Assembly: GCF_943373825.1 (NCBI RefSeq)
Contig: NZ_CALSBP010000002.1
Location: forward strand, 2,717,501 to 2,781,500
Length of the DNA: 64,000 nucleotides
From: Aquimarina spinulae
GTDB taxonomy: Bacteria; Bacteroidota; Bacteroidia; Flavobacteriales; Flavobacteriaceae
Direction of reading: 5' to 3'
Positions 1 through 64,000 of this stretch are shown here, in pieces. A model generated the notes under the pieces. It had not been told where the DNA came from, did not search any database, and saw only the letters and a program-made list of their open reading frames with translations. The translations under genes and the position numbers were made by a program. Position 1 is the first letter of the stretch; every line of letters starts with the position of its first letter.

Positions 1-54
1 AAAATTTAGATATTTGATGAGTTTATTTTTTGAATAAAGAATTTTAATACGCTA

Positions 55-432
55 ATGGGAAAGAACGTATTCCGTTTTTTATTTCTTTTCACTATTGTAA
101 TAGCAGGCAGTTATATGATCCATATGGGTATCATAAACACCTTTTTGCTCGAAAGAAATATCAATATTATCAAGCTTTCATATGTATTCAATAGTGCATT
201 CACCTTTGTCTTTACAATAGTTATACTAGTGCTAAGTAAAAAATTTAAAGACCAACTTGGTTTTATTTTTATGGCAGGTAGCCTTATAAAAATAGGAGTT
301 TTTATGGCCGTCAGTAAGCTTAATGATTTCGAAATCAGTAAAAATGTCTTTCTTGATTTTTTTATAGCCTATCTAATCTGTTTAATCCTCGAAGTCTATT
401 ATGTTTCAAAAATTTTGAATTCTACTAAATAA
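55..432 (+). CDS. Small four-helix membrane protein upstream of atpB (DUF6168/AtpI-like)
   Basis: A 125-residue, almost entirely hydrophobic protein with about four predicted membrane segments (roughly residues 6-25, 37-60, 68-87 and 98-118) and no enzymatic motif. It lies directly before atpB. From memory, Flavobacteriia usually carry a small membrane protein of this kind (DUF6168 or AtpI-like) at this place in the ATP synthase operon, where it may help c-ring assembly or ion supply. The family call rests on position and topology, not on a diagnostic motif. The window starts 54 bases upstream, so a preceding atpZ-like gene cannot be checked. The ATG at 55 is the first in frame and gives a plausible membrane N-terminus. 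Confidence 0.75.
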   Translation: MGKNVFRFLFLFTIVIAGSYMIHMGIINTFLLERNINIIKLSYVFNSAFTFVFTIVILVLSKKFKDQLGFIFMAGSLIKIGVFMAVSKLNDFEISKNVFLDFFIAYLICLILEVYYVSKILNSTK

Positions 433-513
433 TTGATTTTCAGAAACTTAATCATTTACGGATAATCTTAAACTTATTTAGTCAAAATAGTTTAAGAATC
501 TAACATAATTATG

Positions 514-521
514 TACATTTG
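514..521 (+). promoter_or_regulatory. Candidate -7 box for atpB
   Basis: TACATTTG matches the Bacteroidota -7 consensus TAnnTTTG exactly and lies 33 bases before the atpB ATG. No clean TTG is seen at the -33 spacing; a TTTAAG at 491-496 is the closest. It suggests that atpB and later genes can be transcribed independently of the upstream membrane protein. Confidence 0.5.
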
Positions 522-554
522 CACCGAAATTTAGGAACCGAAATTTTACGCGTA

Positions 555-1631
555 ATGCAAAAACGTACTGTAGTTAAAATTTTATTGATTTTTAGTCTGG
601 TCTTTACGACAGGAAACTTATTCGCCAAAGAATCCGAGAAAAAGGAAAATGAAGGAGAAGGAGGTTTAAAAGAACGAATCAAAGAATTTGTAGATCATCA
701 CCTTCAAGACTCTTATGATTTTACATTGTTTTCTGATGAAGAAGCAAACAAGCATTATGGCTTTCCTTTGCCTGTGATTTTATGGGATAATGGACTAAAA
801 GTTTTTTCTTCCTCTAAATTTCACCACGGTGAATCTGTTGCCGAAGTTGATGGTAATCACTATAAGTTATACCATTCAAAAATTTATAAAACAGATGCAT
901 CAGGTACGATCAATTATGATGAAGATCACCATGCTACCAATGCAAAACCACTTGATTTTTCTATTACCAAAAATGTTGTAAGTATGCTATTGATTAGTCT
1001 ACTTATGTTTTTTATGTTTAGAAGTCTTGCTAAATCATATAAGAAAAATAACGGTATCCCTACAGGAGTAGGACGTTTCTTAGAGCCTTTGGTTTTGTTT
1101 ATAAGAGATGATATAGCTATTCCTAATATTGGAGAACATAAATATAAGAAGTACATGAGCTTTTTGCTTACCGTTTTCTTCTTTATTTGGTTTTTAAACC
1201 TTTTAGGAATGACTCCTCTGGGAGTTAATGTTACAGGAAATATTGCGGTAACTTTTGCATTGGCATTAATTGTATTTCTAATTACTAATTTAACAGCGAA
1301 TAAAAATTATTGGGGTCACATTTTCTGGATGCCAGGTGTGCCAACTTTTATGAAAGTTGTTTTAGCGCCAATAGAATTGTTAGGAGTTTTTATCAAGCCA
1401 TTTTCATTAATGATTCGTTTATATGCGAACATGACTGCAGGTCACGTAGTACTAATGAGTATTATTGGAATGATATTCATATTTAAAAACTGGATCGGTA
1501 GTCCATTATCATTTGGATTAGCTTTTGCGTTATCAATATTAGAATTATTGGTTGCAGCATTACAAGCTTATATATTTACGATGTTGTCTGCGCTATACTT
1601 TGGTATGGCAAATGAAGAGGCACATCACTAG
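555..1631 (+). CDS. atpB: F0F1 ATP synthase subunit a
   Basis: Subunit a forms the proton half-channels next to the c-ring. The C-terminal two thirds carry five to six membrane helices. The family motif IRLYANMTAG holds the essential arginine (about Arg288), and ALQAYIF holds the conserved glutamine (about Gln337). As in other Bacteroidota there is a long N-terminal extension, here opening with a signal-peptide-like stretch (MQKRTVVKILLIFSLVF) followed by a charged, His-rich periplasmic segment. The frame is open from a TTG at 519, but that codon overlaps the -7 promoter box; the ATG at 555 puts the signal peptide at the N-terminus and is preferred (358 residues). It heads atpB-E-F-H-A-G. Confidence 0.96.
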   Translation: MQKRTVVKILLIFSLVFTTGNLFAKESEKKENEGEGGLKERIKEFVDHHLQDSYDFTLFSDEEANKHYGFPLPVILWDNGLKVFSSSKFHHGESVAEVDGNHYKLYHSKIYKTDASGTINYDEDHHATNAKPLDFSITKNVVSMLLISLLMFFMFRSLAKSYKKNNGIPTGVGRFLEPLVLFIRDDIAIPNIGEHKYKKYMSFLLTVFFFIWFLNLLGMTPLGVNVTGNIAVTFALALIVFLITNLTANKNYWGHIFWMPGVPTFMKVVLAPIELLGVFIKPFSLMIRLYANMTAGHVVLMSIIGMIFIFKNWIGSPLSFGLAFALSILELLVAALQAYIFTMLSALYFGMANEEAHH

Positions 1632-1663
1632 AATTTGAACGTTTAATTTTTAATTATATAATT

Positions 1664-1855
1664 ATGGAAATTCCAAATATTGTTGGAGCAGGTTTAATCG
1701 TAATCGGAGCTGGTATTGGTATCGGTAGAATCGGTGGACAGGCGATGGACGCTATCGCTCGTCAACCAGAAGCTTCTGGTAAAATCCAAACAGCTATGCT
1801 TATTGCAGCAGCACTTATTGAAGGTATTGGATTTGCAGCGTTATTCGCAGCTTAA
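1664..1855 (+). CDS. atpE: F0F1 ATP synthase subunit c
   Basis: A 63-residue hairpin of two glycine/alanine-rich membrane helices joined by the polar loop ARQPE (residues 32-36), which contacts the gamma and epsilon subunits. The ion-carrying carboxylate is Glu53 in the second helix (ALIEGIGF). The residues that normally complete a sodium site are not evident, so proton coupling is expected. It is at the short end of the family but complete. It lies 32 bases after atpB and is followed by a perfect stem-loop before atpF. Confidence 0.97.
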   Translation: MEIPNIVGAGLIVIGAGIGIGRIGGQAMDAIARQPEASGKIQTAMLIAAALIEGIGFAALFAA

Positions 1856-1861
1856 TTTACA

Positions 1862-1896
1862 AACAACAGCTATGACGGTTGGTTATAGCTGTTGTT
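1862..1896 (+). other. Perfect 12-bp intra-operon stem-loop between atpE and atpF
   Basis: AACAACAGCTAT (1862-1873) pairs perfectly with ATAGCTGTTGTT (1885-1896) around an 11-base loop. Only a modest AT-rich run follows, so it is not a classical full terminator. A structure at the 3' end of atpE could stabilise the atpE message or attenuate readthrough, which would fit the many c copies needed per complex. That role is inference. Confidence 0.7.
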
Positions 1897-1943
1897 AATT
1901 AGATTTTTAAAATTAAACACTAAAGAAATTAATATCACTAATA

Positions 1944-2444
1944 ATGGAGAAGTTAATAAATGATTTTTCGTTTGGTCTGTTTTTCTGGCAGATCTTAATC
2001 TTTGTAGGTTTACTATTATTATTAAGAAAATTTGCATGGAAGCCTATTTTAGAGGCTGTAAATAATCGTGAAGAAGGAATCAAAAATGCATTAGAATCTG
2101 CAGAAGAAGCAAGAAAAGAAATGCAAAACCTTCAGGCAGATAATGAGCGAATCTTAAATGAAGCGAGAGCAGAACGTGATGGGATGCTTAAAGAAGCCAG
2201 ACAGCTTAAAGAAAATATGATCTCTGATGCAAAGTCTGAAGCACAAGCAGAAGCTGATAAAATTGTAGCACAAGCACAAGCTACTATCGCTAGCGAGAAA
2301 AAGGCAGCAATTGCAGATCTTAAGAATCAGGTAGCAGGACTTTCTGTAGAGATTGCAGAAAAAGTAGTAAGAAAAGAATTATCTGGCAAAGGGAAACAAC
2401 TAGAATTAGTTGAATCTATGTTAGAGGACGTTACTTTAAATTAA
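1944..2444 (+). CDS. atpF: F0F1 ATP synthase subunit b
   Basis: A 166-residue peripheral-stalk protein. One N-terminal membrane helix (about residues 9-27, LFFWQILIFVGLLLLLRKF) is followed by a long, highly charged, alanine-rich alpha-helical coiled coil that dimerises and reaches up to subunit delta and the alpha3beta3 head. Length and layout are normal for the family. It follows atpE after an 88-base gap that holds a stem-loop, and precedes atpH by 5 bases, which suggests tight co-expression with delta. Confidence 0.96.
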   Translation: MEKLINDFSFGLFFWQILIFVGLLLLLRKFAWKPILEAVNNREEGIKNALESAEEARKEMQNLQADNERILNEARAERDGMLKEARQLKENMISDAKSEAQAEADKIVAQAQATIASEKKAAIADLKNQVAGLSVEIAEKVVRKELSGKGKQLELVESMLEDVTLN

Positions 2445-2449
2445 ACTAA

Positions 2450-2977
2450 ATGAGTAGAGCAGCAATACGTTATGCTAAAGCAGTTTTGAGCCTGGCTCAA
2501 GATAAAAAAACTACTGAAGATGTTCAGAAGGATATGCAAAGTATTATCGCGACAATTAGCGATAGCGCCGAGCTCAGAATGGTGTTAAGTAGTCCATTGA
2601 TCAAAAGTGAAGTAAAACTTGCTTCATTGCGTGAGATCTTTAAAAGTACTGGTGAGATTACACAAAAACTTTTTGATGTATTAATCGAGAATAAAAGAGT
2701 GAACTTGTTAGATGATGTAGCAAAGCAATATAGTATTTTGTTTGATCAGTTAAACAACACTCAGGTTGCAAAAGTAACTACCGCAGTACCACTGGATAAA
2801 GGATTAAGCGCTAAAGTTTTGGCCAAGATTAAAGAATTAACAGGTAACGAAGCTACTATAGAAAATGTAATCGATGAAAGTATTATCGGTGGATTTATTC
2901 TTAGAGTAGGTGATTTACAGTATAATGCAAGTATAGCAAATAAGCTTACAAACTTAAGAAGAGAATTAAGCAATTAA
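2450..2977 (+). CDS. atpH: F1 ATP synthase subunit delta
   Basis: A 175-residue soluble protein of the OSCP/delta family that clamps the peripheral stalk to the top of the F1 head. The N-terminal six-helix domain (about residues 1-105, starting SRAAIRYAKAVLSLA) and the C-terminal segment ending in GGFILRVGDLQYNASI are both recognisable. Length is normal. It begins 5 bases after atpF and lies 74 bases before the start chosen for atpA. Confidence 0.95.
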   Translation: MSRAAIRYAKAVLSLAQDKKTTEDVQKDMQSIIATISDSAELRMVLSSPLIKSEVKLASLREIFKSTGEITQKLFDVLIENKRVNLLDDVAKQYSILFDQLNNTQVAKVTTAVPLDKGLSAKVLAKIKELTGNEATIENVIDESIIGGFILRVGDLQYNASIANKLTNLRRELSN

Positions 2978-3051
2978 TACATACATTTTAAAATATAAAT
3001 TTAATAATAAGAGAATGAGTGTTCAAGCTCGTTCTTTCAAACTATTATAAA

Positions 3052-4632
3052 ATGGCAGAAGTGAATCCTGCTGAAGTATCAGCAATATTAAAACAACAAT
3101 TATCTGGATTTGAAGCATCAGCTTCATTAGAAGAGGTAGGAACGGTATTACAAATAGGTGATGGTATCGCCAGAGTATACGGATTGTCTAATGCTCAATA
3201 TGGAGAATTAGTACAGTTTGAATCTGGTTTAGAAGGTATCGTACTTAACTTAGAAGAAGATAATGTTGGGGTAGTACTTTTAGGTTCTTCAACTGAAGTT
3301 AAAGAAGGTGCAACTGTAAAACGTACACAACGTATCGCATCTATTAACGTTGGAGAAGGAATTGTAGGTCGTGTAGTGGATACATTAGGTAACCCTATCG
3401 ATGGTAAAGGTGCGATCGAAGGTGAAACTTTCGAAATGCCATTAGAACGTAAAGCTCCTGGAGTAGTTTTTCGTCAACCAGTAAATGAACCTCTTCAGAC
3501 AGGGATCAAGTCTATCGATGCGATGGTACCAGTAGGACGAGGACAGCGTGAATTAGTAATTGGTGACCGTCAGACAGGAAAAACAACAGTATGTATCGAT
3601 ACTATTCTTAATCAAAAAGAATTTTATGATGCTGGTGAACCAGTATATTGTATATATGTAGCTATAGGGCAAAAAGCATCTACAGTAGCATTAATTGCTA
3701 AAGTACTAGAAGATAAAGGTGCAATGGCATATACTACTATCGTAGCGGCTAATGCATCAGATCCTGCTCCAATGCAGGTATATGCTCCATTTGCTGGTGC
3801 TGCGATCGGAGAATATTTCCGTGATACAGGACGTCCTGCTTTAATTATCTATGATGATTTATCTAAACAGGCAGTAGCATACCGTGAAGTATCTTTATTA
3901 TTACGTCGCCCACCAGGTCGTGAGGCGTATCCTGGAGATGTTTTCTATCTTCACTCTAGATTATTAGAGCGTTCTGCAAAAGTAATTGCAGATGATACTA
4001 TTGCTAAAGATATGAATGACCTTCCTGATTCTTTAAAAGATAAAGTAAAGGGTGGTGGATCATTAACAGCATTACCAATTATCGAAACGCAAGCAGGTGA
4101 TGTATCTGCGTATATCCCTACAAACGTAATTTCGATTACAGATGGTCAGATATTCTTAACATCAGATTTATTTAATTCTGGTGTACGTCCGGCAATTAAT
4201 GTAGGTATCTCTGTATCTCGTGTTGGAGGATCTGCACAGATTAAATCAATGAAAAAAGTAGCAGGTACACTAAAATTAGATCAAGCACAGTTTCGTGAAT
4301 TAGAAGCGTTTGCTAAGTTCGGATCTGACCTTGATGCGGCTACCTTAAACGTAATCGAAAAAGGAAAGCGTAACGTAGAGATTCTTAAGCAAGCACAAAA
4401 TGATCCATATACCGTAGAAGATCAGATTGCAATCATCTATGCAGGTTCTAAAAACCTATTAAGAGATGTGCCTGTAAATAAAATAAAAGAATTTGAAAGT
4501 GATTATATAGAATATCTTAATGCTAAGCATAGAGATACACTAGATACTTTAAAAGCAGGAAAATTAACAGACGAGGTAATCGATGTATTAATGGCGGCTT
4601 GTAAAGAAATTTCAGCGAAATATAAAAACTAG
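3052..4632 (+). CDS. atpA: F1 ATP synthase subunit alpha
   Basis: The nucleotide-binding, non-catalytic subunit of the F1 head. It has the N-terminal beta-barrel, the Walker A loop GDRQTGKT (about residues 171-178) and the family signature [14 protein letters not shown], with the conserved arginine that completes the beta-subunit active site. From the ATG at 3052 (MAEVNPAEV) it is 526 residues, the usual length; an earlier in-frame start at 3019 adds 11 non-conserved residues and is rejected. The partner beta subunit (atpD) is not in the window, in line with the split ATP synthase loci of Bacteroidota. Confidence 0.97.
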
Positions 4633-4637
4633 TATTA

Positions 4638-4672
4638 AAGTACAGCGTGTTAAAATCTAACACGCTGTACTT
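4638..4672 (+). other. Perfect 15-bp stem-loop between atpA and atpG
   Basis: AAGTACAGCGTGTTA (4638-4652) pairs without mismatch with TAACACGCTGTACTT (4658-4672) around a 5-base loop. There is no clear T-tract after it, so partial termination or mRNA processing between atpA and atpG is more likely than full termination. The 123-base spacer also holds an ACTCACTACTAACTACTCAATACTCAATACT-type direct repeat just before atpG. Confidence 0.75.
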
Positions 4673-4755
4673 AATAAAATAAAGTTTACTATTTAGAATG
4701 GTATTGATCTAGAAGGTACTCACTACTAACTACTCAATACTCAATACTAAGAAAA

Positions 4756-5616
4756 ATGGCAAATTTAAAAGAATTACGTAGTAGAATTACCTCTGTATCT
4801 TCAACGATGCAAATTACCAGTGCCATGAAAATGGTGTCTGCAGCAAAGTTGAATAAGGCACAGATGGCGATTACTGCAATGCGTCCTTATGCAGATAAAC
4901 TTACCGAGCTATTGCAAAACTTGAGCGCTTCACTAGAAGGAGATAGCGCAAGTGCATATGCAGAAGAACGTGAAGTGAAAAAAGTATTAGTAGTGGCAAT
5001 TGCTTCTAATCGTGGTTTAGCAGGTGCTTTTAACTCTAATATTGTTAAAGGGGTAAGAGAGCTATATCAAAATGAATATGCAGGTAAGCAAGTAGATTTT
5101 GTTACCATAGGTAAAAAAGTCAATGATGTTGTTTCAAAAACACATACAGTAGTTGCAAATAGAAGCTCGGTGTATGATGATCTTACTTTTGCTAATGTTT
5201 CAGATATTGCAGAAGAACTAATGGAGTTATTCAGTAATGGTTCTTGTGATAAGATCGTTATTGTCTATAATAAATTTAGAAATGCAGCTTCTCAGGATGT
5301 TACTACAGAGCAATTCTTGCCTATTGTACCTATAGAAAGTGATAAGAATGTAAATCTAGATTATATCTTCGAACCTTCTAAGGAAGAGATTGTAGAGCAA
5401 TTAATCCCTAAATCACTTAAAACACAATTGTATAAAGCAATACGAGACTCATTTGCATCAGAACATGGAGCACGTATGACAGCGATGCATAAAGCAACAG
5501 ATAATGCTACAGAGCTTAGAGACGCACTTAAATTATCATACAATAAAGCAAGACAAGCTTCTATTACTAATGAAATCTTAGAGATTGTTGGTGGTGCCGA
5601 AGCTTTAAATAACTAA
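4756..5616 (+). CDS. atpG: F1 ATP synthase subunit gamma
   Basis: The central rotor shaft of F1 (286 residues). The N-terminal helix (LKELRSRITSVSSTMQITSAMKMVSAAKL) and the C-terminal helix (TELRDALKLSYNKARQASITNEILEIVGGAEAL region) that form the coiled-coil shaft are both well conserved. Between them lies the Rossmann-like domain with SNRGLAGAFN. It is the last gene of the operon: a strong rho-independent terminator follows 56 bases after the stop, so atpD and atpC must be expressed from another locus. Confidence 0.97.
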   Translation: MANLKELRSRITSVSSTMQITSAMKMVSAAKLNKAQMAITAMRPYADKLTELLQNLSASLEGDSASAYAEEREVKKVLVVAIASNRGLAGAFNSNIVKGVRELYQNEYAGKQVDFVTIGKKVNDVVSKTHTVVANRSSVYDDLTFANVSDIAEELMELFSNGSCDKIVIVYNKFRNAASQDVTTEQFLPIVPIESDKNVNLDYIFEPSKEEIVEQLIPKSLKTQLYKAIRDSFASEHGARMTAMHKATDNATELRDALKLSYNKARQASITNEILEIVGGAEALNN

Positions 5617-5671
5617 TTGTAGTTTAGTATTGATTCAGCCTAGCTAGAATTTAGTATAATAAAATACCAAG

Positions 5672-5700
5672 ACCTCATAAGTTTTCTTATGAGGTTTTTT
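5672..5700 (+). terminator. Rho-independent terminator of the ATP synthase operon
   Basis: ACCTCATAAG (5672-5681), loop TTTT, CTTATGAGGT (5686-5695), then a run of T. Stem, loop and T-tract are all textbook. The open reading frame that starts at 5689 inside this structure therefore cannot use that start. Confidence 0.9.
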
Positions 5701-5808
5701 GTTTTTTCAACAGGTATTTTGCCTATTTCCCTATCTTTAGCGAAACTAAAATTACCAAGACTATGTTTTTGGTATCAATTTTGTTTTTCAATACTTAAAA
5801 TATCAAAA

Positions 5809-6309
5809 ATGATAAATTTGAGAACAATAAGTACAACAATTGGTGTTTTGTTAGTCCTGATAACATATACACAATGTGCCAGCAGTCAACAAATCGATAT
5901 GAAAACTCCAATAGTTATTAAAGATGTTTATTTTCAGAAATGGGTAGCCGGGGTTGAAGGCGGTGGTTCTGGTTTTATGCTATATATAGAAGTTAATTCG
6001 ACATCAGATGTGCAATTAGAGTATGCGTATTTTAAAGGTAAAAAGATTGAACTGGGGCATAAAACCAATGAACTTGTATATGTAGGTCATCATACTTACC
6101 CTTCTAGAAGGCAAGATCTGATTATGAGTGATGATCCTAAGAAAGAGTTTAAGAACCAGTTACCGGCAGTTGAAAAAAAGCCTCCTTTCGAACTTAAAGA
6201 TAATGAGTGCATTGTTGCGTATACCAAAAAGGGTAAAAAAGGGTATTTCAAATTAAATAATGTACCCGAAAAAGAATTGCAAGCGTATCCGACCAGAAAG
6301 AGTCAGTAA
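5809..6309 (+). CDS. Secreted or envelope protein of unknown function
   Basis: A 166-residue protein not assigned to a family. The frame is open from 5689, but that start lies in the upstream terminator; the ATG at 5809 gives a typical signal sequence (MINLRTISTTIGVLLVLITY) followed by TQCASSQQ. The cysteine suggests a lipoprotein, although TQC is a weak lipobox. The mature part is polar, with a Gly-rich GVEGGGSGFMLYIEV segment, and looks like a small beta-rich periplasmic domain. It stands alone between the ATP synthase terminator and the M1 peptidase. Confidence 0.7.
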   Translation: MINLRTISTTIGVLLVLITYTQCASSQQIDMKTPIVIKDVYFQKWVAGVEGGGSGFMLYIEVNSTSDVQLEYAYFKGKKIELGHKTNELVYVGHHTYPSRRQDLIMSDDPKKEFKNQLPAVEKKPPFELKDNECIVAYTKKGKKGYFKLNNVPEKELQAYPTRKSQ

Positions 6310-6424
6310 ATTGTAAAGAACAACTAGTCATATATTGATGTATTTAGAGAGACAATACATAACTAGAAATACTATTTTTTTGAATAAAAGAGAATAATCA
6401 ACACTATAAATTTATAAATAGGAA

Positions 6425-8299
6425 ATGAAAAAAGTAATTACTTTATTGGTGTGTACAATACTAATGTTAGGAAGTTGTGCCGATACTAAAAAAGAAAAAA
6501 AAGAATTGAAAAAGGAAACTTCTTTGCCTAAGTATGAAGAAGAACCACATTCTTTCGCGCAGCCAAATAAAGCTGCAATAAAACATTTGGATTTAGATAT
6601 AGATGTTGATTTTGAAAAAGAAATCATTAGCGGAAGTGCTACTTATCAAATAGAAAACAATAACGCTTCAGAAATCATTTTGGATGTTAAATTTTTGGAA
6701 ATTGAAAATGTACAGACAGACGGAGTGGATACCAAGTTTGTATTAGGAAGATTTGATGAATACCTAGGGCAACCACTAAAAATTGATATTCAAAACACCA
6801 CAAAAACAATAACAATTCAATATAAAACCACGAATAAGACTGAAGCATTACAATGGTTAAGTCCACAACAAACTGCCGATAAAACACATCCATTCTTATT
6901 TACGCAGGGACAAGCAATATTAACTAGAACCTGGATTCCTATACAGGATAGTCCACAGATAAGAATAACGTATAATGCTACAGTAAGTGTTCCATCAGAC
7001 CTGATGGCAGTAATGAGTGCAGAAAACCCAAAAGAGAAAACAGAGAATGGAGAGTATCAATTTAGAATGAAACAACCTATCTCTCCGTATCTCATTGCAC
7101 TAGCAGTTGGAGATATTGAGTATAAGGCGATTAGTGACAGAACTGGAGTCTATGCTGAGAAATCTATGGTAGATGCTGTTCATAATGAGTTTTCGGATAT
7201 GGAAAAAATGGTTGTTGCGGCCGAAAAATTGTATGGAAAATATGCCTGGGAGCAATTTGATGTGATTGTATTACCACCAAGTTTTCCTTTTGGAGGAATG
7301 GAAAATCCACGTTTGACTTTTGCTACCCCTACACTAATAGCAGGAGATAAAAGTTTAACATCTGTTATAGCACATGAATTGGCACACTCCTGGTCGGGGA
7401 ATTTGGTTACGAATTCAACCTGGGATGATTTTTGGCTTAATGAAGGGTTTACGGTTTATTTTGAAACCCGTATAATGGAAGAATTGTATGGAGTAGACAG
7501 GGCAAATATGTTAGCATTAATTAGTAGACAAAGTTTGAATGATGAAATAGAAGGTTTTAAATCAACACCGGATGAAACTAAATTAAAACTGAACTTAAAA
7601 GGGCGAAATCCTGATGATGGTATGAATAGTATTGCCTATGAGAAAGGGTACTTATTTTTAAGAACATTAGAAGAAACAGTAGGGCGTGAAAAATTTGATA
7701 AATTCCTTAACAATTACTTTCAAACACATGCCTTCTCTACTATAAGTACAGAGAAATTCATTGTTTTTTTGAATGAAAATTTATTGAGTAAAGAGAATAT
7801 TAAATTTAATGCTGATGAGTGGGTTTATAAAGCAGGTGTTCCGAATAATGAAGCGGTTGCAAAATCAGACAAATTTGATAAAGTCTTAGAAGCGTTAACA
7901 CAATTTATCGCAAATAATAAAGTAGATGTAAAAATTACCGAAAATTGGACAACTCAGGAATGGGTATATTTTGTTCGCAATTTTCCAAAAGATATAAATA
8001 AAAAGCATTTAGCCATGTTTGATAAAGCTTTTGATCTAACGAATGCTACCAATTCTTATATTGCAATGGTTTGGTACGAACAATCCATAAATCATGATTA
8101 CCATGGTAATCATGTAGATAAAAAAATTGAAGATTTTCTTATTACTGTAGGACGTCGTTGGTATGTTTCTACTATTTTTAAAGCGTATCAACGAAACAAT
8201 AAAACAAAAGAAGCATTACTTATTTATGAGAAAGCTCGACCAAACTATCATTCTGTCACTGTAAATACTATTGATGATATTTTAGGTGTTAAGAGTTAG
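6425..8299 (+). CDS. M1 family metallopeptidase lipoprotein
   Basis: An aminopeptidase of the M1 (gluzincin, leukotriene A4 hydrolase-like) family, 624 residues, removing N-terminal residues from peptides outside the cytoplasmic membrane. The N-terminus is a lipoprotein signal ending LGSC (lipid cysteine about residue 19). FGGMEN (about 289-294) is the exopeptidase motif. The zinc site is HELAHSW (about 316-322), with its third ligand in the downstream NEGF motif (WLNEGFTVYFE). It is complete, has the family's N-terminal beta-saddle region, and appears monocistronic: 115 bases from the previous gene and followed by a stem-loop. Confidence 0.92.
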   Translation: MKKVITLLVCTILMLGSCADTKKEKKELKKETSLPKYEEEPHSFAQPNKAAIKHLDLDIDVDFEKEIISGSATYQIENNNASEIILDVKFLEIENVQTDGVDTKFVLGRFDEYLGQPLKIDIQNTTKTITIQYKTTNKTEALQWLSPQQTADKTHPFLFTQGQAILTRTWIPIQDSPQIRITYNATVSVPSDLMAVMSAENPKEKTENGEYQFRMKQPISPYLIALAVGDIEYKAISDRTGVYAEKSMVDAVHNEFSDMEKMVVAAEKLYGKYAWEQFDVIVLPPSFPFGGMENPRLTFATPTLIAGDKSLTSVIAHELAHSWSGNLVTNSTWDDFWLNEGFTVYFETRIMEELYGVDRANMLALISRQSLNDEIEGFKSTPDETKLKLNLKGRNPDDGMNSIAYEKGYLFLRTLEETVGREKFDKFLNNYFQTHAFSTISTEKFIVFLNENLLSKENIKFNADEWVYKAGVPNNEAVAKSDKFDKVLEALTQFIANNKVDVKITENWTTQEWVYFVRNFPKDINKKHLAMFDKAFDLTNATNSYIAMVWYEQSINHDYHGNHVDKKIEDFLITVGRRWYVSTIFKAYQRNNKTKEALLIYEKARPNYHSVTVNTIDDILGVKS

Positions 8300-8307
8300 T
8301 ATTTAGT

Positions 8308-8360
8308 AACGAACTCGTTTAAGTTTTTTGGCCAATAGAAAAAATTTAAACGAGTTTGTT
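8308..8360 (+). terminator. Probable bidirectional stem-loop terminator after the M1 peptidase
   Basis: AACGAACTCGTTTAA (8308-8322) pairs with TTAAACGAGTTTGTT (8346-8360) with a single G:T pair and a 23-base loop. The long loop and lack of a pure T-run make it weaker than the terminator at 5672. Confidence 0.55.
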
Positions 8361-8428
8361 GGTAAAAAAAACGTGGCAATACATAAGACAAAAAAATTGT
8401 ATTTTTACAGTTATAAGGATACCACCAA

Positions 8429-9880
8429 TTGAGCATATTTCAAAAACTCTTTAAGCAAACTTTTATCTATGGGCTGGCAACAGTGCTTCCGCGCATGTTG
8501 TCTTTTCTTTTAGTCCCTCTGTATACAGATCTGTTGCCAACAGGAGAATACGGTAAGATTTCTATTATATTTTCGTATTTCGTGTTATTCAATGTTATAC
8601 TGGCTTATGGTATGGAAACCGCTTTTTTTAGGTTTTTTAATAAAGAATCTGATAAAGATGCAGTAGTAAGTACATCTGCAATATCTTTGGTGATCTCATC
8701 ATTTTGCTTTTTTGTTTTAGCCTTGCTATTTAGAAACCAAATAGCAATACTTACCGATATAAGAGTTGATTACATTACTTTAGTAATTTGGATTCTTTTA
8801 TTAGATGCTTTAGTAATTATCCCTTTTGCATGGCTAAGAGCAAATGAAAAGCCAATGCGCTATTCATTGATTAAAATTCTAAATGTAATCGTTAATCTGG
8901 GGCTGAATGTCTTTCTCTTACTGTACTTAAAAACAGTATCAAAAGATTTTTCGATACTAAAGAGTATCACAATAGAGAATTATGAGATCAATTATATCTT
9001 CGTTTCTAATTTGATCGCGAGTGGATTAACATTAGTATTATTGGCTCCTTTCTATAGTAAGATTAAGTATCGTTTTAACCGAGTGCTTTGGAAAAAAATG
9101 ATGAACTACGCTTTTCCGATTCTTATAGCAGGAGTTGCATACTCTATTAATGAAACGTTTGATAGAATTTTGTTGGATTACCTGTTGCCAGAAGATGTAG
9201 CTGATCATTTAGTTGGGGTATATTCTGCTTGTTATAAACTGGCATTGTTTATGACTTTGTTTGCTACAGCTTTTAGATTAGGAATAGAACCATTTTTCTT
9301 TAACTACTCCGAAAATAAGAATGCTCCCGAAACCTATGCCAGAATTACTAAATACTTTGTGGCTTTTGGAGCGGTTATTTTGCTTGGGGTGGTCGTTTTT
9401 GTACATTTATTAAAAGGCTTCATCATAAGAGATCAGGCATATTGGGAGGCCGTTAAAATTGTTCCGATAATTTTATTAGCCAATCTCTGCCTTGGGATAT
9501 ATCATAACCTTTCTGTATGGTATAAAATTACCGATAGAACTAAGTTTGGAGCTTATATTTCTGTAATAGGGGCTATAATTACATTAGTATTAAACTTTAT
9601 TATGATACCAAAATATAGCTATCTTGGATCAGCTATAGCAACACTAGCAGCTTATGGATCTATGATGATGTTATCATGGTATTATGGTAAAAAATATTAT
9701 CCTATTCCTTATAATCTTAAAAAGATAGGAATGTACCTTGCTCTATCTATTACCTTTTCAATTTTATCATTTTATGTTTTTGATAGTAATTATATAATTT
9801 CTATCCCATTGTTACTTGGGTTTTTAGTAATTTTGTACGCCTCAGAAAAGAAAGAATTAAAACAAATTTTAAAAAGATAG
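8429..9880 (+). CDS. Polysaccharide/lipid-linked oligosaccharide flippase (MATE/Wzx-like)
   Basis: A 483-residue protein with about 12-14 membrane helices and the N-terminal signature FIYGLATVLPRMLSFLLVPL, typical of the Wzx/MurJ-like oligosaccharide exporter group in Flavobacteriia. It should flip lipid-linked glycans across the inner membrane. It opens with TTG at 8429 (SIFQKLFKQT...). No ATG lies close by, and the next Met (LPRMLSF) would remove the first helix, so the TTG start is well supported. It lies 74 bases upstream of dut and the sugar nucleotidyltransferase, a glycan-related neighbourhood. Confidence 0.88.
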   Translation: MSIFQKLFKQTFIYGLATVLPRMLSFLLVPLYTDLLPTGEYGKISIIFSYFVLFNVILAYGMETAFFRFFNKESDKDAVVSTSAISLVISSFCFFVLALLFRNQIAILTDIRVDYITLVIWILLLDALVIIPFAWLRANEKPMRYSLIKILNVIVNLGLNVFLLLYLKTVSKDFSILKSITIENYEINYIFVSNLIASGLTLVLLAPFYSKIKYRFNRVLWKKMMNYAFPILIAGVAYSINETFDRILLDYLLPEDVADHLVGVYSACYKLALFMTLFATAFRLGIEPFFFNYSENKNAPETYARITKYFVAFGAVILLGVVVFVHLLKGFIIRDQAYWEAVKIVPIILLANLCLGIYHNLSVWYKITDRTKFGAYISVIGAIITLVLNFIMIPKYSYLGSAIATLAAYGSMMMLSWYYGKKYYPIPYNLKKIGMYLALSITFSILSFYVFDSNYIISIPLLLGFLVILYASEKKELKQILKR

Positions 9881-9954
9881 GTCCGGTTAAAATTTTGATT
9901 CTTACCGCTTACGGTAAAGTAGTCTAGCTTTTACAGGATAATTAGGATATCAAT

Positions 9955-10389
9955 ATGCAGATAAAAATAATTAATCAATCATCTCACGATCTACCTCATT
10001 ACGAAACTATTGCTTCGGCAGGAATGGATCTAAGAGCACATATAACAGAATCAATAACGCTAAAACCACTAGAGCGTACAATTGTAAAAACCGGATTGTT
10101 TATAGAATTACCGGTTGGGTATGAAGCACAAGTACGTCCACGTAGTGGATTAGCAGCCAAAAAAGGGGTTACAGTACTTAATGCACCAGGAACAATCGAT
10201 GCAGATTACCGGGGAGAGATTGGGGTGATTCTAGTAAATCTGTCGAATGAAGATTTTACTATTCAGAATGGAGAACGAGTAGCCCAAATGGTAATTGCAA
10301 AACACGAACGAGCAGAATGGATCGAGGTAACAGAATTATCAGAAACCACTAGAGGAGAAGGAGGATTTGGAAGTACAGGAGTTAAATAA
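9955..10389 (+). CDS. dut: dUTP diphosphatase
   Basis: Hydrolyses dUTP to dUMP and pyrophosphate, keeping uracil out of DNA and supplying dUMP for thymidylate synthesis. At 144 residues it is a standard trimeric dUTPase with all five motifs in order: [18 protein letters not shown], the catalytic-aspartate loop [20 protein letters not shown] and the C-terminal P-loop-like [10 protein letters not shown]. It is followed 34 bases later by the sugar nucleotidyltransferase. A short TTACCG/CGGTAA hairpin lies upstream at 9902-9917. Confidence 0.97.
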
Positions 10390-10423
10390 GACATCAATCA
10401 TCATAAAACCAATTTAAAGTAGC

Positions 10424-11440
10424 ATGAAAATTATAGTACCAATGGCAGGAAGAGGGTCAAGACTAAGACCTCATACGCTCACAGTTCCTAAACCATTAAT
10501 TCCGGTTGCTGGAAAACCAATAGTACACCGATTAGTATCTGATATTGCTAAAGTTTTAGGAGAACCAGTTGAGGAAATAGCCTTTGTATTAGGTGATCCT
10601 GCTTTTTTTGGAGATGATGTAGTAGAAAGTTTAACAACATTGGCAGAAAGCCTGGGAGCAAAAGCATCTATTTATAGGCAAGATCAACCCTTGGGAACAG
10701 GACACGCTATTATGTGTGCCAAAGAATCTTTGTCAGGACCTGCAGTAATTGCTTATGCAGATACACTAATTAGAGCAGATTTTAACCTCGATAAAAATGC
10801 AGACTCTGTAATTTGGGTAAAACAAGTAGACCAACCAGAAGCTTATGGTGTCGTAAAACTAAACGATAATAACGAGATTGTAGAATTAGTAGAAAAGCCT
10901 AAAGAATTTGTGTCCGACCTGGCAGTAATAGGTATATACTATTTTAAAGATGTGGCAGTTCTTAAAAACGAATTGCAGTATGTTCTGGATAATAACATTA
11001 TTAATGGGGGAGAATATCAAATTAACGATGGAATTAAAAGAATGATGAGTAATGGAAAAGTATTTGTAACCGGACAGGTAGATGAATGGATGGACTGCGG
11101 AAACAAAAATGTGACCGTAGAAACAAATACAAGAATGCTGGGGTTTTTACAAAAAGATGGAGAACATTTGGTTAGTAATGAAGTTACACAAGAAAACTCA
11201 ACTGTTATCGCTCCATGCTATTTGGGTGAAGGAGTAACGTTAAAAAATGCTACCATTGGGCCCAATGTTTCGATAGGAAAAGGATGTACAATCGAGAATG
11301 CAATAATCAAAAATAGTCTGATTCAGACCAAAACTGTCATAAAAAATGCTAACTTGGACAATGCTATGATTGGAAACAATGCTGTTTATGATGGAAACTT
11401 CACTACAGTTAGTATTGGAGACTATTCTGTTTTGGAATAA
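10424..11440 (+). CDS. Sugar-1-phosphate nucleotidyltransferase
   Basis: A 338-residue enzyme expected to make an NDP-sugar from a sugar-1-phosphate and NTP. The N-terminal Rossmann-type domain has the activation loop MAGRGSRLRPHTLTVPKPLI (residues 6-25), and QPLGTGHAIM and YADT follow for base and metal binding. The C-terminal part (about 250-338) is a left-handed beta-helix of isoleucine/valine-rich hexapeptides (for example NATIGPNVSIGKGCTIENA), as in GlmU and RmlA-like proteins. Which sugar is used cannot be read from the sequence. It sits between dut and an envelope-related TPR gene. Confidence 0.9.
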   Translation: MKIIVPMAGRGSRLRPHTLTVPKPLIPVAGKPIVHRLVSDIAKVLGEPVEEIAFVLGDPAFFGDDVVESLTTLAESLGAKASIYRQDQPLGTGHAIMCAKESLSGPAVIAYADTLIRADFNLDKNADSVIWVKQVDQPEAYGVVKLNDNNEIVELVEKPKEFVSDLAVIGIYYFKDVAVLKNELQYVLDNNIINGGEYQINDGIKRMMSNGKVFVTGQVDEWMDCGNKNVTVETNTRMLGFLQKDGEHLVSNEVTQENSTVIAPCYLGEGVTLKNATIGPNVSIGKGCTIENAIIKNSLIQTKTVIKNANLDNAMIGNNAVYDGNFTTVSIGDYSVLE

Positions 11441-11476
11441 TTTATGATGCAATATCAGTATTGCAGAACACAGTTT

Positions 11477-12850
11477 ATGATTAACTATTGGAAACATATA
11501 TGTCTTTTATTTCTATTCTTTTGGAGTGGGAGTGCTATGATTCTATCTCAGGATATAGAGCCTAAACAAGAGATAAATATCGACGATCTGGGAAATGTTT
11601 CTGACGAATTTCAAGAGAATTTTTTTGAGGCGCTAAAACAAAAAGCAATTACCAATTACGATAAGGCAATTGAAGCCTTAGAGAAATGTATAAAAATTGA
11701 CCCTAAACCCGATTTTTTATATTTAGAATTAGGGAAGAATTATTTAGAGCTAAAACGATATCAGGATGCAGAAGATAATTTCGTAAAAGTATTAGATGCT
11801 AAACCCAATAACAGGTTTATCCTCGAGCTTTTGTTCGAAGTTTATTTTCAACAACGAAAATACCAAGAATCAATAGGTGTAGTAGAAAAGTTAGTTGCAT
11901 TCAACCCTATGTTCAAGGAACAGTTGGCAAATTTGTACTTTCTAGAAAAACGATATGAAGAAGCATTAATCGTTATTGATGAATTAGATGACGAATTTGG
12001 AGCCGATGATTATCGCAATAGGTTACGAAAAAGGATCTCCTCAAAAATTATTAATCCCAATGGTCAAATTAGTAGACTAGAAAAAAAAATAAAAGAAAAA
12101 CCTAAGGTAGAGCAAAATTATTTAAACCTGATTTACCTGTATAGTAAGGATAATCAAAAAGAAAAAGCGTTTGAAACGGCTAAATTACTATTAAAGAAAA
12201 AGCCAAAATCAGAATTCGTACATCTGGCACTATATAAATTTTATCTTGAAGAAAATAATTTTGAACAAGCTATTAGTTCGATGAAGATTGCTTTAAAAAG
12301 TAATAAAATAGATGTCGAATCAAAATATAAAGTGATTAACGATTTTTTACCATTTCTAGATAAGAATCCTCAATACGAATCTCAATTAACAGATATTGTT
12401 TCGTTGCTCTCTAATGGTCAGAATAATGGAAAAGTCTTTACAGAATTAGGCCATTATTATTATAAAAAAGACAAAAAAGAGCAAGCACTCAATTTTTATG
12501 AACGAGGAATAAAAAGCAATGCCAATGACTTTGTATTGCTAAAAAGAATATTACTATTACAACTAGACTTAAAGCGATATGAAAAAGTAGAAATAGGAAG
12601 CGAATTAGCTTTAGAAATGTATCCTGCACAACCTATTTTCTATTTGGCCAATGGTGTAGCATTGATTCGTCTCGAAAAAGCGGCAGAAGCTATCGAGATT
12701 CTTACTATAGGTATAGATTACGTGATAGATGATCTAAAGATGGAATCAGACTTTTACCAACAAATAAGTGAGGCATATCGCAACTTGGGAGATACTACAA
12801 AAGCTTCAGAATATCAACAAAAAGTAAATCAACTTCAGAAAAAATCATAA
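11477..12850 (+). CDS. Secreted tetratricopeptide-repeat protein
   Basis: About 457 residues: a signal peptide (MINYWKHICLLFLFFWSGSA) then at least eight TPR-like helical pairs, for example DFLYLELGKNYLELKRYQDA and KVFTELGHYYYKKDKKEQA. It probably serves as a periplasmic protein-interaction scaffold. An ATG at 11444 is also in frame but would put 11 polar residues ahead of the signal peptide, so 11477 is preferred. It is followed after 7 bases by the DUF4292 lipoprotein and the LytM protein, an order I recognise as conserved in Flavobacteriia and suggestive of an envelope-maintenance operon. Confidence 0.85.
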   Translation: MINYWKHICLLFLFFWSGSAMILSQDIEPKQEINIDDLGNVSDEFQENFFEALKQKAITNYDKAIEALEKCIKIDPKPDFLYLELGKNYLELKRYQDAEDNFVKVLDAKPNNRFILELLFEVYFQQRKYQESIGVVEKLVAFNPMFKEQLANLYFLEKRYEEALIVIDELDDEFGADDYRNRLRKRISSKIINPNGQISRLEKKIKEKPKVEQNYLNLIYLYSKDNQKEKAFETAKLLLKKKPKSEFVHLALYKFYLEENNFEQAISSMKIALKSNKIDVESKYKVINDFLPFLDKNPQYESQLTDIVSLLSNGQNNGKVFTELGHYYYKKDKKEQALNFYERGIKSNANDFVLLKRILLLQLDLKRYEKVEIGSELALEMYPAQPIFYLANGVALIRLEKAAEAIEILTIGIDYVIDDLKMESDFYQQISEAYRNLGDTTKASEYQQKVNQLQKKS

Positions 12851-12857
12851 GCGGGTA

Positions 12858-13631
12858 ATGAACAGAATATTTTATCTATTGTGCATTGCTATGATGATGC
12901 TTAATTCTTGTAAGGGAACCAAAGCAGTAAGTGCGTCGGGAATCAAAAAACTAAATGCAGAAAAGATAATTGCAAATCACTACAATCGATCTTTTAATTT
13001 TAAAACACTTAATACTCGTATAAAAGTAAGATATGATGATGGCAAACAATCTTATAGTCCTAATGCTACACTGCGAATAGAAAAAGATAAAACTATTTGG
13101 ATTAGTGTAAAGATGTTGGGTATTACGTTGGCAAAGGCACTCATTACGCCAGAAAAAGTAAGCTACTACGAGAAAATCAATAACACCTATTTTGAAGGAG
13201 ATTTTAAATTGCTAAGCGATTGGTTGGGCACAGATCTGGATTATAATAAAGTACAGCAGATGCTTTTAGGACAAGCGTTATTTAATTTAAGAAACGATAA
13301 ATATAAATCTTCAATAACAGGAAAAGCGTATCAATTACGACCTAAGACAGAATTAGCACTTTTTGAACGATTGTTTTTAATACACCCGGATACCTTCAAA
13401 ATGTACTCGCAAAGATTAAAACAACCTATCGAAAATAGAGATCTAACGATTAATTATCGAAGCTATCAAAAAGTAGGAAATCAGGATTTTCCGAAAGAAA
13501 TCTATATCGAAGCATTGCAGGAAGAAGAAAAAACCATGATTGAGATAGATTATAAAACGGTAGATTACAATGCTAAGGTGAGTTTTCCGTTTAAAATACC
13601 ATCAGGGTATAAGCAAGTCACTATTCAATGA
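12858..13631 (+). CDS. DUF4292 family lipoprotein
   Basis: A 257-residue lipoprotein (signal ending LNSC, lipid cysteine about residue 18). The body matches the DUF4292 pattern of a half-open, LolA/LolB-like beta-sheet: RIEKDKTIWISVKMLGITLAKALITPEKV near residues 75-105 is the recognisable core. The molecular function is not established; a role in lipoprotein or lipid handling is inferred from fold resemblance. Its stop overlaps the ATG of the next gene by 4 bases (ATGA), showing translational coupling with the LytM protein. Confidence 0.85.
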   Translation: MNRIFYLLCIAMMMLNSCKGTKAVSASGIKKLNAEKIIANHYNRSFNFKTLNTRIKVRYDDGKQSYSPNATLRIEKDKTIWISVKMLGITLAKALITPEKVSYYEKINNTYFEGDFKLLSDWLGTDLDYNKVQQMLLGQALFNLRNDKYKSSITGKAYQLRPKTELALFERLFLIHPDTFKMYSQRLKQPIENRDLTINYRSYQKVGNQDFPKEIYIEALQEEEKTMIEIDYKTVDYNAKVSFPFKIPSGYKQVTIQ

Positions 13632-14857
13632 GGTTTTTAAAGATTATATATTTCGTAGGTTTATTATTGGTTTGTAGTCCATCTTTTTCTCAAAGTAGCA
13701 AACAACAGCAGCTCGAAGAAGAGCGTCAACGACTTAGAGAAGAGATTGAACAAATGAAAGAACTACGTGCAAATAATAAACGTAAAGAGCGTTCTGTTCT
13801 TTATGAAGTAGAAACGATCAACTCGCAGATTGGAACACGTAAAAATCTAATAAAAATTACCAATCAACAAGCTAATTTATTGACTAGAGAGATCAATACG
13901 AATTTTAAAAAAATAGAGGCATATCGTAAGGAGCTTACAGCACTTAAAAAGGATTATGCCAGGATGATTACAAAATCCTATAAGAGTAAATCTCATCAAA
14001 GTAGAATTATGTTTTTACTTTCTTCTTCAGATTTTTCTCAAGCCTATAAGCGATTACAATATATGAAACAATATAATGAACATCGCAAAGAGCAAGCAAA
14101 TCGAATAGAAAATAACACCAGAGAACTTCAGGTTTTAAATACAAATCTGTCGAGACAAAAAAAAGAAAAGCAAGTACTAATTGAGGAGAATCGCGAAGAA
14201 CAGAACAAGCTTAAAGCAGAAAAAAAGGAGCAACAAATTTTGATGACTTCTATTCGCAAAAAACAAGGTACCTACACAAAGCAAATCAAGAAAAAAGAAC
14301 AACAAGCCAGTGCTATTGATAAAGCGATTGAGAAATTGATTCGGGAAGCTATAGCTAAAGCCAATAAAAAAGCAGGTAAAAAAGTAACCAAAAAAGGGTC
14401 TGCAACTACATTTGCACTTACTGCAGAGGCCAAAATATTAGCCGATAATTTTACATCTAATAAAGGAAAATTACCTTGGCCTGTAGGAACAGGAAGAATA
14501 ACAAAGAAATTTGGGCGTCAGCCTCATCCTACGCTCCCTAATATACAAATTAATAGTAGTGGGGTAGAAATTGAAACGAGGTCGGGAGAACCTGCGAGAG
14601 CTATTTTTGAAGGAGAAGTAATCGCTATACAAAAACTTAAAGGAGCGAGTCGTTTGATACAAATACGACATGGTAATTATATTACTACCTACTATAATAT
14701 AGAGAATATTAGTGTTAAAGAAGGGCAAAAAGTAGCAACAAAACAAGCAATAGGTGAGGTGCGCACCAACCCAACAACTGGTAGAGCGATTATGAAATTC
14801 TTAATCTACCAAAATGCAAAACGATTAAACCCTCAAAGTTGGATTTATAAGATGTAA
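13628..14857 (+). CDS. EnvC-like murein hydrolase activator with LytM domain
   Basis: A 409-residue periplasmic protein: signal peptide, a long coiled coil (about residues 24-240, with QQQLEEERQRLREEIEQMK-type heptads), and a C-terminal M23/LytM domain (about 290-405). The metal ligands of active LytM enzymes are missing: the usual HxxxD segment is SSGVEIE, and the usual YAHL is YYNI. The domain should therefore be non-catalytic and activate amidases during septum splitting, as EnvC does. It is coupled to the DUF4292 gene by a 4-base overlap. Confidence 0.88.
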   Translation: MRFLKIIYFVGLLLVCSPSFSQSSKQQQLEEERQRLREEIEQMKELRANNKRKERSVLYEVETINSQIGTRKNLIKITNQQANLLTREINTNFKKIEAYRKELTALKKDYARMITKSYKSKSHQSRIMFLLSSSDFSQAYKRLQYMKQYNEHRKEQANRIENNTRELQVLNTNLSRQKKEKQVLIEENREEQNKLKAEKKEQQILMTSIRKKQGTYTKQIKKKEQQASAIDKAIEKLIREAIAKANKKAGKKVTKKGSATTFALTAEAKILADNFTSNKGKLPWPVGTGRITKKFGRQPHPTLPNIQINSSGVEIETRSGEPARAIFEGEVIAIQKLKGASRLIQIRHGNYITTYYNIENISVKEGQKVATKQAIGEVRTNPTTGRAIMKFLIYQNAKRLNPQSWIYKM

Positions 14858-14893
14858 GTTAAGTAGTAGAAACGATTTTTATATCTTTATTTC

Positions 14894-14924
14894 TTGCATT
14901 CTTACTTACTAGTAAGTATATTTG
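14894..14924 (+). promoter_or_regulatory. Promoter and operator of the tetR gene
   Basis: TTG (14894-14896), a 20-base spacer and TATATTTG (14917-14924) form an exact Bacteroidota promoter. A perfect 16-bp palindrome, TACTTACTAGTAAGTA (14903-14918), fills the spacer and touches the -7 box, the ideal place for a TetR repressor. Transcription would start within a few bases of the ATG at 14931, so the message is leaderless or nearly so. Confidence 0.8.
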
Positions 14925-14930
14925 AAAACT

Positions 14931-15479
14931 ATGTCTGATAAGAAAATAGAAATAATGGATCTTGCAGAAAAACTAATTAGAACTAAAGGGTATAATGCCT
15001 TTAGTTACAAGGATATATCTATACCATTACAAATAAAGAATGCTGCGGTACATTATCATTTTCCAAAAAAATCTGATCTGGGACAAGAAATTATTCTTAG
15101 AACAAGAAATGAGTTTCAGAAAAAACACATAGAATGGGAACAATGTTTACCCAAAGAAAAGCTAAATAATTTTATCGCTCTTTATGAGAAAAACCAATCT
15201 CTTAACTTGGTTTGTTTGGTGGGAGCATTGGGCTCTTCTTATGAATCTTTACCAGAAAATATGCAGAATTCGCTAACAAAGATGAGTGAGGAAATTCGTA
15301 GCTGGATGCAAGAAGTGCTTAAAGAAGGTCTTAAAAACAAAGAATTTAATTTTATGGAGACGGCCGAGGAAAAAACTGATGTTGTTATAGCCGCTTTACT
15401 TTCATCACTTATCCTGGATAAAGTTATCCAGAAAAATATTTTAAAATCTGTTAAGGCTTCAATATTGAAGAGTACGTAA
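14931..15479 (+). CDS. TetR/AcrR family transcriptional regulator
   Basis: A 182-residue regulator with the N-terminal TetR helix-turn-helix (about residues 5-50: AEKLIRTKGYNAFSYKDI, then AVHYHFPKKSDLG) and a divergent helical ligand domain. The track-style start at 14922 is a TTG inside the promoter -7 box; the ATG at 14931 is the real start. Matching palindromes before this gene and before the adjacent ketosynthase indicate autoregulation and control of fabF. The likely signal is a fatty-acid or acyl-CoA type molecule, by inference from the partner gene. Confidence 0.92.
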   Translation: MSDKKIEIMDLAEKLIRTKGYNAFSYKDISIPLQIKNAAVHYHFPKKSDLGQEIILRTRNEFQKKHIEWEQCLPKEKLNNFIALYEKNQSLNLVCLVGALGSSYESLPENMQNSLTKMSEEIRSWMQEVLKEGLKNKEFNFMETAEEKTDVVIAALLSSLILDKVIQKNILKSVKASILKST

Positions 15480-15500
15480 TTTTTTTTAATCATTTAAACT

Positions 15501-15516
15501 TACTTATTAGTAAGTA
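15501..15516 (+). promoter_or_regulatory. TetR operator before the ketosynthase gene
   Basis: TACTTATTAGTAAGTA differs from the palindrome at 14903-14918 at one position (A for C, the eighth base being T in TTATT). It ends 14 bases before the fabF-type ATG, as the first site ends 12 bases before the tetR ATG. The same protein very probably binds both. Confidence 0.75.
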
Positions 15517-15530
15517 TAATTTATGTTAAC

Positions 15531-16778
15531 ATGAAAGAAAAAAGAGTTGTAATTACTGGTTTAGGCGCTATAACCCCTCTTGGAAATTCGGTAGAAGAAT
15601 TTTGGTATGATGCAGTTAATGCTAAAAGTGGAGCTACAAGAATTTCGAAATTCGATCCATCTTTATTTAAAACTCAGTTTGCTTGTGAGGTAAAAGGATT
15701 TGATCCACAAAAATACTTGGAACGAAATGAAATTAGAAAAAGCGACTTATTTACTCAATACGCATTATACGCAGCAACAGAGGCGTTTGAAGATTCAAAA
15801 ATCGATGTAAACTCAATATCTCCTTTCGATATTGGAGTGATCTGGGGTACGGGACAAGGAGGTATGAATACTTTTGAAAAAGAAGTAAAAGGATATATTG
15901 AGAATAATAATACCCCTCGCTTTAACCCATTTTTTGTACCTAAACTGATCTCGAATATGGCTTCGGGAATGATTTCTATGAAATTTAAACTAATGGGGAT
16001 TAATTATACTACAGTTTCTGCTTGTGCTACTTCAAATTCAGCTATAATGGATGCTTATAACTATATAAAATTTGGGAAGGCAAAAATATTTATAACTGGT
16101 GGGTCTGAGGCACCAATTACAGAGGCTTCGATAGGTGGGTTTAATGCAATGAGGGCAATGTCTACCAGAAATGATAACCCAAGTGAGGCTTCAAGACCTT
16201 TTGATAGCGAAAGAGATGGTTTCGTTATGGGAGAAGGAGCAGGAGCACTGGTTATAGAAGATCTGGATCATGCTAAAAAAAGAGGAGCTAAAATTTATGC
16301 CGAAATCATAGGCGCTTCGATGACAGCTGATGCATATCACATGACAGCAACACATCCAGAAGGACTTGGAGCGGCAAAAGCTATAGAGCTTGCTTTGCAT
16401 GAAGCAAAAATTAATCCTGAAGAAGTTGACTATTTAAATACACATGCTACCTCAACCCCAGTTGGAGATTTAAGTGAAATCAAAGCAATCACAAAAATTT
16501 ACGGAAATGCCCCTGAAAACCTTAAAATTAGTGCGACCAAATCTATGACAGGCCATTTACTTGGTGCCGCTGGTGCAATCGAGAGTATATTATGTGTTAA
16601 AGCTATTAATGAGGGGATTGTTCCACCAACCATTAATACGAATACTATTGCTAAGGAAATTCCTGGAAACCTAAATATTATTACAAAAGAAGCTATAACA
16701 GGAACTATCAATATTGCTATGAACAACACATTTGGTTTCGGAGGTCATAATGCAATCGCAATATTTAAAAAGATCTGA
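15531..16778 (+). CDS. fabF: Beta-ketoacyl-ACP synthase II (FabF-type)
   Basis: Condenses malonyl-ACP with an acyl chain in fatty-acid or related acyl synthesis. At 415 residues it has the normal thiolase-fold layout and the full Cys-His-His triad: Cys165 in VSACATSNSA, His305 in THATSTPVGD and His342 in SMTGHLLGAAGA. The C-terminal GFGGHNA is also present. It is not next to acpP or other fab genes but to a tetR gene with a shared operator, so it may be a second, conditionally expressed FabF used for fatty-acid adjustment or a secondary product rather than the housekeeping copy. Confidence 0.93.
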   Translation: MKEKRVVITGLGAITPLGNSVEEFWYDAVNAKSGATRISKFDPSLFKTQFACEVKGFDPQKYLERNEIRKSDLFTQYALYAATEAFEDSKIDVNSISPFDIGVIWGTGQGGMNTFEKEVKGYIENNNTPRFNPFFVPKLISNMASGMISMKFKLMGINYTTVSACATSNSAIMDAYNYIKFGKAKIFITGGSEAPITEASIGGFNAMRAMSTRNDNPSEASRPFDSERDGFVMGEGAGALVIEDLDHAKKRGAKIYAEIIGASMTADAYHMTATHPEGLGAAKAIELALHEAKINPEEVDYLNTHATSTPVGDLSEIKAITKIYGNAPENLKISATKSMTGHLLGAAGAIESILCVKAINEGIVPPTINTNTIAKEIPGNLNIITKEAITGTINIAMNNTFGFGGHNAIAIFKKI

Positions 16779-16809
16779 TATTCTTTAACAAGAAATAATT
16801 ATGAGCAAT

Positions 16810-17319
16810 CTATACAAACAATGCTTTTAATTCTGTAGCATCACTAGGATTCATTTTTCCTGCCAGAACCAAGCTCAATTGCTTACGACGTAAAGCCGCA
16901 TCATATCGTTGTTTTTCGAGTGCTGTTTCTGGTTTTATTGAAGGTACAGCAACGGGACTCCCACTTTCGTTTACAGCAACAAAAGTATAGATAGCCTCAT
17001 TAGCTTTAGTTTTATCTCCACTCTGGCGATCTTCTACCCAAACATCTATATAAACCTCCATAGATGATCTAAAGGCTCTGGAAACTTTAGCTTCGACAGT
17101 TACAACACTACCCAGTGGGATAGCCTTATTAAAAGCAACATGATTTACAGAAGCAGTAACCACAATTCGTCTAGAATGCCTACCTGCTGCAATTCCTGCT
17201 GCACGATCCATACGAGCTAAAAGTTCTCCTCCAAATAAGTTATTTAAAGGATTGGTTTCTCCTGTTAGTACCAAATCGGTTAAAGTGGTAAGAGATTCTG
17301 AGGGATGTCTGGATTCCAT
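16810..17319 (-). CDS. Acyl-CoA thioesterase, hotdog fold
   Basis: A 169-residue hotdog-fold protein of the YciA/BACH type that releases CoA from acyl-CoA. The motif NLFGGELLARMDRAAGIAA (about residues 22-40), with the active-site loop NPLNNLFGG, and the later VEAKVSRAFRSSMEVYIDVW strand are characteristic. The C-terminus carries a charged helix typical of the family. It converges with fabF (31-base gap) and has its own promoter. The true substrate chain length is unknown. Confidence 0.9.
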   Translation of the reverse strand: MESRHPSESLTTLTDLVLTGETNPLNNLFGGELLARMDRAAGIAAGRHSRRIVVTASVNHVAFNKAIPLGSVVTVEAKVSRAFRSSMEVYIDVWVEDRQSGDKTKANEAIYTFVAVNESGSPVAVPSIKPETALEKQRYDAALRRKQLSLVLAGKMNPSDATELKALFV

Positions 17320-17336
17320 GCAATTTTAAATTTTTG

Positions 17337-17344
17337 CAAAGATA
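17337..17344 (-). promoter_or_regulatory. Candidate -7 box of the thioesterase gene
   Basis: On the minus strand TATCTTTG matches TAnnTTTG exactly and ends 17 bases before the thioesterase ATG. No clear TTG was found at the usual -33 spacing. Confidence 0.45.
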
Positions 17345-17471
17345 TGCGGTAATACCATAATGAGAAAATAACAACAGGTATAATTTATGAGTATTTAAAC
17401 TTCATCTTGCAGTATTATGCTGTAGTGACAACAAAACACTTATAATAAATAATCGTAGTATGATTTTTAGA

Positions 17472-18470
17472 TTACTTTTTAATCAATAACCAAGCTTTAG
17501 AACTCTGTTCTTTTTTAATTCTGGCTAGTGCTTGTACCGCTTCAGAACGGTTTTCATAACTTTCGTATGCTACCTGGTGTAAACCATATCTGTTTACTCC
17601 AATAAGATGCGCATTAAATCCTTGTGCTTTAAGTTTTTGTACTTTACTATCTGCATTAGATGCAATTCTAAAAGCACCAGCTACGATATGAAAATTCCCT
17701 GATATAGTATTAGATACTTCAGGAGTTATATTAGTAGTGTTTTCTTTGCCCTTTATAATATTAAGATTAATGGCAGGGAGCGGGTTAGAAATTTCAAAAG
17801 TAGCCTCTTGTATCCTGTTTTCAATTTCCTGATTGGCCTTTTGCCATTCCTTATTATTATAACTTACATTGGTATCACTAACTTGTTTCAAGCCAAAAAA
17901 ACCACCAACCCCCAATAGGATTGCTGCTACAGCTGCATATTGTAAATAAGGGCGTTCACTACGTTTTTCTGGTGTAAACGTAAGCGGAATTACTTTTTCA
18001 ATAGCCTCTACATCCTCTTTATATACTTCACGCTTGATTTCAATATTCCTTTTAATTACAGGAGATGCAAACGAATGTAACCCAAAAGCTTCTGTAAGAT
18101 AGTTTACCTCTTGTAAAGGTTCAAATTGTAAGGTGTTTTCTACCGAAGTATAAAATGAACCAATTTTCTCTAATTCTATACGTTGTCCATTTGCCATCTT
18201 TTCATTAAGAGATAAAACATAGCGTTGGATTTTGGCAACAGCATCTGTATATGAGATATTTTCTGCAGATGCAATATAGTTCGCTAACAAGCCATCATTG
18301 TTTTTCAATTGGCTATTAAAAGAAATTAATTTTTGAGGAGGATAAAATGTATTAGTTCCATCTAGTATTGTAGCTGGTTGACGCCTGGTCAAAAATGCAC
18401 CAAAACCTGGTAGAATTATGCATTCATATCGATATAATAGTTCGCTTATATAGTTAGCTGTGTTATTCAT
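17472..18470 (-). CDS. HU-CCDC81/SPOR domain membrane protein
   Basis: A 332-residue protein with a cytoplasmic N-terminal half that resembles the paired bacterial HU/CCDC81-like domains (NNTANYISELLYRYECIILP..., about residues 1-130), one membrane helix (about 173-193, YAAVAAILLGVGGFFGL), and a C-terminal SPOR domain (about 255-332, FHIVAGAFRIASNA...VAYESYENRSEAVQAL). SPOR domains bind denuded septal peptidoglycan, so this protein may link the nucleoid or cytoplasm to the division site. It is divergent from dprA and monocistronic. Confidence 0.88.
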   Translation of the reverse strand: MNNTANYISELLYRYECIILPGFGAFLTRRQPATILDGTNTFYPPQKLISFNSQLKNNDGLLANYIASAENISYTDAVAKIQRYVLSLNEKMANGQRIELEKIGSFYTSVENTLQFEPLQEVNYLTEAFGLHSFASPVIKRNIEIKREVYKEDVEAIEKVIPLTFTPEKRSERPYLQYAAVAAILLGVGGFFGLKQVSDTNVSYNNKEWQKANQEIENRIQEATFEISNPLPAINLNIIKGKENTTNITPEVSNTISGNFHIVAGAFRIASNADSKVQKLKAQGFNAHLIGVNRYGLHQVAYESYENRSEAVQALARIKKEQSSKAWLLIKK

Positions 18471-18618
18471 TACCCCTTCTAAAAATGTGCTTTCTTTGTT
18501 AGTGAAAATTAATTATCCCAAAGGTATAAAAAAATGAAGGTCATTTAAACTCTAGCTGCTGAATTTATTAACAGTTTCGTTTTTTTTTTGTTTCTTGCAC
18601 TGACTTACAAATTATTAC

Positions 18619-19722
18619 ATGAACATCGAAAAACTTCTCGCCTTACTTACCCTTAAAAAAGTAACCAATCTTGGGGATAGTTCTATCAAAAAATTAATAC
18701 GCGAAGTAGGTGATGCAGAGGCAGTACTTGCCGAAAAAGCAAACAACCTGCTCAAAATTGATGGAATAGGAAAAATGAAAATCAAAGATTTATATAACCC
18801 TGAGTATCGAAAAATTGCAGAAAAGGAACTACAATTTATACAGGAAAATAATATCAATTGCCTGGTATATGATCAACAGGGTTACCCAGAAAGGTTGAAA
18901 CATTGTATTGATGGCCCTGTAGTATTATTTAGTTCTGGGAATATTGATCTTGAACATAAAAAGATTCTGAGTATTGTAGGTACACGACAGGTAACTCGTT
19001 ATGGAGTACAGTTTTGTGAAGAATTGATAGAAACCCTCGCTCCTGTTAATCCTGTTATCGTATCGGGTTTTGCTTATGGTGTAGATATCACAGCGCAGCG
19101 TGCAGCGGTTAAACATAATCTACAAACTATAGGCTGTTTGGCTCATGGCTTAAATCAAATTTATCCTAAAACGCATAAGAGGTATGTTCCACAGATCGAG
19201 GAAAACGGCGGGTTTTTCACAGATTTCTGGAGCACAGATACTTTTGATCGTAAAAATTTTCTGGGTCGTAATCGAATTATTGCTGGACTTAGTGAAGCAA
19301 CAGTAGTAATTGAGAGTGCCGATAAAGGAGGTTCTTTGGTAACTGCCGATATTGCTAATTCTTATAATCGAGATGTATTTGCAGTACCGGGTAGAGCGCA
19401 TGATCCTTTAAGCAAGGGATGTAATATGTTGATAAAGACCCAGCGTGCCCATATGCTTACCAGTGCTGCTGATCTAATGTATATGCTTAATTGGAAACTC
19501 GATGAGAATGAACAACCTGCTGTACAGAAAAAACTATTTGTAGAGTTAGATGAACAAGAAAAGAAAATCTATAATTTTTTAACCGATAATGGAAAAGAGT
19601 TATTAGACGTCATAGCCTTACAATGCCAAATCCCTACGTTTAAAACAGCTTCTGTTTTGCTTAATATGGAACTTAAAGGAGTTATAAAACCACTGCCAGG
19701 AAAATTGTTTGAGGCAGTTTGA
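18619..19722 (+). CDS. dprA: DNA-processing protein DprA
   Basis: Loads RecA on incoming single-stranded DNA during natural transformation. At 367 residues it has an N-terminal SAM/HhH-like domain (about 1-70), the extended Rossmann fold with IVGTRQVTRYG and VSGFAYGVDITAQRAA (about 114-160), the ssDNA-binding FLGRNRIIAGLSEATVVIES segment, and the C-terminal winged-helix domain (about 310-367). It is complete. Its presence shows a route for uptake and integration of foreign DNA, relevant to the accessory array further right. Confidence 0.96.
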   Translation: MNIEKLLALLTLKKVTNLGDSSIKKLIREVGDAEAVLAEKANNLLKIDGIGKMKIKDLYNPEYRKIAEKELQFIQENNINCLVYDQQGYPERLKHCIDGPVVLFSSGNIDLEHKKILSIVGTRQVTRYGVQFCEELIETLAPVNPVIVSGFAYGVDITAQRAAVKHNLQTIGCLAHGLNQIYPKTHKRYVPQIEENGGFFTDFWSTDTFDRKNFLGRNRIIAGLSEATVVIESADKGGSLVTADIANSYNRDVFAVPGRAHDPLSKGCNMLIKTQRAHMLTSAADLMYMLNWKLDENEQPAVQKKLFVELDEQEKKIYNFLTDNGKELLDVIALQCQIPTFKTASVLLNMELKGVIKPLPGKLFEAV

Positions 19723-19769
19723 TCTTTTTCTTAATTAAGAACTCGCTCTGATAGCTAAAAAAACAGTAA

Positions 19770-21098
19770 TTATTGGCTCTTTTGAAGGAGTTCTGTAATT
19801 TCTAACCATTCCTTTTTTTCATACCATGAGACAAGTTCTGATTGTTTAGCGATTTGAAATCTACCCTCCCATTTTCTCCAGATAAGAACTTTTAGGATTT
19901 TTTTGCAGATTCGTTTAGAACGTTTATTCTCGAATAGAGCAAGGTGTAATGACGCCTGATAAAGCTGTTCATTACTAAGTTCTCCATAAAATGATATTGC
20001 GTTTGTAATATGCGTATTTGCCGAATCAATGTTTTTCTGATCTATAAATTTTTCGAAGGTTTCAAAACTGTGTAGTGCTTTTTGATGTGAAGTTGCTAAT
20101 GTTATCTTAGCTTCTTCTGCGCTAGGCCTTTGGTATTTGATTCCATGAAAATAAGCATATACTTCTATTGGCTCAAGAAGCCCTAATTCGACTCTTCTTC
20201 TATCTACGTTGGCAGGGTCTTTAATAGGATAAGGAGCACCTTGTGCCATGCTTGCGCCATAGATTTGTTTTTGCCAGGTATCTCGAGCTATCCTATCATT
20301 AAGTTCTGCATAATGGTTGGGATCCATATCTCCTTTTTTCATTGCTTTTTCAATTAGGGATAGACATTTTTGTTTAAAAAAAACATCGGGATAATGTTGC
20401 GGTATTGCCCAACTTATTTTTGCTCCATCTTCTCCGACAAGTTTATTTCCGGGCCAGCCGTAAATATTAATGATACTATCGAGCTTATTCCTGTTTATTT
20501 CCCATCGATCTTCGACGGGTTTAAAGAGTAATTGGTATTCTTCTGTAGAAGCATTACTATCCAGAGCTTTTGTTTTTTCTTCATACTGAGATAATGCAAG
20601 TTGATCCTGTGCCCACATTTCTTCCAATTCTTTTAATAGCTCTGGATTTTTAATAGTTTGTATATACGTTCTTTTCTTATTACTTATAGTGTGTAATAGG
20701 GTATTCCATCTTAAATCGTTTCTTAGATTAGATAAAGCTGGATAGGTTGCTGTTAATACAGAATCTCTAAGTCCGGCTTGTATAGCTTTATCTAACGATA
20801 AAAATGCTTTGTCATTTTTGTTTTTGGGAGCATAAACAGTTGCTGCCATAAAATAAACCTCCCAGTTTTTCTTGGGCATAAGTTCTGCGGCCTCATATAG
20901 TTGATTAGCTGCTTCAATACTTTGATTATCATTTAGGGTTCTATACGCATTGATTAAGCTACTTACCCATTTTGGATTTTGATCGTTGGTAGTGTATTCT
21001 TCCTCAACCACTTTTTCGGTTTCTTTTTTAGAAGTGGTACAACCTAAAATTAAAATCAAAAGACTTATATATATTACTGACAATAAATTATTTTTCAT
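19770..21098 (-). CDS. DUF6624-type lipoprotein with TPR-like N-terminus
   Basis: A 442-residue lipoprotein (signal ending LILGC, lipid cysteine about residue 20). The first half is TPR-like (AAELMPKKNWEVYFMAATVYAP). The middle (about 205-310) carries the DUF6624 pattern IINIYGWPGNKLVGEDGA, followed by DRIARDTWQKQIYGAS. Function is unknown; it faces the periplasm or outer membrane. It converges with dprA and is followed upstream by an AraC-type regulator gene in the same orientation, 75 bases away. Confidence 0.8.
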   Translation of the reverse strand: MKNNLLSVIYISLLILILGCTTSKKETEKVVEEEYTTNDQNPKWVSSLINAYRTLNDNQSIEAANQLYEAAELMPKKNWEVYFMAATVYAPKNKNDKAFLSLDKAIQAGLRDSVLTATYPALSNLRNDLRWNTLLHTISNKKRTYIQTIKNPELLKELEEMWAQDQLALSQYEEKTKALDSNASTEEYQLLFKPVEDRWEINRNKLDSIINIYGWPGNKLVGEDGAKISWAIPQHYPDVFFKQKCLSLIEKAMKKGDMDPNHYAELNDRIARDTWQKQIYGASMAQGAPYPIKDPANVDRRRVELGLLEPIEVYAYFHGIKYQRPSAEEAKITLATSHQKALHSFETFEKFIDQKNIDSANTHITNAISFYGELSNEQLYQASLHLALFENKRSKRICKKILKVLIWRKWEGRFQIAKQSELVSWYEKKEWLEITELLQKSQ

Positions 21099-21173
21099 AC
21101 TATATTATTTAAACAACGTTAACAAAGAAATGTAATGGCTATTTAAAAAAATAGAACAGAATTTGCTTTTATT

Positions 21174-21992
21174 TTAAATTTTAGCGTATTCCTTAGGTAA
21201 ATAGCCAGTCATAGATTTAAATATTCTTGTAAAATGGCTTTGATCAGAAAAACCACAGATATAAGCTATTTCAGTTAGTGAGTATTGAGAAGAGTGTATA
21301 ATATCGATAGAATGATTCACTTTTAGTTTTCTGGTGTATTCGCCAAAGGTACATTGAAAGTATTGTCTAAAATTCTTTGAAATTGTAGTAGGATGAATAT
21401 TTACTTGATTAGCCAGTTCTTTTAAAGAAACATTTTCGTTCCATCGATCGTTTAGTATATCTCTAATAGATTGCATCCAATACGGAAATCCTGTTTCTTC
21501 TTTTGATTTGATAGAATTCTCAATAAATTCCAGAAATAGCATTTCTATAGAATCATAGGATTGTAAATCGTTAATTTCTGCTTCATTCATTAACTTTATA
21601 AAAGTAAAATGAGAATCATAACTTTTTTTCAAAGCTAGTTCAATTTCTGCTTCTGTATAGTTGTATTTCGTTAAAAAAGAAGTGTCTATTTCTAGGCTTA
21701 TATGCTTCGATGGGAAATTGTGATAGACATTTTTGTGTAATTCATGAGCATGATAATAATTTATACATCTCGCAGTCCTTTCAGTTTTTTTTCCTTTTCT
21801 ATATTCGGTATTATGACCATAAAGTACAAAACTGATTAATGGTTTTTCATGAGAGTGCCAAATACCAGTTTCAATAGGGTTTTTATAATTTGTTACACCT
21901 ATCAAAAAGTCGTTAAAATCATAAATGTTGTATTTGGGAGCCAGATAACACCCTCTTTTTAAATTGATACTGGTATGATTTAACTTTTGCAT
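21174..21992 (-). CDS. AraC family transcriptional regulator
   Basis: A 272-residue regulator. The N-terminal part is a cupin-like sensing region (IETGIWHSHEKPLISFVLYG, then a His-containing NYYHAHELHKNVYHNFPSKH). The C-terminal part (about 170-272) contains two AraC helix-turn-helix motifs, ending in the signature LTEIAYICGFSDQSHFTRIFKSMTGYLPKEY. No target can be named from the sequence; it may regulate the DUF6624 lipoprotein gene that lies downstream on the same strand. Confidence 0.9.
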   Translation of the reverse strand: MQKLNHTSINLKRGCYLAPKYNIYDFNDFLIGVTNYKNPIETGIWHSHEKPLISFVLYGHNTEYRKGKKTERTARCINYYHAHELHKNVYHNFPSKHISLEIDTSFLTKYNYTEAEIELALKKSYDSHFTFIKLMNEAEINDLQSYDSIEMLFLEFIENSIKSKEETGFPYWMQSIRDILNDRWNENVSLKELANQVNIHPTTISKNFRQYFQCTFGEYTRKLKVNHSIDIIHSSQYSLTEIAYICGFSDQSHFTRIFKSMTGYLPKEYAKI

Positions 21993-22176
21993 GCTCTATT
22001 TGTAACTTTTTTAAATACTATAAAAGAATAGCATTTGTATAAAAATACAGATGTTTAGCATATACATAACAAGTATTAATCAATTTCCTTGATATATTTC
22101 AATATAAACACTTAAAACTATTGAAAAGAGAGATCAAATAGACTAGTGACATGCCTATGAATGCTTAAAAATTCTT

Positions 22177-22533
22177 CTACTTATAAAAGAATTGCTCTTT
22201 TACGATTTTTCTGTCACTTACTTCATAGACAATGATTTCGTCGATTACTATATTATCATTATTTACCATGATTACATCTGTGATCATTCGTATACTAAAA
22301 TGATCTTTACTCACTAATGGATCCGAAACCTCAAAATGATTCCATTTTTTTATATACAAAAGAAAACGCTTTTCTTTTTGAATCATAGCTTCTAAACCTA
22401 CTACTGATTTTTCCTTAAACTTATCAGGTTCTTGATTGATTGCATCTGTAGCAAATAACTGTTGCTGAGCTTCCAAAAATTTTTTCTGCCGCAGTAGTTC
22501 TACTAGTTTGTTAGCTATTGTTATAGTCGTCAT
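22177..22533 (-). CDS. NTF2/SnoaL-like small protein
   Basis: A 118-residue cone-shaped alpha/beta protein of the NTF2-like superfamily: an N-terminal helical pair (ANKLVELLRQKKFLEAQQQLFA), GLEAMIQKEKRFL, and three or four long antiparallel strands ending VKEQFFYK. Such proteins are often ligand pockets or simple enzymes. It begins 3 bases after the sterol-desaturase stop and is the last gene of that operon. Confidence 0.8.
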   Translation of the reverse strand: MTTITIANKLVELLRQKKFLEAQQQLFATDAINQEPDKFKEKSVVGLEAMIQKEKRFLLYIKKWNHFEVSDPLVSKDHFSIRMITDVIMVNNDNIVIDEIIVYEVSDRKIVKEQFFYK

Positions 22534-22536
22534 GTA

Positions 22537-23412
22537 TTATTTTTTATGGTTTTTAAAATAAGAAGGACGCCAGATAAGACTACCAAAGATGATCTTAAAT
22601 CGATCACTCCAGGTTCTGCATTGCTTTACATCTCTCCATATATTTTTGTATTCGATAAAATTGATAGTGATAGGATTATTAGAGTTTATATTTTTGGTTA
22701 ATCCATAGATCACTTTTTCTTCTTCTCTCTGAAAAGTGCCAAATAATTTATCCCATAGTATAAGGACTCCACCATAATTTTTGTCGAGATATTTTTGATT
22801 AGAACCATGATGTACTCTATGCACAGATGGGGTATTAAATAGTTCATCCAGCCAACCCAGTTTGATAATTCTTTCGGTATGTATCCATGTTTGATATTGT
22901 GCAACAAAAATTAGTGAAACTATAGCTTGAAAAGGATTAAAACCAATTAATATCATTGGGATAAGAAAAATCCACTCGATAGCACTTTCTACAATGCTTA
23001 ATCGCATAGATACTGTTAGATTATAATCTTCAGAAGAATGATGTACACTATGGTTGGCCCATAAAATACGATGTTCGTGTTCTATCCTGTGCATCCAATA
23101 ATATGTAAAATCAGCGGCCAGGAGGCTTAACACCCAGGTCCAGCCATTCATAGGAATCTCAAATGGCGAAAGATGATAAAAGGGGAGGAGGCAAATGATC
23201 CCGATAGAACCAAAGGCTGTTTTTTCTAATAATTGTCCGAGAAAAAATATGATGATGTTAGCTCCAGTATCTTTCCATCTTCGTTCTTTGCTGGTGAAAA
23301 AATCTAAGCAAATTTCAAAAAAGATAAGTGTAAAATTGATGATAAAGAAATACGCTACGTAGTCTAGTATTTCTGAGGTCTGGAAAAGTAAAGTAATTTC
23401 TTCTATATTCAT
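22537..23412 (-). CDS. Sterol desaturase / fatty acid hydroxylase family protein
   Basis: An integral-membrane di-iron enzyme that should hydroxylate or desaturate a lipid. The three His clusters are present: HRIEHE (about 108-113), HSVHH (121-125) and HRVHH (198-202), with several membrane helices around them. The frame is open upstream to 23541, but the ATG at 23412 overlaps the stop of the preceding small gene by 4 bases (ATGA), which fixes the start and indicates translational coupling. The protein is then 291 residues, normal for the family. An AraC-type regulator gene lies just upstream. Confidence 0.9.
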   Translation of the reverse strand: MNIEEITLLFQTSEILDYVAYFFIINFTLIFFEICLDFFTSKERRWKDTGANIIIFFLGQLLEKTAFGSIGIICLLPFYHLSPFEIPMNGWTWVLSLLAADFTYYWMHRIEHEHRILWANHSVHHSSEDYNLTVSMRLSIVESAIEWIFLIPMILIGFNPFQAIVSLIFVAQYQTWIHTERIIKLGWLDELFNTPSVHRVHHGSNQKYLDKNYGGVLILWDKLFGTFQREEEKVIYGLTKNINSNNPITINFIEYKNIWRDVKQCRTWSDRFKIIFGSLIWRPSYFKNHKK

Positions 23413-23588
23413 TTTTGCTGTTGGTTTTCTGGTAAGAAGTATAAAAACCAAAGAAACCATAATAGGTTTGTCACCCCCCAAATAGAACCATGACCATGGT
23501 AATAATTGATCACATCTGAGAAGGTGTAGAAACCAATACATCCTAAAACTCCTAAGTACCAGTATTTTTGAAACGTAAAGTTCTTCAT
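23409..23588 (-). CDS. Small two-helix membrane protein coupled to the sterol desaturase
   Basis: A 59-residue open frame starting MKNFTFQKYWYLGVLGCIGF and ending FLYFLPENQQQK. It has two hydrophobic segments (about 8-24 and 38-53) separated by a His/Gly-rich loop (YYHGHGSIWG). Its TGA overlaps the ATG of the sterol desaturase in ATGA, strong evidence that it is translated. It is shorter than 60 codons and easily missed. I recall similar unnamed small membrane proteins in Bacteroidota but know no function. A repeated 18-bp motif lies 48-65 bases upstream of its ATG. Confidence 0.8.
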   Translation of the reverse strand: MKNFTFQKYWYLGVLGCIGFYTFSDVINYYHGHGSIWGVTNLLWFLWFLYFLPENQQQK

Positions 23589-23635
23589 GCTTTTTACTTA
23601 TAAAGCAAAAATAACAGCAATGTTAAGGAGCTTGT

Positions 23636-23653
23636 TTGTTAATTATGGACAAT
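23636..23653 (-). promoter_or_regulatory. Candidate regulator-binding motif, copy 1
   Basis: Minus strand ATTGTCCATAATTAACAA, repeated with one change at 24560-24577. It lies upstream of the small-protein/sterol-desaturase operon. The copies precede the AraC-type gene and the operon next to it, so the AraC-type protein is the likely binder. Confidence 0.5.
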
Positions 23654-23656
23654 ATG

Positions 23657-24532
23657 TTACTTGATAGGAATGTAAATCTCAGTAAGTAGTTCGTCTTGGG
23701 GAGTATCTGCTTCATCATTAAGAAAAAACTCTAGGGTAGGTTTATCTACTAATTCTAATTGTATGTCTGTCATCCAATGCGAATAAATATAGTCATAGGT
23801 CACTATAGAGTGTTCATAACTGCCTTTATGAAGAAATTTAGCATATTTTTGAGGTGTTATTGTTTTGGTTCTAAATAACCCTTCTACTTCAAATTTTAAT
23901 GGGGATTCTATAATAATACCTGCATTATATCTGCAATATACACTATCAGTAATATCATTGTCATCTAATATCTCTGCCATACATATGGTATCATTATCAA
24001 ATACATTATTTTTTGATGCATATGCTATGAGTTGTTTCCAGATTTCTTTAATACTATCAATATCATCAAATGTACCTTGATAGGTTATGTATAGAAAATC
24101 GAAACTGGGCAATTCTTCAATTTCAAAAGTAATAGGGGATTGTTGACTTACTTTTTGTGGCTCTATTGTTTTTTGAAATAACTGACGTTTAAGCTCCTGG
24201 GTTTCTCTAAATTGAGAGGGAGAACAGTTAAATTGATTTTTAAATGCTTTACTAAAAGCTGCGATATCACTATATCCAAGAAAAAAAGCGATATCAGAAA
24301 TAGTCGTGTCAGAATATTTAATGTATTGTGCTGCTTTTTCTAGTTTAATTCTTTTAATGTACTTTCCGATGGTTTCATGGTGTAGTGCAAGAAATATTCG
24401 ATTAATGTTTCGATAGGAGTAATACGATACCTCTTCTATATCGTTGATAGTGATATCTTCTTTAAATTTCTTATCCAAAAAATCTAACAAAGACTTGTAT
24501 CTTTCTAGTTGTGTAGGATTACTCATATACAA
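23657..24532 (-). CDS. AraC family regulator with GyrI-like ligand domain
   Basis: A 291-residue regulator of the Rob/SoxS-like arrangement. The N-terminal AraC DNA-binding region (about 5-110) has IKLEKAAQYIKYSDTTISDI and AFFLGYSDIAAFSKAFKNQF. The C-terminal half (about 130-290) is a GyrI-like effector-binding domain (FEIEELPSFDFLYITYQGTF...CRYNAGIIIE). An ATG two codons later (24526) is an equally plausible start. It lies directly upstream of the sterol-desaturase operon, and a shared 18-bp motif precedes both, which points to autoregulation and control of that operon by a small lipophilic ligand. Confidence 0.9.
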   Translation of the reverse strand: MYMSNPTQLERYKSLLDFLDKKFKEDITINDIEEVSYYSYRNINRIFLALHHETIGKYIKRIKLEKAAQYIKYSDTTISDIAFFLGYSDIAAFSKAFKNQFNCSPSQFRETQELKRQLFQKTIEPQKVSQQSPITFEIEELPSFDFLYITYQGTFDDIDSIKEIWKQLIAYASKNNVFDNDTICMAEILDDNDITDSVYCRYNAGIIIESPLKFEVEGLFRTKTITPQKYAKFLHKGSYEHSIVTYDYIYSHWMTDIQLELVDKPTLEFFLNDEADTPQDELLTEIYIPIK

Positions 24533-24559
24533 ACATATACATACCTTAACAATGCGATG

Positions 24560-24577
24560 TTGTTAATTTTGGACAAT
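24560..24577 (-). promoter_or_regulatory. Candidate regulator-binding motif, copy 2
   Basis: Minus strand ATTGTCCAAAATTAACAA, 17 of 18 bases identical to the copy at 23636-23653, 28 bases upstream of the AraC-type start. It abuts the stop codon of the S41 protease gene. Confidence 0.5.
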
Positions 24578-27500
24578 TATTTAGCTCCTAACTGCTTCAT
24601 TATTTCTGATACTGCTTTATCTAATTGTGGTTGATTGTTTTCTAAACGATTTTTAAATGTTTCTTTAACATAAATATCTGGCGCAACTCCTGTTTTTTCT
24701 AAATTTTTACCATCTAGTGTATAACATCCCCAGGAAGGTAAACGATAGGAGGAACCATCTACCAGACCTTTGCTAGAGGTAAAAATAATCCATCGATAGG
24801 TTTCTGTTCCTATAACTTTACCCAGGCCAAGTTCTTTAAAACCAGCAGAGGTCATCTCTGCATCACTTAAGGTTTGCTCATTTATCAGAATTATAATTGG
24901 TTTTGCAGCTGGCGCAAAATTGGGTTGTGAGGTAAGTTTACCATCCCTGTATTTCCATTTTAGATAAGGCCTTTGGGATAAGAACTGTAATACCTCGTCG
25001 TGTACATTTCCTCCTGTATTATTTCGTAAATCAAGGATTAGGGCATCTCTTTTATACCCTTCAGAAACCATTTCCCTTTTAAAGTTATTGAGTTGCCCAC
25101 GCACCATATTCTTCATATGAACATAGGCAATTTTTTTATTGCTTTTTTGATCGATATAAGACTGGTTACTATCGACCCATTCATCATATCTTAAGTTTCT
25201 TAAACTTCTTGATGAGATTGGGTGTAGATTTACCGTTATCTTTTGCGAATTACGTTCTAGTGTTAATTGTATTTCTTTATCCAGTGATGGTTGCATAAAA
25301 TATAGTTCTCTATTGTTTTTTGAATCAATTTTTTGATTATTTACAGCAATTAATCGATCACCAGGGAGTATATTTTTGTTAGCTACATCTGCAGGGCTGT
25401 CGGTGATAATTCTTTCTACTTGATACGGGTCATTTTTAGAGAAAACAATCCCTGTTGCCAGTGTCTTAGTACCATAAAATTGCTTTTCTTCTTTACCGGT
25501 AGACCGAAACCCAAAGTGAGATGTATTTAGCTCACCCAACATATCATTAAATAATAGTCTTAGATGAGAACGATTATTAATATAGGGTAAATAAGCCGCA
25601 TATTGATCTCTAAGTTTTTTCCAATCTTCTCCATGAAAATCACCATCATAAAAATTTTCTCCAAAACCAGCCCAGGCTTCCTGGAACATCTGTTGAAACT
25701 CATCAGACAATGCTTTTCTGAATTTAAAATCAATTTTGATTTCTTCAGTGGTATTGCTTTCAATATCCAGAGTATGAATATTTCCTTCTAGCAATACATA
25801 ATAACTATCTTTTGCTGATGCTATTTGATACCCAAAAACTTTGGCATCCCCGACTTTCTCTGTTTTGTTTTTCTCAAACGGTTTAATCGTGGTTTTCCAT
25901 AGTTTAGCATCTCCTTCATCATGATTAGAGATATAAAACACATAGGTAGTTTCTTTTTTATCAAAAACATGGACCCCGCCTTGATACCCAAAAGCAGGAC
26001 TAATGCGTTCTATACGCTCCATCAATCCTTTTGGGTTAATATTGATCTTTATTGTTTCAGTTTTATCTTTTTTATCGGCATCTTTCTTTTCATCCTTGTC
26101 CTCGTCATCTTCTTTTTCTTCTACAAATAATTCTTCAAACTTCTTGGAGGTATAAGGAGCTTCATACTTATCTAATGCCATTTGATAAATACCCGCTTCA
26201 TCTAGCCCATAGGGATAACTAGGCTGTGTAAGGTTAGAACTAAAGTAAATGTATTTACCATCGGAAGACCAGAAAGGACTACTTTCATTTACCCCGGTTT
26301 GGGTAAGATTGATTGTTTTTTTTGTAGGGATATGATAGGTAAAAATATCTTGTTCAAAATTGCGTATCGCATTATAAACGAGATACTGACCATTTGGAGA
26401 AAATCGGGGCTGTGGTGGATATAGTGCCCAGAATTCATCTTTTACAACAGTAGTACTTTTTAGGTTTTCGAGATTAAGAAGGCGCAATTCATCTCTACCG
26501 CTTATATAGGCTGCTTGTGTGCGTTTTGGGTCTATTTCTATATTTACATTACTTCGGGAGTCCGAAGTGATTTGTTTTTCTTTGCCTTTTCCTTCGGCAG
26601 AAATAGTAAACAGATTAAGATACCCATCTACAGTCTGGTTGTATAATAAGGTGCGATTATCCTTAAGCCATTTTACCTCGACTACCCGTTCTGCTGGATT
26701 GACCCGTATTTGCTGAATAAATTTACCTTTTGGGTCAGAAACAAATAGCGCACCGCGAGAAACGAAGGCCATCTTTTTATTATCGGGAGAAATATCAAAA
26801 TTGGTAATGTTTCCCTTAGTCTTAAAATCCTGGGTTTTATCTAATGTGTTATTAAGATAGATCTTAATCGGTACTTTTTTTGTGGTATTCGTAGCTACAT
26901 CATACAGGTATATTTGATAATCCTTACCAAAAACCACGTGATTTCCATTAGCGCTTACTTGTGGTCTAGCGATAGAGGTGTCAAATTTGGTAAGGGCTGT
27001 TTTTTTACCATTTTTAAAGGTGTACAGATTATATTCTCCGTTAGCTTGATCAGAAACAAAATAGAGGTTCCCATTTTTATCTATTGTTGCCCAAAAGTCT
27101 TTTCCTTTATATGAGGTATGTTCTTTATATTCTTTGGTTTGGGGATTATAAGACTTTATATTGGGATTATAATCTCCTTTATATCGTTTTCTATGCGTAA
27201 AATTTTTGCTTTCCCAGCTTTCGTTAAAGAAAATTTCTCCTGTGGTAGGATGGGGTACTATATTATGAACGGTATTAAAATAATGATCAAATAAACGTCT
27301 TGGAGTCCCACCCGAAACCGCTACCTCATATCCACTAAAACGATTTTCTCTGGATGAGGTAAAATATATACTTTTTGAATCCCATGACCAGCTATCTACA
27401 TCATCTGCTGCATCATGAAAAGTAAGTTGACGAATTTCTCCTCCTTTCATAGGCATGATATACACATCCCTATTACCATATTGAGTAGCACTAAAAGCTA

Positions 27501-27732
27501 CCCATTTCCCATCGGGGGAAATAGTTGGTAATGTCTCTTCACCTTGCATTCCTGTGAGTCGGGATGCTTCACCGCCGCCAGAGGAGACTTTCCATAAATC
27601 CCCATCATAACTAAATATAATAGTTTGCCCATCTGGGGTTAAGGTAGGGTCGATTGTAAAATATGCTTCTTGTGCCTGAGCCCCAATACTAAATACAAAA
27701 CAAAGAATTGAAGTGAAGAGTGATTTGAACAT
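24577..27732 (-). CDS. Tricorn-like S41 family peptidase
   Basis: A 1051-residue exported protease (signal peptide MFKSLFTSILCFVFSIGAQA). Order: a long beta-propeller region with repeated PD40-type blades (for example FSYDGDLWKVSSGGG and SPDGKWVAFSATQYG) to about residue 560; an acidic/lysine-rich linker (EEKEDDEDKDEKKDADKKDK region); a core helical region; a PDZ domain (about 770-850, RIITDSPADVANKNILPGDR); and the S41 catalytic region with the nucleophile Ser about 956 in QTLSDAEMTSAG. It matches Tricorn architecture and is complete. It likely degrades peptides in the periplasm. It is the last gene of the core region. Confidence 0.93.
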   Translation of the reverse strand: MFKSLFTSILCFVFSIGAQAQEAYFTIDPTLTPDGQTIIFSYDGDLWKVSSGGGEASRLTGMQGEETLPTISPDGKWVAFSATQYGNRDVYIMPMKGGEIRQLTFHDAADDVDSWSWDSKSIYFTSSRENRFSGYEVAVSGGTPRRLFDHYFNTVHNIVPHPTTGEIFFNESWESKNFTHRKRYKGDYNPNIKSYNPQTKEYKEHTSYKGKDFWATIDKNGNLYFVSDQANGEYNLYTFKNGKKTALTKFDTSIARPQVSANGNHVVFGKDYQIYLYDVATNTTKKVPIKIYLNNTLDKTQDFKTKGNITNFDISPDNKKMAFVSRGALFVSDPKGKFIQQIRVNPAERVVEVKWLKDNRTLLYNQTVDGYLNLFTISAEGKGKEKQITSDSRSNVNIEIDPKRTQAAYISGRDELRLLNLENLKSTTVVKDEFWALYPPQPRFSPNGQYLVYNAIRNFEQDIFTYHIPTKKTINLTQTGVNESSPFWSSDGKYIYFSSNLTQPSYPYGLDEAGIYQMALDKYEAPYTSKKFEELFVEEKEDDEDKDEKKDADKKDKTETIKININPKGLMERIERISPAFGYQGGVHVFDKKETTYVFYISNHDEGDAKLWKTTIKPFEKNKTEKVGDAKVFGYQIASAKDSYYVLLEGNIHTLDIESNTTEEIKIDFKFRKALSDEFQQMFQEAWAGFGENFYDGDFHGEDWKKLRDQYAAYLPYINNRSHLRLLFNDMLGELNTSHFGFRSTGKEEKQFYGTKTLATGIVFSKNDPYQVERIITDSPADVANKNILPGDRLIAVNNQKIDSKNNRELYFMQPSLDKEIQLTLERNSQKITVNLHPISSRSLRNLRYDEWVDSNQSYIDQKSNKKIAYVHMKNMVRGQLNNFKREMVSEGYKRDALILDLRNNTGGNVHDEVLQFLSQRPYLKWKYRDGKLTSQPNFAPAAKPIIILINEQTLSDAEMTSAGFKELGLGKVIGTETYRWIIFTSSKGLVDGSSYRLPSWGCYTLDGKNLEKTGVAPDIYVKETFKNRLENNQPQLDKAVSEIMKQLGAK

Positions 27733-27848
27733 GTTGATGTTTTTGATTGAAGCAGGAAAGATACTAAACTTGAGTAATACAAAATTTAGAAGAAAAAGTT
27801 AAAAAATTGTTACTTCCTAATATTTAGAGCAATTGTTTATACGCTGTG

Positions 27849-28709
27849 TTAGGCGCAGTCTTTATTTTTATCAATATGCTTTGTGATAACTTTTTCAAGT
27901 TCCTGATAGTCTGTTTGTATTAACCAATGACCTGAATCTAATTCTATAAATTCGTAATCATTTTTCATGTATTGATGGCTTTCACTAACAGAATAAGAAC
28001 CTATCGCAATATCTTTATTTCCCCATATAAATAAAGTTGGAACATTTATGTCACCAAGTATTTGATTTTTATCAGCGCTCTTTAATAGTTTATAATTACT
28101 ACGGTAATAGTTTATTGATGCAGTTAATTGTTTTGGGTTTCTGAAAACTTTCAAATAATCATTAACTTGATCCGGTTCACAATTCTTCCATAATCTTTTT
28201 AATATTTTAAAATTGTTTTTTTTTAATCGTAATTCTGGAAGATAAGGCAATTGAAAGTTCTTTACATATTGACTCATTTTTCTTTGTTCACTATTAACGA
28301 TCATTGCTTTTCCAAAAGCTTGTGGATGTGGAACAGAGATTCCGGTCCAACTTAAAATTCTGTCTTGATTATCATGAACTAACTTCCAGCCAATAAGTGC
28401 CCCCCAGTCATGACCAATAAGGTGAAATTTTGGCTTATTTAGATGTTTAGAAATGTCTAAAATATCCTTGGATAATTTATCCAAACTATAATGTTTTTTC
28501 CCTTTGGGACATGCTTCTTTACTATACCCTCTTAAATTGGGAGCAACACAATAAAAACCATTTTTCGAAAAACTAGACATTAATTTTTTCCACATAAAAG
28601 AAGTTTCGGGCCAACCATGTAAAAAAATTACTAATTCATTTTCTTTATTACCATTTATTCGACAATCGAATATTAAATTATCAATCCTTATTTTAATAGT
28701 TTCTTGCAT
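27849..28709 (-). CDS. Alpha/beta hydrolase (epoxide hydrolase / haloalkane dehalogenase-like)
   Basis: A 286-residue soluble alpha/beta hydrolase. Oxyanion motif HGWP (31-34), nucleophile elbow GHDWG with Asp101 as nucleophile, acid Asp233 in WGNKD, and catalytic His261 in SGHW. An Asp nucleophile favours epoxide hydrolase or dehalogenase chemistry over ester hydrolysis; the substrate is unknown. It is the first unit of the cassette-like array. Its TAA stop is contributed by the GCCTAAC box of the left-most D-type element (27848-27854), and another box lies 14 bases before its ATG. Confidence 0.9.
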   Translation of the reverse strand: MQETIKIRIDNLIFDCRINGNKENELVIFLHGWPETSFMWKKLMSSFSKNGFYCVAPNLRGYSKEACPKGKKHYSLDKLSKDILDISKHLNKPKFHLIGHDWGALIGWKLVHDNQDRILSWTGISVPHPQAFGKAMIVNSEQRKMSQYVKNFQLPYLPELRLKKNNFKILKRLWKNCEPDQVNDYLKVFRNPKQLTASINYYRSNYKLLKSADKNQILGDINVPTLFIWGNKDIAIGSYSVSESHQYMKNDYEFIELDSGHWLIQTDYQELEKVITKHIDKNKDCA

Positions 28710-28723
28710 TGTTCAGAATTGTG

Positions 28724-28755
28724 TCTAACGTTTAATATATGTATAGAGTTATTTT
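28724..28755 (-). repeat. Minimal D-type (attC-like) junction
   Basis: TCTAACG (28724-28730) followed by TTTAATATATG and ATAGAGTTA. It has the conserved AACG end of the D family and the start of its arm, but the loop portion is missing. It reads as a collapsed or deleted element between the first two cassette genes. Confidence 0.45.
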
Positions 28756-29399
28756 TTTCGCATTTTTTTGATTAACAATATAGCTCCAAAGATTAAAAAA
28801 CCATAAATACATATCTTGCCTAAGATATAACCTGTTTTGAACCATTGAGAATTACCTCTCATTTGACGTGGTCCATTAGCGTAGTTAATTTTTAGAGAAT
28901 TTAGATATTCATTTTTCTTTTTTTTATTAAAATTAGTTCCGTTAATATATGTTGCAACATAAAAGAACTCTTCTAAAATTAATGTATTTGTTTCAGCATT
29001 TTGGATTCCAGTTTCGGAATCGTTATAACTAACCTTATATCCAATGAAGTCATCAATTTTAAATTCAGTTGAATCCTTTAAGTGAAATCCAGCTTTTTCC
29101 ATTCTTTTGATTTGCCCACGAGTAATAGCTTTATAAGATTCTTTTAAACTTTTCTTATCAGAAGGTAAATTATTTAATTCACTTTGTTTTGAATCTATTT
29201 TCATTCTTTGAATTAAATATGCTTCGGTTTCATTTTCGGAATGAAAATTTAAAATATATAATCCTTGAGCAATTGTGTCAAGTTTAGAAACATTTCCAGG
29301 GATATTGATAGAGATGTATTCATCAACTTTTGTTTGCCCATAAGTTGAAAATGTAAAAAGTAAAACAACACTTAGTAATGCTAATCTAGGCGTTTTCAT
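28749..29399 (-). CDS. Secreted protein with C-terminal membrane anchor, unknown function
   Basis: A 216-residue protein not recognised. Signal peptide (MKTPRLALLSVVLLFTFSTYG, cleavage after YGQ), a polar alpha/beta body of about 150 residues, then a single C-terminal membrane helix (about 190-208, ILGKICIYGFLIFGAILLI) and a lysine/arginine tail that stays in the cytoplasm. This gives a periplasmic domain tethered at the inner membrane. It sits alone between two D-type elements. Confidence 0.7.
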   Translation of the reverse strand: MKTPRLALLSVVLLFTFSTYGQTKVDEYISINIPGNVSKLDTIAQGLYILNFHSENETEAYLIQRMKIDSKQSELNNLPSDKKSLKESYKAITRGQIKRMEKAGFHLKDSTEFKIDDFIGYKVSYNDSETGIQNAETNTLILEEFFYVATYINGTNFNKKKKNEYLNSLKINYANGPRQMRGNSQWFKTGYILGKICIYGFLIFGAILLIKKMRKK

Positions 29400-29416
29400 A
29401 AGTTGATTTAATTGTA

Positions 29417-29585
29417 GACAACGTTATAAGTATGTGTCATAGCAGGGCAAAATGTTACTTAACCTTGGACACATCTGCGCAGATTTTATACTTTTTTAGC
29501 TATAAAATCACTGCGCCATCATAAATATATAAGAACCTTTCGATTAATCACAATCTAAGCCATGATCACATATATAGTGTTGTGC
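29417..29585 (-). repeat. D-type attC-like element, long class (about 169 bp)
   Basis: Outer boxes GACAACG (29417-29423) and GTTGTGC (29579-29585). The inner arms TTATAAGTATGTG and CACATATATAGT pair. The inner sequence TATGTGTCATAGCAGGGCAAAATGTTAC recurs in the elements at 32133 and 50951. Stem interrupted by an asymmetric bulge next to the AAC box. Confidence 0.7.
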
Positions 29586-29595
29586 GTTCGTTTTT

Positions 29596-29949
29596 TTAAG
29601 AATCACTTTTAGTAATTACTAGTGGATATTTTATTTTAAGAATTTCTTCCACTTTTGGGGCGATTTCATCTACATCAGGATTATATTTATTCCAAAAAGT
29701 GTTTAAGTCTTGTTTTTCAAACCTGTCAATTCCGATAGCTATTTTTTCGCTTTGTATAGATTTGTTAATAATCTCTCTATTTGGAAGAGTAATCATTAAT
29801 TTGACTTTAGCATATATAATTCCTTCTTTAGAATCTAGTTTAATTTTGTCATTTGTCTGTATTTCTCCAGATTTTACATACCCGTGAAATACTGTACAGG
29901 TATTCCAAATAAAAAATCCTTCATCAGTAATAAATTCAAATTTATTCAT
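29596..29949 (-). CDS. Small protein resembling EF-Tu domain 2 beta-barrel
   Basis: A 117-residue protein. Residues about 1-75 (TVFHGYVKSGEIQTNDKIKL and following strands, GIDRFEKQDL) read like the translation-factor beta-barrel domain 2 (GxVxxGxIxxGDxI), without any GTPase domain. It cannot hydrolyse GTP; what it binds is unknown. It is preceded by the 169-residue gene after a 12-base gap, and the pair occupies one cassette-like unit between D-type elements. Confidence 0.65.
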   Translation of the reverse strand: MNKFEFITDEGFFIWNTCTVFHGYVKSGEIQTNDKIKLDSKEGIIYAKVKLMITLPNREIINKSIQSEKIAIGIDRFEKQDLNTFWNKYNPDVDEIAPKVEEILKIKYPLVITKSDS

Positions 29950-29961
29950 ATGATATTTCGT

Positions 29962-30471
29962 TTAGATACTTTCAAATTCGCTTTTGAATTCATCTTTTAA
30001 TATTCCACTTACATGATGTTTTAATCCAAAAAACCTTTTAAATTGATGGATAATCGTTTCTATTGAATTATACCATGGTTTATATAATTCTTTCCCTCTT
30101 AAGTTTATTGGGTAGCCAAAAACAATTTTATCTTGTTCCCATATTTGCTCTATACCAAATTCTACTTTTAGTTTTTCCATAAATGAATCAAATCTTTGCA
30201 TTTCTTCTGAATCATATGTCATATTAAAGTAAATGGGAGATTTGTTTTTTAGAAAGAATATAATAAATAAAGAATCATCATCTCCTCTCATAATATTCGC
30301 AAAGGCTACTCCAATTATATCATCATATTTTAATATCCAATTATAATTTATTTGGTGCCTTTTGGTTTTAATAAATTTTATTTGAGTATTATCTATGTAA
30401 AAACCTACATCGTATTTATTAATGTATTCTTCTTTTTCTAGTTTTAGTTTTTCAAATAAGTTTTCACTCAT
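29962..30471 (-). CDS. Hypothetical protein, 169 residues
   Basis: Not recognised. The frame opens at 30537 inside the D-type element; the ATG at 30471 (MSENLFEKLKLEKEEYINKY) lies 22 bases after the element and is the credible start. The sequence is soluble, with an N-terminal charged helix and a PH-like series of strands (QIKFIKTKRHQINYNWILKY, GVAFANIMRGDD, LFIIFFLKNKSPIYF). It shares its unit with the EF-Tu-domain-like gene 12 bases downstream. Confidence 0.65.
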   Translation of the reverse strand: MSENLFEKLKLEKEEYINKYDVGFYIDNTQIKFIKTKRHQINYNWILKYDDIIGVAFANIMRGDDDSLFIIFFLKNKSPIYFNMTYDSEEMQRFDSFMEKLKVEFGIEQIWEQDKIVFGYPINLRGKELYKPWYNSIETIIHQFKRFFGLKHHVSGILKDEFKSEFESI

Positions 30472-30492
30472 TTTATATCTTTCTTCTATGAC

Positions 30493-30560
30493 GCACAACG
30501 TCTCTTGTATGGTGTGTTTGCTCCCCGAAGGGAGCAAATGAACTATACAAATTGTTACCC
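30493..30560 (-). repeat. D-type attC-like element, short class (68 bp)
   Basis: GCACAACG (30493-30500) and GTTACCC (30554-30560) boxes. Arms CTTGTAT and ATACAA pair, and the centre holds a perfect hairpin, TGCTCCC/GGGAGCA. The right box supplies the TAA stop of the gene that ends at 30555. Confidence 0.7.
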
Positions 30561-31340
30561 AACGTTTTTTAATATTTGTTCAATCCGTTTAATATCTTCG
30601 ATACTAACTAATTTTAATGTTTTTATAAAAAGATTATCATCATTAATTTCAATTTCTAAACCTTTTTGATTCTCAAAATTTTCTAGAAGTTTATTAATTC
30701 GTATTACATCATAACTATTTTTGAAAGTAAATGATTCGTAATCTTTTAATTTTAAATCATCATCATTTCTGAATTTGTCAAATATTTTCTCAACAGAAGA
30801 TTTTTCTCTTAAATAATAGTGCCCATTTATATTCTCAATTTTTTTCCAGATCATTAAATGCGATTCCTTATAATCTTCTTGATAATAAGTCATTCCGTGA
30901 AGTTCGGGTGCAGGTAGAATTAAAACTCCATTTTCAAAAGAGAATGGATTTGAGTATGACCAAGCATCGTAATTATTTAAAGTTTTTGTACTGTCAAAAA
31001 TGTTAAATTGTTCATCTGTTAGTTCAGTTCTTTTATAATCTTTATTTTCTCTTAAATAATTTAGGGCAATCTCGGCTTGCTTTTCATCTTCAGTAAGTAG
31101 TTTTTCCAAATCGGATTCAGGTACTGTTCTGAATTCATTATCGTGAGAAACCCAATGTCCAGATTCCGCCTCTTCCAAAGTTATTTTCATTCCAGTTTCA
31201 GGGTCAATAATATGTTCATCTTCCAAACTCTTTTTTAACTTTCTTTCGTATTCCTTTTCTTCCGCAGTTTTTGGTTTGAACATCACATAAAGACAAAAAA
31301 GGATTCCAATTCCTACGATAATAAAAATAAATGTTATCAA
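30555..31340 (-). CDS. Membrane-anchored hypothetical protein
   Basis: A 261-residue protein not recognised. One N-terminal membrane helix (MITFIFIIVGIGILFCLYVM) is followed by a short lysine-rich stretch and a large acidic soluble region with WSYSNPFSFENGVLILPAPE. Probably anchored with a cytoplasmic domain. Its stop codon is formed within the adjacent D-type element (GGG-TAA-CAA), and a B-type element lies upstream of its start. Confidence 0.65.
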   Translation of the reverse strand: MITFIFIIVGIGILFCLYVMFKPKTAEEKEYERKLKKSLEDEHIIDPETGMKITLEEAESGHWVSHDNEFRTVPESDLEKLLTEDEKQAEIALNYLRENKDYKRTELTDEQFNIFDSTKTLNNYDAWSYSNPFSFENGVLILPAPELHGMTYYQEDYKESHLMIWKKIENINGHYYLREKSSVEKIFDKFRNDDDLKLKDYESFTFKNSYDVIRINKLLENFENQKGLEIEINDDNLFIKTLKLVSIEDIKRIEQILKNVG

Positions 31341-31365
31341 TTCTTGAATGTTTTTTAATGTTGGG

Positions 31366-31512
31366 TAACAACAAAATAAAGAATATATATCCTTTATTTC
31401 CTATGTATAGTTATTTTTTAATATGCTGTTGTATAATCATACTATTTAAAAATAGATAGTTAAGAGTATCTATTTGGATTATCCAAAACACCGCTAGCGG
31501 GAGTTGTGTTAT
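31366..31512 (-). repeat. B-type repeat, short copy
   Basis: Begins AACAAAATAAAGAATATATATCC and ends CCGCTAGCGGGAG. It matches the B family of 51968 and 56358 but lacks the middle portion (TGTTTACTTGATAAATG block). The end forms CCGC/GCGG pairs. Confidence 0.65.
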
Positions 31513-31520
31513 CACTTTTT

Positions 31521-32117
31521 TTATTTTTCAATTATTACACCTTCTAATTTAGAGTTTAAAAAAGATTTTAATTTTTCAATAGTATTAGAATTCAAGTCCA
31601 AATGATTAATTGAGTATTTTTTCTCGTCTAAGTCCTTAACAATTATTGATCCGTCTATTATCTTAATAGAGTTTAGCCTATTCAAAACTATGTATTGGTA
31701 TTTGTTATTATTCCCAAAACTTAATTCTTCACTGTCTACTTTGATAACTCCGCTTGGGTTATTTTGAATTCCACTTATGATCAATGATATCCCAATTATT
31801 AATAAAGAAAGTAATGTTAATATGGTCCACTCAAAATAGAAATACCAAATAACAATACTTATAAGAATTCCAAAACCCCAGAAATAATTTAAAAACGTAT
31901 AGTAATGGTCATTTTTTGTTTTAAATGGTATTGAGTTAGAGCCCCTCTTTTTTTTGTTATTAAACTTTTTAAGATTCGAATAAACAGAGGCTAATGCAAT
32001 TAAAGGGAGAAAGTACTCAAAATTAATTTTTAATCCTTCCCAAATTTCGAATGCCACTATATATGTCATTACAATTATTGCTATAAGCGATGAACTAAAA
32101 GAATAACGTTTTTTCAT
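31521..32117 (-). CDS. Membrane protein with C-terminal PH-like region, unknown
   Basis: A 198-residue protein: four hydrophobic segments in the first 120 residues (two near 10-45, then NYFWGFGILISIVIWYFYF and ILTLLSLLIIGISLIISG) and a soluble C-terminus (GVIKVDSEELSFG... VLNRLNSIKIIDGSIIVKDL) with the strand pattern of bacterial PH domains. Function unknown. It stands alone between B- and D-type elements. Confidence 0.65.
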   Translation of the reverse strand: MKKRYSFSSSLIAIIVMTYIVAFEIWEGLKINFEYFLPLIALASVYSNLKKFNNKKKRGSNSIPFKTKNDHYYTFLNYFWGFGILISIVIWYFYFEWTILTLLSLLIIGISLIISGIQNNPSGVIKVDSEELSFGNNNKYQYIVLNRLNSIKIIDGSIIVKDLDEKKYSINHLDLNSNTIEKLKSFLNSKLEGVIIEK

Positions 32118-32132
32118 TTTTTCAATATTGGA

Positions 32133-32292
32133 GATGACGTTTAATATATGTGTCGTAGTAGGGTAAAACGTTACCTTGTTTTTCGATTTTTGTGTGCATT
32201 GGTTGTTAGCAGTAAGTATTGCGCCATTCCAAAAATAAGAAGATCATCCGTTTAACGATCTAGTAGCTATGATATCATGTATGTTGTTAGGT
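32133..32292 (-). repeat. D-type attC-like element, long class (160 bp)
   Basis: GATGACG (32133-32139) to GTTAGGT (32286-32292). It shares ATATGTGTCGTAGTAGGG and GCGCCAT blocks with the element at 29417. The right box provides the TAA stop of the DUF2071 gene. Confidence 0.7.
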
Positions 32293-33006
32293 GCAGTTTT
32301 TTATTTTTTTCAACCCAATCCATTCATGTTCAATATCTTTCATCAATAAAGCATTATCAAACTTTACAGATCCTTTCGGAAAAATACTTTCATTTTCAAA
32401 AAAACTTGATTTTACATTTTCAACTTCCAAAAGAGATACTTTCCAGTTATAAGCTTTCAACTCAAGTCCGTCGAAATCATTTTTGTCTGGAGAATATCCC
32501 ACAGAGCCTTCTTCAAAGAAATCCGAGACGCATTCGAGATTTTCGAATACACTTTCTTTATTCCAAGTATTAGTTTCTCGGGCCTTAATAGATAAGGATG
32601 TGTTGTCATCGCTTATGAAACTGACTTCATAATTTCCTTCTTTTTCATTTATTTTGAAATCTGCTAAATGATGAATTCCCGGAAATATAGTTCCTCCTGC
32701 TAAAGATTTTAATTTAGAAGAAGTGTCTCTTCTTGGAATATAAACTCCCTCTTTATGTTTTCCATTTTCAGTCCATTCAACAGCAATTCTATGTGCTCCG
32801 TTTTCCGAAGATATTCCGATTTGTTTAGGTAAACCTTTTGGTCTGATTTCTCTTAGTCTAATTAAGCAAATTCCAGCAATTCCTTTTCCGTTTACCAATT
32901 TAGGCTTAAAAGGTTTTGGTAAATAATCATCCAAGACTTCTTTGTCAATTTGATAATTGATTAAAATGCGCCTGTCAATTATTCCTTTTATTTTTGGGAT
33001 TTTCAT
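32287..33006 (-). CDS. DUF2071 family protein
   Basis: A 239-residue soluble protein of the DUF2071 family (acetoacetate-decarboxylase-like fold). Diagnostic features: DRRILINYQIDKEVLDDYLP near the N-terminus, then GIAGICLIRLREIRPKGLP and a long C-terminal beta region. No lysine-based decarboxylase site is confirmed, so the activity is unknown. Its final codons ACC-TAA form the right box of the D-type element. Confidence 0.8.
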   Translation of the reverse strand: MKIPKIKGIIDRRILINYQIDKEVLDDYLPKPFKPKLVNGKGIAGICLIRLREIRPKGLPKQIGISSENGAHRIAVEWTENGKHKEGVYIPRRDTSSKLKSLAGGTIFPGIHHLADFKINEKEGNYEVSFISDDNTSLSIKARETNTWNKESVFENLECVSDFFEEGSVGYSPDKNDFDGLELKAYNWKVSLLEVENVKSSFFENESIFPKGSVKFDNALLMKDIEHEWIGLKKIKNCT

Positions 33007-33023
33007 TTATATGTTCTAATTGC

Positions 33024-33090
33024 ACCTAACGTTGCGTATAACAAGCGTGGCTTCCCGAAGGGAGCTATGATTTGTTATACCTTGTTAGCT
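33024..33090 (-). repeat. D-type attC-like element, short class (67 bp); clearest example
   Basis: Plus-strand left arm CTAAC-GTTGC-GTATAAC; the reverse complement of the right arm is CTAAC-AAG-GTATAAC. The outer 5 bp and inner 7 bp pair perfectly, with 5 versus 3 unpaired bases between. The centre holds CTTCCCGAAGGGAG. This R/bulge/L layout is that of integron attC sites. Confidence 0.75.
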
Positions 33091-33878
33091 ACTGTTATTT
33101 TTTTAATTCCAATATACGATAATCCTATTCCAAAAATAAATAATAACCAATAGACAAAATTGTAATTCAGTCCGTAGCTCCATTCGTAATAAGATTTTCC
33201 ATAAGACACTAATAGTAACCAACTTAAATTGGTCAGAAAGTGTAAGATTATCGTATAGAATATGTTATTAGTTTTATTATATATTAAGCAAGCTATAATT
33301 CCAAAAATAAATGTGGGTAGTAAGTTTCTATAACTTGGTAAATGAATTAAAGAGAAACAAATACTCGAAACAAGTATTGATAGCGTTAATGAGTGCTTTT
33401 TTAGTACCTCTCTGAACAAAAACTTACGGAAGAAAAATTCCTCAAATATTGGTGCAATTATCAAAACTGATATTCCACGGTAGAGAACTGATAAGTTCGA
33501 GCTTTCGGAAAATTCAAATGGTTTTAATTCCGTACCACTGAAATAGTCATAAATTTTATTAAAGTCAAATAATGGTCGGTCAAAGAATTCAAGTCCAATG
33601 GCTATTAAAATCAAATAGAGAAGGAATTCCGGTTTTATACCTTTCATCTTTTCAATTCCTTTATTAAAGTTGAAGACAGTTTTATATGACAAGTAAAAAA
33701 CTATAAAGTAAGCAATTATAGTAGGTATTCGACTTGTTATTCCGAAATAATGAATCAGACTGTTGTCACTTAAAGAATCAGTTACTTTTGGTTCTATGAA
33801 TTCATAAACTCCCAAAGAAATTAGAACTTCTAATCCCATTAATAAGGCTGTAAGTAAAATTGCTTTGAGGATGTTCAT
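33075..33878 (-). CDS. CPBP family intramembrane metalloprotease
   Basis: A 267-residue membrane protease of the CPBP (CAAX/Rce1-like, Abi) family with about eight helices. All motifs are present: EEFFFRKFL with Glu146, Glu147 and Arg151; His179 in FSLIHL; and His213/Asn217 in ILHFLTN. Such proteins cleave within the membrane and often mature or give immunity to peptides. Substrate unknown. Its last residues (VANKV) overlap the adjacent D-type element. A second CPBP gene is at 59926. Confidence 0.9.
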   Translation of the reverse strand: MNILKAILLTALLMGLEVLISLGVYEFIEPKVTDSLSDNSLIHYFGITSRIPTIIAYFIVFYLSYKTVFNFNKGIEKMKGIKPEFLLYLILIAIGLEFFDRPLFDFNKIYDYFSGTELKPFEFSESSNLSVLYRGISVLIIAPIFEEFFFRKFLFREVLKKHSLTLSILVSSICFSLIHLPSYRNLLPTFIFGIIACLIYNKTNNIFYTIILHFLTNLSWLLLVSYGKSYYEWSYGLNYNFVYWLLFIFGIGLSYIGIKKITVANKV

Positions 33879-33889
33879 TTATAATTGTA

Positions 33890-34020
33890 GCTAACGGTTT
33901 TATGTATGATTTCGTTGTGTGTTTCAGCAACTAATTTAGCAAATACAAACCGAATAGAAAATGCAGGAGGATTTTCGTAAGTAGGCTAGAACTAGCAATT
34001 AATTATACATGGTGTTGTAG
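33890..34020 (-). repeat. D-type attC-like element, middle class (131 bp)
   Basis: Left CTAAC-GGTTTT-ATGTATGATT; reverse complement of right CTACAAC-ACC-ATGTATAATT. The inner TTCAGCAACTAATTTAGCAAA...GCAGGAGGATTTTCGTAAGTAGGC region recurs in the element at 58692. Asymmetric bulge as in the rest of the family. Confidence 0.75.
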
Positions 34021-34210
34021 CACATTTTTTATGCTACACTCTTGGTTAGAAAATCTAAATTTTCTTTCACAAACAGGTTTAATTCTAAATTTACCTTTTT
34101 TACAACGTTTAGAAGTATAACAATTACTAAATCCGGTAAATAAAAAAAATATTAGTATGGCAATATTATAAATAAGTAGTTCGGTTTTATAATTAAAAAC
34201 CTTAACTAAT
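34003..34210 (-). other. Open cysteine-rich lipoprotein-like frame without a start codon
   Basis: On the minus strand a frame runs from about 34210 to a TAA at 34003 inside the D-type element. It encodes a hydrophobic stretch (IYNIAILIFFLFTGFSNC) then a basic, Cys-containing tail (YTSKRCKKGKFRIKPVCERK...SNQECS). It looks like a small lipoprotein, but no ATG, GTG or TTG is in frame. It may be a degraded gene, or may use a rare start. This 388-base gap otherwise holds only the D element and the leader of the next gene. Confidence 0.3.
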
Positions 34211-34266
34211 AAGAATTATTACATATTGGGCATATTAAAACTTAATATTACAAATTACTAAATTTT

Positions 34267-35310
34267 ATGAAACGTATTTTTTCTACTTTATTATTATTGT
34301 TTATTTCAATAATTCTTATAAACTGTAAAAGTCACACTTCAATAGATTCTTATATAAAAGAGTTAGCGGCAGAAGGTAATTTTAACGGAAATGTTTTAGT
34401 TGTTAAAAATGGAGGAACACTTTACGAAAATTCTTTTGGTTTTTCAGATCCATCTAAGAAAGTGCCTCTTACAAAAGATTTTCGTTTTGGTATAGGATCG
34501 GTTTACAAAGAGTTTCCCGCAGTGTCAATTATGCAACTTCAAGAAAAAGGATTGCTAAATGTCGAAGATAAAATTGATAAATATTTAAAAGATCTTCCAA
34601 GTTGGGCATCAAAAATTTCAATTAAAAACTTATTACAGTACACAAGTGGACTTCCAAAAGTTGAATGGGAAAAGTATTTAGGCAAAAATGAAAAAATAAC
34701 TGAGGAGAAAATTAAAAAAGATTTACAAAGTATTGAAGAATTAAATTTCGAGCCAGGTGAAGATTATTTATATACCAATCATAGCCCACAGTTATTATCT
34801 AAAATTGTTGAAAAAATTACCAAACAAACATTTACAGATTATGTAACCGAGAATCTGTTTATTCCTTTTTCTTTAAACACAGCCGTGATTCCTCCAGGAT
34901 TTCCATTTGTAGATAAAAATTTAATGGCTATTCCTTTTAATGAAGCTAATGAAGAAGATTCCTGGAATGTTGCGCTCCCGGGAGTTATGTTTACGTTTAC
35001 TACAAATGATTTATACCAGTGGATAGATAACCTTCATGCTTATAAAATTATAAATCAAAAATCGATAAAATTTTTATCTAAAGAAGCTGATTTTCTTGGA
35101 AATATTCAGGCTCCATTAGGCTTTGTAGAATGGAAAAATAATAAAATTGATGAACATTCTCATCATGGTGAATCTGGAAATTATGAGTGTATGGTAATAA
35201 GATTTAATAATGATAAAGATGTGCTAACTATAATAGTTCAAGCAAATCAGAAACATGGAAACGTGATTGATATTTCAGATGACATTAAAAGTATTTTAAA
35301 ATATAATTAA
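34267..35310 (+). CDS. Serine hydrolase, class C beta-lactamase/PBP-like lipoprotein
   Basis: A 347-residue lipoprotein (signal ending LINC, lipid Cys20) of the beta-lactamase/transpeptidase fold. Catalytic SxxK is Ser78-Val-Tyr-Lys81, then Tyr169-Thr-Asn171, and the third motif is His300-Gly301-Glu302. These enzymes act as DD-peptidases, esterases or peptidases; true beta-lactamase activity cannot be inferred. It is one of few plus-strand genes in the array and has a 230-base leader, so it probably has its own promoter. Confidence 0.88.
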   Translation: MKRIFSTLLLLFISIILINCKSHTSIDSYIKELAAEGNFNGNVLVVKNGGTLYENSFGFSDPSKKVPLTKDFRFGIGSVYKEFPAVSIMQLQEKGLLNVEDKIDKYLKDLPSWASKISIKNLLQYTSGLPKVEWEKYLGKNEKITEEKIKKDLQSIEELNFEPGEDYLYTNHSPQLLSKIVEKITKQTFTDYVTENLFIPFSLNTAVIPPGFPFVDKNLMAIPFNEANEEDSWNVALPGVMFTFTTNDLYQWIDNLHAYKIINQKSIKFLSKEADFLGNIQAPLGFVEWKNNKIDEHSHHGESGNYECMVIRFNNDKDVLTIIVQANQKHGNVIDISDDIKSILKYN

Positions 35311-35375
35311 ATATTAAAAACTATAGATTTTCTCCATTTGACATTTAAGTATTGGTGTTTCTTTTGCTTGCAGCT

Positions 35376-35460
35376 AACAATGATATAAAGGATATATGTC
35401 CTTTATATCCCATGTATGGTTATGTTTACTTGATAAATGTAATTATTAGTATTGAGTATA
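35376..35460 (-). repeat. B-type repeat, left part, followed by C repeat
   Basis: AACAATGATATAAAGGATATATGTCC... through GTTTACTTGATAAATGTAATTATTAGTATTGAGTATA. AAAGGATATATGTCCTTTA is a hairpin core. The second half of B is absent; a C-type repeat follows directly at 35461. Confidence 0.7.
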
Positions 35461-35646
35461 AAAAACCCGATCGATTTGCATGGTAAAATTAATCACCACT
35501 ATTTTTCCCAGTTCCGAAAAATGAAACTGGCGTGCTGTATCATTGTGTATCAATTATTTATTAACTACGATCTATTGTAATTTTTGTAAAACAAGCAATA
35601 GATTTTAAAACATGTTATACAATGTCTAAAGAAAATTATGACACCA
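35461..35646 (+). repeat. C-type repeat copy 1, with duplicated start of the 40023 gene
   Basis: Nearly identical to 39862-40047, which is the leader and first 25 coding bases of the gene at 40023. The copy includes ATGTCTAAAGAAAATTATGA (from 35622) to ACACCA and then diverges, leaving a truncated gene start that would run on as an unrelated peptide. Differences are a handful of bases. With the B copy it fills the 372-base gap between the serine hydrolase and the next gene; no other gene is seen there. Confidence 0.85.
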
Positions 35647-35682
35647 GTTGCTTTGATTTTACATATAATGTTTGCTATTTTT

Positions 35683-36336
35683 TTATTCAGGAATGGACTT
35701 TGAGTCTCCGCAAAGTTTCCACCATTCATCAAATTGGCCCAAGTTAGTTAAGGGTTCTTTAGATTCTTTGAATTCAATCATATCAATAATCATAGTGTAA
35801 TCTTTCATTACGATTTCTGTTCTAATAGAAACTCTACCATTAGTAGCCTTCATTTTAGAGACAAAATCAAATGCTTGATGATTTAAATATAGTTTAGGGT
35901 CTATAAAGAATCCGTCAGTAACATATTCATGATAGGTAATGTTTGGATATTCTAGTACAATCAGTTCACATTCTACTCCATTTATATTGAAAGAACCCTT
36001 CTTTTTGTATGATTTGATTAAAGTGTCCCCAGTGTTAATAGAATAGTCCTGGCAAGAAATATTACTTTGTTTAAGATTATAACCTAAACAACTATTCCTT
36101 TCACTATCATAAGTATATATTAGTTTATTTTCTTCGGTGAAGGTTATTCCTTGATACATGTTATCATGAAAATAATAAACATCTCCTTTTGATTTGTTTT
36201 TGGCTATTGAATCAGCTTTGTATTTATCACTCTTATATGAATGCTTATGTTTTATCATTCCATTAAAATATTTGGAAGGTTGTCCAAACCCTAAAAAAGA
36301 AATCAAAAGAATAAAGAGTAAAGGTGTTCTTTTCAT
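35683..36336 (-). CDS. Secreted protein of unknown function
   Basis: A 217-residue protein with a clear signal peptide (MKRTPLLFILLISFLGFG, cleavage before QPS). The mature part is beta-rich, with several short blocks common in Bacteroidota exported proteins: SKGDVYYFHDNMYQGITFTE, then VECELIVLEYP, and FIDPKLYLNH. It recalls GLPGLI/DUF4412-like periplasmic proteins, but I cannot assign it. It is alone between a C repeat and a D-type element. Confidence 0.65.
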   Translation of the reverse strand: MKRTPLLFILLISFLGFGQPSKYFNGMIKHKHSYKSDKYKADSIAKNKSKGDVYYFHDNMYQGITFTEENKLIYTYDSERNSCLGYNLKQSNISCQDYSINTGDTLIKSYKKKGSFNINGVECELIVLEYPNITYHEYVTDGFFIDPKLYLNHQAFDFVSKMKATNGRVSIRTEIVMKDYTMIIDMIEFKESKEPLTNLGQFDEWWKLCGDSKSIPE

Positions 36337-36349
36337 ATTTTGTAATTAT

Positions 36350-36414
36350 GGTTAACGATTAGTATATGAAGTGTAACAATAGAATGGGAGCTTTGATCTC
36401 ATATATTGTTATGT
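36350..36414 (-). repeat. D-type attC-like element, short class (65 bp)
   Basis: GGTTAACG (36350-36357) to GTTATGT (36408-36414). Arms AGTATATGA and TCATATATT pair (one mismatch), with an AT-rich loop carrying GGGAGCTTTGATC. Confidence 0.65.
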
Positions 36415-36418
36415 GTAT

Positions 36419-37024
36419 TTATCCATTTAAAAGCTTGATAATTCTACTTCTAAATATATTATCTTCTTCGAGTATTGAAATACTACCAGGATTAAGTCTG
36501 TAATTTATATAGCCCATCGATGAAATCTCAATTTTTTGAAAAGCTGCGATAAAAAAAGTCGCTGCAAATCCATGTGTTACAACTATTATATCTTTTTCTA
36601 ATTTCATTACCTCATCAACAAATTGACATATTCGTTCTGCTACATTTCTTCTGGTTTCTGCTCCTTTACATATCCTATGGTCTAATCTGTTTCCATTGGG
36701 GCTTATAGGTATCATAATTTTATTATGTTCACTTTGTATCATTCCTCCATGGGTTCCAAAAGACATTTCTCTAAGTCTTTGATCGAGAATTAGTGATTTA
36801 TTTGCCTCGTTTGCCAAAATCTGAGCCGTTTGGGCAGCTCTTTTTAGATCAGAACTGTAAATAGTTGAATTTTGAATATCAAAACCCAACTCTCTAATCT
36901 TACTTGACAACTGAGATGCTTGCTGTTTTCCTTTTACTGTTAGATCTGAGTCGAACCATCCGCCAACTCTTCCGTCTACAGAATGTGTGGCTTCACAGTG
37001 AGTAATCAGGCAAATTCGCTTCAT
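36419..37024 (-). CDS. Histidine phosphatase family protein with altered RHG motif
   Basis: A 201-residue phosphoglycerate-mutase-like fold. Phospho-accepting His9 is present, but the usual RHG is Thr8-His9-Cys10 (LITHCEAT). The second catalytic His151 (VVTHGFAATFF), Arg62 in SSDLKRAAQTA and Glu86 in LREMSFG are kept. Loss of the first arginine should weaken phosphate binding, so activity may be reduced or altered. The Cys next to the catalytic His is unusual. It is the sole gene of its unit. Confidence 0.85.
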   Translation of the reverse strand: MKRICLITHCEATHSVDGRVGGWFDSDLTVKGKQQASQLSSKIRELGFDIQNSTIYSSDLKRAAQTAQILANEANKSLILDQRLREMSFGTHGGMIQSEHNKIMIPISPNGNRLDHRICKGAETRRNVAERICQFVDEVMKLEKDIIVVTHGFAATFFIAAFQKIEISSMGYINYRLNPGSISILEEDNIFRSRIIKLLNG

Positions 37025-37045
37025 TTTTGATTTATTTACAATTAC

Positions 37046-37344
37046 ACATAACGGTTTGTGTATAAAAAGTAGTAGGTTTTAAGTACTAATTTTTTATATA
37101 ATAATTGATCTTAAAATTAATTGTACTTGTTCAAAGAATTTATTTTTATCATCATACGTTATAATAAATCAATAAAAATATAGCAAAATCAACTAAAAAA
37201 TGTGTAAATATTACTAGACCAATTGATTTATTTACGCATTTTTATTTCTTATTCAATTTATAAAAATTTAGCGTCACCGTAAAAAGGAAATGACCTTTCG
37301 ATCTAGCACTAAACTTTGTTCTGGTTTTATATATGATGTCACCC
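37046..37344 (-). repeat. D-type attC-like pair enclosing about 300 bp without a gene
   Basis: ACATAACG (37046-37053) and a weaker GTCACCC box (37338-37344). TTTGTGTATAAAA and TTTTATATATGA are loosely complementary. The interior (TTCAAAGAATTTATTTTTAT...) is very AT-rich with an AAATGTGTAAATA/TATTTACGCATTT inverted repeat and no credible gene. It may be two elements with a lost cassette between them. Confidence 0.5.
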
Positions 37345-37352
37345 AGCGTTTT

Positions 37353-38048
37353 TTATTCAAAATATGTTCTATTATAAACTCTAGTACTTTCCTGTTTTGG
37401 TAAATTAGAGTTTTGAATTATTGCTCCGTCCATAATTTCAACTCCATTGAAGTTTGAGTTTGTCAGGTCACAGTTCTTGAATGTTGCAGGAAACTCTTTT
37501 TTTCCACTAAGCGTCGCTTCTTTTCTTCCGGAAAATCTAACATTAGTGAATTTACTTTCGAAAATACTGTTGTCGAACAAAGCTGATAAAATCCAAGCTG
37601 ATCTGATGTCACATTTTAAAAATTTGCAGTTGATAAACTTTGAATGGCTTCCAAAACCAAAATACTTCCCTTTCAGTTTACAGGACTCAAAATTACAATC
37701 TTGATATAAGCAATCAACTCCCATAGTAGCATTTTGAAAATCAGCTTTGAAAAATGTACAATTAATAAATTGGCAATTCCAAAGCCTAATTTCTTTAAAG
37801 TTAGTACTGCTAAAATTGCATTCAGTAAATTTTACTTTGGTAAAGTTGCAATTTTCGAAGTTCGAATATTTGAAATCGGCATTTTTTATTTGAATTCGTT
37901 CGATATTTTTTCTGGAAGAGATATTACCGATAGGTAACCCTCTGAAATCCCAATCAGTATCATTATTAAATCCTTTTGATTTTTTTAATACACTAATTAG
38001 GTTCTCGTATTCCATCCATCTGTTTATTAAGTCTTTTTTGGAGGTCAT
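37353..38048 (-). CDS. Pentapeptide-repeat protein
   Basis: A 231-residue protein built of A(D/N)LXX-type pentapeptide repeats (ADFKYSNFENCNFTKVKFTE, CNFSSTNFKEIRLWNC, CDLTNSNFNGVEIMDG) forming a right-handed quadrilateral beta-helix, after a short N-terminal alpha-helix with NDTDWDFRGLPIG. No membrane segment or partner domain. Some relatives mimic DNA and protect gyrase, most have no known role. It lies upstream of a B repeat and after the 328-base D region. Confidence 0.85.
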   Translation of the reverse strand: MTSKKDLINRWMEYENLISVLKKSKGFNNDTDWDFRGLPIGNISSRKNIERIQIKNADFKYSNFENCNFTKVKFTECNFSSTNFKEIRLWNCQFINCTFFKADFQNATMGVDCLYQDCNFESCKLKGKYFGFGSHSKFINCKFLKCDIRSAWILSALFDNSIFESKFTNVRFSGRKEATLSGKKEFPATFKNCDLTNSNFNGVEIMDGAIIQNSNLPKQESTRVYNRTYFE

Positions 38049-38059
38049 TTACAAAATGT

Positions 38060-38350
38060 TGTACAACAATAGAATAAAAGGATATATGTCCTTTATATTC
38101 TATGTATAGTTATGTTTACTTGATAAATGTAATTATTAGTATTGAGTATAAAAAACCACCCTCGATTTCCTTGGTAAAATTAATCACTACTATTTTTTCG
38201 AGTTAAAAAAAATGAAACTGGCGTGCTGTATCATTGTGTATCAATTATTTATTAACTAATATCTATAGTGCATGATAAAGTAAAAAAACGCTTAAGGTGT
38301 TACTGATTTTTTACTATGCTATTGTATAATAATACTATTTTAAATAGTTT
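38060..38350 (-). repeat. B-type repeat interrupted by a C-type repeat
   Basis: B left part 38060-38154 (AACAATAGAATAAAAGGATA... TATAAAAAACCA), C-type copy 38155-38275 (CTCGATTTCCTTGGTAAAATTAATCAC... ATTATTTATTAACTA), then B right part from about 38292 (CTTAAGGTGTTACTGATTTT). In uninterrupted copies (56358) AAAAAACCT is followed directly by CTTAAGGTGTTACT, so C appears inserted. This fills the 307-base gap; there is no gene. Confidence 0.75.
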
Positions 38351-38355
38351 ATACG

Positions 38356-39063
38356 CTATACTTTTTTGATTTGTTTTTCAGCTAATCCTTCGATTGTTTT
38401 ATTTTTCACTAATAGCCATATCATCAATAGAATTTCACCGAATGACGTATAGTCAGATAGTGTTGCAATATTTAGGTGTGGATAGACAAATAAAAACAGA
38501 GAGTCTAGGATGTATCCTGCTCCAGCTATAAATAGCAGGATTCCTAGAAACTTCGAGATTCGAGTATTTAGTTTATAAATTAAGACCCCAAGTGGAAAAA
38601 GCCATAGCCCCCAAAAAATTACGGCAATATGAGCACCGTGATTATATATCTCAGAAAATAGTATGGTCAGGTTTTGGCTTTCTTCTATAGAGAAACCGTC
38701 TATGTTGTTGATGCATAACATAGCAAAATGATTCACCTCATTTAGTGTAGAAATTCCTGCACCAAATAGCATTAAAACTAACATAGATAAAGCCGTTGTT
38801 TTGTTGATATTTGATAATAATTTATATAGATAGATTACGAGTAGGATAGTAATGATGTTCATGCAAAGCATACTAATTATGCCGGCCCGAAACATAAATG
38901 GATTGCTATTCATGTTCGCAATTGTTTGTACTATATCTCCTTCAACCTTTATTTGTGGTAAGGCAAACATAAGCGCATAAAATCCTGTTATAGCCGTGAG
39001 TAAATAAGCTATCCCTGCAAACAAGGCATTCTTTTTTGGGGTATTGTTTTTGATATCGTTCAT
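38356..39063 (-). CDS. DUF4386 family membrane protein
   Basis: A 235-residue protein with six to seven membrane helices and the DUF4386 hallmarks: AGIAYLLTAITGFYALM at the N-terminus, then the LNEVNHFAML helix and FWGLWLFPLGVLIYK with the conserved W/G/P residues. No catalytic motif. It ends a three-gene operon in the order 39288 membrane protein, XRE regulator, DUF4386, with gaps of 1 and 7 bases. Confidence 0.85.
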   Translation of the reverse strand: MNDIKNNTPKKNALFAGIAYLLTAITGFYALMFALPQIKVEGDIVQTIANMNSNPFMFRAGIISMLCMNIITILLVIYLYKLLSNINKTTALSMLVLMLFGAGISTLNEVNHFAMLCINNIDGFSIEESQNLTILFSEIYNHGAHIAVIFWGLWLFPLGVLIYKLNTRISKFLGILLFIAGAGYILDSLFLFVYPHLNIATLSDYTSFGEILLMIWLLVKNKTIEGLAEKQIKKV

Positions 39064-39070
39064 GTTCTGT

Positions 39071-39286
39071 TTATTTTGGGTTATATGTAAATACTTCTTC
39101 TAAAGGTTTGTTAAATACCAAAGCGATTTTGAATGCCAATTCAAGAGATGGTGAATACTTGCCTTTTTCTATAGCGGCAATGGTTTGCCTTGTCACATTT
39201 ACTTGGTCTGCTAATTCTTGTTGTGTCATTTCATTGTTAAGAAAACGCAAGGTTCTAATGCTTGTATCTATATTACATTCTTTCAT
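39071..39286 (-). CDS. XRE-family (Cro/CI) transcriptional regulator
   Basis: A 71-residue stand-alone helix-turn-helix protein: MTQQELADQVNVTRQTIAAI (HTH about residues 20-39) followed by EKGKYSPSLELAFKIALVFN and KPLEEVF, the short YozG/DUF-associated XRE type that often controls a neighbouring membrane protein. It sits 1 base after the upstream membrane-protein stop and 7 bases before DUF4386. A perfect 17-bp palindrome 46 bases before the first gene is a possible operator. Confidence 0.9.
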   Translation of the reverse strand: MKECNIDTSIRTLRFLNNEMTQQELADQVNVTRQTIAAIEKGKYSPSLELAFKIALVFNKPLEEVFTYNPK

Positions 39287-39287
39287 T

Positions 39288-39734
39288 TTAAATACCTTTT
39301 TTAGAGTAATAGTACATTGATACGTTTTGTACTGCGAATGCAGAGAAAAGAGAAAAGAAAAACAATTTAAACATTATGGATATAGAGATTCCCACAACAA
39401 GCATTATCATTGTTATAACAAATCCAAGCATAAAGGTCGTGCTAAAGTTACGAGATGCTTTTAATTTGATGATTTCTCCTAATTCATCGATGAGAAATTT
39501 TTCTTCCTTTTTTTTAGTAATTACTGTATTGAAAATACTGTAAAGCACATAAAGAGTTATTCTTGATGCTATCATTAAGGGTATGAGCATCAATATTGAT
39601 ACGCCCCAAAATGGTAATTCATCTATAGAGGCTGTATATTCTTTATGAAAATTTAAAAGGAGTATATAATACGTAAAAAAGGTTAAGGTGTCTATGGTTA
39701 AAAATACTAACGGTCTTTTTTCTTGAGTTGTCAT
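39288..39734 (-). CDS. Small multi-helix membrane protein, partner of the XRE regulator
   Basis: The frame is open from 39887 but begins inside a repeat-like, non-coding region. The ATG at 39734 (MTTQEKRPLVFLTIDTLTFF) gives a 148-residue protein with four hydrophobic helices in two pairs, separated by a charged lysine-rich hinge (TKKKEEKFLIDELGEIIKLK). Membrane-protein plus short-XRE pairs (DUF2178/DUF2975 style) are common, but I cannot assign a family. Confidence 0.75.
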   Translation of the reverse strand: MTTQEKRPLVFLTIDTLTFFTYYILLLNFHKEYTASIDELPFWGVSILMLIPLMIASRITLYVLYSIFNTVITKKKEEKFLIDELGEIIKLKASRNFSTTFMLGFVITMIMLVVGISISIMFKLFFFSLFSAFAVQNVSMYYYSKKGI

Positions 39735-39779
39735 AATTTTTATTTTATGTATACTATAGTTTACGCAAAGTAAGTTTAT

Positions 39780-39796
39780 TTTTACATGATGTAAAA
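39780..39796 (-). promoter_or_regulatory. Candidate operator of the XRE/membrane-protein operon
   Basis: TTTTACAT-G-ATGTAAAA is a perfect 17-bp palindrome with one central base. It ends 46 bases before the first ATG of the operon, where the encoded XRE protein could bind. Confidence 0.45.
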
Positions 39797-39861
39797 TATT
39801 TTTAACATTAAATTGTGTAAAAAAATATAAAATGTTGATTTTTAAGAATGTATTGCGTACC

Positions 39862-40047
39862 AAAACCCCGATCGATTTGCATGGCAAAATTAATCACTGC
39901 TATTTTTCTCAGTTCCGAAAAATGAAACTGGCGTGCTGTATCATTGTATATCAATTATTTATTAACTACGATCTATTGCAATTTTTGTAAAACACGCAAT
40001 AGATTTTAAAACATGTTATACGATGTCTAAAGAAAATTATGACACCA
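39862..40047 (+). repeat. C-type repeat copy 3: leader and start of the 40023 gene
   Basis: Runs from AAAACCCCGATCGATTTGC to the first 25 coding bases of the next gene; matches 35461-35646 closely and 38155-38275 in part. It includes ATCTATTGC (39971-39979) paired with GCAATAGAT (39996-40004), a 9-bp stem kept in copy 1 with one G:T, and CAGTTCC/GAAACTG. Confidence 0.85.
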
Positions 40048-40724
40048 AGCTGGTCGTGCTAGAAGCATTACCACAAGAAGCGGTAAAATCACCAACCATT
40101 CCTGTTGATGTATTTATGCAAGAAGCCGAAAACTTATTTGTATGGGCAGAGGAGGATAAAAAAACGTTAATCGCCAAAGGACTGGATTGGCAGGCGTATG
40201 CCGAAGATTTACCTACCAGAACCGGGGCATGTAGATATGCCCAGGCCGTTTGGATGAAAGAGCGGTATAGCCAGGAAGAAGCGGCCAAAGCCTGGCGGGA
40301 AGAATCCCCCAGGGCGTACGAATTTAGAAACGACCTGTTGGCCGATTTGCGGTTTGCGTTTCGCAAACGGTTGGATTTGCTAGCTCGTGTACGTGCTATT
40401 GCAGATGGGGAGGGCGATGCCGATATGATCCAGGATTTGATGGATATTAGTGTATTGGGTAAAGCCAATATAGCAGAGCTCGAAAAAGCAAAGTATGATC
40501 TTGGCAACTTTGATATGGCAGCCCAACAATCGGATACCCTGGCAGAATTGCTGGCCAAAGCCAATGGGGCGACCTTAGATAATTCTAAAGCCAAAGAAAT
40601 ACGGGATCGTGCCTATACCCATCTTAAGGAAGCTATAGATGAGCTTCGCGAAACGGGTAAATATGCATTTAGAAAAGATCCCGAGCGTTATAAGGGATAT
40701 ATTAGCCGATATAAACGTAGATAA
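40023..40724 (+). CDS. Hypothetical alpha-helical protein, unusually GC-rich
   Basis: A 233-residue soluble helical protein (start MSKENYDTKLVVLEALPQEA, then EAENLFVWAEEDKKTLIAKG, DLPTRTGACRYAQAVWMKER) of no known function; I recall unnamed relatives in Bacteroidota but no assignment. Lines 40201-40320 contain 69 G/C in 120 bases (57 percent), against about 25-30 percent in nearby genes, a sign of different origin or expression level. Its leader and first codons are duplicated at 35461-35646, and a GC-rich terminator follows. It is on the plus strand, against the array. Confidence 0.75.
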   Translation: MSKENYDTKLVVLEALPQEAVKSPTIPVDVFMQEAENLFVWAEEDKKTLIAKGLDWQAYAEDLPTRTGACRYAQAVWMKERYSQEEAAKAWREESPRAYEFRNDLLADLRFAFRKRLDLLARVRAIADGEGDADMIQDLMDISVLGKANIAELEKAKYDLGNFDMAAQQSDTLAELLAKANGATLDNSKAKEIRDRAYTHLKEAIDELRETGKYAFRKDPERYKGYISRYKRR

Positions 40725-40741
40725 TCTGTTGCTATTACTAT

Positions 40742-40800
40742 CCCCCGCATAGGGTAGAGGTCTCCGCGCAGCGATGGAGGCTCACTTTGTTGCGGGGGTT
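40742..40800 (+). terminator. GC-rich terminator after the 40023 gene
   Basis: CCCCCGCA (40742-40749) pairs with TGCGGGGG (40791-40798), followed by TTTGTTG. The inner CTCCGCGCAGCGATGGAG arm can form a second hairpin. It is much more GC-rich than the surrounding DNA. Confidence 0.7.
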
Positions 40801-40827
40801 TGTTGTATCTCTGCAGGGGAAGCAGCC

Positions 40828-40954
40828 GGTATGCCGATGGTCGATAAAAGTAATGCGGGGAAGAGGTACACTTATGCGGGGAAAGTATTTGGTATACCGA
40901 TGGTCGATATAAATGATGCGCGGATGAGATACACCTATGCGGGGGAGCGTTGAT
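40828..40954. repeat. Two degenerate tandem units of about 63 bp
   Basis: GGTATGCCGATGGTCGATAA (40828) is repeated as GGTATACCGATGGTCGATAT (40891), followed in both by a TGCGGGG / GAGRTACACYTATGCGGGG block. No reading frame is kept. It lies just after the terminator and shares its GGGG-rich composition. Confidence 0.75.
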
Positions 40955-41229
40955 TTGTTGTTTTGTTGAATACGTTTATGAATATCTGTCCATTATAGTA
41001 CACTTTTGTGTAAACTTATTTTAAGACGAGACACACTATGGAACAGCAGGGGCTTGTTTTGTGTTTCGTTATGTTTCACGGATTACAAATCCGCGCTATC
41101 GGGGTTTATATCAAGAGTATTTTAATGCAACTTATATCTTGTTAGCTTACGTTTTTTATTATTAAATTATTTTATCGTTTAATTAGAATTAATAAAGTGT
41201 AATCTGTTTTCGTAAAGTCAGAAATTTGT
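40955..41229. other. Non-coding stretch with a half D-type box
   Basis: The rest of the 505-base gap after the GC-rich gene. It holds CACGGATTACAAATCCGCGC (41086-41105), a phrase with a GGATT/AATCC inverted pair that I recall as recurrent in Bacteroidota intergenic DNA, and a GTTAGCT box (41141-41147) like the D right boundary, but no matching left box is clear. No gene is seen. Confidence 0.35.
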
Positions 41230-42024
41230 TTAATCGAAAAAATCTCTGAATTGGTTGACTACCAATTCTGTATACCAAACTAAATATGGCATCAATTTTA
41301 GCACTTCATATTTTTTTCCATTTACAACAGTCATAGGCTTAGTCTTGAATTTAAAATCCCCTGATACCTCTTCCAAAGGGTGATTTGATAAATACTCCAT
41401 TATTACACCCCCTTTTGTAATGTTGTCAATATAGATTTTAACATTTGGAGGACAATTTAAGCTTGCTTCTTCTTCTGTTCTAAATTTAATTTGACCTGAT
41501 TGTTCAATTGAATCTGGAGGTAATTCAAATTCTAGCGGAATTCGATGCTTGTCTATATTACTGATAGAATTAAGCAAATATAAAGGATCGTCTTGTGGAG
41601 TTCCCTCAACATTATCATTTTCTCTTTGAAATGGTTGAATTAGTTTAAGCTTTTCAGAAACGGGTTGAGGTAATTGGCTTAAAAGTTGTTTGGTTTGGTT
41701 TATAAAATCTTGTTCTTTATGATAAATTGGAAATTTTAATTTTCCTGGTTTATCTGGAGGATTTTTTACTTTAAGAGCGAGTAGATATACGAGATTATCT
41801 AACAGGCTTCTTAAATTATGAATACAATCTCCAAAATCTAATTCCCATTTTTCAATTTCTACAAGTTTATGAGTGCTATCTACGATTATTTTAAATCCTT
41901 TTTTATCAGGTAAAAACTCACATTTACAATCAATGGTGTTGACAGAAGTCCATTTTTCAAAATCAACTAAAATACTTTTAATATGTTCAACTGCTCTTTT
42001 TAGTTTTGAGTCAATTTTTTTCAT
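41230..42024 (-). CDS. Hypothetical protein with conserved HNLRS helix motif
   Basis: A 264-residue soluble protein. The segment DFGDCIHNLRSLLDNLVYLL (about residues 85-104) is the hallmark of a widespread bacterial family without known function, in which an IHNLRSALDH-like helix is followed by a FPI block (KLKFPIYHKEQDF) and a LNSISNIDKHR block; all are present. Often found in mobile or accessory regions. It sits between the GC-rich 40023 locus and the TrlF-containing operon, all on the minus strand except 40023. Confidence 0.7.
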   Translation of the reverse strand: MKKIDSKLKRAVEHIKSILVDFEKWTSVNTIDCKCEFLPDKKGFKIIVDSTHKLVEIEKWELDFGDCIHNLRSLLDNLVYLLALKVKNPPDKPGKLKFPIYHKEQDFINQTKQLLSQLPQPVSEKLKLIQPFQRENDNVEGTPQDDPLYLLNSISNIDKHRIPLEFELPPDSIEQSGQIKFRTEEEASLNCPPNVKIYIDNITKGGVIMEYLSNHPLEEVSGDFKFKTKPMTVVNGKKYEVLKLMPYLVWYTELVVNQFRDFFD

Positions 42025-42132
42025 TCTTTTCTTAATGTTGATGGCCTTGTTTACGCAGTGTAGTGTGTAAAAAGATACTAATTTTTTGGATTAACACAAA
42101 ACCTATATTAGCTATGTTTTTATGCGTATTTT

Positions 42133-42708
42133 CTACATAATCTCATCTGCTCTTATTATTTTAATATTCGGGTTTATCTTTTCAATTAATTCAGTTACCA
42201 AATTTATATCTCGCGTATTCATTTTCCGTCCAGTAATAATTTCGTGAACTGATATTTTCACATACCGTTCGTTCATTGTGAAAATTCGCTTTTCTTCTTC
42301 GTATGCCCAAACATCTAATTTATGGCAAAGTATTTGACGAGCAGTTTGGTGGTTGTAATCTTGGTCTCTAACATAAATGATTCCATTATATTGGACATTT
42401 TCGGCAATATAATTTTGGTCAGTAATTTTTACTCCAATCGCAACTCCTTTTTGCCCATTTGCATAGTGCGACCACATCAGTTCATTATTTCTGACTTTTG
42501 ATAATGAGCAAATTCTTAATTCGCCTTTTTCATCCCTTATTTTTTCCTTAATTCTTTGATTTAATTCTCCGTGTCGATAATAATATTGACCTTCCATTGG
42601 GTCATTCAAATCTTTATATCGAGCAGCATAGAGTCTGTTCTTTAAAATTATATCAACAAAGTTTTTGAAATTATCTAAACCTCTGTATTTGTATAGTAGT
42701 TCGTTCAT
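42133..42708 (-). CDS. DUF2971 family protein
   Basis: A 191-residue soluble protein with all DUF2971 blocks: YKYRGLDNFKNFVDIILKNR, LYAARYKDLNDPMEG, LRICSLSKVRNNELMWSHYA and KGVAIGVKI. Biochemical role unknown. Its ATG overlaps the stop of the upstream 165-residue gene by 4 bases, so it is translationally coupled, and it is the last gene of an operon led by the TrlF-type ATPase. DUF2971 genes recur in defence-like and mobile contexts, which fits this location. Confidence 0.85.
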   Translation of the reverse strand: MNELLYKYRGLDNFKNFVDIILKNRLYAARYKDLNDPMEGQYYYRHGELNQRIKEKIRDEKGELRICSLSKVRNNELMWSHYANGQKGVAIGVKITDQNYIAENVQYNGIIYVRDQDYNHQTARQILCHKLDVWAYEEEKRIFTMNERYVKISVHEIITGRKMNTRDINLVTELIEKINPNIKIIRADEIM

Positions 42709-43202
42709 TTTTTTCCTTTACGGTTCAGCTTCAATTCCGCCTTTCGATGTTTATATTTCATTTTCACTAATTCTAATTGTGTCTCTAATATTTTTTCTAA
42801 ATCAGATTCGCTTATTTCATTTGTGATTTCAAGTTTTGTTGTTTCATCTTTTGAAATTTGAAACGTTAAGACGGCTTTTGGAAGTTTATATTCTGGTTCT
42901 TGTCCAGAAACTAATTTTGCAGGTTTGCTATCTCTATACTTTTTCCAAATCTTTTTTATCGTTTTAGTGAAGTTAGTAGTTAGCTTTTCGGCAGCTCCTT
43001 TTGCTAATTCCTCTGTAACTTTTAAAGAAAAGTAGATGCCAAATAGAATAATAAAATCTTCAGGTTTTGTTCCAAGAGCATAGATTGGCATTTGCTCTTT
43101 TTTTTTCGGAATTTCTGTTTCAAAACCGAAAATCTTTAAATCCAAAAAATCATTTCGGTCTATTCCGTACAAATAATTTACTCTGATTTCTTTACTGTCC
43201 AT
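42705..43202 (-). CDS. Hypothetical partner protein of the TrlF-type ATPase
   Basis: A 165-residue protein not recognised. A short N-terminal domain (residues 1-50) is followed by a mostly hydrophobic segment (DFIILFGIYFSLKVTEELAKG, about 49-69) that could enter a membrane, an amphipathic lysine-rich helix (FTKTIKKIWKKYRD), and a beta/charged C-terminus ending RKAELKLNRKGKK. It overlaps DUF2971 by 4 bases and begins 42 bases after the ATPase stop. A role as an effector or adaptor of the ATPase is speculative. Confidence 0.65.
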   Translation of the reverse strand: MDSKEIRVNYLYGIDRNDFLDLKIFGFETEIPKKKEQMPIYALGTKPEDFIILFGIYFSLKVTEELAKGAAEKLTTNFTKTIKKIWKKYRDSKPAKLVSGQEPEYKLPKAVLTFQISKDETTKLEITNEISESDLEKILETQLELVKMKYKHRKAELKLNRKGKK

Positions 43203-43244
43203 TATTTTATTATTTATCTCTTGTTTAATAACCCAAGCACTTTT

Positions 43245-45993
43245 TTATATTCCGTATTTATTTTCTCTATTCAGAAACGCCTCTCTTCCACCTTCCAACT
43301 TTAACAGTTTTTCTCTGTTATCTACATTTTCAATTGTTGCAGATGTTTTGTTTGTGTAAACATCATTGTTTGGAATTTCTAAAATGTGAATTAAAGCAGA
43401 ATCTCCGTTGATTACAAAATTTGGGTTGTGGCTAGCAAAAATAATTTGTCTGTCAAATTGTTTTTGTTTTACCAAACCAACTAAATAATCAGCAACAAGT
43501 TTATTGTCAAGATGAGCTTCTGGTTCATCAATTATTAAAGGCTTTACACCTGTCATTAATAGAGTAACAATAACTGCCGTACACCTTTGTCCAAAAGAAC
43601 AAGATTCAAGTTCTCTATTACCATAAAAACCATTTATTTTTATGTATTTTGATAAATTATAGCGATGCTTTCTGATTAGGTTATTGTAAATCAAATAGTT
43701 TCCTTTACGATCAAAAATATCTATAATGATTTTTACATAATTGTTTTGTTTGCGAATGTTGTTTTCTTCAAGAGCATTATTTAGACGCTCTTTAAACCTC
43801 TTGTAATCAACCTTAAGTAGTTCAAGATCTGGTTCTATTAAAAAAAGAACTTCTTTAACTCTCACTTCAGAAGTTCCAGAAATATGATAATGGCTAAAAG
43901 TATTGTAAAACTCTCTGAAAAGTTTGTCTTTATATCCTGAATCATCAAATTCATATGTGAAATTAATATCAAGCACATTTTCATCGTTCACTTGAAGTTT
44001 ACTATTTATTTGAGACAAGTTAGAAGCTATTAGAGTGCTATTCCTATCATACAAACTTTGAAGATTTTCAATAGTTTGTTCGTTTTCTCTATAGGTCGCT
44101 TTTAATCTGCTATCAAGTAATTCTATGTTTTCTAAATCAGATATTATTTTTGATAGATTTTCAGATGCTTTTTGGGAATCTTTGATAGTTTCTTCATTTG
44201 TGCCTTTTTCTTGAAAAAATGTACGAAGATTCCTTGTCTCAGTTTCTAATGCGACGTTGATTTCATCAATACGTTTTTTAATTATTTCAAACTCTTTTTG
44301 GACAATTTCAATACCTTCTTTATCTTTCTTTAATTCATCAATGCCAATAATGGTAGAAACAATTTCCTTAATTCTATTATCTACATCATTTAAGCTTTCA
44401 ATTGGCTCATAGTTTTGAGATATTTTTCTTAAATCATCTAATAATAGTTTATAGTTCTTTTTGCTATTCTCAATTGAGTTTAACTCTTGCTTTAATTTTT
44501 TGATACTAGCAGTAATAGTTTTATATCTCTCGTCATTAATAGAATCGATTATTTTTTTTATCGTTTCTCTTTCTTTTGTTTTTTCTTTTTTGTCTCTTGA
44601 ATTCTTGATTAATTTATTTAGGATATTTATATTCTCGCCTATTTTAGAAATGATATCCTCATAGTCGGATTCTATTCTAATAAATTCACTTTCAATTTCT
44701 TTTATCCGTTCTTCGAAAATTAATTTAGTTAATTCATTAGCTTCTGCAAGCCGTTCAATTTTTCCTTGACTTACAAACTCAATTTCATTGGTTCCAGTGA
44801 TTTCAATGTAGTTATCTTCATCATTTTCAATGTCATAGTTAGAATTGTTGATTTTTAGATTAGACCGCTTGAAAAATTCAGTCTTTTCGTTAAGTTTCTC
44901 TGCTATTATATTAATTATTGTACTTTTTCCGGTTCCACGACCACCAATTATGCAAGTAAAATAGTCACTGAAATATATTGGTTGTTTTAGGTTTTTTAGG
45001 CAAAAGTCTTGTTGAGAATTTGAGTCTTTTCTTTGAATGTGAGTAACTGTTGGAAAATTGAATTTTACACTTTCAACTCTTCTAACAGGTTTTCGCGGTT
45101 CATTTTCTGAAATTCGAACTCTATATATTGGTTCAAATACTATTTGCTTGAGACCTTCAAAAGTCAAATCTGCTTTTATCCAAGTAATATCTTTTAAAAT
45201 TTCAGTTTCACCATTCTTGGGATTTGTCCTAGTAACATATTTGCCAAGAAAACTATCTAAGTCATCAAATGAATGAGCATCGCAACCACAGATAACTGGT
45301 CTCGCTTTTGCAATCTCGTCTGTTTCGTATCTGTTAGTATTCAAACAATACTCTACATTTTGTCTACCACCAAAAAATGAATCGCAGATTTTATCAATCT
45401 CATCTGTTATCGCAAGCTTTCTTGGTGAGCTATTCACTGGGCGAAGTCCAGCATTATTTACTGCCGCTAAAACTAAATAAGGTCTGTCATTTCCAAAAAC
45501 TTCTTTAAGACAACTTTGTAGTTCATTATGGTTCACTGTAGCACTTACAAACTGTTCTTGCTTTAAATTCTTACAGGAAACTCTTGAATTACCCGTTGAA
45601 GTGTGGTTTGTTTTTAGAATAGTAAGAAAATCATCTATTTGAGTTCTTTCTAATTCGTTTGAAAAAATTATATGAATGTTGACTTCTTCGGCTTCTTTGT
45701 TTACAGCAACTTCAAGTCTGAATTCAATGTTTGGAAAAAAAAACTTTTTTCGAATCAGGATAATGTTTTTTGAATTCATCTAAAAAAGTAAAATAGTTTT
45801 CACAAGAAAAGTAGTCAGTTATTCCACATGCTGTTACATCTGAATTTTCTATTTTGTCGCAATAAGTTTTCCAAATATCTTCTTTTCCAATTTTTCGAAA
45901 ATGATCACTTAATTTGGTATAAGGTGTATGTAAGTGTAAATCCCATTTTCTCCAAATTGAACCTTTTTCAGATGTTAAATTTTTGTTACTCAT
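43245..45993 (-). pseudogene. TrlF-family PHP/AAA-like ATPase, split by a frameshift
   Basis: Two frames together make one TrlF-type protein of about 910 residues. The N-terminal piece (45724-45993) has WRKWDLHLHTPYTKL and GITDYFSCENYF, the PHP-domain start. The second (43245-45779) has FPNIEFRLEVAVNK continuing it, a Walker A GGRGTGKST (coding bases 44920-44946), a very long coiled coil (about residues 350-620), the ABC-like SFGQRCTAVIVTLL and Walker B PLIIDEPEAHLD, and HNP. The break is at a run of nine A (45736-45744; T on the coding strand): eight would restore the frame as KKVFFPNIEFRL. It may be a null allele, a phase-variable tract or a sequencing error. Members cluster with mobile and defence genes. 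Confidence 0.85.
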
Positions 45994-46024
45994 AATCTAT
46001 TTGTAGTATTTCGGTTCACAGTGG

Positions 46025-46084
46025 GCACAATGTTTTTGATATGGTACGCGTCATGAAAGGCATGTACTATACCTGTTGTTAGGT
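46025..46084 (-). repeat. D-type attC-like element, short class (60 bp)
   Basis: GCACAATG (46025-46032) to GTTAGGT (46078-46084), with GATATGGTACGCG and CATGTACTATACC partly pairing. It separates the TrlF operon from the Sll1717-type ATPase, so these are likely separate units. The left box has AATG in place of AACG. Confidence 0.55.
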
Positions 46085-46088
46085 GTAT

Positions 46089-47585
46089 TTATAATGTTGC
46101 AGAACCTTGTAAAATATTTAAATATGGTCTATACATAAAAGGCACTCTGAACTTAGGTGAAGAAATTGTTCCTCTCTGTTCAAAGAATCCAATCTTTTCT
46201 AATTCTTTAGCGATTTGTTCTGCGTCTGTAATTGCTACAGACCATTTTTTAGATAGAGTCTCCAATACGTGATCCGCCTTATCATCTCTTAATTTCTCGA
46301 TATAATTTTTAAGCTTCGGAAATTCAGCATATATAGTTTGTTCCATTCTTTGTTTACTTACGTCCTCAATAGCTTCTTTCAATGACTGTCTGGAGATAAG
46401 CTGATCATTTTCAAGATTATTAATTCCAGTTTCTAGTTTTTTAAGTTCTATCACCCTAGCATGGGTGAAAAGTTGAATTAGCTCTCGAGGGGTGTTAATT
46501 CCTTTTCCATCTCTAGTTCGTGATAATGACCAATCTAAGGTTGTTGGTTTTTTTGACCCTAGATCAACTTGGGCAGGAAATAATTGATAAAACAAATTCT
46601 TTTGTGCTTCAATACTATCAAGTATTGCTTCTTTATCTAATTTGTACTCGTTTATTATCACCTCATTATCCAGTAGCCTCCTTATCAAAAGATTAAGTAG
46701 GGTGTCTTTAGACCAGCTAAGGTTTTGATATTTAGTTATATGACTAGCTTCTCTAAATCCTTCTGAGGTTATTTTTTGCCAAATGTCATCTCTTAAAAAA
46801 ATCTTTATTTTAATTGATTTATATTGAGCTAGATCTAAATATGCCTTAAATAAAGCTCTAAGAGCATTAGCTTCTAATTCTTCACTTTCTAGAAAAGCAA
46901 CATCAAGTCGGTCAATTATTATCCATAAATCAATGTTGTTTTTAGTTAAAGATTCTTCCAGTAAATCAAAAGCGTGTTCAATTGGTATAAGTCCTTTATC
47001 AAAATTACTTTTTGATGGTTCACCAAATGATAGAGAAAACTTTTGACCGGAATACATACCGGTCATTGAATCAAATTCTGCTGTTGTACTTACCTCTTTA
47101 CCGTTTCTAAAAGATTTCATAAAATCATAGCACGCCTTTAAGAAACTAGCAAGCTTATTTTGAGCGGGAACAAGATTACAGTCTGTCAATATTTGACGAA
47201 TTTTAGATGCAGACTTATCTGTAATATCGTAGTCTTCTAATACTCGAGAAGTAATTACTAAAAAGTACAGTTTCCAAAGTCTGACAAATTCTATTTCAGA
47301 AGTGGGAGGGTCGTTAATTAGATTTGAAAATGCAGTATTACCTTGTGGGTTTTCTGCCAGAGATACTAAAATAGACTCATCAAATAAGTTATCTATATCG
47401 TTAACCAAACTCATGTAAATAGCACTTTTCCCAGCACCTTTAGCTCCATATACTATATCATTTTTACCACTACGGACAGAGCGCCAAAAGTCTGTTTGAA
47501 AAAAATAGTCTTTTAGCTTATCTGCTTCTTGTTCTGCAATGCTTTCTCCAAATGATGTATTTTCTAACAATTCCTTTTTTGTCAT
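46089..47585 (-). CDS. P-loop ATPase, Sll1717 family
   Basis: A 498-residue ATPase with Walker A GAKGAGKSA (about residues 47-55) after the family N-terminus SFGESIAEQEADKLKDYFFQ, and Walker B WIIIDRLD (about 222-229). A long helical C-terminus follows, ending in a winged-helix-like region (EQIAKELEKIGFFEQRG). This type resembles defence STAND/KAP-like ATPases and often lies near phage-defence or toxin genes. It is complete, without a recognisable effector domain, and is separated from the TrlF operon by a D-type element. Confidence 0.88.
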   Translation of the reverse strand: MTKKELLENTSFGESIAEQEADKLKDYFFQTDFWRSVRSGKNDIVYGAKGAGKSAIYMSLVNDIDNLFDESILVSLAENPQGNTAFSNLINDPPTSEIEFVRLWKLYFLVITSRVLEDYDITDKSASKIRQILTDCNLVPAQNKLASFLKACYDFMKSFRNGKEVSTTAEFDSMTGMYSGQKFSLSFGEPSKSNFDKGLIPIEHAFDLLEESLTKNNIDLWIIIDRLDVAFLESEELEANALRALFKAYLDLAQYKSIKIKIFLRDDIWQKITSEGFREASHITKYQNLSWSKDTLLNLLIRRLLDNEVIINEYKLDKEAILDSIEAQKNLFYQLFPAQVDLGSKKPTTLDWSLSRTRDGKGINTPRELIQLFTHARVIELKKLETGINNLENDQLISRQSLKEAIEDVSKQRMEQTIYAEFPKLKNYIEKLRDDKADHVLETLSKKWSVAITDAEQIAKELEKIGFFEQRGTISSPKFRVPFMYRPYLNILQGSATL

Positions 47586-47597
47586 TTTGTAATTATT

Positions 47598-47965
47598 ATA
47601 TCTAATAATGAAAATAAAAGATATACATCCTCTATATCCCGCGTATGGTTATTTTTAAATTTAATCTGATATCAAATTCTTATTGTGCTACAATATCAGT
47701 GATTCATTTATAAAATAATTGTGATAATCCACAATCACCATTTGTTTTTACCAAACAACCCCATACTTCAACTCTTAAGAATTGAAGTATGGGGTTGTGT
47801 TTACTTGATAAATGTACCTATTATTATTGAGTATTAAAAACTCCCTAGGGTGTTACTTATTTTTTAACATACTGTTGTTTAATCATACTATTTTTAAAAT
47901 AGATAGTGATCTATTTGTATTATCTAAATAGTAATGTTACTAACGAGACGCTAGTGTGAGACTCT
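47598..47965 (-). repeat. B-type repeat, variant with a 16-bp hairpin
   Basis: Left part 47598-47660 (AATAATGAAAATAAAAGATATACATCC, then CGCGTATGGTTATTTTTAAA shared with 61520-61545), and right part from 47798 (TGTTTACTTGATAAATGTAC to CTAACGAGACGCTAG). Between them CAACCCCATACTTCAA (47756-47771) pairs perfectly with TTGAAGTATGGGGTTG (47782-47797). It fills a 428-base gap without a gene. Confidence 0.65.
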
Positions 47966-48013
47966 AAGTGATAGCTTCAATATTTTTTATACGAAGAATC
48001 GCATATATAGTTA

Positions 48014-48241
48014 GTGATCAATATAATAACTAATCAGTTGCATACAACCGATTGTTTGCAATCACTTATAAACAATCTATTACATATATCTTCACGCTAT
48101 GAGAAAAAAGTAAAACATGAACGTCTTGAAATAATGATTTTTCACCAAAAAGAATTAAACAAATTATTATCTAAATCTAGAATGCAACAAAATAAAACAG
48201 ATGAAAATAGATCCAGACACTCAGATTTTCCCGCAATTTAA
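48014..48241 (+). CDS. Possible small protein, non-ATG start
   Basis: A 75-codon plus-strand frame starting with GTG (VINIITNQLHTTDCLQSLIN) and rich in helix-forming residues (YEKKVKHERLEIMIFHQKEL). No ATG is present in front; a TTG lies at 48041. It overlaps the next gene by 41 bases. The amphipathic sequence and in-frame coupling make it plausible, but it is unverified. Confidence 0.35.
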   Translation: MINIITNQLHTTDCLQSLINNLLHISSRYEKKVKHERLEIMIFHQKELNKLLSKSRMQQNKTDENRSRHSDFPAI

Positions 48242-48542
48242 GCTATCGACACATCAGGATTTGATCTTATATCTTATTAAGAACGAATTATTAGGTACCC
48301 GATTTATAAATCAATTAGGCACCATAGGTTTTGACACTTCTTTTTTTAGTGTAGAACTGGGTACAGCAATTTTATCATTAATGGGGTTTAAAAATCGAAC
48401 CGATACTTTGTGGGAATGGTATCATGATACTGTAGATAGGTACGCAGCTAAGATTTGTCTAGAAGATCATGCCGCTACCAGAGCAGTTTCTTTTGATTTT
48501 TATATTGCATTACGAATCAAACTACATACCGAACAAGGGTAA
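48201..48542 (+). CDS. Hypothetical small protein
   Basis: A 113-residue soluble protein starting MKIDPDTQIFPQFKLSTHQD with a regular alpha-helical pattern (LILYLIKNELLGTRFINQLG, DRYAAKICLEDH). No family is recognised, and there is no signal or membrane segment. Codon use and hydrophobicity spacing look like a true gene. It is one of few plus-strand genes in the array and overlaps the preceding candidate. Confidence 0.6.
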   Translation: MKIDPDTQIFPQFKLSTHQDLILYLIKNELLGTRFINQLGTIGFDTSFFSVELGTAILSLMGFKNRTDTLWEWYHDTVDRYAAKICLEDHAATRAVSFDFYIALRIKLHTEQG

Positions 48543-48639
48543 TACAAAAGCTACTATGAGTTCAATTTAGAAAGCTATACAATTGATTTAATTCTATCGG
48601 TTTATTGAGCTTTTATTAATGTTCTTCATGTTTTGGATT

Positions 48640-48680
48640 ATCTAAAGAGTAATGCCAGTAGCGAGATGCTAGTGGGAGCG
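48640..48680 (-). repeat. B-type repeat, right end only
   Basis: TTGGATTATCTAAAGAGTAATGCCAGTAGCGAGATGCTAGTGGGAG matches the right end of B copies at 47940, 52140 and 56540, without the rest of B. It includes a CCAGTAGC/GCTAGTGG inverted pair. Confidence 0.55.
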
Positions 48681-49622
48681 GGGCAATTTAATCGGCTGTA
48701 TTCCTACAACTTTGTTATTATCGTTAAAAATCAATTTTATTATTTCATTTGGCGGATTAGAACTATCATCAGAATATTTATACTCAAGTAGCGTAAACAT
48801 ACTTCCGTTAAATCCAATCTGAACTCCACTATAAATCAATTCTGTTTGTTTTTCAAAATTGATATTGTCGATCAGTATATTAATTTGTTCGTCTGTTACT
48901 TTTTCAAGTATTAAATCCGATAAAAACTCTTTTAGTTTTGGTAAATCTTTTGATTTTAAAGCATTAAAAAAGTCGATTTTTACCTTTTCTAATTCAGCCA
49001 ACTTTTTCCCATCCAGTTTCGGAATTTCTTTTTCCTTCGATTGATTTCTAATGTAAAGTCTTATTCTATGAACTGGATTAATAGTTGTTGTGCCTTTCTT
49101 TTCGTAATAATTAGAAACAGTAGCATACATTTCTATTTCAGTGTTGTTATTTAGTTTCCAAGTTGAACTTTCTACAAAAGTGTTTATAGAATCTAATCGA
49201 CTGATATTCGAATAATTCTTTTTTACTTTGGGTTGTCCAAAATCTTTAGAAATATCTTTTTTAAGTCCTTTATATTTTGCGATTAAGGCTTTTTGAAATT
49301 TCTCTGATTTTTGGTTGTTGTCTTGTTTCTCAAAATTTGACACGTCCCATTCGTAAAGAACATATGACATTGTTGAATCCGCTTTTTTGAAAAAGTAGAA
49401 AGCAGTCAAGTCAGGAATTTTTTTTTCTTTTCTTAAATATTTTATTGGTTGTGCATTTCCACCGAAAGAAACGTGATTTGAAGTTGTTGGGATTTTTTTA
49501 CTTCCTAAATTTTCCTCCATTTTAAAATATTCGGTGAGCGAAGTATTGTGAATATCAAAATTAAACTCCTGTCCGAAAATAGAAGTTGAGATAAATAAAA
49601 ATCCGAGAATTATGTTTTTCAT
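48669..49622 (-). CDS. Secreted protein of unknown function
   Basis: About 317 residues with signal peptide (MKNIILGFLFISTSIFG, cleavage before QEF). The frame is open to 49637 (MNQNQ), but the ATG at 49622 puts the signal peptide first. A central beta region (YVLYEWDVSNFEK and following) is followed by an alpha/beta C-terminal part (about 215-317) that resembles the NTF2/SnoaL-like or DUF3887-type fold: KVKIDFFNALKSKDLPKLKE and GSMFTLLEYKYSDDS. Function unknown. Confidence 0.65.
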   Translation of the reverse strand: MKNIILGFLFISTSIFGQEFNFDIHNTSLTEYFKMEENLGSKKIPTTSNHVSFGGNAQPIKYLRKEKKIPDLTAFYFFKKADSTMSYVLYEWDVSNFEKQDNNQKSEKFQKALIAKYKGLKKDISKDFGQPKVKKNYSNISRLDSINTFVESSTWKLNNNTEIEMYATVSNYYEKKGTTTINPVHRIRLYIRNQSKEKEIPKLDGKKLAELEKVKIDFFNALKSKDLPKLKEFLSDLILEKVTDEQINILIDNINFEKQTELIYSGVQIGFNGSMFTLLEYKYSDDSSNPPNEIIKLIFNDNNKVVGIQPIKLPRSH

Positions 49623-49642
49623 TTGATTTTGGTTCATATTGT

Positions 49643-49706
49643 GTACAGCGCTGCGCGTATCAATCGTTGTGGTTTTTACTACTATGAATTATACACCTTG
49701 TAAGGA
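49643..49706 (-). repeat. D-type attC-like element, short class (64 bp), divergent
   Basis: GTACAGCG (49643-49650) and GTAAGGA (49700-49706). It lies between genes like the others, but its boxes are degenerate (CAGCG for AACG, GTAAGG for GTTAGG). The inner CGCGTATCAAT/AATTATACACC arms pair only partly. Confidence 0.4.
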
Positions 49707-49716
49707 ATAGGTTTTT

Positions 49717-50196
49717 TTATATTGCGTCATATTTATTTCCAACAAACTTTAATTTCTTAATGCAATCATTCAAACAGTCAGCAAATCGTGTCCTCCAAAT
49801 TATTAATTCGGTGAAAGAACCATTCCGTTGAACAATTCTATAATTTCCTATTCGAAAAGTCATTTTAAATCGAAGTAACATTATTTTAATTTTAGATCCT
49901 CCTTCAATGATTTTTTCTCCATTAATAAACTCCATATAATCAAATCTATCAATGTCTTGTGCCAAAATTTTAGTGATTAAGTTTTTGTCAATAGAGTAGA
50001 TATATTTTGTTGTCACAATAATTTTTCTTGACCTTTTGAGTTTGATTAAAAGGACTTCTAATTCGTTAGTATCTAAGACTATATTTTCTTTAAATTGATT
50101 ATTTGGATTGTCAAAAAACATTACTCCTCTACTATTCCGATAGTACTTTACCTTTTTTAGAATTTGATTCCTTATGTCTTCTTTTTTCTTTTTCAA
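49717..50196 (-). CDS. Hypothetical protein, 159 residues
   Basis: Not recognised. A soluble, basic protein beginning MKKKKEDIRNQILKKVKYYR with several beta strands (LEVLLIKLKRSRKIIVTTKY, KIKIMLLRFKMTFRIGNYRI) in a pattern like a PH or double-psi fold. It starts 30 bases after the suppressor-of-fused-type gene on the same strand, and the two probably form one unit. Confidence 0.6.
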   Translation of the reverse strand: MKKKKEDIRNQILKKVKYYRNSRGVMFFDNPNNQFKENIVLDTNELEVLLIKLKRSRKIIVTTKYIYSIDKNLITKILAQDIDRFDYMEFINGEKIIEGGSKIKIMLLRFKMTFRIGNYRIVQRNGSFTELIIWRTRFADCLNDCIKKLKFVGNKYDAI

Positions 50197-50226
50197 TGAC
50201 TAGTTTTCTAAAAATCGTCCAACTTC

Positions 50227-50934
50227 CTATTTTAAAAATTTACTGATAAAGGATTCTTTTTTTATCAAGTTTTTTCTTTTAGGATTTAATATCTCTTTCG
50301 AATCAGCTTCTATTATTTTGTCTAATAAGGCATTGTAGCCATTATTAATTTTATACTCAACTTCATTTTTATAAAGAGGAAAAAAACTGTAAATATTTAT
50401 AATCCTTCCGTCCTTTTTAATTTTTGTAAAATTTTCGTCAAAAGTTACTGAAGGTAAAATTACACCACCCACAAATTCCGTATCACTTCTATAGGGTTCA
50501 AAGTCGGCGTCGGAAACTATGGAATGTCCAATTCCTATCCAGCTGTCTTCCTGATGAGGGAATTTAGCAGTTCGCTTTAACATTGAAATTATATAATCAT
50601 TTTTTTTGTCACCGGTATAAACATCTTCAAATTCAATTCCTTTTGGAATTAACATCATCATTTCAGCAAATCTTAGATCTTTTAGGTTTTCGGCTTCTTG
50701 AGGGATTTTCATTTCTAAAGAACTCATTCCTGATGTAATCAAAATATCGAACTTAGAAGACTTTACTTTTATTAAATATACGTGTACTTTAAAGTCAAAC
50801 GCCATTATTTCGTGAAAAACTCTTACCTCAGAATCTGGAAAATGCTTTTCAATATGCTCATTCACCCATTCATAATGTTCGTCAAAATAATCTCTATTTT
50901 GGAAATGATCAATTATGCTTTTTATTCCGTCCAT
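50227..50934 (-). CDS. Suppressor-of-fused domain protein
   Basis: A 235-residue protein of the bacterial SUFU family: MAFDFKVHVYLIKVKSSKFD, then LITSGMSSLEM, MMLIPKGIEFEDVY, and YIISMLKRTAKFPHQEDSWIGIGHSI are the expected blocks. In animals SUFU binds GLI factors; in bacteria these are thought to be polymorphic-toxin immunity-like or protein-binding modules, but no toxin is visible here. It is followed by a 159-residue gene and bounded upstream by a long D-type element. Confidence 0.8.
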   Translation of the reverse strand: MDGIKSIIDHFQNRDYFDEHYEWVNEHIEKHFPDSEVRVFHEIMAFDFKVHVYLIKVKSSKFDILITSGMSSLEMKIPQEAENLKDLRFAEMMMLIPKGIEFEDVYTGDKKNDYIISMLKRTAKFPHQEDSWIGIGHSIVSDADFEPYRSDTEFVGGVILPSVTFDENFTKIKKDGRIINIYSFFPLYKNEVEYKINNGYNALLDKIIEADSKEILNPKRKNLIKKESFISKFLK

Positions 50935-50950
50935 TTTATTTTCGGCTTAT

Positions 50951-51122
50951 TGCTAACGTTTAATTATGTGTCGTAGCAGAGCAAAATGTTACCCTGCTTT
51001 TCAATTTTTTCTATACATTGTCTGCTCTAATTTTTGTTTCCTACTAACATTACACCATACCAAAATAAACTAACCAATTGATTGATCATTTAGCAGTTAT
51101 GATCACATATATGGTGTTAGGC
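50951..51122 (-). repeat. D-type attC-like element, long class (171 bp)
   Basis: TGCTAACG (50951-50958) to GTTAGGC (51116-51122). Left CTAAC-GTTTA-ATTATGTG against CTAAC-ACC-ATATATGTG. TATGTGTCGTAGCAGAGCAAAATGTTACC recurs at 29417 and 32133. The right box supplies the TAA stop of the DUF2199 gene. Confidence 0.75.
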
Positions 51123-51653
51123 AATGTTTTTTATCATTGTGGTTATCCTATTTTCAGCTTCACTTTTTGAAATCCCGTTATAATAATCTCTAACAAAAGG
51201 ATGGTCAAAATCTTCGTGTGGAAAAATTTCAGGTCTGTCATTTCCGATTTTTGTCATTACATCGCAAGGAATAGAAGACATATCTTCATATTCAGAGATA
51301 TTACTACATAACCAACCAAAAAATCCAGTTTCGTATTTCGGATTGTTGAAATTTTCTTTATAGTCCGAATAACTTTTTTCACTTAAGGAAACCCAAAGTC
51401 CATATTCCAGAGTTTCGCAAGCGTCATTTATTTTTTGAGTAAGTGTTACTCTTATAAATCGGTCAATTTGGTCTTCGTAACGAATTTCGCAAAAGTCAGT
51501 ATCCAATTTTCCGATTTCAGACTTTTCAATGTCAGTAAGATTGTGATAATTAGCGGGTGAATTAAAAGCCAGCGCTGGCCATTCCGAATGAACTTGTCCG
51601 CATTCAGAGCATTTAAATTTTGGTGATTTATTTTTCTTTCTTTTCCAGAACAT
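51117..51653 (-). CDS. DUF2199 family protein
   Basis: A 178-residue soluble protein. The N-terminal zinc-ribbon-like KFKCSECGQVHSEWPALAFN (two Cys at about 18 and 21) and EYGLWVSLSEKSYSDYKENF are the DUF2199 signature. Function unknown; the cysteine pair may bind zinc. It starts 10 bases after the 98-residue gene on the same strand. Its terminal GCC-TAA lies in the D-type right box. Confidence 0.85.
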   Translation of the reverse strand: MFWKRKKNKSPKFKCSECGQVHSEWPALAFNSPANYHNLTDIEKSEIGKLDTDFCEIRYEDQIDRFIRVTLTQKINDACETLEYGLWVSLSEKSYSDYKENFNNPKYETGFFGWLCSNISEYEDMSSIPCDVMTKIGNDRPEIFPHEDFDHPFVRDYYNGISKSEAENRITTMIKNIA

Positions 51654-51663
51654 TTAGTCTTAC

Positions 51664-51960
51664 TTAAGCATCAAATTCAACATAATGAATTAATCGGTTA
51701 CATTTTTTTTCAAGAGTAGGGTATTGTGATGATACATCTTGCATAAATTCTTTTACCAAGAAAACTTCCATAAAATATTCAAATCCAGGACATTTCTTTT
51801 CGGTTACTTCAAAAGTTTTCCATTCTAACTCTTCTTCTGTTAATTTGAGTATTGTAACTTCTGATTCACAAGAAAACTGGTTATCAATTCTTTTTACATA
51901 AAGAACTGATTCTTCATCAATTTCCTGAATTTTTGTTAAGACTTCTACTAGTTTCATCAA
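51664..51960 (-). CDS. Hypothetical protein, 98 residues
   Basis: Not recognised. A small, acidic, soluble protein (MMKLVEVLTKIQEIDEESVL, with a C-terminal SSQYPTLEKKCNRLIHYVEF). It shares its unit with DUF2199, 10 bases downstream, and the pair are probably co-translated. A B-type repeat lies directly upstream of its ATG. Confidence 0.6.
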   Translation of the reverse strand: MMKLVEVLTKIQEIDEESVLYVKRIDNQFSCESEVTILKLTEEELEWKTFEVTEKKCPGFEYFMEVFLVKEFMQDVSSQYPTLEKKCNRLIHYVEFDA

Positions 51961-51967
51961 ATGTTGA

Positions 51968-52178
51968 GTAACAATAGAATAAAGGATATATGTCCTTTAT
52001 ATTCTATGTATGGTTATGTTTACTTGATAAATGTAACTATTAGTATTGAGGATAAAAAACTCCCTAAGACGTTCTTGTTTTTAATATGCTGTTATATAAT
52101 CATACTATTTTAAAAATATATAGTGATGGTTAGCTATTTGGATTATCTAATATAGTAATGCCACTAGCGAGAGTGGAG
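51968..52178 (-). repeat. B-type repeat, full copy (about 210 bp)
   Basis: From GAGTAACAATAGAATAAAGG (the hairpin core AAAGGATATATGTCCTTTA) through TGTTTACTTGATAAATGTAACTATTAGTATTGAGGATAAAAAAC to CTAGCGAGAGTGG. Closely matches 56358-56578. The left 50 bp alone form an attC-like inverted pair between an AAC box and a GTTATG box. Confidence 0.75.
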
Positions 52179-52192
52179 AAAGCAGAGGTTTA

Positions 52193-52999
52193 TCATTTTC
52201 TCAATACATAATGATAATAAACCACCTTACCATTACTCAATTCCTTATGGATGTTCGAACCCTTAACTCCTGCAAAATCATTCAGCGGTTTTTTTAACCA
52301 GCCTTTTACCATATTTTGAAAGAATGCTAACTTGAATTCGTGAAAAGCATCCATTGCATTAACCACTTCTTTAGAGATCAATTCCTTTTTGAGGACTTCA
52401 AATCCCGCATCATTGAAAATCGTATCAAGTTCTTCGATCTTTTCTGAGGGACGTAGGTCGGCAAACAAAAAATACCCGCCAGGACGAAGCACTCTGTTGA
52501 CTTGCTTCACAAACTTTTTCATAGACCCATAGCAATGTGATGATTCTACATTCACAATTGCATCTGCACTTTCATTCCCCAATGGTAGGTTTTCTGCATC
52601 ACCATGAATAAAGGTTAACCCTTCTACCGAATGATGTGTATTGCTAAATTTGATTGCGTTTTTAGAGTAATCAATTCCAACCATCGTCTTTGGTTTAAGA
52701 TATCGTTTAATGTACGACGAACCTCCTCCGCGGCCACTACCAACTTCTACTACGTCTTTATCTGCAAGGTCTACAGCTGTTGCCACATAGTGGTATAACT
52801 GAATCATATACCGGTCGTTCTCTTCCTCCTCATTTAGTGGGATTGCAATAGGTTCATTGCAAGATTCATATCCGTAGTTCATATAAGTCCATTCTGCTGT
52901 TGGATACTTCTTTGACAAATACTCATATAGCTTTTTCCAGACCGCTCGCTTCAGTCGTGGAGAAATTTTAAGAAAGAAAGCAAAAATATTGGTAAGCAT
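52193..52999 (-). CDS. Class I SAM-dependent methyltransferase
   Basis: A 268-residue methyltransferase. Motif I DVVEVGSGRGGGSSYIKRYL (about residues 80-99), then GIDYSKNAIKFSN and GDAENLPLGNESADAIVNVE are the SAM-binding motifs; RVLRPGGYFLFADLR is motif III. It resembles small-molecule (polyketide or lipid) O/C-methyltransferases by sequence flavour; the substrate is unknown. It is bounded by a B repeat downstream and a weak box upstream. Confidence 0.9.
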   Translation of the reverse strand: MLTNIFAFFLKISPRLKRAVWKKLYEYLSKKYPTAEWTYMNYGYESCNEPIAIPLNEEEENDRYMIQLYHYVATAVDLADKDVVEVGSGRGGGSSYIKRYLKPKTMVGIDYSKNAIKFSNTHHSVEGLTFIHGDAENLPLGNESADAIVNVESSHCYGSMKKFVKQVNRVLRPGGYFLFADLRPSEKIEELDTIFNDAGFEVLKKELISKEVVNAMDAFHEFKLAFFQNMVKGWLKKPLNDFAGVKGSNIHKELSNGKVVYYHYVLRK

Positions 53000-53116
53000 A
53001 GATTAGCAATAAGTGTTAACAATATATTGAAATAGAACGTACTAAACTAGAAATATTTTTATATCAAGGTAGCTGCAAAAAGGGTTATCCATTATGTTAG
53101 ATTAAGTACAATGTTT

Positions 53117-53803
53117 CTATTTTTCCATTTCAGCTTGTAATTCCAACATTTTTTTGTCCGTCATTGTAGCTGTTTTTGACATTCCGTTTATTATTTCAAA
53201 TGTCAAAGTCAAAGCAATGGATGGATCTAATGCCATTTTGGTTTCTATTAGAACACGGCAAATAGCATTTATTACTATTCGTAATGTTTTTTCTTCGTTT
53301 TCAAGATTAATATTTTCATCAACGTATTTTCTCGTTTCATACCCAGCTCGTAAAGGCAATATAAATGGCTTATTTTCATCAGGTACACTTATGGTAATAT
53401 TTCCCCATTCAGATTCTCCAACATTTTTTGCGTAAGTTTCAAAGATTCCACTTAATGCAGGGAAAGGGTTCTTGCTAAAATGAGAATCTATTTTTCTTTT
53501 GATTCTTGCAAAAACACATTCTTCTGGTAAGTCATTCCAATTTTCTACAGATGTAGGACCAACAAGAATTTCATTAATTTTTTCAGAAAATATAACTGAA
53601 CCTGGTTCAAAATCATGCTCATCGATAGAAAATTCGTTACCTATTTTAATACACCTTTCGGCTACAATTGTTGCCATAACACAAAGAGCATCTTCAACTC
53701 GAACACCTTTTTCGGTTTGAACACTGTTATAAACATAATTCACTAGACTTTTAGTCAGTTTTTCAACTGATGGCTTAGAGTTTAAAAAGTCAAAAATTCC
53801 CAT
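53117..53803 (-). CDS. Hypothetical protein, 228 residues
   Basis: Not recognised. A soluble alpha-rich protein beginning MGIFDFLNSKPSVEKLTKSL with an EFSIDEHDFEPGSVIFSEKI segment and ending KKMLELQAEMEK. The MGIFDFL start and an N-terminal phage-like helical layout recall small accessory proteins but give no function. It is alone in its unit, upstream of a well-formed short D-type element. Confidence 0.65.
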   Translation of the reverse strand: MGIFDFLNSKPSVEKLTKSLVNYVYNSVQTEKGVRVEDALCVMATIVAERCIKIGNEFSIDEHDFEPGSVIFSEKINEILVGPTSVENWNDLPEECVFARIKRKIDSHFSKNPFPALSGIFETYAKNVGESEWGNITISVPDENKPFILPLRAGYETRKYVDENINLENEEKTLRIVINAICRVLIETKMALDPSIALTLTFEIINGMSKTATMTDKKMLELQAEMEK

Positions 53804-53820
53804 AGTCTTGTTTTAATATT

Positions 53821-53890
53821 GCCTAACGTTTCTTGTATGATGCGTTTGCCTGCTGAAGGCGCGGCATATGGAATATACAAATTGTTATAC
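53821..53890 (-). repeat. D-type attC-like element, short class (70 bp)
   Basis: GCCTAACG (53821-53828) to GTTATAC (53884-53890). Arms TTCTTGTAT and ATACAAATTG; centre GCCTGCTGAAGGCGC. In gene orientation it ends ACGTTAGGC, identical in form to the R' core of class 1 integron attC sites. Confidence 0.75.
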
Positions 53891-54616
53891 TTTGTTATTT
53901 TTTACCAACCATTGTTTGAAATAAAGATTTTCTATTTCTTTTCTTTTCTTCTGATTTAGTATTTCAATTGCTTTTGATTCCGTTGATAGGTCAATTAAAT
54001 ACCAGATTTTTTCATCTTTTTCATCGAATTCCTTATCTCCATTTGAATCTCGTAAAGTTCTGAAAATTATTTTGTCTGTGTTGGGTACGATTTCATATTC
54101 CATCAAATTTTCGTTGATAGGACTAAGTCTTGAAAACTTATTTCCATCAATATCAGAGATAAAAAGTTGTTCAGGGTCAACATAAGTCAATTTTTTGTCC
54201 TTATTATAATCAGTATCTCCAGCTTTATATAAGACGCTTTTTTTGAGTATTGGTCCAACATTTTTAAAGTTGGTAGTAAAGTCCGAAATTCTTGTTTTTT
54301 TCTGGGTGAGTAATTTGGTTTTTCCTCCCTTTATATCGTAAAACATTAAATTCCAATAGTTAGGATAACTGTCTGCATGATATGATTTCTTGCTATATCT
54401 ACTTCCTCCACGAGTGTTTTGAGTCGAAATTGGAAGGATAACTTTTTCCAGACTATCAATGAAAACAACTCTTGAATACTCAAAATTGTATTCATCTATA
54501 ATAGAATCAATTTGCTTCTGATTTAGATTTTCATCTTCTATTATTTGAATTCTATCTTGTCTTTTATTGCAAGATAGAATCGTTAGTATGACTATAATAA
54601 TTGATATTGATTTCAT
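53885..54616 (-). CDS. Lipoprotein of unknown function
   Basis: About 243 residues. A lipoprotein signal (MKSISIIIVILTILSC, lipid Cys16) is followed by a beta-rich body with several beta-propeller-like blades (EQLFISDIDGNKFSRLSPIN, KIWYLIDLSTESKAIEILNQ). The frame opens at 54631, but an ATG at 54616 sits just after the GTTAGCA box and starts the signal, so it is preferred. It may be a periplasmic sensor or binding protein; no family assigned. Confidence 0.65.
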   Translation of the reverse strand: MKSISIIIVILTILSCNKRQDRIQIIEDENLNQKQIDSIIDEYNFEYSRVVFIDSLEKVILPISTQNTRGGSRYSKKSYHADSYPNYWNLMFYDIKGGKTKLLTQKKTRISDFTTNFKNVGPILKKSVLYKAGDTDYNKDKKLTYVDPEQLFISDIDGNKFSRLSPINENLMEYEIVPNTDKIIFRTLRDSNGDKEFDEKDEKIWYLIDLSTESKAIEILNQKKRKEIENLYFKQWLVKNNKV

Positions 54617-54692
54617 ATATAATGTTAGCAAGTGTTTATTTTATTTCCAAAGTTTCCACTTCGACTTTTTCTTTTTAGAGCTTTCTTTGTCA

Positions 54693-55151
54693 CTATTCTT
54701 CTTCTTTTGATTTTTTAGCGAAATAAGAATCATCAAATATTTCTCCTCCGTCACCCATTACTATCGCATCTAACTCCTTTGCTATTGCTAGCATTTTAAA
54801 TATGATTTCATCATTAGGATCACTAACAGTTATATTTCCCCTTCCATACAAGAATGTTACTTCTTCAGACTGATAAAGATAATATGTTAAGTTATCAGCT
54901 TTATAGATGAATTTCTTTCCTGTTTGTGGATTAGTAACTTCAATATCCCCATTTATTATTTTTATTTCAGGGTCATTTTTGGCGTAATTTAACCATTCAT
55001 CTTTACTAATGGGTTTTTTTTCTTCTGGTCTTGTTATATAGACAGAATATCCCATAATCTCAAAATTTGATTGATTTTTTTGAATTTCATTTTTCTGATT
55101 TGCCTCAGGATTTATAAAACTCAAAAATATTATAAGTAGTAAATTTTTCAT
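54693..55151 (-). CDS. Secreted protein of unknown function, 152 residues
   Basis: A small secreted protein with signal peptide (MKNLLLIIFLSFINPEA) and an acidic body that includes SVYITRPEEKKPISKDEWLN. It ends in KKSKEEE. Function unknown. It starts upstream of the previous lipoprotein gene with only a half D-type box (GTTAGCA, 54624-54630) between the two, so they may form one unit. Confidence 0.6.
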   Translation of the reverse strand: MKNLLLIIFLSFINPEANQKNEIQKNQSNFEIMGYSVYITRPEEKKPISKDEWLNYAKNDPEIKIINGDIEVTNPQTGKKFIYKADNLTYYLYQSEEVTFLYGRGNITVSDPNDEIIFKMLAIAKELDAIVMGDGGEIFDDSYFAKKSKEEE

Positions 55152-55163
55152 TTTTTAATATTT

Positions 55164-55316
55164 GTTAACGTCTCGTATAAGAAATTTAGGGCAGGTGACA
55201 AACGATACATTTCGAATTAGGACTAAGCAAAATATTTATATTTTGCGACTTTGCAAATAATTACAGATCATCTGATTTAGTACAAAGCCCCTATGTTTTC
55301 TTATATATTGTTGTAT
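55164..55316 (-). repeat. D-type attC-like element, long class (153 bp)
   Basis: GTTAACG (55164-55170) to GTTGTAT (55310-55316). Left TTAAC-GTCTC-GTATAAGAAA; reverse complement of right ACAAC-AA-TATATAAGAAA. Ten paired bases with the usual 5 versus 2-3 bulge. CAAATAATTACAG and TTTGCGACTTTGCAAA pair inside. Confidence 0.75.
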
Positions 55317-56343
55317 GTCGTTTATTCTCTATTTCCTTTACTAACTTCAATATTTCTTTGTTAATAATATTAGCATTCTCTTTTTTTGTGAAAATGGTTT
55401 GATGATTACCATCAATTAGGAATTGTTTGCCGTTAGTTGATAATTCAGTAAACTCTTTTTGTGCTGCTATTACCTCATTCAAAAATTTATCTGGGTCAAG
55501 TCCATTTTCGCGATATACTTCTTTGTCAATCTCAACCGCTGTAAAAACTCTAATGGGTAGTGAGTCAAAGTGTTTGGTTTCTCCAGCTCTCCTTAATGTG
55601 GAATGATAGTGTTCTATTTCATCTTTATATGCTCTTGTACGTTTCCCATTAAGTGCAAAATCTCTTGTCCTTTCGTTGATTCTATTTGGTAAGCCATCAC
55701 TAGCTAATAATGGATTAGCTGAAAAACTTTCGAAGAGTCCGATAATTCCTAAATCCGAAAAAAATGCCACTGTATTTAAAAGGAAAAGTGTAGATTTAAA
55801 TCTAAATGAAGATTTAGGGGCGGCGTTTAATCTTTCAACTTGTTCGGGATGAGTAGCGTCTATAAAAATTAAAGCTTCAACTTCATTTGGATATAATTCT
55901 GTAAAAACACGAATATAAGGACCTCCCATTGAATGTCCAGCTAGAATGTAAGGTGGTTTTTCTCCTGCTTCTTCAAGTAGTTGGTGCAGTTCTTTTGAAA
56001 TTCTTTCTGCGCTTCGTGGCTCGTTACTTAACTCGCTATATCCATTTCCTGCACGGTCATACCTAATAACTCTCAAGCTATCTTTGAGTCCTTCGCTTAA
56101 CCAATAATAATATTCTGTTGAAGCACTTGCACCGCCTTCAATAATAACAGTAGGCTTGTCATTCTTCATTCCAGAAGTATTTATATGTAGTTTAATTCCA
56201 TTAACATCAACAAGTTTTCCATCTGGTTTATTTGGTTTAGGACCAAACGAACGAAACCCTAAGCCAGCTACAATAATTACGGCTAATAGTATTCCAATAA
56301 TTTGAAAAAACCTTTTAAAAATTTTCTTTATCTTTTTAATCAT
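55291..56343 (-). CDS. Membrane-anchored alpha/beta hydrolase
   Basis: A 350-residue alpha/beta hydrolase with one N-terminal membrane helix (about residues 13-30, FQIIGILLAVIIVAGLGF). Ser138 lies in the nucleophile elbow GHSMGG. The oxyanion region is IIEGGASAS (67-75), and the catalytic His is near DGNHQTIF close to the C-terminus. Unlike the 27849 enzyme it has a Ser nucleophile, so it is more likely an esterase or lipase facing the periplasm. It lies upstream of a full B repeat. Confidence 0.88.
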   Translation of the reverse strand: MIKKIKKIFKRFFQIIGILLAVIIVAGLGFRSFGPKPNKPDGKLVDVNGIKLHINTSGMKNDKPTVIIEGGASASTEYYYWLSEGLKDSLRVIRYDRAGNGYSELSNEPRSAERISKELHQLLEEAGEKPPYILAGHSMGGPYIRVFTELYPNEVEALIFIDATHPEQVERLNAAPKSSFRFKSTLFLLNTVAFFSDLGIIGLFESFSANPLLASDGLPNRINERTRDFALNGKRTRAYKDEIEHYHSTLRRAGETKHFDSLPIRVFTAVEIDKEVYRENGLDPDKFLNEVIAAQKEFTELSTNGKQFLIDGNHQTIFTKKENANIINKEILKLVKEIENKRHTTIYKKT

Positions 56344-56357
56344 TTATGGTCGATAAT

Positions 56358-56578
56358 AATGATATACAACAATAGTATAAAGGATATATGTCCTTTATAT
56401 TCTATGTATGGTTATGTTTACTTGATAAATGTAATTATTAGTATTGAGGATAAAAAACCTCTTAAGGTGTTACTTATTATTTAATATGCTATTGTTTAAT
56501 CATACTATTTAAAAACAGATAGTAATGGGTGTCTATTTAGATTATCTAAACAGTAATGCCTCTAGCGAGAGCGGGGTT
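56358..56578 (-). repeat. B-type repeat, full copy (about 220 bp)
   Basis: From AACAATAGTATAAAGGATATATGTCC through GTTTACTTGATAAATG and AAAAAACCTCTTAAGGTGTTACTTAT to GCCTCTAGCGAGAGCGGGG. Together with 51968 this is the reference for the B family. CTCTAGCGAGAGCG forms a terminal hairpin. Confidence 0.75.
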
Positions 56579-56605
56579 TTGATAAACATTATGGACAATT
56601 GACTT

Positions 56606-57097
56606 TTAGTCCAAAATGTCCTTTTTTTCAATATGATACATTTTTAATAAATCAACAAATCCGTTTTTTATTTTATTCACTTCAGACTGCGGTGTATCTT
56701 TTTCTAGAAAAATTGTTATACTAGATGCGGTTTCCCCATTGAAATGTTCTTCAGTTTTTATGTTAATCTTTTTAGTCTCAATAGAATTATTGGGAAAAAA
56801 TATTTGAATGTATTTACTTTCAGCTTTTTGCTTGACTGTTATTTCTGAATACTCTTTTGCGGTCAAATAATATGCTGTTGAACAAAGTTTAAAAGCAGTA
56901 CAGAATTGTATGAATTTAATCGTTTTGTTATGATTAATGTCAACCTCCTCAAGTAAATAGTTGTAATTTTTTTCGCTATCATAAAGCTTATGTATATCTA
57001 TTTTTTCACCCAAAGATAGAAGCGCTTCTGTTTTAGTTTGACTTGAACATTTTGTGTAGATAGATAATAAAAATAATACAACAAATAAATTTTTCAT
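56606..57097 (-). CDS. Lipoprotein or secreted protein of unknown function
   Basis: A 163-residue protein starting MKNLFVVLFLLSIYTKCSSQ, with the Cys inside a KCSS context that suggests a lipoprotein or signal cleavage. Body is alpha/beta: KAESKYIQIFFPNNSIETKK, NGETASSITIFLEKD, then a C-terminal helix ending KKDILD. Function unknown. It lies between a B repeat and a middle-class D element. Confidence 0.6.
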   Translation of the reverse strand: MKNLFVVLFLLSIYTKCSSQTKTEALLSLGEKIDIHKLYDSEKNYNYLLEEVDINHNKTIKFIQFCTAFKLCSTAYYLTAKEYSEITVKQKAESKYIQIFFPNNSIETKKINIKTEEHFNGETASSITIFLEKDTPQSEVNKIKNGFVDLLKMYHIEKKDILD

Positions 57098-57127
57098 GAT
57101 GTAGATAATGTTTTTTGAGTTATGGTT

Positions 57128-57255
57128 TACAACGTGTTTGTGTATGTTTAGTTGCGCTTAGCAACTAAGATAGCAAAAGGGGACAAGTATGAGTGAAATT
57201 CGGAGAATTTTTCGATTGGCACAGAGATACTCTAGCAATTAACACGGTGTTGGCA
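57128..57255 (-). repeat. D-type attC-like element, middle class (128 bp)
   Basis: TTACAACG (57127-57134) to GTTGGCA (57249-57255). AGTTGCGCTTAGCAACT is an internal hairpin with a GCTTA loop shared with 58711. Outer arms GTGTTTGTGTATG and CAATTAACACGG pair loosely. Confidence 0.7.
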
Positions 57256-57298
57256 TTGGTTTTTCTTTTATTCCTAGATTTTTAATAGTCTTGCATAC

Positions 57299-57814
57299 TT
57301 ATATTTTTTTTGAGAAAACAATATTTTCATATGCTTTTCCATTGACTATAAAATTTAACTCTCCAACGTTTTTAAATTCATTTCTTTCATAGAATCTAAT
57401 GGCTCTATTATTTTTTATGTAAACGGTGAGCCACATGGTATCTAATTGCAGTTTTTTGACTTGCTCTTCAACAAAAGTTAGTAACGGTTGTCCAATTTTT
57501 AAGGGTATAAAATCATTTAGGATGAAAATTCGTTCTAATTGACAACTGTTTTGTGATGTAATATTTTCGTTTGACGCATTTACTACTAATTTCGCATAAC
57601 CGACAGGTAAATCATCTGCATAAATAATATAGAAAAGTTGCTTGGGATTGTTTATATTCTGTTTCGTTTTAAAAACTGAAAAATTCTCGTTAAGGTATTT
57701 TAATACATCGCTTTTATCTTCGATATAATGACCATGAGATTCAGCCCATGTTAGTCGACCTAGAAGTGCTAAAACATCTGTATCTGCTTTTGTAGCTATT
57801 TTTATTTTAATCAT
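57299..57814 (-). CDS. GNAT family N-acetyltransferase
   Basis: A 171-residue GCN5-type acetyltransferase: IADDLPVGYAKLV (motif core), then QLERIFILNDFIPLKIGQPL forms the acetyl-CoA pyrophosphate-binding loop, and LTVYIKNNRAIRFYERNEFK the C-terminal motif. Substrate unknown. Its first codons overlap the stop of the small membrane protein gene by 8 bases, so the two are translationally coupled. Confidence 0.92.
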   Translation of the reverse strand: MIKIKIATKADTDVLALLGRLTWAESHGHYIEDKSDVLKYLNENFSVFKTKQNINNPKQLFYIIYADDLPVGYAKLVVNASNENITSQNSCQLERIFILNDFIPLKIGQPLLTFVEEQVKKLQLDTMWLTVYIKNNRAIRFYERNEFKNVGELNFIVNGKAYENIVFSKKI

Positions 57815-58043
57815 TACTATTCTTATTTATTCGTAATCTTCTTATATGATAACCATGAAGCAATACAGCAATTGTGCAGCCTACAATTATTGGTGTAGCG
57901 CTAATTAGTGCACCATATAAAATGTAACCTGTATTCGCGATTAGTGATATTAAACGTAGTTTATATTCGCCTTTGGTGGACATAGAATATAAATTGATCA
58001 CTAGAGCTGTATAGCCAATACTATCAATTAAAAATGGACTCAT
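57807..58043 (-). CDS. Small membrane protein, YgjV/SemiSWEET-like
   Basis: A 78-residue protein of three membrane helices (about 5-22, 28-46 and 51-66; DSIGYTALVINLYSM, IANTGYILYGALISATPIIV). The three-helix layout and Gly/Asn-rich motif recall YgjV or half-transporters that need to dimerise. Function not assigned. Overlaps the GNAT gene by 8 bases and is divergent from an Lrp-type regulator gene. Confidence 0.65.
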   Translation of the reverse strand: MSPFLIDSIGYTALVINLYSMSTKGEYKLRLISLIANTGYILYGALISATPIIVGCTIAVLLHGYHIRRLRINKNSND

Positions 58044-58167
58044 GTTTTATCTTTTTCTGTTTGATTAATTTATATTGGAAACTATCCTGTTTAAACAGTG
58101 TAACACAAATATAGAATGCATTATCTTATTTTTGGTTTATAATCGAATTAATAATTGTATATTTAAG

Positions 58168-58182
58168 TTCGATACTGTCGAA
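58168..58182. promoter_or_regulatory. Candidate Lrp-type operator
   Basis: TTCGA-TACTG-TCGAA, a perfect inverted pair in the 166-base intergenic region between the divergent small membrane protein and Lrp-type regulator genes. A TATATTTA box (58158-58165) overlaps it. Lrp/AsnC proteins often bind such sites. Confidence 0.4.
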
Positions 58183-58209
58183 TAAATAGTAATAAAATTA
58201 TGATTATAA

Positions 58210-58620
58210 ATGGATACATTAGATAAAAAGATACTTGAAATGCTAAAAATTAATGCTAGAGAAAGCTTCGCTAATATTGGAAAAGAAATAGGGTTGTCTG
58301 CTCCTGCCATAGGCAAGCGTGTTCGGCAAATGGAAGAAGAAGGCATAATCGAAGGCTATGGTCTAAAATTGAATCATGAAAAATTGGGGATTGAGACTAA
58401 AGCATATATAACATTAGTAATACACCGAGAATCAAGAGGATCAAATGATGTTCAAAAACAAATACAAGCAATGGAAGAAGTGCAAAGTTGTGATAGAATT
58501 ACTGGTGATGATTGCTTATGCGTTTTAGGTTATTTTAGAAACAATAAGCATCTTATTTCCTTTCTTGAAAAAATCGCAGAGTATGGTGCTTCAAAAACGA
58601 GCATTATTTTAGAAGCGTAA
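58210..58620 (+). CDS. Lrp/AsnC family transcriptional regulator
   Basis: A 136-residue regulator. N-terminal helix-turn-helix (MDTLDKKILEMLKINARESF, then IGKEIGLSAPAIGKRVRQME) and a C-terminal AsnC ligand-binding RAM domain (about 70-136, with CDRITGDDCLCVLGYF). It should sense an amino acid and control the divergent membrane protein/GNAT pair, possibly an export-and-modify function. One of the plus-strand exceptions in the array. Confidence 0.92.
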   Translation: MDTLDKKILEMLKINARESFANIGKEIGLSAPAIGKRVRQMEEEGIIEGYGLKLNHEKLGIETKAYITLVIHRESRGSNDVQKQIQAMEEVQSCDRITGDDCLCVLGYFRNNKHLISFLEKIAEYGASKTSIILEA

Positions 58621-58691
58621 TTTATTTCCTTGAAAGGTTCTATAAACAGACAAATTCTGTCATTTATTTATCTGTAAGAGATAATATTACT

Positions 58692-58824
58692 GCCAACGTC
58701 TTTGTATAAGATTAGTTGCGTGGTTTAGCAACTAATTTACCAAAAATGGAACGAACCAGAGGAAATTCCGCAGGAATTTCCAAGTAGGCAAGCACCAAGC
58801 AATTAATTTTATATATTGTTATGT
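58692..58824 (-). repeat. D-type attC-like element, middle class (133 bp), longest arms
   Basis: Left CCAAC-GTCTT-TGTATAAGATTAGTTGC; reverse complement of right ATAAC-AA-TATATAAAATTAATTGC. Inner loop holds AACGAACCAGAGGAAATTCC and GGAATTTCC. Right box ACATAAC carries the stop codon of the minus-strand remnant at 58819. Confidence 0.75.
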
Positions 58825-58947
58825 GCTGGATTCTATTTTAATTTGATGACCTTTTGTTAATTTTTCAAGAATATTTTTAGGTGTTTTTAATAACTCTGGA
58901 TTTTTTTCTAAAAGTATAGTTTCAGTGATTGTTAATGTTTTAACCAT
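58819..58947 (-). other. Possible small minus-strand gene or remnant
   Basis: A 42-codon minus-strand frame (MVKTLTITETILLEKNPELL then KTPKNILEKLTKGHQIKIES) whose TAA lies in the D-type box, as in other array genes. The frame stays open upstream to about 59060, with no ATG before 58947. It may be a genuine small gene or the 3' end of a cassette gene whose front was replaced by the plus-strand lipoprotein gene. It is the only coding signal in the gap between 58620 and 59030. Confidence 0.4.
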
Positions 58948-59029
58948 AATATTTGGAATGCCATTTTTGGTAACTTTTACTATTAATATTGAGTCTAATT
59001 TTATAATTTTTAAAAAAAATATATCAGAA

Positions 59030-59644
59030 ATGAAAAAATTACTTTCACTATTTTTATTCTTTGTTTTGTTTTCTTGTTCGGAAAGCGACGTACAGCAATT
59101 TGAGTCTGGACAGTTTGGGCAGCAAGATATTGTAACAGATGCAAGTGGAAGAGAATATCCTTTTTTGGATCCAAATGTGATATCATACTGTGGTCCGGGT
59201 TGGGGAAGAAAGTTTTGTCGATTTTTATCTAAATATGATGGGACAATCTGGACAGATGCAGAAAATTATTATAGCGACTTTTCAGATATAAAATTTTCAA
59301 ACTTTTCAGACAATGAATATTTTATATCCTTCTTTAATCTTGATAGTATTGCTTCATATTGTGAAGGATGGAAAATAGGTGAAACAACTTACGATGGAAT
59401 AAAATGGAATATAAAAATCAAAAAAGATCAGGAGGATGTTTTGTGGTTTGCATATGATTATTATGGGTCTAGTGAAGAAAGGGAATATACTATAACTTAT
59501 AAATATGAAGTAATTGATGGTTTACTTCATTTTTCAAGTACTGAAGGTCAAACGTTTATTTTCAGTCCTTCTGAAAGAAATTATTCAGAAGATTTTCTTG
59601 ACACAGGCGACATAATTAGATTAAAAGGATGTATGTTTTACTAA
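59030..59644 (+). CDS. Lipoprotein of unknown function
   Basis: About 204 residues. A lipoprotein signal (MKKLLSLFLFFVLFSC, lipid Cys16) is followed by an acidic, aromatic-rich beta body: ESDVQQFESGQFGQQDIVTD, GPGWGRKFCRFLS, WTDAENYYSDFSDIKFSNFS. The frame is open to 58925, but that part overlaps the small minus-strand frame; the ATG at 59030 sets the signal peptide first and is preferred. Not assigned; plus strand, against the array. A CTCATC/GATGAG hairpin lies just past the stop. Confidence 0.7.
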   Translation: MKKLLSLFLFFVLFSCSESDVQQFESGQFGQQDIVTDASGREYPFLDPNVISYCGPGWGRKFCRFLSKYDGTIWTDAENYYSDFSDIKFSNFSDNEYFISFFNLDSIASYCEGWKIGETTYDGIKWNIKIKKDQEDVLWFAYDYYGSSEEREYTITYKYEVIDGLLHFSSTEGQTFIFSPSERNYSEDFLDTGDIIRLKGCMFY

Positions 59645-59785
59645 TTTTGCCCACTGTAATGGCTCATCATCTTGATGAGACACAGTTTGGACTTTAGGTA
59701 TTATGTAAGGTAATAGTTTAATAAGTAGTTTATGATATTAGAATTGCCAAATTCGGTATTTCTTTTGTTTCCCATTTTCTCTTGC

Positions 59786-59916
59786 ACATAACGGTTTCGG
59801 CTATGATTTTGTTGTGGAATCATCCGCAGGATTATTCCGCTTAGAAATCAGCCATTGATTTATACTTTTATTTTGGTGTGGCACAAAACCACAATGAATT
59901 ATAGCCGTTGTTAGCC
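59786..59916 (-). repeat. D-type attC-like element, middle class (131 bp)
   Basis: ACATAACG to GTTAGCC (59910-59916). Left ATAAC-GGTTT-CGGCTATGATT; reverse complement of right CTAAC-AA-CGGCTATAATT, eleven inner bases paired but one. Loop includes GGAATCATCCGCAGGATTATTCC. Confidence 0.75.
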
Positions 59917-59925
59917 TTTGTTGTT

Positions 59926-60744
59926 TTATGTATACGGTGTTCCTATTACGTGAAAAACTAAATCAAATACAATATGTGACAATATCGCAACTAATAATCC
60001 TCGTTTCCAAAATATCCAGCCAAATGTTGAACCTGTTATTAAATTCCCAATTATTGTTACACTAATCGTGAATGGTGTTAGCTCTACAAAATTCTTTGAT
60101 AGTGGAAGATGGATAAGTCCAAAAAATAATGCTGAAATTAATATGCCCGACCAGACTAATCTATTTGATGGATTTTCGGTCTTTTTAAAAAATTGGACTG
60201 CAGCTATTATTAACGACATTAATCCTAATCTAAACATTATCTCTTCAGTTATTCCAGCAGAAAATGAAACAAGCAGATAAAATGGTTTGGATGGACGTGA
60301 TATTTTATGTGAAACTGGATATAATTCCTTTTGAATTTCAAACAACCCTAAAAGAAATAAAGCAATTACTGCTGCCAAAAGAACACTTGACAGAACGGCA
60401 TCTCTCTTAATAATACCATTAACTGGTTTTTTAGAAAAAATCCTTGAAATAACTGGTGCTCCCATATTAGCATTTGAAGAAACCCATAAGCCGATAAAAA
60501 CTAATACAGCCCCTAAAATTAAACTACTAATTCCGATTGTGGTCAAGTCAGAATAAAACGATTCATTCATGTTGATGCCTGTCTTGCCTGCTTCTATGTT
60601 TAATCTTTTGACTTCTCTACTAAATGGTATATTTATGACCGAACCAAAAATGAACAGAATGATTACTGTTAATGAAGTCTGCCAACGGTATTCTTTCTTT
60701 TCTTCTTTGTCTTGTACGATTGATGATTTAAATAATTTTTTCAA
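59926..60744 (-). CDS. CPBP family intramembrane metalloprotease
   Basis: A 272-residue membrane protease with about eight helices. Motifs: Glu167-Glu168 and Arg172 in AGITEEIMFRLGL; His212 in FFGLIHLPLS; and His257/Asp261 in LSHIVFD. Asp replaces the usual Asn in the last motif. It is only distantly like the CPBP gene at 33075. Substrate unknown. A broken lipoprotein gene lies 52 bases upstream on the same strand, so both may have belonged to one unit. Confidence 0.9.
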   Translation of the reverse strand: MKKLFKSSIVQDKEEKKEYRWQTSLTVIILFIFGSVINIPFSREVKRLNIEAGKTGINMNESFYSDLTTIGISSLILGAVLVFIGLWVSSNANMGAPVISRIFSKKPVNGIIKRDAVLSSVLLAAVIALFLLGLFEIQKELYPVSHKISRPSKPFYLLVSFSAGITEEIMFRLGLMSLIIAAVQFFKKTENPSNRLVWSGILISALFFGLIHLPLSKNFVELTPFTISVTIIGNLITGSTFGWIFWKRGLLVAILSHIVFDLVFHVIGTPYT

Positions 60745-60796
60745 TTGATGATTCTTAGCATTTGTTTTTCTTTCAGTTTTTATAAAATATTTCGAT

Positions 60797-61390
60797 TTAT
60801 TCTGGTTTTGAATATTCGATTAATTCCTCTACGTATAAAAAGTCACCTTGATTCTGAGTGAGTTTTATGAAGTTTTTTATAGCAGGCGCATACAACCAAA
60901 TTTCCTTTTCATCAGCGCTATAACCTCTAGAGTTTGTGGTTTTACCTGTATATTCAATCGTATAAGCCATAAATGTTCCAGCTTCTACTGTTTCTTCTTG
61001 GTATGATAGTATTTCAGCATCTTGACTTTGGTTTCCCGTTGTTCCATCTTGACTTGTCCAATTGTTTTCATATTTCCACTTTTTGCCCACTTCCAGAGGC
61101 CAGTCATACCTAGGTGTTTCGCTTTTTTCTGGTTTAACAATGTCAGTAACGGGAATGTTGTCCTTTCCGATTGTCATACCTAAAACTCCATCAGTATTGA
61201 CTATTTCTCTAGTATCTTTTCCATCTGAGCGTACTTCTCCTTCCGTTGTTACACCTTTAAATTTCCAGACCCATTTCTCACCAACTTGATAATCAGATTA
61301 AGTAGGTTGGTAGGTTGTGATGGATTTAGTTGTGTCCTTACAGGCACTAAGTATTACTAATGCAAGTATTGTTATAATTTGATTTTTCAT
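60797..61390 (-). pseudogene. Lipoprotein gene broken by an in-frame stop
   Basis: From an ATG at 61390 the frame gives a lipoprotein signal (MKNQIITILALVILSACKDT, lipid Cys17), then a TAA at codon 31 (61300-61298), then, in the same frame, about 167 further codons of coherent protein (DYQVGEKWVWKFKGVTTEGE, RYDWPLEVGKKWKYENNW, YTIEYTGKTTNSRGYSADEK). A downstream ATG at 61177 could only make a cytoplasmic 126-residue fragment. One substitution would restore a 197-residue lipoprotein. Recent inactivation or a sequencing error is likely. Product unknown. Confidence 0.75.
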
Positions 61391-61486
61391 ATTTTTTGAT
61401 TTAAAACAATAGGACGAGAAAGAATAAAACTTGTTACACTAATTAGAACTTTAAAAATAAGACTCTGTTATTTTCTAATAAATGCT

Positions 61487-61605
61487 AACAACAGAATAAA
61501 GGATATATGTCCTATATATTCTATGCATGGTTATTTTTAAATTTAATCTTAGATCTACTTTTATCTCTTATGTGCTATAACGATGTTGTATATACGATGT
61601 TGGCA
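61487..61605 (-). repeat. B-type left part joined to a minimal D-type junction
   Basis: AACAACAGAATAAAGGATATATGTCC to GCATGGTTATTTTTAAATTTAATCT (shared with 47640), then TATAACG (61576-61582) and GTTGGCA (61599-61605) enclosing only ATGTTGTATATACGAT. The last pair is a shortened D element. Confidence 0.55.
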
Positions 61606-61617
61606 GTATATTCTTGT

Positions 61618-62817
61618 TTAATGATGCTTAGGTTCTGGTAATTCGAAGAATTTGCTTACGGTTTTATCCAGCATTTTTGAGACTTCATTTTGGTTTTCTT
61701 TGGTTGGTTTAAGATCAACAAATTTTCCAATTATATTTCGATGTCTATAAATGATTATGGTGTGCTCTACTTTAGGATTTATCTTATTTAAATGGACTTC
61801 TGATTGCGTATCGGTAAATGATGGAACAAAGGTCAATGCAATATTTTCTAAGTTCAATTCTTTTCCAAGTTGCTCTAACTCTGTTTGTCGATTCGATTTG
61901 CTGTAGCCTTTCTTATTACCATAAACAAAGTAGGCTTTTAAGTATTTTTCTCGGGTAACACTTTCTTGCTCCAAAAATGTTAGCCATTCTTTTATTTCGG
62001 ACCAGTTTGGCTGGCTACCCACAAAGTAAACAATTCCGTGAAATCGTCCATATTTACATACAGGACAAGTCCTTGTACCTTTGTCTGGTCCCCAGGCGTG
62101 AAATGGTGTAAAAGAAGGGTTGTCCTCGCCAATTTGCAGACCAGATTTAATGGTATGATCTATAGTTGTAGGATAATTTGGGATATTAAGTCCTAAAACA
62201 ATATTATGCTCTGCAACTTGCATTTTTGTATCAATCAGTACCCTTAAAATACCACTGCCACCACGATTTTTGAGCAACTTTCTTTTTTTGCCTGTCAATA
62301 ATATATCATCAGCAAATTCTAAATTATCGATATAATACTCATTATCAATTTGGGGTTCTTTAATAGATAAATGAATGTGTGCAGGGATATCACGATTTGG
62401 ATAAGGTGCTGGTCGAATTGTATAAATCGAGTAATTTCCTTGCTCATCAGATTTTACCCAGCCACGAGTACGACCGTGTTTTTGAGATTTGCCTTCTCCG
62501 TTAGCATAATATCCATTGTGGTCTGTTTGCCAATAATAAACGATTATGTTGGGTGCAGGCGTGACTCCGTCTAATTTCAGTATTTTTCCTGTAACCAATA
62601 ATTTTTGTCCTTTCCCGTTCCAGGCCGAACTTGTGTCAATAGGCTTAATGTTTTTTGGCATTCCGACATACATTAATTCACAACCATCGCAGCCACCACC
62701 AACAATTTTGTTTTTGTTATTTCTTTTAGGGATTTGTTCATTTTTTGCCTGGCCATTACAACTTGCCAATGATATCAGGAATAGAAAAAGGAATCCGAAG
62801 TTCAGTATTTTTTTCAT
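61618..62817 (-). CDS. Lipoprotein fusing an intradiol dioxygenase-like and a thioredoxin-like CPVC domain
   Basis: About 399 residues, lipid Cys20 in LASC (start at 62817; the frame is open to 62844). Residues about 65-205 have the intradiol-dioxygenase beta-sandwich: DGVTPAPNIIVYYWQTDHNG, Tyr139 in APYP, and His147-x-His149 in PAHIHL, the usual Fe ligands Tyr and His. Residues about 235-399 hold the thioredoxin-like WGPDKGTRTCPVCKYG with Cys251-x-x-Cys254, and a peroxiredoxin-like C-terminus. Two redox domains in one exported protein is unusual. The role is unknown. Confidence 0.8.
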   Translation of the reverse strand: MKKILNFGFLFLFLISLASCNGQAKNEQIPKRNNKNKIVGGGCDGCELMYVGMPKNIKPIDTSSAWNGKGQKLLVTGKILKLDGVTPAPNIIVYYWQTDHNGYYANGEGKSQKHGRTRGWVKSDEQGNYSIYTIRPAPYPNRDIPAHIHLSIKEPQIDNEYYIDNLEFADDILLTGKKRKLLKNRGGSGILRVLIDTKMQVAEHNIVLGLNIPNYPTTIDHTIKSGLQIGEDNPSFTPFHAWGPDKGTRTCPVCKYGRFHGIVYFVGSQPNWSEIKEWLTFLEQESVTREKYLKAYFVYGNKKGYSKSNRQTELEQLGKELNLENIALTFVPSFTDTQSEVHLNKINPKVEHTIIIYRHRNIIGKFVDLKPTKENQNEVSKMLDKTVSKFFELPEPKHH

Positions 62818-62914
62818 TAGTATAAAATTTAAAGGAAGTGTCAAAAGTCCAATAAATCCTAGGTGTTGAAAAGGAAACTATACAAGAATTAGCTTACTGG
62901 AGTGGTTTTAGAAC

Positions 62915-63736
62915 TTAGTGGTTTAATAGGGTACTCCAATTTTGACGATAATGCCTGCTGAACCTTATGGATTGACCATTGGATAAAATACAATCGTAAT
63001 CGCCATTCTTTCTTGATTTTAATTCTGTTATGTGGTTTTTATTGACAATTACCGAGCGATGAACCCTTAAAAAGGTTTGAGGGTCTAATAAGTCTCCAAG
63101 TTTTTTTAAACTCTCATCATGCAAAATTTTCTGACTGGTTGTATGTACCATTGTGTAGGGTCTGTCGGTCTCGATAAATAGAATTGTAAACGTGTCAATC
63201 TTTATTCTACGAATACCATTTTTAACAGTAATGGTTTTATTGGTCTTTTGATTTTGGAAGTTTTTGTTTAACTGTTTTTTTCTTTTAAGATAATCAAAAA
63301 CAAAAGGACTAAATAAATAGACCATAATTGTTATATGCAATTGATTTGAAACTGCATTTTTAAGTATTGTTAAAAAACGATGAGGTACAGAATAGATAAG
63401 ATTACTTCCTAAAATAAAAATTGAAGTAAAAATAAATATATGTAGTACACTAAATATAAACCCTGTACTTAAAGCGTAAAGTACTTTGGTAGTTAATGAT
63501 TTGAATTGAACTTTATTATAAAAGGAATTTGCAATTTTTATAAATGGAATAAATAAAAGCCAATATATATTATAGAGCATAGTATCGGTCCAATAAAAGG
63601 CAGTAGGTTTAATTTTTGAGAAAACGTAATCTTGAAAAATTGCCAACCCATAAAGTACAACACAAAATACAACCAATGTCCTAAAATTTGGATGTAGGAG
63701 TTTGTTTATTGTTTTATTAATTTTTTGTTTTCTCAC
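62915..63736 (-). CDS. LytTR-type regulator with N-terminal membrane domain
   Basis: A 273-residue membrane-bound regulator. Four N-terminal membrane helices (to about residue 150) with a charged loop, then a C-terminal LytTR DNA-binding domain (about 170-270): FIETDRPYTMVHTT, LLDPQTFLRVHRSVIVNKNH and YDCILSNGQSIRFSRHYRQN. No receiver or kinase domain. It starts 97 bases upstream of the dioxygenase-like lipoprotein on the same strand without a D box between, so the two form one unit and the regulator probably controls that lipoprotein. Confidence 0.9.
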   Translation of the reverse strand: MRKQKINKTINKLLHPNFRTLVVFCVVLYGLAIFQDYVFSKIKPTAFYWTDTMLYNIYWLLFIPFIKIANSFYNKVQFKSLTTKVLYALSTGFIFSVLHIFIFTSIFILGSNLIYSVPHRFLTILKNAVSNQLHITIMVYLFSPFVFDYLKRKKQLNKNFQNQKTNKTITVKNGIRRIKIDTFTILFIETDRPYTMVHTTSQKILHDESLKKLGDLLDPQTFLRVHRSVIVNKNHITELKSRKNGDYDCILSNGQSIRFSRHYRQNWSTLLNH

Positions 63737-63754
63737 TTCTTTTTAAGAGTTACT

Positions 63755-63847
63755 GTCAACGTCTCGGTTATGGTTAGTACGGGAATTAAAAGCAATAAAC
63801 TTTGGGTTAAGCACCAAAACCCGTATTAATTATAGCCATTGTTACCA
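63755..63847 (-). repeat. D-type attC-like element (93 bp), right-most
   Basis: GTCAACG (63755-63761) to GTTACCA (63841-63847). Left CAAC-GTCTC-GGTTATGGTTAGTACGGG; reverse complement of right TAAC-AAT-GGCTATAATTAATACGGG, fifteen of eighteen inner bases matching. It shows the array continues past the window. Confidence 0.75.
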
Positions 63848-63873
63848 GCTTTCTATTTTACTAGTTGATAATT

Positions 63874-64000
63874 TTAAGATACTGATTTCTTATACATTGT
63901 GAAAAAATAGAAAGGTAGAAATCCAAATCCAAATATAAATGCCCCAAGAATCAATAATAAGTCTGCTCCTTGTAAATGCATTAACTTGAATAGGCCTGAA
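63874..64000 (-). CDS. Partial membrane protein (GldL-like tail), cut by window edge
   Basis: The last 41 codons of a minus-strand gene run off the right edge: SGLFKLMHLQGADLLLILGA, then FIFGFGFLPFYFFTMYKKSV and a stop at 63874. The FKLMHxxGAxLLLILG-FLP pattern resembles the N-terminal membrane pair of GldL-related or small membrane proteins common in Bacteroidota. Only the 3' end is present, so full identity is open. It lies next to the right-most D element. Confidence 0.6.
   Translation of the reverse strand, partial: SGLFKLMHLQGADLLLILGAFIFGFGFLPFYFFTMYKKSVS

Follow-up and report, generated by a model that had tools for sequence, protein, structure and literature searches.

Positions 27846..63847 of the window (the whole stretch of 64,000 nucleotides that was analysed) contain short gene units in tandem, mostly in one orientation on the minus strand, the exceptions being at least five sizeable plus-strand ORFs. 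An earlier note, made from the sequence alone, had placed nearly all units on the minus strand, which is mostly right, and had each of them bounded by attC-like elements, which is true in general, but several units start at a palindromic attI-type pad instead (Table 1). It also had the array end at 63847; the array goes on for about 10 kb beyond the end of the window. No Rfam family matches anywhere in the window at gathering scores. The attC sites of IntI integrons consist of R'', L'', L' and R' boxes with unpaired bases, and R'' is complementary to the start of its own cassette. Judged by its sequence, this minus-strand region represents the cassette array of a chromosomal integron, and the attC-like elements and cassette arrangement proposed earlier are both borne out by the covariance-model sites, the matching of R'' and R', and the mosaic found in a sister species.

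Table 1. attC sites and attI-type pads of the window array. R1 is the attC covariance model and D3 a repeat family; matches between R'' and cassette start are given out of seven positions.
Feature	Position	Strand	Detected by	R'' and cassette start	Remarks
attC	29417..29585	-	scanner, not R1	AACGCACAAC vs own start GTTGTGCGTC (30499), 6/7	
attC, short class	30493..30560	-	scanner, not R1	GTTGGGTAAC vs start GTTACCCAAC at pad 31369, 7/7	
attC	32132..32292	-	R1, E 0.007	TGCACCTAAC vs start 33030, 7/7	R' side mutated
attC, short class	33024..33090	-	R1		
attC	33890..34020	-	R1, E 1e-13		
attC, degenerate	49643..49706	-	R1, E 0.018		edge of a block placed elsewhere in the sister array
attC, long class	50951..51122	-	scanner and repeats, not R1		
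attC, short class	53821..53890	-	R1		
attC	55163..55316	-	R1, E 1e-6		
attC	57127..57255	-	R1, E 3e-4		absent from the earlier note's list
attC	58691..58824	-	R1, E 3e-15	AGCACATAAC vs start 59792, 6/7	
attC	59786..59916	-	R1		
attC	63754..63847	-	R1	AGCTGGTAAC vs start at pad 64973 past the window, 6/7	
attI-type pad	31366..31440	-	D3	cassette start matched 7/7	palindrome, then GTT at 31369
attI-type pad	35375..35449	-	D3		
attI-type pad	38064..38139	-	D3		
attI-type pad	47600..47678	-	D3, sequence		core G mutated (ATTAG)
attI-type pad	51969..52043	-	D3		
attI-type pad	56367..56441	-	D3		sister keeps the pad, other cassette from just after GTT
attI-type pad	61486..61560	-	D3		sister keeps the pad, other cassette from just after GTT

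A strict-arm scan missed most of the sites because no bulge was allowed, and a box-and-stem scanner and then a covariance model (R1), trained on 33 attC sites of other genomes, were used instead. These sites have inverse R and L boxes and a stem with unpaired bases; 94.8% of the cells in the 33 sites pair, against 66.0% in shuffles and at most 42.6% in slid controls, and 12 of 14 stem pairs have changed on both sides. R1 identifies 10 attC sites in the window, all within 32–64 kb and all on the minus (gene) strand, which agrees with the uniform direction claimed before, and there is no R1 match at E up to 1 in positions 1–27,800. The ten elements that had been called well-formed are all supported, eight by R1 with E-values from 3e-15 to 0.007 and two by the scanner only. 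The scanner separates array and flank poorly at low thresholds, with 27 sites on the gene strand and 25 on the opposite strand of the array at score 8; at score 13 there are 5 and 1 in the array, and 1 and 1 in the flank. A palindromic site like the attI on contig C3 (see below) occurs seven times in the window and is read as an attI-type pad, with palindrome and core intact in most copies. Several attC sites and one pad are mutated, indicating that part of the window array may be dead, and truncated attC remnants are found near 54640 and 61599.

In 242 cassettes downstream of integrases, R'' is complementary to the TTRRRY at the start of its own cassette at 5.82 of 7 positions, and 136 of the matches are perfect. 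With 1000 shuffles each, the control gave a mean of 2.51 (maximum 2.82), or 3.18 (maximum 3.60) within loci. The 13 cassettes of the C3 array match their own starts at 4.46 positions against 2.45, and none of 5000 shuffles was as high, with 6 of the 13 matching at four positions or fewer. Twelve hand-chosen pairs of the window, three of which start beyond it, match at 5–7 of 7, and without selection a partner matching at 6 of 7 positions is found within 3.5 kb for 16 of the 36 candidate starts.

The earlier description of the array as integrase-less holds in cis but not genome-wide. The search for a recombinase elsewhere in the genome that was proposed at the time finds, on contig C3 and thus not on the array's contig C2, a tyrosine recombinase of 375 residues (C3:620,779–621,906), which forms a complete integron with its palindromic attI and an array of attC sites. 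The core of this attI is closely similar to the window pads. The recombinase scores 192 bits with TIGR02249, which has a cut-off of 265, and five of the new integrases score 184–207, all below the cut-off. The distance from the first Arg box to HxLRH is 91–92 residues in the new set, where 64 of 66 integrases could be measured, and 133 residues in IntI, where 30 of 32 proteins could be, and the 42-residue IntI segment (the I2 helix, which precedes the second Arg box) is absent from the C3 integrase and from all 64 measurable relatives. Sixteen IntI rows form one group in the tree (100/100) with the new integrases outside it; the tree leaves the joining point of IntI to the new lineages unplaced, with only four Xer rows on the opposite side. 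From these comparisons the C3 integrase is not of the IntI family, and its lineage is probably a sister of IntI without the I2 helix. Its predicted structure has a pLDDT of 80 and a pTM of 0.53. PF22823 is precomputed for most of the hits, yet it was not returned by our Pfam scans, and the N-terminal region is left unnamed.

Close integrases are present in 115 of 397 genomes. Where at least 1.5 kb of sequence follows the integrase, the scanner finds attC downstream in 37 of 39 core loci, and an adjoining attC array in 50 of 52 loci when the others are included. At the core loci, over 379 kb downstream of the integrases, there are 208 scanner sites on the integrase strand and 26 on the reverse strand, and over 296 kb upstream there are 3 and 7 respectively. 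At 35 loci R1 gives 308 matches, and all of the 300 listed, read by eye, are on the integrase strand; 25 of the R1 sites at these loci belonged to the 33-site training set. The earlier note had named equal numbers in both directions as the mark of plain repeats, and in related genomes the sites run one way downstream of their cognate integrase. The integrase gene of the core clade lies on the same strand as the array and not divergently as in IntI integrons, and it is divergent in a side clade (L151, L152, L155 and L156). These four were at one point taken as integrases without arrays, which was dropped, as attC are present upstream of them in the opposite orientation (downstream 0 of 4), and they do not serve as a negative control. 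The locus on a Persicobacter plasmid (L119) has no attC by the scanner and one by R1. The genome G430, of the same class and with a true IntI, has no R1 match, indicating that R1 misses some attC. An attI is located beside the integrase, where the first cassette joins, and in 44 of 46 core loci it has a palindrome with GTT within a few bases after it. In 37 of the 46 the palindrome scores higher than any of 20 shuffles, and the own attI scores 8 with a shuffle maximum of 9. The palindrome sequence broadly tracks the integrase subclade, but the palindromes of L121 and L124 resemble the type of L026–L030 outside that subclade, so the correspondence is not strict.

The orthologous array of the sister species Aquimarina sp. 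AU58 is a mosaic of blocks, and of their 17 ends 10 coincide with junctions, against a random mean of 0.8. The junctions comprise 33 positions, 7 of them off GTT, and the edges counted at 49659 and 72252 still count as junction edges after correction to 49649 and 72261. The remaining 7 edges lie away from junctions, indicating that other, repeat-linked rearrangement also acts. Cassette starts 33030 and 59792 are common to both arrays, and each is preceded by a different attC in AU58. The comparison thus gives gain, loss and reordering of cassettes at the R' cleavage point, and not the fixed order that the earlier note had set against its own reading.

A mechanism can be proposed in which circular cassettes of one or two genes, each closed by an attC whose folded strand would be the substrate, would be inserted at the G|TT of attI-type pads and attC sites, excised and reshuffled. 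The C3 recombinase would recognise the palindrome, catalyse the reaction on folded single-stranded attC and, as the attI sequence in common suggests, act in trans on the C2 array. As the additional domain of IntI (the I2 helix) is absent, attC would have to be handled by other means. A chromosomal cassette array served in trans by the non-IntI recombinase of C3 is in our view very probable, and we rate the whole element as a variant form of integron.

Ordinary intergenic hairpin repeats, without a role in recombination, would agree with the many decayed sites in the window and with a scanner that at score 8 is nearly as rich on the wrong strand, but the matching of R'' and R' within cassettes is unexpected of a plain repeat, and the sites are on one strand and beside an integrase, with edges at GTT in the sister species, which makes such repeats hardly credible. 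The window array might instead be a fossil CALIN, old and no longer mobile, with the C3 integron as the sole live one. The mutated pad at 47600, the truncated remnants and the long blocks in common order with AU58, e.g. 56368–59814, fit this; most pads keep palindrome and core, however, and AU58 has other cassettes at two orthologous pads and two blocks in a different order despite flanks that are 94–96% identical, and we regard a fossil as unlikely, though deserving some weight.

A role of a classical IntI at this array, past or present, with the C3 recombinase incidental, is improbable. R1 matches are also found in 18 genomes with an IntI over the cut-off (our count), and IntI1 could use a Polaribacter phage attC in one published assay, according to the available part of PMC9892861, indicating that such sites look IntI-compatible. 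A search of the own genome gave no TIGR02249 match over the cut-off, however, and none of the 105 of 395 genomes with such a match is of the same family, whereas the new integrases adjoin attC arrays. Mobilisation by XerC/XerD, as in IMEX elements, is very improbable; genes like both are present in the genome and the enzymes are related, but there is no R1 match in the 10–11 kb around either gene (control loci L012 and L013), and the attI palindrome varies broadly with the subclade of the C3-type integrase.

We somewhat favour a wider reading, in which Flavobacteriaceae would have near-universal integrons whose enzymes form a sister lineage of IntI in which I2 was never acquired. Canonical attC would then be recombined without I2, hence I2 would be dispensable; integron recombination would be older than I2 or have arisen twice, and in Aquimarina one integrase would serve many dispersed attI pads in trans. 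The 42-residue segment is used to recognise integrons in two published surveys, in the portions available. The accessible text of PMC7790495 presents the gain of the I2 helix as the shift of integron integrases from double- to single-strand recombination, and states that direct proof of its role is lacking because deletion of I2 kills IntI1; a natural family without I2 beside canonical attC arrays makes the question directly testable. For Bacteroidetes, the available part of IntegronFinder 2.0 (PMC9024848) names one complete integron, in Salinibacter ruber M1, and attC matches in 87 of 100 genomes of Flavobacteriaceae would turn this into common cassette arrays. If attC are common to integrase types, cassettes could pass between marine flavobacteria and IntI-bearing bacteria.

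Sedentary chromosomal IntI integrons, e.g. the Vibrio superintegron, have tandem cassettes on one strand with attI beside the integrase gene. The element described here has the same cassette tandem, attC boxes, R'' rule and attI by the integrase. It differs in an integrase without the additional domain of IntI and below the family cut-off, in a core-clade gene co-directional with the array, and in an attI that is a palindrome with GTT, with several attI-type pads in the genome. CALIN, described in PMC9024848 as attC clusters lacking an integron integrase, resemble the window array, where two or more attC are present without an integrase in cis; here a likely cognate integrase is encoded on a different contig, and the array contains pads that resemble its attI. 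The integrons in Archaea (PMC9668308) are likewise outside the usual taxa, but their integrases, in the accessible part of that paper, have the IntI-specific domain, unlike the new ones. Among NCBIfam and PDB sequences the C3 integrase matches XerA, or archaeal-type Xer (NF040815; PDB 5hxy, 4a8e), best, and neither has an I2 insertion, whereas the core clade has about 100 extra N-terminal residues, with attI and attC arrays alongside. The K/R-N/S-P tail of the new integrases differs from XerA and is absent from the own XerC/XerD, but is common to IntI.

The attC sites, read in gene orientation, consist of the outer box R'' (nnnYAAC), 2–3 bases, a left arm, a variable centre, the right arm, 4–6 bases and GTTRnnn. 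High-scoring sites gathered from integrase loci, including the one on contig C3 of this genome (G000), number 185 and are mostly about 50–60, 115–121, 155 or 175–190 bases long. The covariance model R1 was built from 33 sites of the 115–121 class (alignment A2), none of them from A. spinulae, and has a 14-bp stem interrupted by single mismatches at two conserved positions, the spacers toward the R boxes being unequal. Covariation in these sites is strong, with 116 cells in which both sides are changed versus 32 in shuffles, and a score of 0.666 versus 0.152 in shuffles and at most 0.106 in slid controls. R1 has ten matches in the window (E ≤ 0.02), all inside the interval in which the earlier note had seen an attC-like array, and the uniform orientation described there is borne out as well, all ten being on the minus strand. 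The whole genome (6.24 Mb, three contigs), in which the window occupies C2:2,717,501–2,781,500, contains 36 matches at E ≤ 0.1, all but one on the minus strand, with clusters at C3:600–620 kb, at C2:2.75–2.79 Mb, which is the array of the window, and at C2:3.85–3.90 Mb, and a few elsewhere. The third cluster spans C2:3849771–3903329.

The array had been called integrase-less, which is correct for the window but not for the genome, as a tyrosine recombinase gene is found on C3 (620,779–621,906) beside a palindrome and an array of its own. Directly 3' of this gene, and on the same strand, follow the palindrome, GTT and then the array. The best match of the genome to TIGR02249, the NCBI integron-integrase model, is located on C3 with 114 + 84 bits, under the cut-off. 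The integrase has 375 aa with PF13495 and PF00589, and its top NCBIfam model is recomb_XerA_Arch (224 bits, cut-off 220), whose product name, "site-specific tyrosine recombinase/integron integrase", NCBI gives to some of the relatives. It is 92% identical to that of the sister species Aquimarina sp. AU58, the closest among the named genomes. A search of the genome with the integrase alignment (E ≤ 0.01) found a XerC-like, a XerD-like and one other recombinase-like gene, and apart from these no further copy except a C-terminal remnant of 38 residues with a stop at C2:1593437–1593550. R1 matches are located nearby at 1586192 and 1591081, and remnant and matches are perhaps a decayed integron.

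In integrons the R'' of a cassette pairs with TTRRRY at the start of the same cassette, because the circle carries both. Over seven positions, 242 neighbouring site pairs 3' of the integrases in the tabulated loci have a mean match of 5.82, versus 2.51 when shuffled and 3.18 when shuffled within loci; the match is perfect in 136 pairs and at least five in 196. The C3 array, with 15 sites at E<0.01 by R1 and 13 by the box-and-stem scanner, has a mean of 4.46 for the latter versus 2.45, a value reached in none of 5000 shuffles, and six of its 13 cassettes match at four positions or fewer. Twelve chosen cassettes of the window array, three of which start past the window end, match at 5–7 positions. 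Without selection, among 36 candidate starts that include some false ones, 16 have a 6-of-7 partner within 3.5 kb.

Cassettes also start after attI-type pads, each a palindrome followed by GTT. Seven copies of this element are present in the window, with more in the array beyond its end, and others are found at C2:1,644,592, 3,850,549 and 3,863,883 (loci L054, L053 and L057), where a gene starts after the GTT. The R'' rule is kept at pads 31369 and 71147 (7 of 7) and at 56370, 64973 and 74082 (6 of 7); pads 35378 and 61489 have R'' partners, not at the nearest site, and no 6-of-7 partner was found for 38067 and 51972. A 198-nt repeat, 94% identical between 35449–35646 and 39850–40047 and present a third time in weaker form at 38140, forms together with the D1/D4/D6 repeats longer elements in front of such pads. 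A near-perfect inverted repeat with arms of about 18 bases is located at 47750–47805, in a stretch like the sequence preceding pads.

AU58 carries an array at the orthologous place, with flanks 94–96% identical; the DNA of one flanking gene agrees at 95% across 3.2 kb. Inside the arrays, blocks that are about 95–99% identical take turns with stretches of repeats or of sequence without relation, and two of the blocks are reordered (49658–51013 corresponds to 146205–147560 in the sister, and 71439–72279 to 136599–137441). Pads 56370 and 61489 are kept up to the GTT in both species with different cassettes after it. The two arrays have a cassette start in common at 28729, 33030, 59792 and about 72261, and differ there in the preceding sequence. 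The breakpoints at junctions which the earlier note had proposed to look for in sister strains are seen: with hand-picked blocks and junction list, 10 of 17 block ends are located between -5 and +60 relative to a junction, versus a random mean of 0.8, and none of 20,000 draws was as high. The other seven are away from junctions, several in repeats.

The integrase alignment A1 matches 115 of 397 Flavobacteriaceae genomes at E ≤ 1e-80, 67 of these, counted from the table, at 1e-129 or better. R1 matches 87 of 100 genomes of the family (one per genus, A. spinulae included), and ten of the 13 negative genomes are under 2 Mb. Among 395 genomes of the phylum, 105 have a TIGR02249 match over the cut-off; this family contributes none of them and the same class one (G430). 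Across the phylum 73 of 148 genomes have an R1 match, and since 18 of these, by our count, are IntI carriers, the attC sites of IntI and of the new integrase type look alike. Among 20 array stretches from 15 genomes, picked for R1 matches, two contain an integrase, more distant and with 91-residue spacing, and none was found within the other 18. PMC8618304 counts Bacteroidota among the integron phyla. Our full-text literature search, judged by titles and the opening lines of abstracts and with most subscription papers and all preprints outside its scope, returned no paper on integron integrases that lack the additional domain, nor any on chromosomal integrons in Flavobacteriaceae. Polaribacter phage P12002L carries a CALIN according to PMC9892861, where IntI1 recombined one attC of this cluster with attI1. 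In this lytic phage (L215), R1 matches 32794–32927 (E 2.5e-7) and 31114–31317 (E 1.6e-5). These matches suggest that cassettes traffic between flavobacterial integrons and phages.

No Pfam match above the gathering score was obtained for 21 of 40 ORFs scanned, and the named cargo includes alpha/beta hydrolases, CAAX proteases, a methyltransferase, a GNAT and proteins with a beta-lactamase fold or a SUFU domain, one of each. In a PADLOC scan of ten ORFs, three have a top match below 1e-18 to candidate defence-gene models; as these matches are in neighbouring cassette genes (41233–47585), the array may carry phage defence.

Cassette genes of the window with matches to PADLOC candidate defence models
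Positions	Match	PADLOC
42136–42708	PDC-S31	3e-61
43248–45779	Ppl, C-terminal part only	1e-19
46092–47585	PDC-M28C	3e-19

Loci of relatives came from named genomes (26) and from 40 stretches of other genomes, one of which (L158) has a true IntI. The table holds 67 loci including that of A. spinulae and a Persicobacter (Cytophagales) plasmid, which has an integrase of the same type with one attC 3' of the gene; L037 was left out as its match runs off the contig. The core consists of 46 loci, 34 forming one clade in the tree and 12 kept out of it as redundant, short or incomplete. Where 1.5 kb or more is available 3' of the integrase, attC sites are located there in 37 of 39 core loci and, among 15 other loci, in all 13 with enough sequence. 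The R1 matches in 35 of these loci total 308, of which the 300 listed are, read by eye, all on the integrase strand. The first GTT comes a few bases at most after a palindrome in 44 of 46 core loci, the automatic call failing this pattern at L132 and L140. The palindrome score is not above the best of 20 shuffles in nine of the 46. An AGGACAT-type palindrome is found in A. spinulae, L014, L022, L031 and L038, a ATATAGTTAC-type in L026–L030 and L035, and a AATAGCAATTGCTATT-type in L018, L021, L023, L024 and L039, of which the tree holds only L039. The type tracks the integrase subclade broadly, not strictly, as L121 and L124 of another subclade resemble the ATATAGTTAC type; we read the agreement as cognate recognition of attI by the integrase.

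PMC2426708 and PMC9668308 recognise intI by the additional domain, and PMC7790495 and PMC4792948 treat the role of its I2 helix. The first Arg box and HxLRH are 133 residues apart in 30 of 32 IntI proteins (two not measurable) versus 91 or 92 in 64 of 66 new integrases (L135 and L156 not measurable), and in an alignment of 14 proteins the 42-residue gap of the new integrases is the IntI-specific stretch. The 16 IntI rows of the tree group together (100/100), as do the 34 core rows (100/100), and IntI together with the new integrases is split from four Xer rows (100/99); the tree does not fix where IntI joins the new lineages. A K/R-N/S-P-like tail, variable in L119 and L144, is common to the aligned IntI and new integrases and absent from XerC and XerD of A. 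spinulae. The tail fits our inference that the new integrases are probably sister to IntI. In the side clade (L151, L152, L155 and L156) none of the four loci has attC 3' of the integrase; the sites are upstream on the opposite strand, a layout like that of classical integrons, in which the attC array is divergent from the integrase.
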